Shown here piece by piece: positions 1 to 35,483 of a stretch of DNA of 35,483 nucleotides (positions are counted from its first letter, which is position 1; each line of letters starts with the position of its first letter). Below the pieces are notes generated by a model that saw only the letters and a program-made list of their open reading frames with translations, ran no database searches and was not told the DNA's origin. The stretch is from positions 1 through 35,483 of the IMG/VR virus record IMGVR_UViG_3300021959_000167. One strand, written 5' to 3'. A program made the translations under genes and the position numbers. The DNA comes from a virus.

Positions 1-51
1 GATGATGCGATTGAGGTGTTTACATATTTATCAAATAAATTAACTAAATAA
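1..51 (+). CDS. Prohead protease, C-terminal end only (cut by window start)
   Basis: The first 51 bases encode the last 16 residues and the stop codon of a protein. They match exactly the end of the complete prohead protease gene at 26808-27485. It sits 11 bases before the major capsid gene, as in the complete copy. The truncation comes from the window edge and is not a mutation. Confidence 0.9.
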   Translation, partial: DDAIEVFTYLSNKLTK

Positions 52-62
52 ATTTTTCAAAA

Positions 63-1256
63 ATGAATGAAAATGTAAAAGCGCAATTGGATCAACTTGG
101 CGATTTAATCGATGCCAAATTGGAAAAAGCGCAAGGTCAAGCAATTGATTCTGCAACTGGAAAAGCGGATGAAATGCTTAAGAGTGAGATCAACAATCTT
201 ACTACTCAATTCAACGAGCGTTTTGATGCAATGGAAGTTGCAAACAAAAAACACTTTGAATCAAAACAAGATGTTTCCTTTAAAGGTGCTTTAACAAATG
301 CCATCAATGATGGTGCTATTGAAGCAATTGCAAAAGGAAATGCACGTTCTGCATCATTCGAGGTAAAAGCCGATATGACTGTTGCAGCCGATTTCACTGG
401 TGAAGTTATTCCCGCTGATAGAGTTGCAGGATACAAATTCGATCCTAGTCGTTCAGTTCACGTGAGAAACTTGATTCCACAAGGATCAACTTCATCTGAT
501 GTTGTTCGTTTCGTAAAAGAATCAGGATATTCAAATGGTGCTGCAACCGCAGCGGAGGGTGCTACACTTGCACAATCTGATTTTGATATGACTGCATCTG
601 ATGCAAACGTTCGTAAAATTGGAACGTATTTCCGCATCAGTGAGGAAATGTTGGCGGATACTCCACAACTTACATCATATCTTTCAGCTCGTGCGCCTGA
701 AAAACTATTATCTGTTGAGGATACACAAATCCTTTCAGGTAATGGCACTGCGCCAAACCTTTCAGGTATCATCACCGATGCTGCTGATTTTGATACTTCT
801 GCAAGTGGTGCGTTTTATCAAAGCGTAGAATCTGCAAATGAATTTGATGTGCTTGTTGCTACATTAAACCAATTGGCATTGAGTGAATATCAAGCGGATT
901 ACATTATGTTGAATCCAACTGATTTCCATAAAATCCTTTTATTGAAAGATAGCCAAAATAGCTATTTGAAAGATCAGGTTTATGCAGGTTTACAACCCGC
1001 TTTCATGGGTGTGCCAGTTGTGATCAACACTGCAATCAGTGCGGGAACATTCCTTGCAGGGAACTTCGGTGTTGGAACTCAACTTTGGGTGCGTGACAAC
1101 GTTGGTGTTGAATTCTTTAGAGAAGATGGCACAAACGTACGTGATGGTTTCGTTACTGTTCGTGTATCTGAAAGAATCGCATTGACAAACTACTTGCCAA
1201 ATGCGTTCGTAAATGGATCATTCTCAACTGCAAAAGCTGCACTTGAAACTCCCTAA
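63..1256 (+). CDS. Major capsid protein, HK97 fold (allele A)
   Basis: This is a 397-residue HK97-type major capsid protein, the shell subunit of the head. Residues 1 to about 95 are charged and helical, like the HK97 delta (scaffold) domain that the prohead protease removes. The shell domain follows from about residue 100, where the sequence turns to strand-rich text (SFEVKADMTVAADFTGEVIP) and includes a segment with GNGTAPNLSGI near residue 240. It lies directly after the prohead protease, as is standard. A second copy (27497-28690) differs at 15 residues by my count, ten of them in the first 94. A terminator hairpin follows the stop codon, which suits a highly expressed gene. The family call is firm; the cleavage point is inferred. 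Confidence 0.95.
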   Translation: MNENVKAQLDQLGDLIDAKLEKAQGQAIDSATGKADEMLKSEINNLTTQFNERFDAMEVANKKHFESKQDVSFKGALTNAINDGAIEAIAKGNARSASFEVKADMTVAADFTGEVIPADRVAGYKFDPSRSVHVRNLIPQGSTSSDVVRFVKESGYSNGAATAAEGATLAQSDFDMTASDANVRKIGTYFRISEEMLADTPQLTSYLSARAPEKLLSVEDTQILSGNGTAPNLSGIITDAADFDTSASGAFYQSVESANEFDVLVATLNQLALSEYQADYIMLNPTDFHKILLLKDSQNSYLKDQVYAGLQPAFMGVPVVINTAISAGTFLAGNFGVGTQLWVRDNVGVEFFREDGTNVRDGFVTVRVSERIALTNYLPNAFVNGSFSTAKAALETP

Positions 1257-1282
1257 TCAATAGGGCATTACAACCAACAAAA

Positions 1283-1315
1283 GGGGTTATCATATTCGAT
1301 AACCTCTTTTTTTTT
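1283..1315 (+). terminator. Rho-independent terminator after major capsid gene
   Basis: The arms GGGGTTATC (1283-1291) and GATAACCTC (1298-1306) form a nine-pair stem with a six-base loop, followed by nine T. In the other pass (28717-28748) the arms are GGGGTGAGC and GTTCACCTC. One T-A pair became G-C and another became G-U, so pairing is conserved while sequence changes. This is direct evidence that the hairpin is functional. Confidence 0.9.
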
Positions 1316-1334
1316 GCATTTTTTTTTGATTTTG

Positions 1335-1365
1335 TTTGGTGGGAAAAAATATTTTCTTATATTTG
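1335..1365 (+). promoter_or_regulatory. Bacteroidota-type promoter with palindromic spacer
   Basis: TTTG at 1335-1338 is followed by 19 bases and then TATATTTG at 1358-1365. This matches the Bacteroidota -33/-7 pattern. The spacer holds an imperfect A/T palindrome (GGGAAAAAATATTTTCTT) also found at the promoters at 13070, 20924 and 28871. It drives the 51-residue gene at 1387 and probably the genes behind it. Confidence 0.8.
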
Positions 1366-1386
1366 TACCAACAAAACGAAACAGAT

Positions 1387-1542
1387 ATGAACAATTTTCA
1401 AAGTATTACCGACAACAGATTAAGAAAAGATTTAATTTCAATAGCACAATCAATGCAAGGTCACCATTTCGCAAGATTAGCGATGATGATGGCGGAGGAA
1501 AGAGGCATTGATTTAAGCTATGAAGATGCTTTAAAACTTTAA
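1387..1542 (+). CDS. Small helical protein of unknown function (51 aa)
   Basis: I do not recognise this 51-residue protein. It looks all-helical, with the conserved text ITDNRLR near the start, a methionine run (LAMMM) in the middle, and SYEDAL near the end. The start at 1387 is chosen because the promoter -7 box ends at 1365, so the longer reading frame that begins inside the promoter cannot be translated from it. The second pass carries a divergent homologue of 50 residues (28923-29075) with the same ITDNR, MAMMM and SYEDAL landmarks, so the frame is under selection. It is the first gene behind one of the palindromic promoters, a position that suggests an early or regulatory role; this is inference. 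Confidence 0.7.
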   Translation: MNNFQSITDNRLRKDLISIAQSMQGHHFARLAMMMAEERGIDLSYEDALKL

Positions 1543-1552
1543 AAAAACAAAC

Positions 1553-1570
1553 GGGGAGGGCAACCTCCCC
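1553..1570. other. GC-rich hairpin with GCAA tetraloop between small genes
   Basis: GGGGAGG, loop GCAA, then CCTCCCC make a perfect seven-pair stem capped by a GNRA tetraloop. It is kept unchanged in the second pass (29085-29102) although the flanks differ. No T tract follows on the + strand, but the A-rich flank before it would be a T tract on the - strand. It could be an mRNA-stabilising structure or an antisense terminator. Confidence 0.7.
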
Positions 1571-1585
1571 ATAAAACTTGAAACA

Positions 1586-1702
1586 ATGAAACGGAAAATC
1601 GAAAACTTTATTTTTGACTGCATCATATATTTTGCAGCATTTGGATTGATGAGTGGCTTTGTGTACTTGTGTGCATTGGCTGATAAATGGGTTGGAGTAT
1701 GA
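1586..1702 (+). CDS. Tiny membrane protein (38 aa)
   Basis: This 38-residue protein has a basic start (MKRKIENF), then a hydrophobic stretch at roughly residues 9-31 that can span the membrane once, and a short polar end. Its stop codon overlaps the next start in an ATGA at 1699-1702, so the two are probably translationally coupled. The second pass has the same protein at 29119-29235 with identical amino acids by my reading but silent changes in the DNA, which supports it as a real gene. Function unknown; small single-span phage proteins sometimes act on the host envelope, but nothing here shows that. Confidence 0.65.
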   Translation: MKRKIENFIFDCIIYFAAFGLMSGFVYLCALADKWVGV

Positions 1703-1851
1703 AGCGCAAGGAAACAAAAATCAACAAAGGATTGTTGGGATGGCTTTTCTTTTTAGTTGGCGCACGTACAATTTACCTTTTCAATGATATATTTACGGGG
1801 ATTTTTTTGATCCTCATTGGATTTACAATGATGTTAAATAAAGGGGAATGA
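1699..1851 (+). CDS. Tiny membrane protein (50 aa)
   Basis: This 50-residue protein has a lysine-rich start (MKRKETKINKG) and two short hydrophobic segments, at about residues 12-20 and 32-44, suggesting a hairpin membrane protein. It overlaps the previous gene by four bases and the next gene also by four bases. The second-pass homologue (29232-29384) differs at only two residues by my reading, again with silent changes. Function unknown. The short overlapping chain from 1586 to 1988 looks like one operon unit behind the promoter at 1335. Confidence 0.65.
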   Translation: MKRKETKINKGLLGWLFFLVGARTIYLFNDIFTGIFLILIGFTMMLNKGE

Positions 1852-1988
1852 TGGATTATTTGAGTGCAGATTACAAAAGGTATTTGCAACTATTGGATGC
1901 AAAGGAATTCAGTAAGTTGCCATTGTCAAAACAATTGATGGTTTTGAAAGAACTCGGCGAATTGGAAAAGAAAATTGCTCAATCTTAG
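1848..1988 (+). CDS. Small helical protein of unknown function (46 aa)
   Basis: This 46-residue protein starts MMDYLSADYK and continues as charged helical text with SKQLMVLKEL in the second half. The start lies in an ATGATGA overlap with the upstream stop. The homologue in the second pass (29381-29536) is 51 residues long, with a diverged C-terminus beyond residue 36 or so, so the end of this protein tolerates change. It is followed by a terminator at 2023. No family recognised. Confidence 0.65.
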   Translation: MMDYLSADYKRYLQLLDAKEFSKLPLSKQLMVLKELGELEKKIAQS

Positions 1989-2022
1989 GGCATTTATTCA
2001 TAGTTTGTTTTTATTGTTGAAA

Positions 2023-2051
2023 AGGGCATCCATTTGGTTGCCTTTTTTTTT
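2023..2051 (+). terminator. Rho-independent terminator before PD-(D/E)XK gene
   Basis: AGGGCATCC, loop ATTT, GGTTGCCTT form a nine-position stem with one T-T mismatch and one G-U pair, running into a T tract. In the second pass (29559-29587) the mismatch is replaced by a G-U pair, so the stem is kept or improved. Confidence 0.8.
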
Positions 2052-2064
2052 GTAGATTTATTTT

Positions 2065-2442
2065 GTGAATGCAAACCAATTTGGATGCTTTGCGGAATAT
2101 CGATTCGCAATTCGTGCAATGGAATGGGGTTTCAATGTTTCCATGCCATTGCTTGATGCATCCGCATACGATGCCATTGTGGAAAAGAATGGTGTTGTGC
2201 GTAAAATACAAATCAAATCAATTTCAGAGGCACGTACAATTAAGGAAAATCGTGAGGATGTGCAATGTGTATTGCGTAGGGATGGCAAATCATATCCAAT
2301 TGAAATGGTTGATTACTTTGCAATTTACGTTGAACGTGATCGTGGGTTTTATATTATTAAGAATAACGGGCAAAAAACAATCAGGTTATCAACAGAGGGT
2401 ATATATAAAAAAAATTTGAATAACTTTGCGATAATTCTGTGA
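2065..2442 (+). CDS. Small PD-(D/E)XK nuclease-like protein
   Basis: This 125-residue protein has the arrangement of a minimal PD-(D/E)XK nuclease: a helix with E11 (GCFAEYRF), then D36 in SAYDAIVE, then the strand KIQIKS with Q49 and K51. The pattern resembles small homing or intron-associated endonucleases and resolvase-like proteins of that superfamily. The only usable in-frame start is GTG at 2065, because a TAG lies 12 bases upstream. A possible -7 box (TAGATTTA, 2053-2060) ends four bases before the start, so a leaderless message is possible. It is preceded by a terminator, so it is its own transcription unit. The second-pass copy (29601) differs at about 13 residues, none at the putative catalytic positions. 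Role is unknown; DNA cleavage is inferred from the motif. Confidence 0.7.
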   Translation: MNANQFGCFAEYRFAIRAMEWGFNVSMPLLDASAYDAIVEKNGVVRKIQIKSISEARTIKENREDVQCVLRRDGKSYPIEMVDYFAIYVERDRGFYIIKNNGQKTIRLSTEGIYKKNLNNFAIIL

Positions 2443-2470
2443 GGGATTTTTTTCTGTTTCAACTTAAAAG

Positions 2471-2500
2471 GAGGCGCAATCAATGTGCCTCTTTTTTTTT
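2471..2500 (+). terminator. Rho-independent terminator before neck genes
   Basis: GAGGCGCA (2471-2478), loop ATCAA, TGTGCCTC (2484-2491) form an eight-pair stem with one G-U pair, followed by nine T. The copy at 30007-30036 is identical. Because it lies inside the longer reading frame starting at 2439, it argues that the connector gene starts later, at 2523. Confidence 0.88.
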
Positions 2501-2507
2501 AACTTTA
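2500..2507 (+). promoter_or_regulatory. Candidate -7 box for the neck operon
   Basis: TAACTTTA directly follows the terminator T tract and lies 15 bases before the ATG at 2523. It matches TAnnTTTG except for the last base. No -33 element is clear because the T tract occupies that position. Confidence 0.45.
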
Positions 2508-2522
2508 CACAAAATAAATGCA

Positions 2523-3035
2523 ATGAGGCAAATCACAATAAATTCCACAACTGGAAATGAAATCATCAGCATTCAGGATGTTAAAGATTTCGCAAGGATT
2601 GATACATCCGCTGATGATACGTTGATTAGTTTGATGATTGAAACCGCACGAATATGGTGCGAAAATTACATTTCAAGGGATATTGTTCCAAAAAACAGAA
2701 CTTATTATTTAGATGCAACCCAAACGGGATTGATTGATTTGCCATTTTCACCAGTGGCATCAGTTGAATCGGTTACAATAAATGATGAAACCGCAACGTA
2801 CACAATACTCGGGTTGAATAATGAAACGATTGAATTGGATGGCGGTGCTGCGGAAAAGGTAAAAATAACGTACATAACGGAGGGTATTAACAATGCAATG
2901 ATGAAACAAGCAATGTTGCAAACAATCACAACGTATTATGATAATCGTGCCGATTTTGTTCAGGGTGCAAACGTGCATTTGATTCCAACAAATGCCAAAA
3001 CAATACTTTCATCTTACAAATCAATGTTTGTTTAA
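2523..3035 (+). CDS. Head-tail connector (gp6-like adaptor)
   Basis: This 170-residue protein matches the phage gp6 / phiE125 gp8-like connector family that forms a ring under the portal. It has the typical opening in which a helical segment (SIQDVKDFARID, then DDTLISLMIETARIWCENYISRD) precedes a strand domain with LPFSPVASVESVTI. The start at 2523 follows a terminator and a possible promoter; a frame extension up to 2439 exists but runs through the terminator. It overlaps the next gene by one base (TAATG). Identical copy at 30059-30571. Confidence 0.88.
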   Translation: MRQITINSTTGNEIISIQDVKDFARIDTSADDTLISLMIETARIWCENYISRDIVPKNRTYYLDATQTGLIDLPFSPVASVESVTINDETATYTILGLNNETIELDGGAAEKVKITYITEGINNAMMKQAMLQTITTYYDNRADFVQGANVHLIPTNAKTILSSYKSMFV

Positions 3036-3358
3036 TGGATGCGGGGAAATTAAATAAAAGGATTAAAATACTGCGATTGACTAAAACCGCAGATGGGTTT
3101 GGTGGCTTTACAAGTTCCGAAACCATTGTGCATACCTTTTGGTGCGCATACAAGGAAAATTCAGGCGAAATAACGCAGGAAAACGGAATTAGGGAGCAAC
3201 GCACCGCAATTGAAATAATACTGCGGGAAAAGGCAGCAAATCAAATCCTGATGAGTGATGTGTTGCAATTGGAATCATCCAATGAAAAATTTCGAATCAA
3301 TGACAAGTTTGATTCCACGATTGACAAGTACACAACAATTAAAGCGGTTACGATATGA
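3035..3358 (+). CDS. Head closure / head-tail joining protein
   Basis: This 107-residue protein fits the SPP1 gp16-like head-tail joining family: an N-terminal LNKRIKILR segment, the loop DGFGGFTSSE, then a small beta barrel including WCAYKENSGE and a C-terminal strand set. Such proteins plug the connector after DNA packaging. It overlaps the connector by one base and the next gene by four bases, consistent with the usual connector, closure, gp10, terminator order. Identical copy at 30571-30894. Confidence 0.85.
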   Translation: MDAGKLNKRIKILRLTKTADGFGGFTSSETIVHTFWCAYKENSGEITQENGIREQRTAIEIILREKAANQILMSDVLQLESSNEKFRINDKFDSTIDKYTTIKAVTI

Positions 3359-3795
3359 AAGCGGGTGTGAAAATCAATCAAGCGGATTTGGTGAAGTTGA
3401 ATAAAAAACTTGCGCAATTGCAAAAGTTCTCAAAACAAGAACTTGCCAATGAAGTTGGCAGGGGTGCAATGGAAATTGTTGGCAGGGCAAAACAATCCGC
3501 TCCAAAGGATACGGGTGCATTGCGCCAAAGTATCAATTCGGAGGCATCGGGAAAAGGTGTTGCGGTTTATGCAAATGCTAATTATGCGCCTTATATTGAA
3601 TTTGGCACTGGATCACAAGTGAGTTTGGCTGATATGAAAGAACTTGGAATCCCTGATGCGTATGCAGCGCAATTCAAAGGCAAAGGAATTCGTGAGGTGA
3701 ATTTACCAGCACGACCATTTTTCTTTTCATCCGCAAGGGTTGGTTTCAATAATATGCTCAAACGAGTGGATAAAAAACTTAAAAAATTAACATGA
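3355..3795 (+). CDS. HK97 gp10-like neck/tail protein
   Basis: This 146-residue protein belongs to the HK97 gp10 family. The hallmark text is SAPKDTGALRQSI near residue 50 and YAPYIEFGTG near residue 80, with PARPFFFSS near the end. Family members act at the head-tail interface or in tail completion. It overlaps both neighbours by four bases. Identical copy at 30891-31331. Confidence 0.9.
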   Translation: MKAGVKINQADLVKLNKKLAQLQKFSKQELANEVGRGAMEIVGRAKQSAPKDTGALRQSINSEASGKGVAVYANANYAPYIEFGTGSQVSLADMKELGIPDAYAAQFKGKGIREVNLPARPFFFSSARVGFNNMLKRVDKKLKKLT

Positions 3796-4277
3796 GAGAG
3801 GTTATTCATCGCATACGAAAAGCCATCATTGATCGTTTAACAAACGAAGTTTCATTGCGTGGCAATATCGTGCCAATTTATGGCAGAGTGCCATCAGATG
3901 CAACGTATCCATTTGTACGGGTTTATTCCCTTACAAACAATGAAGTTGATCAAAATCAAACAACATTCAATTCCGAAGTGATTACAAGGATTGAAGTGGT
4001 TACAAGATTTGAATCGGACAATGGAGGGGAACTGGATTGCAACCTAATTGTTGATGAATGTTTATCTTTGTTGCGCACACGATCTGCAAACTATTTTGAT
4101 TTAAGCGCACAAGGATTCAATGTGTACACATCACAAAATGAGGGCATTCAGTATATTGAGCAAGATTTGAGTGATCACACATATTTCAGGGCAATCATTG
4201 AACTTTCCAATCGTGTGGAACAAATTCCTCCATCGGGTGGGTTACAAAACGAATTACAATTTGAATTACAATCATAA
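3792..4277 (+). CDS. Tail terminator-like protein (DUF3168-like)
   Basis: This 161-residue protein lies where tail terminator (tail completion) proteins are found, directly after the gp10-like gene. The N-terminal helix (REVIHRIRKAIIDRL), the text IYGRVPSDATYPFVRVY and a central strand with RIEVVTRFES resemble DUF3168-type tail terminators, which cap the tube. Assignment rests on position and general likeness. It overlaps the next gene by one base. Identical copy at 31328-31813. Confidence 0.7.
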   Translation: MREVIHRIRKAIIDRLTNEVSLRGNIVPIYGRVPSDATYPFVRVYSLTNNEVDQNQTTFNSEVITRIEVVTRFESDNGGELDCNLIVDECLSLLRTRSANYFDLSAQGFNVYTSQNEGIQYIEQDLSDHTYFRAIIELSNRVEQIPPSGGLQNELQFELQS

Positions 4278-4867
4278 TGGCAAAAATTAATTTTACAAAT
4301 AAAACGGATAATCAAACATCGGAACTTGCGGAAATTTACAAGGTTACCGCAGCCAATGTGAATGAAATCAAAACAAGCGTAAATGCGCTATATGATACAC
4401 TTGGGGGGTTTGCATTCTATGAGGATGCCACAACTGAAACAACTCCGATTCAAGTCACTGCGGATACGTGGGTTGATTTAACCAATGACAAAGCGGGATC
4501 GGGTACGCTTACAACTTACAAGCCATCATATATCACTGGGGATTTGTGGGATTCAGCAACCAACACAATTGATTTGGATGAAATTGCCAATGGAAAAGTT
4601 GTGGTTGTTAGAACTGATTTTGAATACACTGCGGATTCAAGCAATCAGCACGTTGATGCAAGATTGTATTTTCCTGATATTTCAAAGGAGTTGCATTTTT
4701 TACACGCTGATTTAGGCAGTGAGCATGGCGCACATCATTACGTGAACACAATCCAATTTTATGTTGATAGCAACATCCAAACAAGTGATGTGAAAATACA
4801 ATTTCAATCATCGGGATCTGGTGATTTGAAAGTCAATGGTTTTATGATTACAATTTTGAGTTTCTAA
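4277..4867 (+). CDS. Putative trimeric jelly-roll surface protein
   Basis: This 196-residue protein begins with a helical, coiled-coil-like segment (about residues 12-42) and continues as beta-rich sequence with alternating hydrophobics (VVVVRTDFEY, ARLYFPDI, TIQFYVDS, VKIQFQSSGSGDLKVNGFMITI). That layout resembles short trimeric fibres or receptor-binding heads with a C1q/TNF-type jelly roll. It has no recognisable enzyme motif. Placed between the neck genes and the endolysin, it may be a head or neck decoration or a receptor-binding fibre; I cannot tell which. Identical copy at 31813-32403. Confidence 0.55.
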   Translation: MAKINFTNKTDNQTSELAEIYKVTAANVNEIKTSVNALYDTLGGFAFYEDATTETTPIQVTADTWVDLTNDKAGSGTLTTYKPSYITGDLWDSATNTIDLDEIANGKVVVVRTDFEYTADSSNQHVDARLYFPDISKELHFLHADLGSEHGAHHYVNTIQFYVDSNIQTSDVKIQFQSSGSGDLKVNGFMITILSF

Positions 4868-4868
4868 A

Positions 4869-5222
4869 ATGAAGCATTTTAAAATAAGCGAGTTTGATTC
4901 ACCTGATGAAGTTGGGAGTGGTGAACGTATGGATGCCGATGTGCTGCAAATGATTGACAAAGCACGTACAATTTTTGGCAAACCAATACGTGTAAATTCG
5001 GGAGTGCGCACGATTGCTCACAATGAAAAGGTTGGCGGATCAAAATCATCAAGCCATTTGAAAGGGTATGCAATTGATGTGAGTTGCGACAATTCAGCGG
5101 ATCGTTTTCGTTTGATTGAAATTTTGATGCTTGTTGGTTTCAATAGATTAGGGATTGCCAAAACGTTTATTCACGTTGATAATGATCCTGATAAAAGTAA
5201 GAATGTTATTTGGGTGTACTAA
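4869..5222 (+). CDS. Endolysin, M15-type peptidase
   Basis: This 117-residue protein is a compact zinc peptidase of the M15A / D-Ala-D-Ala carboxypeptidase-like family, which cuts peptidoglycan cross-bridge or stem peptides. The zinc ligands are visible as H63 and D70 in SSHLKGYAIDV and H102 in FIHVD; NSGVRT near residue 43 is also typical. There is no signal peptide, so release would need a holin, which is encoded next (one-base overlap, TAATG). Its length is normal for a single-domain phage M15 enzyme. Identical copy at 32405-32758. Confidence 0.92.
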   Translation: MKHFKISEFDSPDEVGSGERMDADVLQMIDKARTIFGKPIRVNSGVRTIAHNEKVGGSKSSSHLKGYAIDVSCDNSADRFRLIEILMLVGFNRLGIAKTFIHVDNDPDKSKNVIWVY

Positions 5223-5608
5223 TGAAAACATTGTTGGCAAAATTATTGGGTTTGAATAGTGGTGGGCAATCATCATTGGGTGAATTTGCAAAGGATTTGC
5301 GTGAAGCAATCAAAGGCAAAGAAATTGATCCTGATAAAATGATGGATCTTGTAAAGGTACAAAGTGAAATCAACAAGATGGAGGCACAACATCGGAGCGT
5401 ATTTGTTGCGGGTTGGCGACCATTCATTGGTTGGATTTGTGGGATTGCACTTTTGTACAACTTCATTATTCGTGATGTGATTGCGTGGGTTTCACCTGAT
5501 GCAATGCCTCCCGCAATTCAAATGGACCAACTTATAACGATTTTGTTAGGTATGCTAGGATTGGGCGGATTACGTACCTTTGAAAAGATAAAAGATAAAA
5601 GCAAATAA
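5222..5608 (+). CDS. Holin, 3TM superfamily-like
   Basis: This 128-residue protein matches the Holin_3TM pattern: an N-terminal helical cytoplasmic part (about 20-58), the landmark VAGWRPFIGWICGIALLYNF (residues 62-81) beginning a membrane span that ends near 90, and a last span at about 101-119 before RTFEKIKDKSK. It would form the membrane lesion that lets the neighbouring M15 peptidase reach the wall. The start at 5222 is preferred over a TTG-like start 12 bases upstream because it gives the common one-base overlap with the endolysin stop. Identical copy at 32758-33144. Confidence 0.88.
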   Translation: MKTLLAKLLGLNSGGQSSLGEFAKDLREAIKGKEIDPDKMMDLVKVQSEINKMEAQHRSVFVAGWRPFIGWICGIALLYNFIIRDVIAWVSPDAMPPAIQMDQLITILLGMLGLGGLRTFEKIKDKSK

Positions 5609-6865
5609 ATGGGAGTAAAAGATACCGCAAATTTGGCAATGATTCCCGCAGCGTATGCGGAGGACAAAGTTTATTCCGTTTTGCCATCCGATGGTGATGG
5701 GGATTTCACATTCACACGCACTGGATCAGGCACACGCATAAACAAAGGCGGTTATATTGAAACAATGGCAGAAAACGTGCCTCGTTTGAATTATCGTTTG
5801 GATGCGGATGGAAACCCAACGGAATGCGCTGAATTACTATTGGAGGAGTCAAGGCAAAACATCAAAACATATTCGGAACAAGTTGGGAGTTGGACACAAT
5901 CAAGCATCAGTACATCATCAAATCAAGCCATTGCGCCAAATGGAACTTTTACTGCGGATAAAATAATTGAAGATACAGCAACAACCTCACACAAAGTTTA
6001 TCAATCAGTTTTAACAACAAGTGGGCAACCATATACTTGGAGCGTATTTTTAAAAGCAGACACAAGGAGCAAAGCACGTTTGAACATTTTTGGTGCTTAT
6101 GCTGAATTTGATATTACAAATGCATCCGTAATTGCAACAAGTGGAGTAATAAGCCAAAGCATCGAAAGATATCCAAATGGATGGGTGCGTTGCTCAATCA
6201 CTGAAACCGCAAATTCATCATCAACATTAACTTACGTTTATTTATTAAATAATGCAGGAAGTGTGAGCTATACTGGCGATGGCACAAGTGGTTTATTTGT
6301 TTGGGGTGGGCAAATGGAACTTGGCAGTACAATGACAAGTTACATTCCAACTCCATCATCATCAGCAATCACACGCAACAAGGATTCCGCAATAAAACAA
6401 CCATTTGGGGATTTAGCAGGTGATTATCCAATTACACTATATTGGAAAGGGCGCATCACTGGATACGATTCGGGAGGTTTCAATACACAAAGTTTTGCAG
6501 GAATTGCAAAAAATAATGATGCAATCAGATATTTGAATTTGAAGTTTTATTCAACAACTCAATTGCAACTTGAACGGAGGAACACAACACAAAGAATCGA
6601 TTATATTTCATATACAACACAATTGGATGATGTGAAAAAAATTGCGATCAAATATATTTCAAGCACACACGTTGTGATTTATATTGATGGAATCGAAGTT
6701 TTTAATGATTCATCACTCACTGCGGTTTCATGGGATTTTGATTCCATATATATTGGGCAATTCAGATACAATGCAGATACGGGAAAACGTATTCCCGCTG
6801 ATGAATTATTTGTGTGGAACAAGGCACTTACCGATGCGGAAATGGTTGAAATAACAACTCCATAA
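5609..6865 (+). CDS. LamG-like carbohydrate-binding virion protein
   Basis: This 418-residue protein starts with the phage-typical block FTFTRTGSGTRINKGGYIE, NVPRLNYRLD and ELLLEESRQN (about residues 33-86). A central beta-sandwich-like region follows (about 90-250). The C-terminal third (about 270-418) looks like a concanavalin A / LamG domain, ending in IYIGQFRYNADTG and ELFVWNKALTDAEM. Proteins with this layout are phage head spikes, fibres or tail adhesins that bind surface glycans. It begins directly after the holin stop. The receptor role is inferred. Identical copy at 33145-34401. Confidence 0.75.
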   Translation: MGVKDTANLAMIPAAYAEDKVYSVLPSDGDGDFTFTRTGSGTRINKGGYIETMAENVPRLNYRLDADGNPTECAELLLEESRQNIKTYSEQVGSWTQSSISTSSNQAIAPNGTFTADKIIEDTATTSHKVYQSVLTTSGQPYTWSVFLKADTRSKARLNIFGAYAEFDITNASVIATSGVISQSIERYPNGWVRCSITETANSSSTLTYVYLLNNAGSVSYTGDGTSGLFVWGGQMELGSTMTSYIPTPSSSAITRNKDSAIKQPFGDLAGDYPITLYWKGRITGYDSGGFNTQSFAGIAKNNDAIRYLNLKFYSTTQLQLERRNTTQRIDYISYTTQLDDVKKIAIKYISSTHVVIYIDGIEVFNDSSLTAVSWDFDSIYIGQFRYNADTGKRIPADELFVWNKALTDAEMVEITTP

Positions 6866-6877
6866 AATAAAAATAAA

Positions 6878-7198
6878 ATGAGCCATATATTTAAAAAATA
6901 CGAGTTTCCTGATGAAGCAACCGCAGATGCTTTGATTGATGCTTTGCCATCGGAGGAAATTGATGGGGAAACATTTCCCGCACATAATCACGTGATCGTG
7001 AAATTGTATCATCCAATAGTAGAACAACCCGTTTATGATGAAGATGGCAATATCGAAACCGAAGCGGTATTAGCGGAAAACTTTTCCGTTGATGTGCTTT
7101 GGCAGGGTATTGAAGCGCAACCATCCGATTGGGAACAATACGAAATCACCTTGACTGATAATGGTGTGCATACCTTTTTTGGTATTGATTACGTATAA
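6878..7198 (+). CDS. Hypothetical protein after LamG-like gene (106 aa)
   Basis: I do not recognise this 106-residue acidic protein. It begins MSHIFKKYEFPDEATADALIDALP, with a mixed alpha/beta look, and ends in HTFFGIDYV. It lies 12 bases after the LamG-like gene in the same direction and directly before the promoter of the tail tube gene, so it probably ends the operon that begins at 2523. Small proteins after fibre genes are often fibre chaperones or virion components; here this is only a guess. Identical copy at 34414-34734. Confidence 0.65.
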   Translation: MSHIFKKYEFPDEATADALIDALPSEEIDGETFPAHNHVIVKLYHPIVEQPVYDEDGNIETEAVLAENFSVDVLWQGIEAQPSDWEQYEITLTDNGVHTFFGIDYV

Positions 7199-7216
7199 AA
7201 AAAAATAGTATATTTG
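7185..7216 (+). promoter_or_regulatory. Promoter for the major tail protein
   Basis: TTG at 7185-7187 is followed by 21 bases and TATATTTG at 7209-7216, a full Bacteroidota -7 box, 26 bases before the ATG at 7242. A separate promoter suits a structural protein needed in many copies. The identical element is at 34721-34752. Confidence 0.7.
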
Positions 7217-7241
7217 TATAGAATTAAAAAATTAAAAAGCT

Positions 7242-7652
7242 ATGCCAACATCGGGTGTATTTAACGGAACAAACCTCGTACTTTCAGTAGAGGGAACAAA
7301 TCTTGGGCATACAACATCGTGCTCATTAACATTATCAACTGATTTGCCAGAGGCAACAACAAAAGATTCAAGCGGATTTCAAGAGGTGATCGCAGGTGTG
7401 ATGAGCGGTGAAATTTCATTTGATGGATTAGTAACGTATGATGATACTTCAAACGTTACTGAATTAGCTGATTTTCTTTTGGCACGTACACAATTAACTT
7501 GTGTATTTGGAACTGAAACAACGGGTGATCGTATTTTCACTGCGGAGGGTTTCCTTTCATCACTTGAACAAAGTGCGGAAATGGAATCACCAGTTTCTTA
7601 TTCAGGATCAATCACATTGACTGGTACAATTACTGCATCAGACAAACCATAA
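7242..7652 (+). CDS. Major tail (tube) protein
   Basis: This 136-residue protein resembles the TP901-1-like major tail protein family. Typical features are the beta-rich start GVFNGTNLVLSVEG, the middle SGFQEVIAGVMSGEISFDGLV and the end SPVSYSGSITLTGTIT. It polymerises into the tail tube. It has its own promoter upstream and a strong terminator directly after, and it precedes the tail chaperone and tape measure genes, which is the normal order. Identical copy at 34778-35188. Confidence 0.9.
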   Translation: MPTSGVFNGTNLVLSVEGTNLGHTTSCSLTLSTDLPEATTKDSSGFQEVIAGVMSGEISFDGLVTYDDTSNVTELADFLLARTQLTCVFGTETTGDRIFTAEGFLSSLEQSAEMESPVSYSGSITLTGTITASDKP

Positions 7653-7659
7653 TAAATTC

Positions 7660-7700
7660 GGGCGCAATTTGAGGGGATTGCGCTCCTTTATTTTTTTTTT
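7660..7700 (+). terminator. Rho-independent terminator after tail tube gene
   Basis: GGGCGCAAT (7660-7668) and ATTGCGCTC (7677-7685) form a nine-position stem with one G-U pair and an eight-base loop, followed by CTTTA and ten T. It separates the abundant tube protein message from the less abundant chaperone and tape measure genes. Copy at 35196-35236. Confidence 0.88.
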
Positions 7701-7704
7701 ACAA

Positions 7705-8088
7705 ATGGCAAACAAACAACGGGGATATTATTCCATCAAACTTGGCGGGAAAATGCGCACTTTGCATTTTTCAATGAACTTTTGGGCAAACTTCACTGAT
7801 ACATTAGGCATTTCGCTTGATAAGATTGGGGATATATTTACAGAGGGCATTTCACTTGGCACAATTCGTGCGCTTATTTATTCCGCAATCCTTGCAAACG
7901 ATCAAGAGGAGGGCAATGAAATTGACTACAATGAATTCAAAGTTGGTGTTTGGCTTGAAGATTTACAAGCGGATAAGTTGGAGGATATCGTGAATGCAAT
8001 GATGGAATCACGAGTGCTTGGAAATGATTTGAATATGGGTGTGAAACGCAACGATTCCAAAACTCCACAAAAAAAAACACAAGCGTAA
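7705..8088 (+). CDS. Tail assembly chaperone G-like
   Basis: This 127-residue protein has the position and character of the lambda gpG-type tail chaperone: it lies between tube and tape measure genes, is mostly helical, and starts KQRGYYSIKLGGKMRTLHFSMNFW. The start at 7705 follows the terminator; the same frame is open further back, but through the hairpin. Near its end is a run of nine A (8069-8077) from which a -1 shift enters the open frame of the next gene. By analogy with lambda G/GT, most ribosomes make this short form and a minority make a 244-residue GT fusion. The chaperones guide tube assembly around the tape measure. A partial copy lies at 35241-35483. Confidence 0.85.
   Translation: MANKQRGYYSIKLGGKMRTLHFSMNFWANFTDTLGISLDKIGDIFTEGISLGTIRALIYSAILANDQEEGNEIDYNEFKVGVWLEDLQADKLEDIVNAMMESRVLGNDLNMGVKRNDSKTPQKKTQA
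8069..8077 (+). other. Programmed -1 frameshift site (A9 run)
   Basis: In the frame of the gene at 7705 the codons read CAA AAA AAA ACA, so bases 8070-8076 form the slippery heptamer A_AAA_AAA. After a -1 slip, reading continues from 8076 in a frame with no stop codon until 8438. I checked each codon between 8076 and 8118. This is the expected arrangement for G/GT tail chaperones. Confidence 0.85.
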
Positions 8089-8117
8089 ACAACACGCAAC
8101 TCACTTGGGATACACTG

Positions 8118-8438
8118 ATGGATTACTTCATCGGTCAAGTGGGCATCAATCCTGATAATTTTTGGCGCAACACTTGGAAAGAAAATCATCTTTTAGGTGA
8201 AGCATATTACATCAACCACAATAAGGAATGGGAACGCATCCGCTATTTAGCAACAATGGTGTACAATGTGAATGCACAAAAGAAATCCCAAATGATCACT
8301 CCTGAAAAATTATTTGAACTCCCGCAGGATATTTATGCCAAAATGGAACGTGCAAAACCAAAATCCACAAGGGAGCAATATGATTCCTTTATGGAAAAGG
8401 TGAAAGCCAGTACATTTGACCAAAAAAATAAGATGTAG
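8118..8438 (+). CDS. Tail assembly chaperone T part (read as GT fusion)
   Basis: An ATG at 8118 opens a 106-residue frame, but the same frame is open back to the A9 run at 8069-8077. It is therefore probably translated mainly as the C-terminal half of a 7705-8438 GT fusion, after a -1 shift. The join region reads TQLTWDTLMDYFIGQVGI, typical of T-like segments (a short helix with tryptophan directly after the shift). The T domain is known in lambda to bind the tail tube protein while G binds the tape measure. It is followed by the tape measure gene. Confidence 0.8.
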   Translation: MDYFIGQVGINPDNFWRNTWKENHLLGEAYYINHNKEWERIRYLATMVYNVNAQKKSQMITPEKLFELPQDIYAKMERAKPKSTREQYDSFMEKVKASTFDQKNKM

Positions 8439-8459
8439 ATATTTTGTATTTTTACATCT
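8431..8459 (+). other. Inverted repeat before tape measure gene
   Basis: AGATGTA (8431-8437) and TACATCT (8453-8459) are perfect seven-base inverted arms around a 15-base T-rich loop, spanning the stop of the T frame and ending 11 bases before the tape measure ATG. No T tract follows. It might modulate translation of the tape measure gene or be an operator; no function is shown. Confidence 0.4.
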
Positions 8460-8470
8460 AAATTATTCCG

Positions 8471-10864
8471 ATGGCAAATAACGAGTTAAGAGTAACGCTA
8501 TTGGGTGATGCATCCAAATTAAATGCAACACTCAAAACCGCATCAGGGCGGTTGAAATCATTCGGGAAAAGCACAACCGCAATTGGCAAATCACTTCAAA
8601 CACGATTAGCATTGCCATTGGCATTGGCGGGTGGTGCTGCAATAAAAATGGCAGCGGATTTTGATAAGTCGATGACTAAAATCAAATCACTTGTTGGAAT
8701 TGCGGGTGATGAGGTTGATCGGATGGGCGAATCAGCAAAAGTGATGGCAAAGGAATTCGGTGTTTCATCAGCAAAGGCAGCCGAAGCGTTGTTTTTCATT
8801 ACATCCGCAGGATTGCGTGGTGATGATGCGATGCAAACGTTGGAGGCATCATTGAAAGCATCAGCAGTTGGATTGGGTGAAGTTGCAACAATTGCAGATT
8901 TAGCAACCTCCGCAATGAACGCATACGGATCGGATGTGCTTGGAGCATCACAAGCAACGGATATTTTGACCGCTGCGGTGCGTGAGGGTAAACTGGAGGC
9001 ATCTGAATTGGCTGGTGCAATGGGTGCAGTTTTGCCAGTTGCATCCAATATGGGTGTTTCATTCAATGAGGTTGGTGCAGCATTCGCAGCAATGAGCCGA
9101 ACGGGAACTGATGCACGAGTTGGCGCAACACAATTAACCGCAATCCTTGCAGGGTTACTCAAACCAACACAACAAGCGGAGGATGCATTGAATGAAATGG
9201 GATTATCATCCGCAGGATTGAAACAACAAATCAAGGATGAGGGATTGTTGGAAACATTAAACACATTAAAAACTGCATTTGATTCCAATGCAGATGCAGC
9301 GCAAGTTGTATTCCCAAACATTCGTGCATTGAAAGGGGTGTTGGATTTATTGGGATCAGGGGTTGAAGTGAATCGTGGCATTTTCGAGCGAATGAATGAC
9401 ACAATGGGAATGACGCAAACCGCATTTGATGCAACCGCTCAATCCGCTGAATTTAGATTGCGCAAGGCAATGAATTCCGCAAAAGAATCGTTTCGTGAAG
9501 TTGGTGCGGTTTTACTCACTGGTTTGTTGCCAATATTTGAGGATGTTTCAAGGATTCTCGTTAATGTATTTGATGCATTTTTCAAATTAGATTCAGGAAC
9601 GCAAAAATTGATTTTAGGATTTGGCGCATTAGCAGTTGCATTGCCAACAATAATTTCATTGATTGGCACAATTTCATCAGTTATTGGAGCGTTAATTTCA
9701 CCAGTTGGATTGATTGCAGCTGCATTGGCGGGTGTTGCTTATATAATATATAAAAATTGGGGTGAAGTTTTGCCAGTGGTTGTTGGTTTATACAATCAAT
9801 TTGTTGATTTATATAATGGATCGGAGGCACTTCGCAAAGTGATATTTTTCTTAAGGGCAGCATTCAAAACAGTATTTATATATGCAAGAACGCAAGTATT
9901 TCAATTGATAAATGGTTTCAAGACAATGTGGAAACTCATCAAGGAGTTTTCCGAAAAGGGTTTCAAAGGATCATTCACTGATATTTTAGCTGATGGTTTT
10001 GAGGATTCGTTGCAAATTACCGCTAATGCTGCAAGTGATGTTGGGAAAGCGTTTACCGATGGATTTAGTGATGCGGTTGGATCACAACTCGAAAAGAAAA
10101 CAGTTGAGCAAGTACAAGGCGCACTCACAAATGTTGTTGATCAAGCAAAAGGATTTGTTTCAGGATTGTTTGGTGATTTAACAAAAGGCGGTGATGATAC
10201 AACAACTGCACCAATGGGCGGTCAAGCACCTGCAATCGCAACTCCACAATTGCCATCGTTTTTCCAAACATTGCCAGAGGAGGAAGAAAAAGTTGGTGGA
10301 ATTATTGGAATGCTTAATAATTTAGGTGTGAAAATGAGCGAAATGAAAGATTTGGCATACTCAATGGGTGAAGCGGTTTCGGGTGCATTTTCAACAATGG
10401 GAACAAATTTGGTTAATTCACTTGGATTGGCTGAAAATGGTTTTCAAGGATTTGTGAAAAATATGGCATCAATGGTTATGGATTTAATTGCAATGCTTTT
10501 GGCAAACGCAATTTCAAATGCGATTAGTGCTGCGGTTGTTGCTGCGGGTGGAACGGGATTTGCTGCGCCTTTTACAATGCCAATGTACATTGCAACAATG
10601 GTTGGCGGTGTTACATCTGCATTTGCTGCAATTCCAAAGTTTGCCGATGGTGGTATTGTTTCAGGCACAACGTTGGGAGTTATGGGTGAATATACGGGCG
10701 CAAAACAAAATCCCGAAGTGATTGCACCATTGAACAAATTGGAGGGAATGATTGGCGCAAAACAACCGCAACAAGTGAATGTTGGTGGTGAGTTTAGAAT
10801 TCAAGGGCAGGATCTTGTGGTTGCACTGCAAAGGGCGGAACGCAACCGATCACGATTAAAATAA
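8471..10864 (+). CDS. Tail tape measure protein
   Basis: This 797-residue protein is the tape measure that sets tail length and lies in the tube lumen. Residues from about 50 to 330 match the TP901-type tape measure core (MAADFDKSMTKIKSLVG, AKEFGVSSAKAAEALFFITSAGL, AVREGKLEASELAGAMGAVLP). Hydrophobic segments at about 380-430 and 670-725 could insert into the host membrane during DNA delivery. The C-terminal FADGGIVSGTTLGVMGEYTG motif is typical of this family. From the usual 0.15 nm per residue, a tail of roughly 120 nm would be expected. The start follows the T frame by 32 bases. Confidence 0.95.
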   Translation: MANNELRVTLLGDASKLNATLKTASGRLKSFGKSTTAIGKSLQTRLALPLALAGGAAIKMAADFDKSMTKIKSLVGIAGDEVDRMGESAKVMAKEFGVSSAKAAEALFFITSAGLRGDDAMQTLEASLKASAVGLGEVATIADLATSAMNAYGSDVLGASQATDILTAAVREGKLEASELAGAMGAVLPVASNMGVSFNEVGAAFAAMSRTGTDARVGATQLTAILAGLLKPTQQAEDALNEMGLSSAGLKQQIKDEGLLETLNTLKTAFDSNADAAQVVFPNIRALKGVLDLLGSGVEVNRGIFERMNDTMGMTQTAFDATAQSAEFRLRKAMNSAKESFREVGAVLLTGLLPIFEDVSRILVNVFDAFFKLDSGTQKLILGFGALAVALPTIISLIGTISSVIGALISPVGLIAAALAGVAYIIYKNWGEVLPVVVGLYNQFVDLYNGSEALRKVIFFLRAAFKTVFIYARTQVFQLINGFKTMWKLIKEFSEKGFKGSFTDILADGFEDSLQITANAASDVGKAFTDGFSDAVGSQLEKKTVEQVQGALTNVVDQAKGFVSGLFGDLTKGGDDTTTAPMGGQAPAIATPQLPSFFQTLPEEEEKVGGIIGMLNNLGVKMSEMKDLAYSMGEAVSGAFSTMGTNLVNSLGLAENGFQGFVKNMASMVMDLIAMLLANAISNAISAAVVAAGGTGFAAPFTMPMYIATMVGGVTSAFAAIPKFADGGIVSGTTLGVMGEYTGAKQNPEVIAPLNKLEGMIGAKQPQQVNVGGEFRIQGQDLVVALQRAERNRSRLK

Positions 10865-10868
10865 ACAA

Positions 10869-13004
10869 ATGGCATACGGGGTAAAATATAGATTGATTTT
10901 TTCCGATTTATTAGGCAACGGAAAAAAGGTTGAAATTTTGCAAGATGGTTATTCGGGTGAAGTTTTGCCAATGATTGGAACGGGTGATCCCGTACAAATC
11001 GAATGGGAGAGTGATGATGATTTTTATCAACCCATTATTGGATCAAGTTGCACAATCAATTTATTAGTTACCGATGATGTTTCTTATGATGATTTTTTCA
11101 AAGGAAATGAGGAGGAATATCGTGTTCAGGTTTATTACAGTAGAAATCAAGCGGATGTTTTTCAAGATCGTGTTGAGGCATTTGCCACAAATGCAGGGCG
11201 CATTGAATCACCTGAATGTATTGAAAATGAACTCACACAAGGAAACACAATTCAAAGTGATTTCACAAAAAGGGTTTTGAATGATGGTGGCACAATAGAC
11301 AATGAAACGTGCATTGCAAAATCAATAACCAATTCAAAAACATACGATTGGCAAACACTTTGGGAGGGATTTTTGTATTTGGATACTTATTCGGAGGCAC
11401 TTGCAACAACTCCTTATGAAATATCCATCACCGCATTGGATGGATTGGGATTGCTTGATATAAACGATTCAAGGGCATTGAATGCATTTGTGAATCCTGC
11501 AGTAGATGGTGCGAATTATGGTGAATGGTATTACATTGCTGAAATGTTGCAGGAATTTAACAAAGATGCATCCGCAGTTGAAAGGTATTTGTATTGTGGT
11601 GTGATTGAGCAATGGACGGGAACATCTGATTTTATTGGTGATATTCCCGCACGACCTTGGAGTACATATTCAAACCTTGATTCGGATATAAATTTCCTCA
11701 ATGAAAAGGAAGTTTTGGAAAACATATTGCGCAAATCAAATTCAAGGATATTTCACGCATTTGGCGATTGGTATGTTGTACCAAACTCCATCTATTTGGA
11801 TGAAGTTTTTTCAGGGCAATATTATGATCGCAGCGTATTCAAAAACGCACTTTCAAATGGGCAAAATGAAATAATTGAATTTCAGGCATTTGGAATTGGT
11901 GATAGTAGAACTTTTGAGGGCAATGCAACTCGAAATGTTACAAAGCGAATGAAAGATGATTTGCAACCATTGGGCAATGATTTATCAATTGAATACCTTT
12001 CACCATTGAATAAAATACGCACCGAATCTGATATTAAACAAGAGGGTGTGATTTTAGGTAGAATGAGCGAGGGGCAAGGTTTTCCATTTGGTAGTGGAGG
12101 ATATTCGCTCACATACGGATCAGTTGCAACAACGCACAATTATGTTGCATCCAACAATCAATCTTACAAACTCACAAATTTCACAACAAGCGCAGGATCA
12201 CGAATTACCGCATTGAATCAATTTGGGCGCACAAAAATTGGAAACTATGTTCCCGCAGATAATGTGGAATATAAATTTGAATATCTTTTCGATTCAACTG
12301 CAACGGGTGTAAATTACAAGCTTTATTATTCTGTAAAAATTGATTTTGGAATTTCAACTTCACTTGGCACAACAAGATATTATGACAAAGCAAACAATTC
12401 AGTGAGTACATCATTGGTTTACAATGAAATAATTTTTCAAGATGTTGATGAATTAGGAAGATGGCAAAAAGAATCTGGATCATTTCCTGATACTTTCAAT
12501 GGTGCATATTTTATGAGCGTTAGCATCACATTTTACCAACCCGTTCTAAATAGCGGAACGGGATATTCAGCAATGTATTTGGACAATATATCGGTGTTTG
12601 ATACTGATTTGGAAAGAAACGAACAAACACTCACGTCAACAATTACTGAAAACAAAGGGGTTTATGAGCGGGAAACAATTTCAAATGAGGAAATAGTAAA
12701 TGCCTTTTATTCAACTTTAACAACTCCATTGAGTATTGATGATGATACAAATGCAGCGCAACAAATTTTGAATGATTACAGAACTTATGTGCCACGATAT
12801 GAGGGTACTGGATATGGATTGAAAACAAAACCATTAACTCCAATGAATAAGTTGTATATGAATTTTACGAATTTCAAAGATGATCAATCCGCAATGATTG
12901 ACACTGTCAAATATAACCTCCGCAGGAATGAAGCGGAATTTGTGGCACACACTCCAAACAACGATCCCGATGTAACAATTACAAGCCAATTGCGGCAAAA
13001 TTAA
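10869..13004 (+). CDS. Putative tail-tip / baseplate protein
   Basis: This 711-residue protein is the only large gene after the tape measure, so it must supply most of the tail tip. The first part (about 1-230) reads like a distal-tail or hub segment (YRLIFSDLLGNGKKVEILQDGYSGE, then WEGFLYLDTYSEALATTPYEISITALDGLGLLDI). The region at about 420-590 is aromatic and strand-rich, like a carbohydrate-binding beta sandwich. The end (VKYNLRRNEAEFVAH) resembles other Bacteroidota phage tail proteins. No peptidase motif was seen. It starts four bases after the tape measure stop and is followed by a terminator. The tail location is firm, the exact role inferred. Confidence 0.7.
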   Translation: MAYGVKYRLIFSDLLGNGKKVEILQDGYSGEVLPMIGTGDPVQIEWESDDDFYQPIIGSSCTINLLVTDDVSYDDFFKGNEEEYRVQVYYSRNQADVFQDRVEAFATNAGRIESPECIENELTQGNTIQSDFTKRVLNDGGTIDNETCIAKSITNSKTYDWQTLWEGFLYLDTYSEALATTPYEISITALDGLGLLDINDSRALNAFVNPAVDGANYGEWYYIAEMLQEFNKDASAVERYLYCGVIEQWTGTSDFIGDIPARPWSTYSNLDSDINFLNEKEVLENILRKSNSRIFHAFGDWYVVPNSIYLDEVFSGQYYDRSVFKNALSNGQNEIIEFQAFGIGDSRTFEGNATRNVTKRMKDDLQPLGNDLSIEYLSPLNKIRTESDIKQEGVILGRMSEGQGFPFGSGGYSLTYGSVATTHNYVASNNQSYKLTNFTTSAGSRITALNQFGRTKIGNYVPADNVEYKFEYLFDSTATGVNYKLYYSVKIDFGISTSLGTTRYYDKANNSVSTSLVYNEIIFQDVDELGRWQKESGSFPDTFNGAYFMSVSITFYQPVLNSGTGYSAMYLDNISVFDTDLERNEQTLTSTITENKGVYERETISNEEIVNAFYSTLTTPLSIDDDTNAAQQILNDYRTYVPRYEGTGYGLKTKPLTPMNKLYMNFTNFKDDQSAMIDTVKYNLRRNEAEFVAHTPNNDPDVTITSQLRQN

Positions 13005-13029
13005 ACACTTTCCTTTTCCCTTGTTTGCC

Positions 13030-13069
13030 GAAACCTCGAGTGAATTTTTTTTGCTTGGGGTTTCTTTTT
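13030..13069 (+). terminator. Terminator at the end of the structural genes
   Basis: GAAACCTCGAGT (13030-13041) and GCTTGGGGTTTC (13053-13064) pair over twelve positions with three G-U pairs, followed by five T. It closes the late operon and directly adjoins the promoter at 13070. Confidence 0.8.
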
Positions 13070-13092
13070 AGAAAAAATTTTTTCTATATTAG
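13070..13092 (+). promoter_or_regulatory. Early promoter with perfect AT palindrome
   Basis: The perfect palindrome AGAAAAAATTTTTTCT (13070-13085) runs into TATATTAG (13085-13092), a near match to the -7 box. No clear -33 TTTG is present at the usual distance. The palindrome is the cleanest member of the family also seen at 1335, 20924 and 28871. It heads the recombination and replication genes, so it is likely an early, possibly repressible promoter. Confidence 0.65.
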
Positions 13093-13112
13093 CGAAAATA
13101 AATTTTTTCAAT

Positions 13113-13298
13113 ATGGAATTTAATTCTTATTTCAACTCCGAATTGCAGCGATTGCAACTCACACGAAAAAAGGTTTGTCAAGCATTAGATATGACAATCC
13201 CAACACTTCGTTCAAGGGTGAACAATTGCGGTACATTTCAGGTGGATGAAATCAAAAAACTCCAATCGTTGGGGTTTAATCTTAATCGTTTAATTTAA
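13113..13298 (+). CDS. Small HTH DNA-binding protein, candidate regulator
   Basis: This 61-residue protein reads as a Cro/XRE-like helix-turn-helix: helices around LTRKKVCQALD and TIPTLRSRVNN (residues 17-38) give the core, followed by DEIKKLQSLGF. It is the first gene behind the palindromic promoter at 13070, the classic place for an autoregulator. It may bind the palindrome family; that is inference. It is followed four bases later by the ERF gene. Confidence 0.7.
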   Translation: MEFNSYFNSELQRLQLTRKKVCQALDMTIPTLRSRVNNCGTFQVDEIKKLQSLGFNLNRLI

Positions 13299-13302
13299 AA
13301 TA

Positions 13303-13800
13303 ATGGCAGGAACAGAAAACAATTTGCACGAAAAACTTTTGAAAGTGCAAAACGAAATCGGAGCGATTTCAAAATCAGCAACAAATCCATTTTTCAAATC
13401 AAAGTATTTTGATATAAATGTATTGATTCGGGAGGTGTTGCCAATACTAAATAAACACGAACTCACACTTTTACAACCCATCAAAGATGGTGAAGTTTGC
13501 AGTGTGATAAGTGATGGAAAAAACTCCATTGAAAGTGGAGTGAAACTTCCTGAAATAAATGATCCGCAGAAACTCGGATCAGCAATTACATATTTTAGGA
13601 GGTACACATTGCAATCGTTGCTTTCGTTACAAGCGGAGGATGATGATGGTAATATGGCATCAGGAATGAAGCCAAAATTGTCAAGTGAGCAATTTGAAGT
13701 TGTGATGAAATCAGATCGACAAACTGCACTCAAGGCAATACAAAAAGCGGATTTATCCGCTGATCAATTAAATAAATTAAAATCAAAATTCAATATATAA
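13303..13800 (+). CDS. ERF-family single-strand annealing protein
   Basis: This 165-residue protein matches the ERF superfamily of phage recombinases, which anneal complementary single strands. Landmarks are FFKSKYFDINVLIREVLPILNK (residues 31-51), LGSAITYFRRYTLQSLL (about 91-107) and the acidic AEDDDGNMASG (about 111-121). The C-terminus (about 125-165) is a helical tail. It overlaps the next gene by one base (TAATG). With the SSB-like protein and RecE-like exonuclease downstream it forms a recombination module. Confidence 0.92.
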   Translation: MAGTENNLHEKLLKVQNEIGAISKSATNPFFKSKYFDINVLIREVLPILNKHELTLLQPIKDGEVCSVISDGKNSIESGVKLPEINDPQKLGSAITYFRRYTLQSLLSLQAEDDDGNMASGMKPKLSSEQFEVVMKSDRQTALKAIQKADLSADQLNKLKSKFNI

Positions 13801-14054
13801 TGGCAGAAGATAAAATTTTTGCAGATGGTTTCATTGTGAAACGTAGAGAAAATGCACCCGATTTTGTGGTGGCAAATGTATCAATCAAGGTTGATGAATT
13901 CGGAAAGTTTGTGAAAGCAAACTCAAAAAACGGATGGGTGAATCTTGATGTGAAAACCGCACAAAGCGGTAAAATGTACGCTGAACTAAACACTTGGCAG
14001 CCAGATGGCAAAGTGCAAAAAGTGGCACAAGGGGAAAGCGACCTTCCGTGGTAG
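13800..14054 (+). CDS. Small SSB-like protein with acidic tip
   Basis: This 84-residue protein is beta-rich (GFIVKRRENAPDFVVANVSIKVDEFGKFV, GWVNLDVKTAQSGKMYAELNTW) and could form a small OB-like fold. It ends in GESDLPW. Bacterial SSB proteins end in an acidic tip followed by a proline and an aromatic residue (DDDIPF), which recruits partner proteins; DLPW closely resembles that. It lies one base overlapped with the ERF annealing gene, which fits a single-strand-binding role. The assignment is inferred from the tail and context, not from a firm domain match. A terminator follows. Confidence 0.6.
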   Translation: MAEDKIFADGFIVKRRENAPDFVVANVSIKVDEFGKFVKANSKNGWVNLDVKTAQSGKMYAELNTWQPDGKVQKVAQGESDLPW

Positions 14055-14064
14055 GTCAAATAAC

Positions 14065-14095
14065 GGGAGTGGCATTTTGCTGCTCCCTTTTTTTT
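14065..14095 (+). terminator. Rho-independent terminator after SSB-like gene
   Basis: GGGAGTGGC (14065-14073) and GCTGCTCCC (14079-14087) form a nine-position stem with two G-U pairs and a five-base loop, followed by eight T. As no clear promoter follows before the gene at 14113, it may attenuate rather than fully stop transcription of the replication genes. Confidence 0.85.
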
Positions 14096-14112
14096 ATTTA
14101 AAAACAGAAAAA

Positions 14113-14265
14113 ATGCAGATTGAAATAAATTTACAAGATAGAGTTGATGAATTGATTGAACTCGTATTGATTGCTGAAAATCAACTCATTGATGGTGATG
14201 ATAGTGATGAAATACTTATTACAATTCATCAAATTTATGAGGTACTTAAAGCGTATGAATTTTAA
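14113..14265 (+). CDS. Small acidic protein of unknown function (50 aa)
   Basis: This 50-residue acidic protein (MQIEINLQDRVDELIELVLI, then a GDDSDE turn and a second helix) looks like a helical hairpin. The start at 14113 is chosen because the longer open frame runs back through the terminator. The start region AAAAAATGCAGATTGA recurs with variation at several genes here (14278, 14732, 16595). Function unknown. Confidence 0.6.
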   Translation: MQIEINLQDRVDELIELVLIAENQLIDGDDSDEILITIHQIYEVLKAYEF

Positions 14266-14277
14266 AAAATTAAAAAA

Positions 14278-14529
14278 ATGAAACAGATTGAAATATCAAA
14301 TGAGGAAATAATAACCTTAAAACAGACAATGAAAGTTGAAAAGGAATTTTCGATTGAAATGTTAAGGGATTACGTTGAAAAGTTAGATGATGCAAAAAAT
14401 AAAAATGAAATTTTTGAGTGGATTGAATTTTCAATTTTCAATTACAATCTTTATGATAAACTTTATGAAATTTTCAATGAAACAACAATGAACGGAAAAG
14501 ATATAATTTTAAAAATAAAAGAAAAATGA
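14278..14529 (+). CDS. Hypothetical helical protein (83 aa)
   Basis: This 83-residue protein is rich in lysine and glutamate, with predicted helices and aromatic residues in the middle (WIEFSIFNYNLYDKLYEIF). It shares the MKQI- start with the exonuclease gene at 14732. It overlaps the next gene by four bases. No family recognised. Confidence 0.6.
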   Translation: MKQIEISNEEIITLKQTMKVEKEFSIEMLRDYVEKLDDAKNKNEIFEWIEFSIFNYNLYDKLYEIFNETTMNGKDIILKIKEK

Positions 14530-14723
14530 ATTCACCAATTGAAATATACAAATACGAAAACAAGCGAATCAAAAAATATAAAAAGGATTTCAATGAAATC
14601 ATTGAATCTTTGGAAATTGATTCCGAAATAAAAGATGAATTAACAAAACTTTTTATTTGGTATGGAAACGCAAGTTCCATCAAATCAAAGGCATATCAGG
14701 AAATGAAGCAATTTAAAAAATAA
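14526..14723 (+). CDS. Hypothetical basic helical protein (65 aa)
   Basis: This 65-residue protein is highly charged (IEIYKYENKRIKKYKKDFNE) and probably helical. It overlaps the previous gene by four bases (ATGA) and lies eight bases before the exonuclease gene, so it is part of the recombination operon. No family recognised. Confidence 0.6.
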   Translation: MNSPIEIYKYENKRIKKYKKDFNEIIESLEIDSEIKDELTKLFIWYGNASSIKSKAYQEMKQFKK

Positions 14724-14731
14724 AACACAAA

Positions 14732-21598: not shown

Positions 21599-22749
21599 AG
21601 GAATACTGCAATATTCAGTTTTATCAAGCCATTGAGGCAAAGGAACGGATCAAAGTATTTCAGGGCGGAACAAGGAGCGGGAAAACGTATGCCTTGTGCC
21701 AATACCTCATCTATTTGCTTACAACCCGCAAAGATGCATTGGTGATATCCATTGTGCGGAAAACACTCCCTGCACTCAAAGGATCAGTTCAAAGGGATTT
21801 CATTTCATTACTCCAAAAACTTGGATTGTACTATCAAGGCATACACAACAAATCCGAAAACACTTTCAAATACAAAAATCATTTGGTTGAATTTTTGAGT
21901 GTTGATGATAGTCAAAAGATACGTGGGCGCAAACGCACACATTGTTTTTTGAATGAGGCGAATGAATTATTTTTTGAGGATTTTAGCCAAATCAATATGC
22001 GAACAACGGAGGAAATTTTGATTGACTTCAACCCATCCGATCCAGTGCATTGGTTATATGATGAAATCATTGATCGTGATGATTGTTTCCTTTCGGTTAC
22101 AACTTACAAGGATAATAAGTTTTTGCCAATTGAATTGGTGCGTGAAATTGAGCGCATCAAGGATCGTGATCCTGATTACTGGAGGGTATATGGTGAGGGG
22201 CAACGTGCGGTGTTTTCCGATAGGCAGATATTCCAAAAGTGGGAATACATTCCATTCAAGGAGTTTCCCGAATTGGATTGGCACTTGGGATGTGATTTTG
22301 GTTTCTCAAATGATAGCACCGCAATCGTGATGGTGGCAAAAAAGAATGATAAACTTTATGTGCATGAAATCCTTTACTCCAAAGGAATGACAAATCGTGA
22401 TATTGCTGAATTCCTAAAACGTGAGGGCAAAAATCAAATGCTGATGTATTGTGATAGTGCAGAACCAAAATCAATTGAGGAATTGCGCCAAATGGATGTA
22501 TTGGCAAAGGCAGCTATAAAAGGTGCGGGATCAATAAATGCGGGTATATCACTCATTAAGGAGTTTGATGTGATTGTTTCAAGCGAATCAAAGAACTTGC
22601 AAAAGGAACAACAAATGTATTTTTGGGAGGAATTAAAGGATGGAACAATCATCAACAAACCGATTGATAAATTCAATCACCTGATGGATGCATTAAGATA
22701 CGCAACCTATTCAAGATACAAAAACCGCAATGATTTCTTTGTGATTTAA
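21571..22749 (+). CDS. terL: Terminase large subunit
   Basis: This 392-residue packaging motor has both expected domains. The ATPase shows Walker A GGTRSGKT (residues 32-39) and Walker B CFLNEANE (about 124-131). The RNase H-like nuclease shows acidic residues in GCDFGFSND (about 240), MYCDSAEP (about 292) and HLMDALRYA (about 369). It cuts concatemers and pumps DNA through the portal. It overlaps the small subunit gene by 28 bases and precedes the portal gene by 30 bases. Length is at the short end of the usual range (about 400 to 500). Confidence 0.97.
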   Translation: MASIEKRKIEEYCNIQFYQAIEAKERIKVFQGGTRSGKTYALCQYLIYLLTTRKDALVISIVRKTLPALKGSVQRDFISLLQKLGLYYQGIHNKSENTFKYKNHLVEFLSVDDSQKIRGRKRTHCFLNEANELFFEDFSQINMRTTEEILIDFNPSDPVHWLYDEIIDRDDCFLSVTTYKDNKFLPIELVREIERIKDRDPDYWRVYGEGQRAVFSDRQIFQKWEYIPFKEFPELDWHLGCDFGFSNDSTAIVMVAKKNDKLYVHEILYSKGMTNRDIAEFLKREGKNQMLMYCDSAEPKSIEELRQMDVLAKAAIKGAGSINAGISLIKEFDVIVSSESKNLQKEQQMYFWEELKDGTIINKPIDKFNHLMDALRYATYSRYKNRNDFFVI

Positions 22750-22755
22750 AATTTG

Positions 22756-22763
22756 TATTTTTG
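22756..22763 (+). promoter_or_regulatory. Candidate -7 box before portal gene
   Basis: TATTTTTG lies in the 30-base gap between terminase and portal, 16 bases before the portal ATG. It matches TAnnTTTG. A -33 element is not evident, as that position lies in the terminase coding sequence. Confidence 0.4.
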
Positions 22764-22779
22764 GATAAAATTTTGATTG

Positions 22780-25008
22780 ATGGCATCAGTACTCGATAGG
22801 TTTCGGAATCTAATCACCAAAAACGCACAACAAACCGCAGCGGAATATAATAAAGCAATATATCAATTTTTAGGCGAATCCATTGTTTGGAATCCTGAAA
22901 ATGATGATACATACATTCGTGATGGATATCGCAAAAACGCAACCATTTACTCCCTTGTAAACATCATCACAAATGCTGCAACAACAATTCCATTTCAGAT
23001 ATATGAAAAGGTAAACGAAAACGAAGTTAAGCGGTACAAGGCACTTACAAGCGGATCAGTGGATGCCAATTCAATATACAAGGCAAACCTCATCCGTAAA
23101 AATGCAATGGTTGAATTGGAGGGAACGGAACTTCACAAACTATTGGAGCAACCAAATGCAGCGCAATCATATTCAAGTTGGATCACCGAACTCATTGCCT
23201 TTGGTAAACTTACAGGCAATCGTTACATCTATGGGATTGCACCTGAAACGGGAATCAATCAAGGAAAATATAAGGAACTTTATGTGATGCCATCACAAAT
23301 AATGGAAATAGTATCGGGAGGCATTATGCAACCCGTTCAAAAATACCGCATTGAATATCAAGGTGCTTATGATATCCCTGCGGAGGATATATGCCACATC
23401 AAAGATTTCAATCCATATTATGATGGCACTGGATCACATTTGTACGGGCAATCACCATTGAGGGCGGGATTGCGTTCCCTTACAACCAACAATGAAGCGG
23501 TGCAAACGGGTGTGAAATACTTACAAAACCAAACCGCACGAGGAATCCTCACAAGTGATGAGGGTGATTTGAATGAAGTACAAGCGCAACAGTTAAAAGA
23601 TAAGTTCCGCAAAAACTTTCAAGGAGCGAACAATGCTGGGGATGTGATCATCACTCCCAAAAAATTATCTTGGGTGAACTTCGGATTGAATGCTGCGGAT
23701 GTTTCACTCATTGAACAATACAATGCATCCATTAAAGATTTGTGCAACATATATGCAGTGCCAGTGCAACTCCTAAACAATACGGAATCCTCCACATACA
23801 ACAATATGAAAGAGGCGAAAAAAGCATTGTATCAAAATTGTGTGATTCCTGAACTCAACAAAATTCGTGATGAATTAAACAGATGGCTTGTTCCAAAGTT
23901 TGGCGATAAACTATTCATTGATTTTGATTATTCCGCAATCCCTGAATTGCAAGAGGAAAACGAAAAGGTTGTTGATCAACTTTCAAAAGCGTGGTGGGTT
24001 ACTCCAAACGAAAAAAGGCGTGTGATGAATTATGGTGTGGATGAGGAAAACGTTGCGTTGGATAATTACTACATCCCTGCAAACCTTATTCCTATTGAAA
24101 CAAACGAAATGCCAATTCCTGATCCAATTGATGAAATGGATATCAATGAGGAAAAGCAACTAATCAAGGAGGCACTTTGGAACATTGAAGTGAAAGCGGA
24201 GGTGCAAGGAATGGCAGATGTGTACACAACCATTGATGAAGCCATTGCACGTGCCAATGAATTGGGTGGTGATGGATACCACGAACACGAATTTGATGGT
24301 GATGTTGTTTATATGCCATTTCAAACGCACGATGAATATGAGGATGTTATTGAATGGATGGAGGAACAAAAGCAAGTTTCCGATGCAGTGGAGGTGGGAT
24401 TGAAAGAGAAAGTTGATGAACACAATGATGAATATGGCGATGATCCTGCAAAGCGTGTAACACTTGGAATGCTTATTGAAGTTTTTGAACGTGGTGTTGG
24501 TGCTTACAACACAAATCCTGAATCAGTGCGACCATCAGTATCATCACCTGAACAATGGGCATACGCTCGTGTGAATTCATTCCTTTATGCAGTGCGCAAT
24601 GAGCGTTTCAAATCAGGCAAACACGATACGGATTTATTTCCAGAGGAACATCCGTTATCAAGCAAGGATGAAAGCAAAGCGGAAATGTATGATGATTATC
24701 CTCAAACCGCATCCAATAACGCAAAGCGAATGTTGGAATGGCGGGAAAAATACGGGCGTGATGTTGTAAAAGGCGGAACGGAAGTGGGATGGCAACGTGC
24801 CAATCAACTTGCAAAGCGGGAAGCAATCAGCGTGGATGTTATTTCAAGGATGGCACAATTCAATAGGCATCGTGAAAACGCAAAGATTGCGGATGAGTAC
24901 AAGGATGAGCCATGGAAAGATCGTGGATACGTTGCTTGGAATTTATGGGGTGGCACTGCGGGTGTAGATTGGGCAATCAAAAAAATGGAGGAACTGCGCA
25001 ATGGCTAA
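22780..25008 (+). CDS. Portal protein with long C-terminal extension
   Basis: This 742-residue protein begins as an HK97-type portal (about residues 1-430; YSLVNIITNAATTIPFQIYEK, HIKDFNPYYDG, NIYAVPVQLLNNTESSTYNNMKEA), the ring through which DNA enters. It then extends by about 300 residues with three modules seen elsewhere in phage head or protease proteins: EAIARANELGGDGYHEHEFDG (about 488), a block around RVTLGMLIEVFERGVGAYNTNPE and HPLSSKDE (about 557-630), and a helical block with NAKRMLEWREKYG and WNLWGGTAGVDWA (about 645-735). The start at 22780 is ATG; a TTG just before it is ignored. The extension is roughly twice the normal portal length and its function is unknown. Confidence 0.88.
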   Translation: MASVLDRFRNLITKNAQQTAAEYNKAIYQFLGESIVWNPENDDTYIRDGYRKNATIYSLVNIITNAATTIPFQIYEKVNENEVKRYKALTSGSVDANSIYKANLIRKNAMVELEGTELHKLLEQPNAAQSYSSWITELIAFGKLTGNRYIYGIAPETGINQGKYKELYVMPSQIMEIVSGGIMQPVQKYRIEYQGAYDIPAEDICHIKDFNPYYDGTGSHLYGQSPLRAGLRSLTTNNEAVQTGVKYLQNQTARGILTSDEGDLNEVQAQQLKDKFRKNFQGANNAGDVIITPKKLSWVNFGLNAADVSLIEQYNASIKDLCNIYAVPVQLLNNTESSTYNNMKEAKKALYQNCVIPELNKIRDELNRWLVPKFGDKLFIDFDYSAIPELQEENEKVVDQLSKAWWVTPNEKRRVMNYGVDEENVALDNYYIPANLIPIETNEMPIPDPIDEMDINEEKQLIKEALWNIEVKAEVQGMADVYTTIDEAIARANELGGDGYHEHEFDGDVVYMPFQTHDEYEDVIEWMEEQKQVSDAVEVGLKEKVDEHNDEYGDDPAKRVTLGMLIEVFERGVGAYNTNPESVRPSVSSPEQWAYARVNSFLYAVRNERFKSGKHDTDLFPEEHPLSSKDESKAEMYDDYPQTASNNAKRMLEWREKYGRDVVKGGTEVGWQRANQLAKREAISVDVISRMAQFNRHRENAKIADEYKDEPWKDRGYVAWNLWGGTAGVDWAIKKMEELRNG

Positions 25009-25135
25009 AATGAAAATCATTGAGGTTTTTTATGAAAAGCCAAAAAAAAGGCGCAAAGGTGTTCATTCCAAAAACGCATCCAAAGGGCAAAACGGGTACA
25101 AAAAAAAGAATCGTGGTCAAGGTAAAAAAAGATAA
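25001..25135 (+). CDS. Small very basic protein (44 aa)
   Basis: This 44-residue protein is dominated by lysine and arginine (YEKPKKRRKGVHSKNASKGQ, NGYKKKNRGQGKKR). Small proteins with the pattern KKRRKGVHSKN are common next to head genes in phages of this type. It overlaps the portal stop by eight bases. It could bind nucleic acid or a virion protein; unknown. Confidence 0.65.
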   Translation: MAKMKIIEVFYEKPKKRRKGVHSKNASKGQNGYKKKNRGQGKKR

Positions 25136-25138
25136 AAA

Positions 25139-25417
25139 ATGACTGAAATATCAAAACAAACAAAGTTCACAATGTCTATTGAGACAATAATTGCCACTTT
25201 AGTTGCGCTAACAACCGCAACCGCTTTTTATTTTGACTTAAAAGCACAAGTGAATGAGGCAATGCAAAAACCAGAGCCAGTGATTTCACGTGCTGAATAC
25301 GATTTGAAAGATAATGCCATCCGCAGCGAAATAATGAGCAACCGACAACTCATTGAAAAGAATTTTGAAAAACTTGAAATCATTGAAGCACGATTGTACG
25401 AATTAAAAACAAGATAA
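25139..25417 (+). CDS. Membrane-anchored coiled-coil protein (92 aa)
   Basis: This 92-residue protein has one hydrophobic span near the N-terminus (about residues 13-32, IETIIATLVALTTATAFYF), followed by a charged helical region likely to be a coiled coil (SRAEYDLKDNAIRSEIMSNRQLIEKNFEKLEIIEARLYEL). This layout resembles phage inner-membrane lysis accessory proteins (spanin or holin-like), but no partner is clear beside it. Function is inferred only weakly from topology. Confidence 0.6.
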   Translation: MTEISKQTKFTMSIETIIATLVALTTATAFYFDLKAQVNEAMQKPEPVISRAEYDLKDNAIRSEIMSNRQLIEKNFEKLEIIEARLYELKTR

Positions 25418-25418
25418 A

Positions 25419-25748
25419 ATGAAATCTTTGATATTCCTTGTTGGTTTGTTATTTTCCCCAATGCAAGTGAATTCATTTGAAACGATTGCAAAAAGAATAA
25501 CAATAATGCAAATCAATGCCAAATGGAACAAACAACACAATGTTGATTTAAATGGATTAATCAATTGTGATGTGAAATTTGGTTGGCTTGAGGATCAACC
25601 TGAATCATTGAAAAAAAATATCAACAGAGTTCCGATAATTGTTTTATACAATGGCAGCCAACCAGTGATGCAATGGAGTGCTGATTTGTCGTTCAAACTC
25701 GATGTTGATTTGGATGAAATTCAACAATCAATTAATTCAATTCCATAA
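25419..25748 (+). CDS. Secreted thioredoxin-like protein lacking CXXC
   Basis: This 109-residue protein has a signal peptide-like start (MKSLIFLVGLLFSPMQVNS) and then reads like a thioredoxin fold: MQINAKWNKQHNVDLNGLINCDV, and near the end RVPIIVLYNGSQPVMQWSADL, with the cis-proline position before a hydrophobic strand. The usual CXXC active site is absent; a single cysteine remains (C45). It may be a periplasmic binding or chaperone-like protein, or a host-effector. The start is ATG, one base after the preceding stop. Confidence 0.6.
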   Translation: MKSLIFLVGLLFSPMQVNSFETIAKRITIMQINAKWNKQHNVDLNGLINCDVKFGWLEDQPESLKKNINRVPIIVLYNGSQPVMQWSADLSFKLDVDLDEIQQSINSIP

Positions 25749-25749
25749 A

Positions 25750-26778
25750 ATGCCAACTCCACGTGAAAACGAAACGCAAAGCCAATTTGTGGCACGTTGC
25801 GTGATTGATGATGAAGCAACAAGGGATTTTCCTGATGTTGATCAGCGGATTGCATTTTGTTATTCCCAATATGAAAGGGAACAAAAAAACAACATCATTT
25901 CAAAACAAGTGAAAGCCAATTGGCAAGGTGCATTTGAAAATGAAAGGCGCAAAGCGGAAAAGGCAATCATCGGATCGGTGCAAAGGTTTTATCAAACCGA
26001 ATACGCAAAGGGAGTTGATGCATTCATCCAACAAGGCACAATCCAATTGGATGGCATATTCCAAACGGAGGGATTTAAAAAAATATATCAGGATTTGTAT
26101 GTGCAAATCGGAATGAGGTTTGCCAATTGGTATGCAAGGAACTTTGACAAATTTTTAAAAAAAGGAATCAACCCAAATCAATTTCAAAACGAATGGCAAA
26201 ACCTATTCGGACAATTCGCTCAACAAAATGCGGGTGCAAAAATAAAACTTGTGCAAGGAACTGCGCTCACAACAATGCAACGGATATTGAAAGCCAACAT
26301 GAACGATCCTGCATTTGCTGCGCTCGGAGCAAGGCAAAAGCGTGATGTGATATTGCGCCAAACAAACCTATATTCAAGGAATCAGGCACTCCGATTGGTG
26401 CGTACAGAGGCAACCGCAGCTGCGAATTATGGCACTTTGCAATCCGCAACAACTATATTTCCCGCACAACAAATGATGAAACAATGGGTTTCGGGCAATG
26501 ATGGGCGCACACGCTCCATTCCAAAGGATGCCTATGATCACGTTGTTATGGATGGCATTGAGGAAAAATATGAGGATGATTTCAAAGTGCAAGGTGAATT
26601 GATGGCATTTCCAGGTGATTCATCCAAAGGCGCACAAGCGGGAAACATCGTGAATTGCAGATGCAGCGTGTTTCCATTTCCAATGGAGGAGGCACAAGCA
26701 ATCAATCAAACAAGTGGATTCGGGTTGAGTGCAGCTGCATTGGCTGCGATTTTAAGCAATGAATCAAGTGATGAATAA
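25750..26778 (+). CDS. MuF-like minor head protein
   Basis: This 342-residue protein belongs to the phage head morphogenesis (MuF / SPP1 gp7-like) family. The C-terminal part has RTEATAAANYGTLQSA, MMKQWVSGNDGRTR and the hallmark NIVNCRCSVFPFP (about residues 299-311). An N-terminal block (SQFVARCVIDDEATRDFPDVDQRIAFCYS) is found in other phage proteins and may be a small separate module. The start at 25750 is chosen as the ATG next to the previous stop; the frame is open back to 25678 but inside that gene. MuF proteins are carried in the head at the portal. Confidence 0.88.
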   Translation: MPTPRENETQSQFVARCVIDDEATRDFPDVDQRIAFCYSQYEREQKNNIISKQVKANWQGAFENERRKAEKAIIGSVQRFYQTEYAKGVDAFIQQGTIQLDGIFQTEGFKKIYQDLYVQIGMRFANWYARNFDKFLKKGINPNQFQNEWQNLFGQFAQQNAGAKIKLVQGTALTTMQRILKANMNDPAFAALGARQKRDVILRQTNLYSRNQALRLVRTEATAAANYGTLQSATTIFPAQQMMKQWVSGNDGRTRSIPKDAYDHVVMDGIEEKYEDDFKVQGELMAFPGDSSKGAQAGNIVNCRCSVFPFPMEEAQAINQTSGFGLSAAALAAILSNESSDE

Positions 26779-26782
26779 TAAC

Positions 26783-26790
26783 TATATTTG
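26783..26790 (+). promoter_or_regulatory. Candidate promoter for protease-capsid genes
   Basis: TATATTTG lies in the 29-base gap between the MuF gene and the protease gene, 17 bases before the ATG at 26808. It is a full match to TAnnTTTG. The -33 position lies within the MuF coding end and has no clear TTTG. A promoter here would raise protease and capsid expression. Confidence 0.55.
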
Positions 26791-26807
26791 TACAAAATTG
26801 ACTTAAT

Positions 26808-27485
26808 ATGGCAATGATTTACAAGGCATCACCAATGGGTGAAATTGCCGACATCGATGAAAAAATGGGAATCGTAAAAGGATACGGATCTTATTTTGGC
26901 AACAAGGATTCCGATGGGGATGTGATTGCAAAAGGAGCGTATCAAAAAACCATCAAGGAAAATGGGGAACGTGTTCGCTACTTATGGCAACACAAAATGG
27001 ATAAGCCAATCGGGAAAATTAAAGAAATGTATGAAGATGACAAAGGATTGATGTTTGTCGCTGAAATACCAAAAACAACACTTGGCAATGATGCGCTTGA
27101 ACTTATGAAAGCGGGAATCGTAACGGAAAACTCCGTTGGTATATTGCCAATACAAAAACAAATGAAAGATGACTATCGTGAAATTACGGAAGTCAAACTT
27201 TATGAAATATCCGCAGTTACTTTGGCGGCCAATGATCAGGCAAAGATTCTTGATGTGAAAGGGAAAGTGGATATTGAAAACGAATTCAAGCGTTTCGATG
27301 CATTGGCAAAACTTATCCGCAAGGGAAAGATTTCCGATGAAATGGGATACGCTATTGAAGCCGAAATACTAAAATTGAAATCATTTTTTATTGATTTCAC
27401 AAAGCCGAATGATGAGTTCACTTTGCCGAAAAAAGATGATGCGATTGAGGTGTTTACATATTTATCAAATAAATTAACTAAATAA
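26808..27485 (+). CDS. HK97-like prohead protease
   Basis: This 225-residue protein is an HK97-family prohead serine protease (S78-like), which cleaves capsid delta domains and itself during maturation. The catalytic pair is visible as H62 in YLWQHKMDKPIG and S109 in GIVTENSVG; the N-terminal GYGSYFGNKDSDGDVIAKGAY and the LYEISAVTLAAN segment are typical. It lies 11 bases before the capsid gene. Its start follows a full -7 box. A remnant of its end lies at 1-51. Confidence 0.95.
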   Translation: MAMIYKASPMGEIADIDEKMGIVKGYGSYFGNKDSDGDVIAKGAYQKTIKENGERVRYLWQHKMDKPIGKIKEMYEDDKGLMFVAEIPKTTLGNDALELMKAGIVTENSVGILPIQKQMKDDYREITEVKLYEISAVTLAANDQAKILDVKGKVDIENEFKRFDALAKLIRKGKISDEMGYAIEAEILKLKSFFIDFTKPNDEFTLPKKDDAIEVFTYLSNKLTK

Positions 27486-27496
27486 ATTTTTCAAAA

Positions 27497-28690
27497 ATGA
27501 ATGAAAATGTAAAAGCGCAATTGGATCAACTTGGCGATTTAATCGATGCCAAATTGGAAAAGGCGCAAGGTCAAGCAATTGATTCCGCAACTGGAAAAGC
27601 GGATGAAATGCTAAAAAGTGAGATCAAAAATCTTACTACACAATTCAACGAGCGTATGGATGCAATCGAGGTTGCAAACAAAAAGCACTTTGAAGCTAAA
27701 AAAGATGTTTCTTTTAAAGGTGCATTGAATGCAGCCATCAATGATGGAGCAATTGAGGGCATCGTGAAAGGAAATTCACGTTCTGCATCTTTCGAAGTTA
27801 AAGCGGATATGACTGTTGCTGCTGATTTCACTGGTGAAGTTATTCCTGCGGATCGTGTTGCGGGGTACAAGTTTGATCCATCAAGATCAACTCACGTCAG
27901 AAACTTGATTCCACAAGGATCAACTTCATCTGATGTTGTTCGTTTCGTAAAAGAAAGCGGATATTCAAATGGTGCTGCACCTGCAGCGGAGGGTGCTACA
28001 CTTGCACAATCTGATTTTGATATGACTGCATCTGATGCAAACGTTCGTAAAATTGGAACGTATTTCCGCATTAGTGAGGAGATGTTGGCAGATACGCCAC
28101 AACTTACATCATACCTTTCAGCACGTGCGCCTGAAAAACTTTTATCTGTTGAGGATACACAAATCCTTTCAGGTAATGGCACTGCGCCAAACCTTTCAGG
28201 AATTATCACTGATGCTGCGGATTTTGATACTTCTGCAAGTGGTGCATTCTATCAATCAGTAGAGGCAGCTAATGAATTTGATGTGCTTGTTGCTACATTA
28301 AACCAATTGGCATTGAGTGAATATCAAGCGGATTACATTATGCTTAATCCAACTGATTTCCACAAAATCTTATTATTGAAAGATACTCAAAATTCCTATT
28401 TGAAAGATCAAGTTTATGCGGGATTACAACCTGCGTTTATGGGTGTGCCAGTTGTGATCAACACTGCTATTTCTGCGGGAACTTTCCTTGCGGGGAACTT
28501 TGGTGTTGGAACTCAACTTTGGGTGCGTGACAACGTTGGTGTTGAATTCTTTAGAGAAGATGGCACAAACGTTCGTGATGGTTTTGTAACTGTTCGTGTA
28601 TCTGAGCGCATTGCATTGACAAACTATTTGCCAAATGCATTCGTAAATGGTACGTTCTCAACTGCAAAAGCTGCACTTGAAACTCCCTAA
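27497..28690 (+). CDS. Major capsid protein, HK97 fold (allele B)
   Basis: This is the 397-residue capsid protein of the second pass. Against the copy at 63-1256 it has 15 residue differences by my count: N44K, F54M, M57I, S67A, Q69K, T78N, N79A, A88G, A90V and A94S in the delta domain, and five in the shell, including V132T and T162P. Silent changes are far more frequent, which indicates purifying selection. It follows the complete prohead protease gene by 11 bases and is closed by a terminator at 28717. Confidence 0.95.
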   Translation: MNENVKAQLDQLGDLIDAKLEKAQGQAIDSATGKADEMLKSEIKNLTTQFNERMDAIEVANKKHFEAKKDVSFKGALNAAINDGAIEGIVKGNSRSASFEVKADMTVAADFTGEVIPADRVAGYKFDPSRSTHVRNLIPQGSTSSDVVRFVKESGYSNGAAPAAEGATLAQSDFDMTASDANVRKIGTYFRISEEMLADTPQLTSYLSARAPEKLLSVEDTQILSGNGTAPNLSGIITDAADFDTSASGAFYQSVEAANEFDVLVATLNQLALSEYQADYIMLNPTDFHKILLLKDTQNSYLKDQVYAGLQPAFMGVPVVINTAISAGTFLAGNFGVGTQLWVRDNVGVEFFREDGTNVRDGFVTVRVSERIALTNYLPNAFVNGTFSTAKAALETP

Positions 28691-28716
28691 TCAATAGGGC
28701 ATTACAACCAACAAAA

Positions 28717-28748
28717 GGGGTGAGCATATTCGTTCACCTCTTTTTTTT
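28717..28748 (+). terminator. Rho-independent terminator after capsid allele B
   Basis: GGGGTGAGC (28717-28725) and GTTCACCTC (28732-28740) keep the nine-pair stem found after allele A, with compensatory base changes, and are followed by eight T. Confidence 0.9.
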
Positions 28749-28870
28749 ATGTCTTAATTTAACAAAGTGCCATGTAATGCGCTTTTTTAATTATTTGCTT
28801 ATTTTGTAAAGTATGTTTTGCTTTATAGTGCCGTACATTGCTCTTTTTTTTTGCATTTTTTTTATATTTA
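28749..28870. other. Extra intergenic DNA present only in the second pass
   Basis: The gap between capsid terminator and the next promoter is 102 bases longer here than in the first pass. The extra DNA holds two imperfect copies of an AGTGCC...TGC-CT element, each followed by a T run. It is bounded by CTCTTTTTTTT tracts, so slippage between T tracts could have removed it from the other allele. I see no gene in it. Confidence 0.7.
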
Positions 28871-28901
28871 TTTGGAGGGAAAGAATTTTTTCTTATATTT
28901 G
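28871..28901 (+). promoter_or_regulatory. Promoter with palindromic spacer (second pass)
   Basis: TTTG (28871-28874), 19 bases, TATATTTG (28894-28901). The spacer carries GAAAGAATTTTTTC, the same palindrome family as at 1335. The promoter is kept while surrounding DNA differs. Confidence 0.8.
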
Positions 28902-28922
28902 TACCAACAAAATGAAACAATT

Positions 28923-29075
28923 ATGAAAATTCAAGATATTACCGACAACAGATTAAGAAACGAAATGATCCAACTTTCACAAGGATTGCAAAAGCATACA
29001 TTCGCAAGAATGGCAATGATGATGCTTGAGGAAAAAGGAATTTATATTTCATACGAGGATGCGTTGAATCTTTAA
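28923..29075 (+). CDS. Small helical protein (50 aa), homologue of 1387-1542
   Basis: This 50-residue protein keeps ITDNRLR, MAMMM and SYEDAL of its counterpart but differs at nearly half of its other positions, the most diverged protein in the cassette. The start follows the promoter at 28871. Function unknown. Such fast change beside a conserved capsid gene suggests relaxed or diversifying selection. Confidence 0.7.
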   Translation: MKIQDITDNRLRNEMIQLSQGLQKHTFARMAMMMLEEKGIYISYEDALNL

Positions 29076-29084
29076 AAAATTAAC

Positions 29085-29102
29085 GGGGAGGGCAACCTCC
29101 CC
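29085..29102. other. GC-rich hairpin with GCAA tetraloop (second pass)
   Basis: The same perfect seven-pair GGGGAGG/CCTCCCC stem with GCAA loop as at 1553-1570, preserved although the flanking bases differ. Confidence 0.7.
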
Positions 29103-29118
29103 ATTAAAACTTGAAACA

Positions 29119-29235
29119 ATGAAACGGAAAATTGAAAACTTTATTTTTGACTGCATAATATATTTTGCAGCATTTGGATTGATGAGTGGCTTTGTGTACT
29201 TGTGTGCATTGGCGGATAAATGGGTTGGAGTATGA
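29119..29235 (+). CDS. Tiny membrane protein (38 aa), second pass
   Basis: Counterpart of 1586-1702, with the same amino acid sequence by my reading but silent DNA differences. One predicted membrane span; its stop overlaps the next start (ATGA). Confidence 0.65.
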   Translation: MKRKIENFIFDCIIYFAAFGLMSGFVYLCALADKWVGV

Positions 29236-29384
29236 AACGCAAGGAAACAAAAATCAACAAAGGGTTGTTGGGGTGGCTTTTCTTTTTAGTTGGCGCACGT
29301 ACAATTTACCTTTTCAATGATACTTTTACGGGGATTTTTTTGATCCTCATTGGATTTACAATGATGTTAAACAAAGGGAAATGA
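29232..29384 (+). CDS. Tiny membrane protein (50 aa), second pass
   Basis: Counterpart of 1699-1851 with two residue changes (IF to TF in the middle, and a final GK in place of GE). Two short hydrophobic segments. It overlaps its neighbours by four bases on each side. Confidence 0.65.
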   Translation: MKRKETKINKGLLGWLFFLVGARTIYLFNDTFTGIFLILIGFTMMLNKGK

Positions 29385-29536
29385 TGGATTATTTAAATGC
29401 AGATTACAAAAGATATTTGGAATTGCTTGATGAAAAGGAATTCAATCGATTGCCATTATCAAAGCAATTGATGGTACTCAAGGAATTGAACGACCTTGAG
29501 CAAAAAATTTCCCGTTATTCGGGGAGTATTTCATAA
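29381..29536 (+). CDS. Small helical protein (51 aa), second pass
   Basis: Counterpart of 1848-1988, five residues longer, with a different C-terminal end (SRYSGSIS). The N-terminal 35 residues are well kept (MMDYLNADYKRYLELLDEKE, then LPLSKQLMVLKEL). Confidence 0.65.
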   Translation: MMDYLNADYKRYLELLDEKEFNRLPLSKQLMVLKELNDLEQKISRYSGSIS

Positions 29537-29558
29537 TTAGTTTGTTATATTGTTGAAA

Positions 29559-29587
29559 AGGGCAGCCATTTGGTTGCCTTTTTTTTT
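29559..29587 (+). terminator. Rho-independent terminator (second pass)
   Basis: AGGGCAGCC, loop ATTT, GGTTGCCTT and a T tract. A G-U pair replaces the T-T mismatch of the copy at 2023. Confidence 0.8.
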
Positions 29588-29600
29588 GTAGATTTATTTT

Positions 29601-29978
29601 GTGAATGCTAACCAATTTGGATGCTTTGCGGAATATCGATTCGCTATTCGTGCAATGGAAAATGGATTCAATGTTTCCATGCCATTGCTTGATGCATCCG
29701 CATATGATGCTATTGTGGAAAAGGATGGTGTTGTGCGTAAAATACAAATCAAATCAATAACAAAGGATCGCACCAATAAAATGGATCGTGATGATGTGCA
29801 ATGCGTATTGCGTAGGGATGGCAAATCTTATCCAATTGAAATGGTTGATTACTTTGCAATTTACGTTGAACGTGATCGTGGGTTTTATATTATTAAGAAT
29901 AACGGGCAAAAATCAATCAGGTTATCAACAGATGGTATATATAAAAAAAATTTGAATAACTTTGCGATAATTCTGTGA
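29601..29978 (+). CDS. Small PD-(D/E)XK nuclease-like protein (second pass)
   Basis: Counterpart of 2065-2442, with GTG start. The putative catalytic E11, D36, Q49 and K51 are kept. Differences cluster at W21N and at residues 54-64 (SEARTIKENRE against TKDRTNKMDRD). The last difference between the passes falls near the end of this gene (29933); everything after it is identical, so the allele boundary lies inside this gene. Confidence 0.7.
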   Translation: MNANQFGCFAEYRFAIRAMENGFNVSMPLLDASAYDAIVEKDGVVRKIQIKSITKDRTNKMDRDDVQCVLRRDGKSYPIEMVDYFAIYVERDRGFYIIKNNGQKSIRLSTDGIYKKNLNNFAIIL

Positions 29979-30006
29979 GGGATTTTTTTCTGTTTCAACT
30001 TAAAAG

Positions 30007-30036
30007 GAGGCGCAATCAATGTGCCTCTTTTTTTTT
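30007..30036 (+). terminator. Rho-independent terminator (second pass)
   Basis: Identical to the hairpin at 2471-2500: GAGGCGCA and TGTGCCTC arms and a T tract, followed by the TAACTTTA candidate promoter. Confidence 0.88.
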
Positions 30037-30058
30037 AACTTTACACAAAATAAATGCA

Positions 30059-30571
30059 ATGAGGCAAATCACAATAAATTCCACAACTGGAAATGAAATC
30101 ATCAGCATTCAGGATGTTAAAGATTTCGCAAGGATTGATACATCCGCTGATGATACGTTGATTAGTTTGATGATTGAAACCGCACGAATATGGTGCGAAA
30201 ATTACATTTCAAGGGATATTGTTCCAAAAAACAGAACTTATTATTTAGATGCAACCCAAACGGGATTGATTGATTTGCCATTTTCACCAGTGGCATCAGT
30301 TGAATCGGTTACAATAAATGATGAAACCGCAACGTACACAATACTCGGGTTGAATAATGAAACGATTGAATTGGATGGCGGTGCTGCGGAAAAGGTAAAA
30401 ATAACGTACATAACGGAGGGTATTAACAATGCAATGATGAAACAAGCAATGTTGCAAACAATCACAACGTATTATGATAATCGTGCCGATTTTGTTCAGG
30501 GTGCAAACGTGCATTTGATTCCAACAAATGCCAAAACAATACTTTCATCTTACAAATCAATGTTTGTTTAA
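30059..30571 (+). CDS. Head-tail connector (second pass)
   Basis: Identical to 2523-3035: 170-residue gp6-like connector. The start is placed after the terminator and candidate promoter. Confidence 0.88.
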   Translation: MRQITINSTTGNEIISIQDVKDFARIDTSADDTLISLMIETARIWCENYISRDIVPKNRTYYLDATQTGLIDLPFSPVASVESVTINDETATYTILGLNNETIELDGGAAEKVKITYITEGINNAMMKQAMLQTITTYYDNRADFVQGANVHLIPTNAKTILSSYKSMFV

Positions 30572-30894
30572 TGGATGCGGGGAAATTAAATAAAAGGATT
30601 AAAATACTGCGATTGACTAAAACCGCAGATGGGTTTGGTGGCTTTACAAGTTCCGAAACCATTGTGCATACCTTTTGGTGCGCATACAAGGAAAATTCAG
30701 GCGAAATAACGCAGGAAAACGGAATTAGGGAGCAACGCACCGCAATTGAAATAATACTGCGGGAAAAGGCAGCAAATCAAATCCTGATGAGTGATGTGTT
30801 GCAATTGGAATCATCCAATGAAAAATTTCGAATCAATGACAAGTTTGATTCCACGATTGACAAGTACACAACAATTAAAGCGGTTACGATATGA
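30571..30894 (+). CDS. Head closure / joining protein (second pass)
   Basis: Identical to 3035-3358: 107-residue SPP1 gp16-like head-tail joining protein. Confidence 0.85.
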   Translation: MDAGKLNKRIKILRLTKTADGFGGFTSSETIVHTFWCAYKENSGEITQENGIREQRTAIEIILREKAANQILMSDVLQLESSNEKFRINDKFDSTIDKYTTIKAVTI

Positions 30895-31331
30895 AAGCGG
30901 GTGTGAAAATCAATCAAGCGGATTTGGTGAAGTTGAATAAAAAACTTGCGCAATTGCAAAAGTTCTCAAAACAAGAACTTGCCAATGAAGTTGGCAGGGG
31001 TGCAATGGAAATTGTTGGCAGGGCAAAACAATCCGCTCCAAAGGATACGGGTGCATTGCGCCAAAGTATCAATTCGGAGGCATCGGGAAAAGGTGTTGCG
31101 GTTTATGCAAATGCTAATTATGCGCCTTATATTGAATTTGGCACTGGATCACAAGTGAGTTTGGCTGATATGAAAGAACTTGGAATCCCTGATGCGTATG
31201 CAGCGCAATTCAAAGGCAAAGGAATTCGTGAGGTGAATTTACCAGCACGACCATTTTTCTTTTCATCCGCAAGGGTTGGTTTCAATAATATGCTCAAACG
31301 AGTGGATAAAAAACTTAAAAAATTAACATGA
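30891..31331 (+). CDS. HK97 gp10-like protein (second pass)
   Basis: Identical to 3355-3795: 146 residues with the YAPYIEFGTG motif. Confidence 0.9.
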   Translation: MKAGVKINQADLVKLNKKLAQLQKFSKQELANEVGRGAMEIVGRAKQSAPKDTGALRQSINSEASGKGVAVYANANYAPYIEFGTGSQVSLADMKELGIPDAYAAQFKGKGIREVNLPARPFFFSSARVGFNNMLKRVDKKLKKLT

Positions 31332-31813
31332 GAGAGGTTATTCATCGCATACGAAAAGCCATCATTGATCGTTTAACAAACGAAGTTTCATTGCGTGGCA
31401 ATATCGTGCCAATTTATGGCAGAGTGCCATCAGATGCAACGTATCCATTTGTACGGGTTTATTCCCTTACAAACAATGAAGTTGATCAAAATCAAACAAC
31501 ATTCAATTCCGAAGTGATTACAAGGATTGAAGTGGTTACAAGATTTGAATCGGACAATGGAGGGGAACTGGATTGCAACCTAATTGTTGATGAATGTTTA
31601 TCTTTGTTGCGCACACGATCTGCAAACTATTTTGATTTAAGCGCACAAGGATTCAATGTGTACACATCACAAAATGAGGGCATTCAGTATATTGAGCAAG
31701 ATTTGAGTGATCACACATATTTCAGGGCAATCATTGAACTTTCCAATCGTGTGGAACAAATTCCTCCATCGGGTGGGTTACAAAACGAATTACAATTTGA
31801 ATTACAATCATAA
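31328..31813 (+). CDS. Tail terminator-like protein (second pass)
   Basis: Identical to 3792-4277: 161 residues, assigned by position and general likeness. Confidence 0.7.
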   Translation: MREVIHRIRKAIIDRLTNEVSLRGNIVPIYGRVPSDATYPFVRVYSLTNNEVDQNQTTFNSEVITRIEVVTRFESDNGGELDCNLIVDECLSLLRTRSANYFDLSAQGFNVYTSQNEGIQYIEQDLSDHTYFRAIIELSNRVEQIPPSGGLQNELQFELQS

Positions 31814-32403
31814 TGGCAAAAATTAATTTTACAAATAAAACGGATAATCAAACATCGGAACTTGCGGAAATTTACAAGGTTACCGCAGCCAATGTGAATG
31901 AAATCAAAACAAGCGTAAATGCGCTATATGATACACTTGGGGGGTTTGCATTCTATGAGGATGCCACAACTGAAACAACTCCGATTCAAGTCACTGCGGA
32001 TACGTGGGTTGATTTAACCAATGACAAAGCGGGATCGGGTACGCTTACAACTTACAAGCCATCATATATCACTGGGGATTTGTGGGATTCAGCAACCAAC
32101 ACAATTGATTTGGATGAAATTGCCAATGGAAAAGTTGTGGTTGTTAGAACTGATTTTGAATACACTGCGGATTCAAGCAATCAGCACGTTGATGCAAGAT
32201 TGTATTTTCCTGATATTTCAAAGGAGTTGCATTTTTTACACGCTGATTTAGGCAGTGAGCATGGCGCACATCATTACGTGAACACAATCCAATTTTATGT
32301 TGATAGCAACATCCAAACAAGTGATGTGAAAATACAATTTCAATCATCGGGATCTGGTGATTTGAAAGTCAATGGTTTTATGATTACAATTTTGAGTTTC
32401 TAA
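31813..32403 (+). CDS. Putative jelly-roll surface protein (second pass)
   Basis: Identical to 4277-4867: helical start and beta-rich C-terminal domain. Confidence 0.55.
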   Translation: MAKINFTNKTDNQTSELAEIYKVTAANVNEIKTSVNALYDTLGGFAFYEDATTETTPIQVTADTWVDLTNDKAGSGTLTTYKPSYITGDLWDSATNTIDLDEIANGKVVVVRTDFEYTADSSNQHVDARLYFPDISKELHFLHADLGSEHGAHHYVNTIQFYVDSNIQTSDVKIQFQSSGSGDLKVNGFMITILSF

Positions 32404-32404
32404 A

Positions 32405-32758
32405 ATGAAGCATTTTAAAATAAGCGAGTTTGATTCACCTGATGAAGTTGGGAGTGGTGAACGTATGGATGCCGATGTGCTGCAAATGATTGACAAAGCA
32501 CGTACAATTTTTGGCAAACCAATACGTGTAAATTCGGGAGTGCGCACGATTGCTCACAATGAAAAGGTTGGCGGATCAAAATCATCAAGCCATTTGAAAG
32601 GGTATGCAATTGATGTGAGTTGCGACAATTCAGCGGATCGTTTTCGTTTGATTGAAATTTTGATGCTTGTTGGTTTCAATAGATTAGGGATTGCCAAAAC
32701 GTTTATTCACGTTGATAATGATCCTGATAAAAGTAAGAATGTTATTTGGGTGTACTAA
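32405..32758 (+). CDS. Endolysin, M15-type peptidase (second pass)
   Basis: Identical to 4869-5222, with zinc ligands H63, D70 and H102. Confidence 0.92.
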   Translation: MKHFKISEFDSPDEVGSGERMDADVLQMIDKARTIFGKPIRVNSGVRTIAHNEKVGGSKSSSHLKGYAIDVSCDNSADRFRLIEILMLVGFNRLGIAKTFIHVDNDPDKSKNVIWVY

Positions 32759-33144
32759 TGAAAACATTGTTGGCAAAATTATTGGGTTTGAATAGTGGTG
32801 GGCAATCATCATTGGGTGAATTTGCAAAGGATTTGCGTGAAGCAATCAAAGGCAAAGAAATTGATCCTGATAAAATGATGGATCTTGTAAAGGTACAAAG
32901 TGAAATCAACAAGATGGAGGCACAACATCGGAGCGTATTTGTTGCGGGTTGGCGACCATTCATTGGTTGGATTTGTGGGATTGCACTTTTGTACAACTTC
33001 ATTATTCGTGATGTGATTGCGTGGGTTTCACCTGATGCAATGCCTCCCGCAATTCAAATGGACCAACTTATAACGATTTTGTTAGGTATGCTAGGATTGG
33101 GCGGATTACGTACCTTTGAAAAGATAAAAGATAAAAGCAAATAA
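32758..33144 (+). CDS. Holin, 3TM superfamily-like (second pass)
   Basis: Identical to 5222-5608, with the VAGWRPFIGW landmark. Confidence 0.88.
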   Translation: MKTLLAKLLGLNSGGQSSLGEFAKDLREAIKGKEIDPDKMMDLVKVQSEINKMEAQHRSVFVAGWRPFIGWICGIALLYNFIIRDVIAWVSPDAMPPAIQMDQLITILLGMLGLGGLRTFEKIKDKSK

Positions 33145-34401
33145 ATGGGAGTAAAAGATACCGCAAATTTGGCAATGATTCCCGCAGCGTATGCGGAGGA
33201 CAAAGTTTATTCCGTTTTGCCATCCGATGGTGATGGGGATTTCACATTCACACGCACTGGATCAGGCACACGCATAAACAAAGGCGGTTATATTGAAACA
33301 ATGGCAGAAAACGTGCCTCGTTTGAATTATCGTTTGGATGCGGATGGAAACCCAACGGAATGCGCTGAATTACTATTGGAGGAGTCAAGGCAAAACATCA
33401 AAACATATTCGGAACAAGTTGGGAGTTGGACACAATCAAGCATCAGTACATCATCAAATCAAGCCATTGCGCCAAATGGAACTTTTACTGCGGATAAAAT
33501 AATTGAAGATACAGCAACAACCTCACACAAAGTTTATCAATCAGTTTTAACAACAAGTGGGCAACCATATACTTGGAGCGTATTTTTAAAAGCAGACACA
33601 AGGAGCAAAGCACGTTTGAACATTTTTGGTGCTTATGCTGAATTTGATATTACAAATGCATCCGTAATTGCAACAAGTGGAGTAATAAGCCAAAGCATCG
33701 AAAGATATCCAAATGGATGGGTGCGTTGCTCAATCACTGAAACCGCAAATTCATCATCAACATTAACTTACGTTTATTTATTAAATAATGCAGGAAGTGT
33801 GAGCTATACTGGCGATGGCACAAGTGGTTTATTTGTTTGGGGTGGGCAAATGGAACTTGGCAGTACAATGACAAGTTACATTCCAACTCCATCATCATCA
33901 GCAATCACACGCAACAAGGATTCCGCAATAAAACAACCATTTGGGGATTTAGCAGGTGATTATCCAATTACACTATATTGGAAAGGGCGCATCACTGGAT
34001 ACGATTCGGGAGGTTTCAATACACAAAGTTTTGCAGGAATTGCAAAAAATAATGATGCAATCAGATATTTGAATTTGAAGTTTTATTCAACAACTCAATT
34101 GCAACTTGAACGGAGGAACACAACACAAAGAATCGATTATATTTCATATACAACACAATTGGATGATGTGAAAAAAATTGCGATCAAATATATTTCAAGC
34201 ACACACGTTGTGATTTATATTGATGGAATCGAAGTTTTTAATGATTCATCACTCACTGCGGTTTCATGGGATTTTGATTCCATATATATTGGGCAATTCA
34301 GATACAATGCAGATACGGGAAAACGTATTCCCGCTGATGAATTATTTGTGTGGAACAAGGCACTTACCGATGCGGAAATGGTTGAAATAACAACTCCATA
34401 A
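33145..34401 (+). CDS. LamG-like binding virion protein (second pass)
   Basis: Identical to 5609-6865: 418 residues with a C-terminal LamG-like domain. Confidence 0.75.
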   Translation: MGVKDTANLAMIPAAYAEDKVYSVLPSDGDGDFTFTRTGSGTRINKGGYIETMAENVPRLNYRLDADGNPTECAELLLEESRQNIKTYSEQVGSWTQSSISTSSNQAIAPNGTFTADKIIEDTATTSHKVYQSVLTTSGQPYTWSVFLKADTRSKARLNIFGAYAEFDITNASVIATSGVISQSIERYPNGWVRCSITETANSSSTLTYVYLLNNAGSVSYTGDGTSGLFVWGGQMELGSTMTSYIPTPSSSAITRNKDSAIKQPFGDLAGDYPITLYWKGRITGYDSGGFNTQSFAGIAKNNDAIRYLNLKFYSTTQLQLERRNTTQRIDYISYTTQLDDVKKIAIKYISSTHVVIYIDGIEVFNDSSLTAVSWDFDSIYIGQFRYNADTGKRIPADELFVWNKALTDAEMVEITTP

Positions 34402-34413
34402 AATAAAAATAAA

Positions 34414-34734
34414 ATGAGCCATATATTTAAAAAATACGAGTTTCCTGATGAAGCAACCGCAGATGCTTTGATTGATGCTTTGCCATCGGAGGAAATTGAT
34501 GGGGAAACATTTCCCGCACATAATCACGTGATCGTGAAATTGTATCATCCAATAGTAGAACAACCCGTTTATGATGAAGATGGCAATATCGAAACCGAAG
34601 CGGTATTAGCGGAAAACTTTTCCGTTGATGTGCTTTGGCAGGGTATTGAAGCGCAACCATCCGATTGGGAACAATACGAAATCACCTTGACTGATAATGG
34701 TGTGCATACCTTTTTTGGTATTGATTACGTATAA
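34414..34734 (+). CDS. Hypothetical protein (106 aa, second pass)
   Basis: Identical to 6878-7198; no family recognised. Confidence 0.65.
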   Translation: MSHIFKKYEFPDEATADALIDALPSEEIDGETFPAHNHVIVKLYHPIVEQPVYDEDGNIETEAVLAENFSVDVLWQGIEAQPSDWEQYEITLTDNGVHTFFGIDYV

Positions 34735-34752
34735 AAAAAAATAGTATATTTG
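34721..34752 (+). promoter_or_regulatory. Promoter for tail tube gene (second pass)
   Basis: Identical to 7185-7216: TTG, 21 bases, TATATTTG. Confidence 0.7.
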
Positions 34753-34777
34753 TATAGAATTAAAAAATTAAAAAGCT

Positions 34778-35188
34778 ATGCCAACATCGGGTGTATTTAA
34801 CGGAACAAACCTCGTACTTTCAGTAGAGGGAACAAATCTTGGGCATACAACATCGTGCTCATTAACATTATCAACTGATTTGCCAGAGGCAACAACAAAA
34901 GATTCAAGCGGATTTCAAGAGGTGATCGCAGGTGTGATGAGCGGTGAAATTTCATTTGATGGATTAGTAACGTATGATGATACTTCAAACGTTACTGAAT
35001 TAGCTGATTTTCTTTTGGCACGTACACAATTAACTTGTGTATTTGGAACTGAAACAACGGGTGATCGTATTTTCACTGCGGAGGGTTTCCTTTCATCACT
35101 TGAACAAAGTGCGGAAATGGAATCACCAGTTTCTTATTCAGGATCAATCACATTGACTGGTACAATTACTGCATCAGACAAACCATAA
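34778..35188 (+). CDS. Major tail (tube) protein (second pass)
   Basis: Identical to 7242-7652: 136-residue tail tube protein, followed by a terminator. Confidence 0.9.
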   Translation: MPTSGVFNGTNLVLSVEGTNLGHTTSCSLTLSTDLPEATTKDSSGFQEVIAGVMSGEISFDGLVTYDDTSNVTELADFLLARTQLTCVFGTETTGDRIFTAEGFLSSLEQSAEMESPVSYSGSITLTGTITASDKP

Positions 35189-35195
35189 TAAATTC

Positions 35196-35236
35196 GGGCG
35201 CAATTTGAGGGGATTGCGCTCCTTTATTTTTTTTTT
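35196..35236 (+). terminator. Terminator after tail tube gene (second pass)
   Basis: Identical to 7660-7700: GGGCGCAAT and ATTGCGCTC arms followed by a T-rich tract. Confidence 0.88.
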
Positions 35237-35240
35237 ACAA

Positions 35241-35483
35241 ATGGCAAACAAACAACGGGGATATTATTCCATCAAACTTGGCGGGAAAATGCGCACTTTG
35301 CATTTTTCAATGAACTTTTGGGCAAACTTCACTGATACATTAGGCATTTCGCTTGATAAGATTGGGGATATATTTACAGAGGGCATTTCACTTGGCACAA
35401 TTCGTGCGCTTATTTATTCCGCAATCCTTGCAAACGATCAAGAGGAGGGCAATGAAATTGACTACAATGAATTCAAAGTTGGT
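35241..35483 (+). CDS. Tail assembly chaperone G-like, cut by window end
   Basis: The first 81 codons of the chaperone gene seen complete at 7705-8088. The sequence stops inside the gene, before the frameshift site. Confidence 0.85.
   Translation, partial: MANKQRGYYSIKLGGKMRTLHFSMNFWANFTDTLGISLDKIGDIFTEGISLGTIRALIYSAILANDQEEGNEIDYNEFKVG

Follow-up and report, generated by a model that had tools for sequence, protein, structure and literature searches.

The window analysed here comprises the whole 35,483 nucleotides of the IMG/VR virus record IMGVR_UViG_3300021959_000167 and carries the gene set of a tailed phage. Genes for an HK97-type capsid protein (PF05065), terminase, portal, head morphogenesis protein, prohead protease, tape measure, holin and endolysin are present together with primase-helicase, ERF recombinase and nuclease genes, and the whole amounts to one tailed-phage genome. 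Its terminase and capsid proteins resemble those of named phages only at identities below 60%. Phocaeicola and Parabacteroides phages account for the eight terminase matches listed, at 39-40% identity, and phages of Proteobacteria for the eight capsid matches listed, at 31-32%. A distant DNA search of window positions 1-8000 against named phages returned no match, and a scan of genome_contigs with the capsid protein returned no relative.

The same 8 kb are found at both ends of the window. In a global alignment, positions 1-7947 and 27435-35483 run in register and differ in 365 columns, gaps counted, all of which are confined to a block that extends from the first difference at 128/27562 to the last at 2397/29933. 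To the left of this block 127 bp are identical, and to the right 5,550 bp are identical and reach the window end. The repeated 8 kb, diverged in this block only, had been described in an earlier note on this DNA, which also took the record for a genome read around past its own start; both descriptions are borne out, as the sequence beyond one full turn is an exact repeat of the beginning of that turn. The identity of the flanks is also expected if an assembler prints one path twice and is not independent evidence of agreement between two genomes. Small strain differences are masked by metaSPAdes (PMC8021871), so that flank identity is no proof of genome identity. In the following, the diverged block is called cassette A in the first copy and cassette B in the second, and the single complete turn with cassette B is called the backbone (Table 1).

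Table 1. Features of the window that bear on the two cassettes, with positions in the window and the evidence for each.
Feature	Positions	Strand	Evidence
127-mer shared with the second copy (27435-27561) at the contig start; holds the tail of the prohead protease gene and the beginning of the capsid gene	1..127	+	alignment; graph split vertex
Block identical to L006: left 127-mer, cassette A and 171-bp stretch	1..2568	+	exact match of 2568 bp
Major capsid protein, allele A (HK97 type)	63..1256	+	PF05065, E 1.4e-37; phrog_10, E 2.6e-50
Small PD-(D/E)XK nuclease-like gene, allele A	2065..2442	+	PF11645, E 1.7e-12
171-bp stretch common to L006 and the backbone; proposed join of two phages	2398..2568	+	exact matches; merge and split vertices
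One complete turn of the backbone phage, 27,536 bp, with allele B	2398..29933	+	2398 and 29934 in register
Prohead protease gene, 5' of the capsid gene	26808..27485	+	phrog_80, E 4.6e-49
144-bp stretch common to L006 and the backbone, left of the cassette	27418..27561	+	exact match; graph
Major capsid protein, allele B	27497..28690	+	ORF; comparison with allele A
About 100 bp unique to allele B, past the capsid terminator	28742..28843	+	alignment
PD-(D/E)XK nuclease-like gene, allele B	29601..29978	+	ORF; comparison with allele A
Read-around, exact repeat of 2398-7947	29934..35483	+	no difference past 2397/29933

Each cassette includes the greater part of the capsid gene and of a PD-(D/E)XK nuclease-like gene, together with a terminator, a promoter-like repeat and about four small ORFs. 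The capsid protein of allele A matches the Phage_capsid family (PF05065) with 130.1 bits against a cut-off of 24.2, which places it in the HK97 type, and both alleles encode 397 amino acids. Allele A is preceded solely by the tail of the prohead protease gene, and the full protease gene stands before allele B only. Between the two capsid alleles 88 codons differ, 73 of them synonymously and 15 nonsynonymously (dN 0.040, dS 0.358), and the capsid terminators of both alleles fold the same stem, in which two base pairs are changed on both sides. The prevalence of silent changes in the capsid gene and the covariation of the terminator stem had already been pointed out in the earlier note, and both are confirmed here. 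As the capsid changes are mostly synonymous and the terminator covaries, sequencing noise is rejected as the source of the differences between A and B, and judged by their sequence both alleles look like genuine functional DNA. The main length difference between the cassettes is the insertion of about 100 bp that is found in B only. In the nuclease-like gene 22 codons differ between A and B, and 11 of these changes are synonymous; the nonsynonymous share of changed codons is thus 11/22 in this gene versus 15/88 in the capsid gene, and seven of the 11 amino-acid changes cluster at residues 54-64.

An exact counterpart of cassette A is found in the IMG/VR phage record IMGVR_UViG_3300021958_000015 (L006 hereafter), which has 30,273 bp and closes by a perfect 127-bp terminal overlap. 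Window positions 1-2568 equal L006 base for base, with zero mismatches over 2568 bp, and the next-longest exact matches between L006 and the window measure 726 and 716 bp. L006 is collinear with the window around the capsid gene by BLAST and has one capsid gene. It differs from the window in that the other main BLAST pieces, outside 1-2568, show 85-98% identity to the backbone (two short matches of the promoter-like repeat, at 83% and 76%, are left out of this range) and in that its unit, with the 127-bp overlap removed, is 30,146 bp long versus 27,536 bp. L006 and the backbone have 206 exact stretches of 30 bp or more in common. Of these, 13 reach 127 bp (12 without a wrap-around duplicate), and both cassette edges carry shared stretches longer than 127 bp, namely of 144 and 171 bp. 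The 171-bp stretch at 2398-2568 recurs at 29934-30104, at the right edge of cassette B. Allele A is therefore tied to backbone-specific sequence on the right only, via 171 bp that are also present in L006, and to its left lie just 127 bp, which are common to L006 and the backbone. Elsewhere, the blocks 10187-10912 and 13140-13855, each of more than 700 bp, are identical in the backbone and L006, and their neighbourhood is less alike.

The number 127 also marks the left end of the record, as the window starts exactly 127 bp before the first difference between A and B at base 128. The metaSPAdes command given in a metagenome paper (JGI) reads -k 33,55,77,99,127, so that the last k-mer length is 127 (PMC11584781), and the CheckV authors report that IMG/VR contains concatenated genomes and terminal repeats of k-mer length, both of which they explain as probable products of assembly (PMC8116208). 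We infer that k=127 was also used in assembling the record studied here. A de Bruijn graph with k=127 was built from L006 and the ring of the backbone with allele B, which measures 27,536 bp. Along the ring the graph branches at 24 points. Among these are a split behind position 27561 and a merge at position 2398, and the cassette A arm of the graph is a unitig identical to window positions 1-2524. The left end of the contig coincides with a vertex of this graph, of length k (127), as expected of an assembly that has run beyond a full circle. At both ends of 82 related loci, some of which do not reach a contig end, an exact match of length 127 to another locus occurred four times, and at five shifted offsets, which served as a control, matches of this length occurred zero times at each. 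Among ten other related records whose ends were compared, nine have no terminal overlap and one has an overlap of 123 bp, not 127. The earlier note had read the sharp borders of the diverged block as signs of a recent allelic replacement by homologous recombination. The left border is best read as the k-mer length of the assembler rather than as a recombination border; homologous replacement as such keeps a minor share of the probability and is weighed below.

Further relatives were collected from viral_contigs as the best 80 of the 294 loci found with the capsid protein. Nineteen records chosen from these 80 loci, with lengths of 11.7-37.4 kb and some of them perhaps fragments, were searched for capsid genes, and all 19 have one each. 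In 25 of the 80 loci, the two halves of the allele B capsid gene reach at best 89% and 93%, so that none of these 25 is a close relative of this allele. Exact-pattern scans of viral_contigs, which may omit records very near the window, gave 0 contigs for the capsid pattern of allele B, 0 for a 24-mer of the insertion found in B only, and 0 each for the backbone directly right and directly left of the cassette; the A-type small gene was matched in 2 contigs, the L006-type right flank in 3 and the backbone near 7900 in 1. Both lineages appear in part in a single sample, 3300009001. One of its loci, L005, is L006-like and shares 96.4% with L006 over 4.4 kb, including exact runs of 706 and 1421 bp. 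The other, L086, is backbone-like, with 98.9% identity to the backbone over 4.5 kb, yet only 81% over another 2.9 kb. It corresponds, on the opposite strand, to about 5602-13529 of the window. The length of L086, 7947, equals the repeat end at 7947, which, given the region and strand that it covers, looks like a coincidence. In a different sample, the record IMGVR_UViG_3300044724_008651 (L109) carries blocks of 1,180 and 380 bp that are identical to allele A and L006. On the right, its identity with L006 continues for about 340 bp past the cassette; beyond that its sequence departs from L006 as well as from the backbone. The region left of the cassette falls outside its contig, so that L109 provides only moderate evidence for an exchange of cassettes.

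Taken together, we consider it likely that two related tailed phages were joined in the record, which would be an over-long, chimeric assembly and not a single virus with two capsid genes. The backbone phage would contribute its 27,536-bp unit, in which cassette B lies, and after it another 5,550 bp of read-around, and the second phage, of the L006 type and presumably present in the window's own sample, would contribute positions 1-2568 alone, with cassette A. This agrees with the suggestion of the earlier note that two strains were joined in one assembly, for which both the identity of 1-2568 to L006 and the 171-bp shared join speak. The accompanying idea that these strains share almost all other sequence finds no support, as L006, the only compared genome with an exact allele A, matches the backbone in main pieces of 85-98% identity. 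The cassettes are best taken as those of two strains, not as alleles in one backbone.

The join could have come about as follows, the exact route being a reconstruction from the graph. With shared stretches of more than 127 bp flanking them, the two cassettes would look like two arms of one bubble at k=127. A path that starts on a long backbone edge would extend to the right through arm B and re-use the sequence past B (29934-35483). Leftward, the path would meet the 171-bp shared edge, where the sole unused arm is A, and it would halt at the left vertex of A, as the preceding 144-bp edge has two inputs and two outputs. Such a route would explain why the contig starts where it does, why both arms are in it and why 5,550 bp are repeated exactly. 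It would also require a branch at unit position 7947, which corresponds to the right end of the window at 35483. When the ring was combined at k=127 with each related locus of at least 1000 bases, one by one and with the window's own pieces excluded, only L086 gave any vertex within 200 bases of 7947, at 7807 and 8113, and none lay at 7947 itself. An unseen third strain could branch at this right end.

A chimeric origin of the record is favoured by the 2568-bp identity to L006, compared with 726 bp for the longest other exact match, and by the end of this identical block in a shared stretch of at least k (171 bp), as a join of two strains would leave it. The 144- and 171-bp shared edges, the 127-bp start and the unitig 1-2524 predicted by the graph point in the same direction, as do the fragments resembling each lineage (L005 and L086) in one sample, the 127-bp terminal overlap of L006, the excess of 127-bp matches at the ends of related loci, and the single capsid gene in all 19 related records searched. 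Several observations argue against it. The end at 7947 coincides with no k=127 vertex from any relative tested, and none of the ten other records has a terminal overlap of 127 bp. With an L006-type genome present, the contig would have passed all 24 branch points on the ring, among them the 716- and 726-bp stretches that L006 and the backbone share, although stretches of this length are hardly bridged by short read pairs; differences in coverage could be the reason. Finally, a true recombinant with A in the backbone would yield an identical contig.

Comparable assembly products have been described. The concatenated IMG/VR contigs reported by the CheckV authors are likewise over-read from a circular template and end with k-mer-length repeats (PMC8116208). 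They contain 2.0 or more units, whereas the window contains about 1.3, and in the window the leading copy of the capsid region derives from a different strain, which makes an exact terminal-repeat test fail. The strain bubbles treated in the Phables paper likewise open between shared k-mers, and assemblers are said there to take one path or to end the contig (PMC10563150); in the window, in contrast, both arms are found in one contig. The finding is most likely an ordinary assembly artefact, and it illustrates in detail how an entry in a public virus collection can mimic a genome with two capsid alleles by joining two strains. The exact terminal-repeat test misses such a record because the first copy stems from a different strain. 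If the record is indeed chimeric, only 2398-29933 represent one genome, and counts of gene duplications, terminal repeats or genome sizes (35.5 versus 27.5 kb) that are taken from it would be wrong.

A real recombinant is possible, though considerably less probable. Here, strains with the same backbone would coexist, one with A and one with B. A would be a recent acquisition from an L006-type phage, brought in by homologous recombination inside the shared stretches of 144 and 171 bp, and the assembler would have walked both arms. This corresponds to the first alternative of the earlier note, with the type of donor now identified. The exact identity of 1-2568 to L006 fits a recent tract, and the 716- and 726-bp exact blocks amid divergence suggest either that the lineages exchange DNA or that the assembly is a mosaic there too. 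The L109 blocks identical to A, with differing sequence further to the right, and the ERF-type recombinase gene at 13303-13800 are consistent with such exchange as well, and since no second full genome is needed, long shared stretches elsewhere would need no resolving. Against this stands that A meets backbone-specific sequence on the right only, through sequence common to both phages. Moreover, a natural crossover needs no stretch of more than 127 bp, and just 13 of the 206 shared stretches reach 127, yet both cassette edges do. Were the recombinant real, a capsid gene would have been exchanged in nature, and the type of the donor would be known.

Two further explanations carry little weight. 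Free-standing homing nucleases promote their own spread, and by analogy the capsid-to-nuclease block might be a preferential exchange unit, in which the linked PD-(D/E)XK nuclease would promote its own spread along with the capsid gene; this idea, which we regard as improbable, draws on the occurrence of an identical tract (shared over 2568 bp by L006 and the window, and over 1180 and 380 bp by L109) beside differing sequence in different samples. Finally, one real molecule with both cassettes, be it a linear genome whose 8-kb terminal repeats have diverged or a heterozygote with terminal redundancy, deserves hardly any credence. The two copies are flush with both window ends, but the earlier note's proposal of a single molecule with both cassettes finds no support. 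Terminal repeats are renewed in each replication and should be identical. Real long direct terminal repeats are rejected in view of the 365 differing columns, the ends that cut the protease gene (left) and the ORF 7669-8088 (right), the left end on a 127-mer (L006, too, closing with a 127-bp overlap) and the single capsid gene in 19 of 19 related records searched.

The hosts of both related tailed phages are probably Bacteroidota. In both copies, the small gene past the capsid gene is preceded by promoter-like sites of the form TTTG-N19-TAnnTTTG, which we take to be the Bacteroidota promoter type. Three copies of a promoter-like repeat, each some 85-90 bp long, are present. Two lie past the capsid genes (1308-1391 and 28845-28934); the third, at 20897-20987, is 80-83% like the other two and precedes a small ORF that starts near 20,980.
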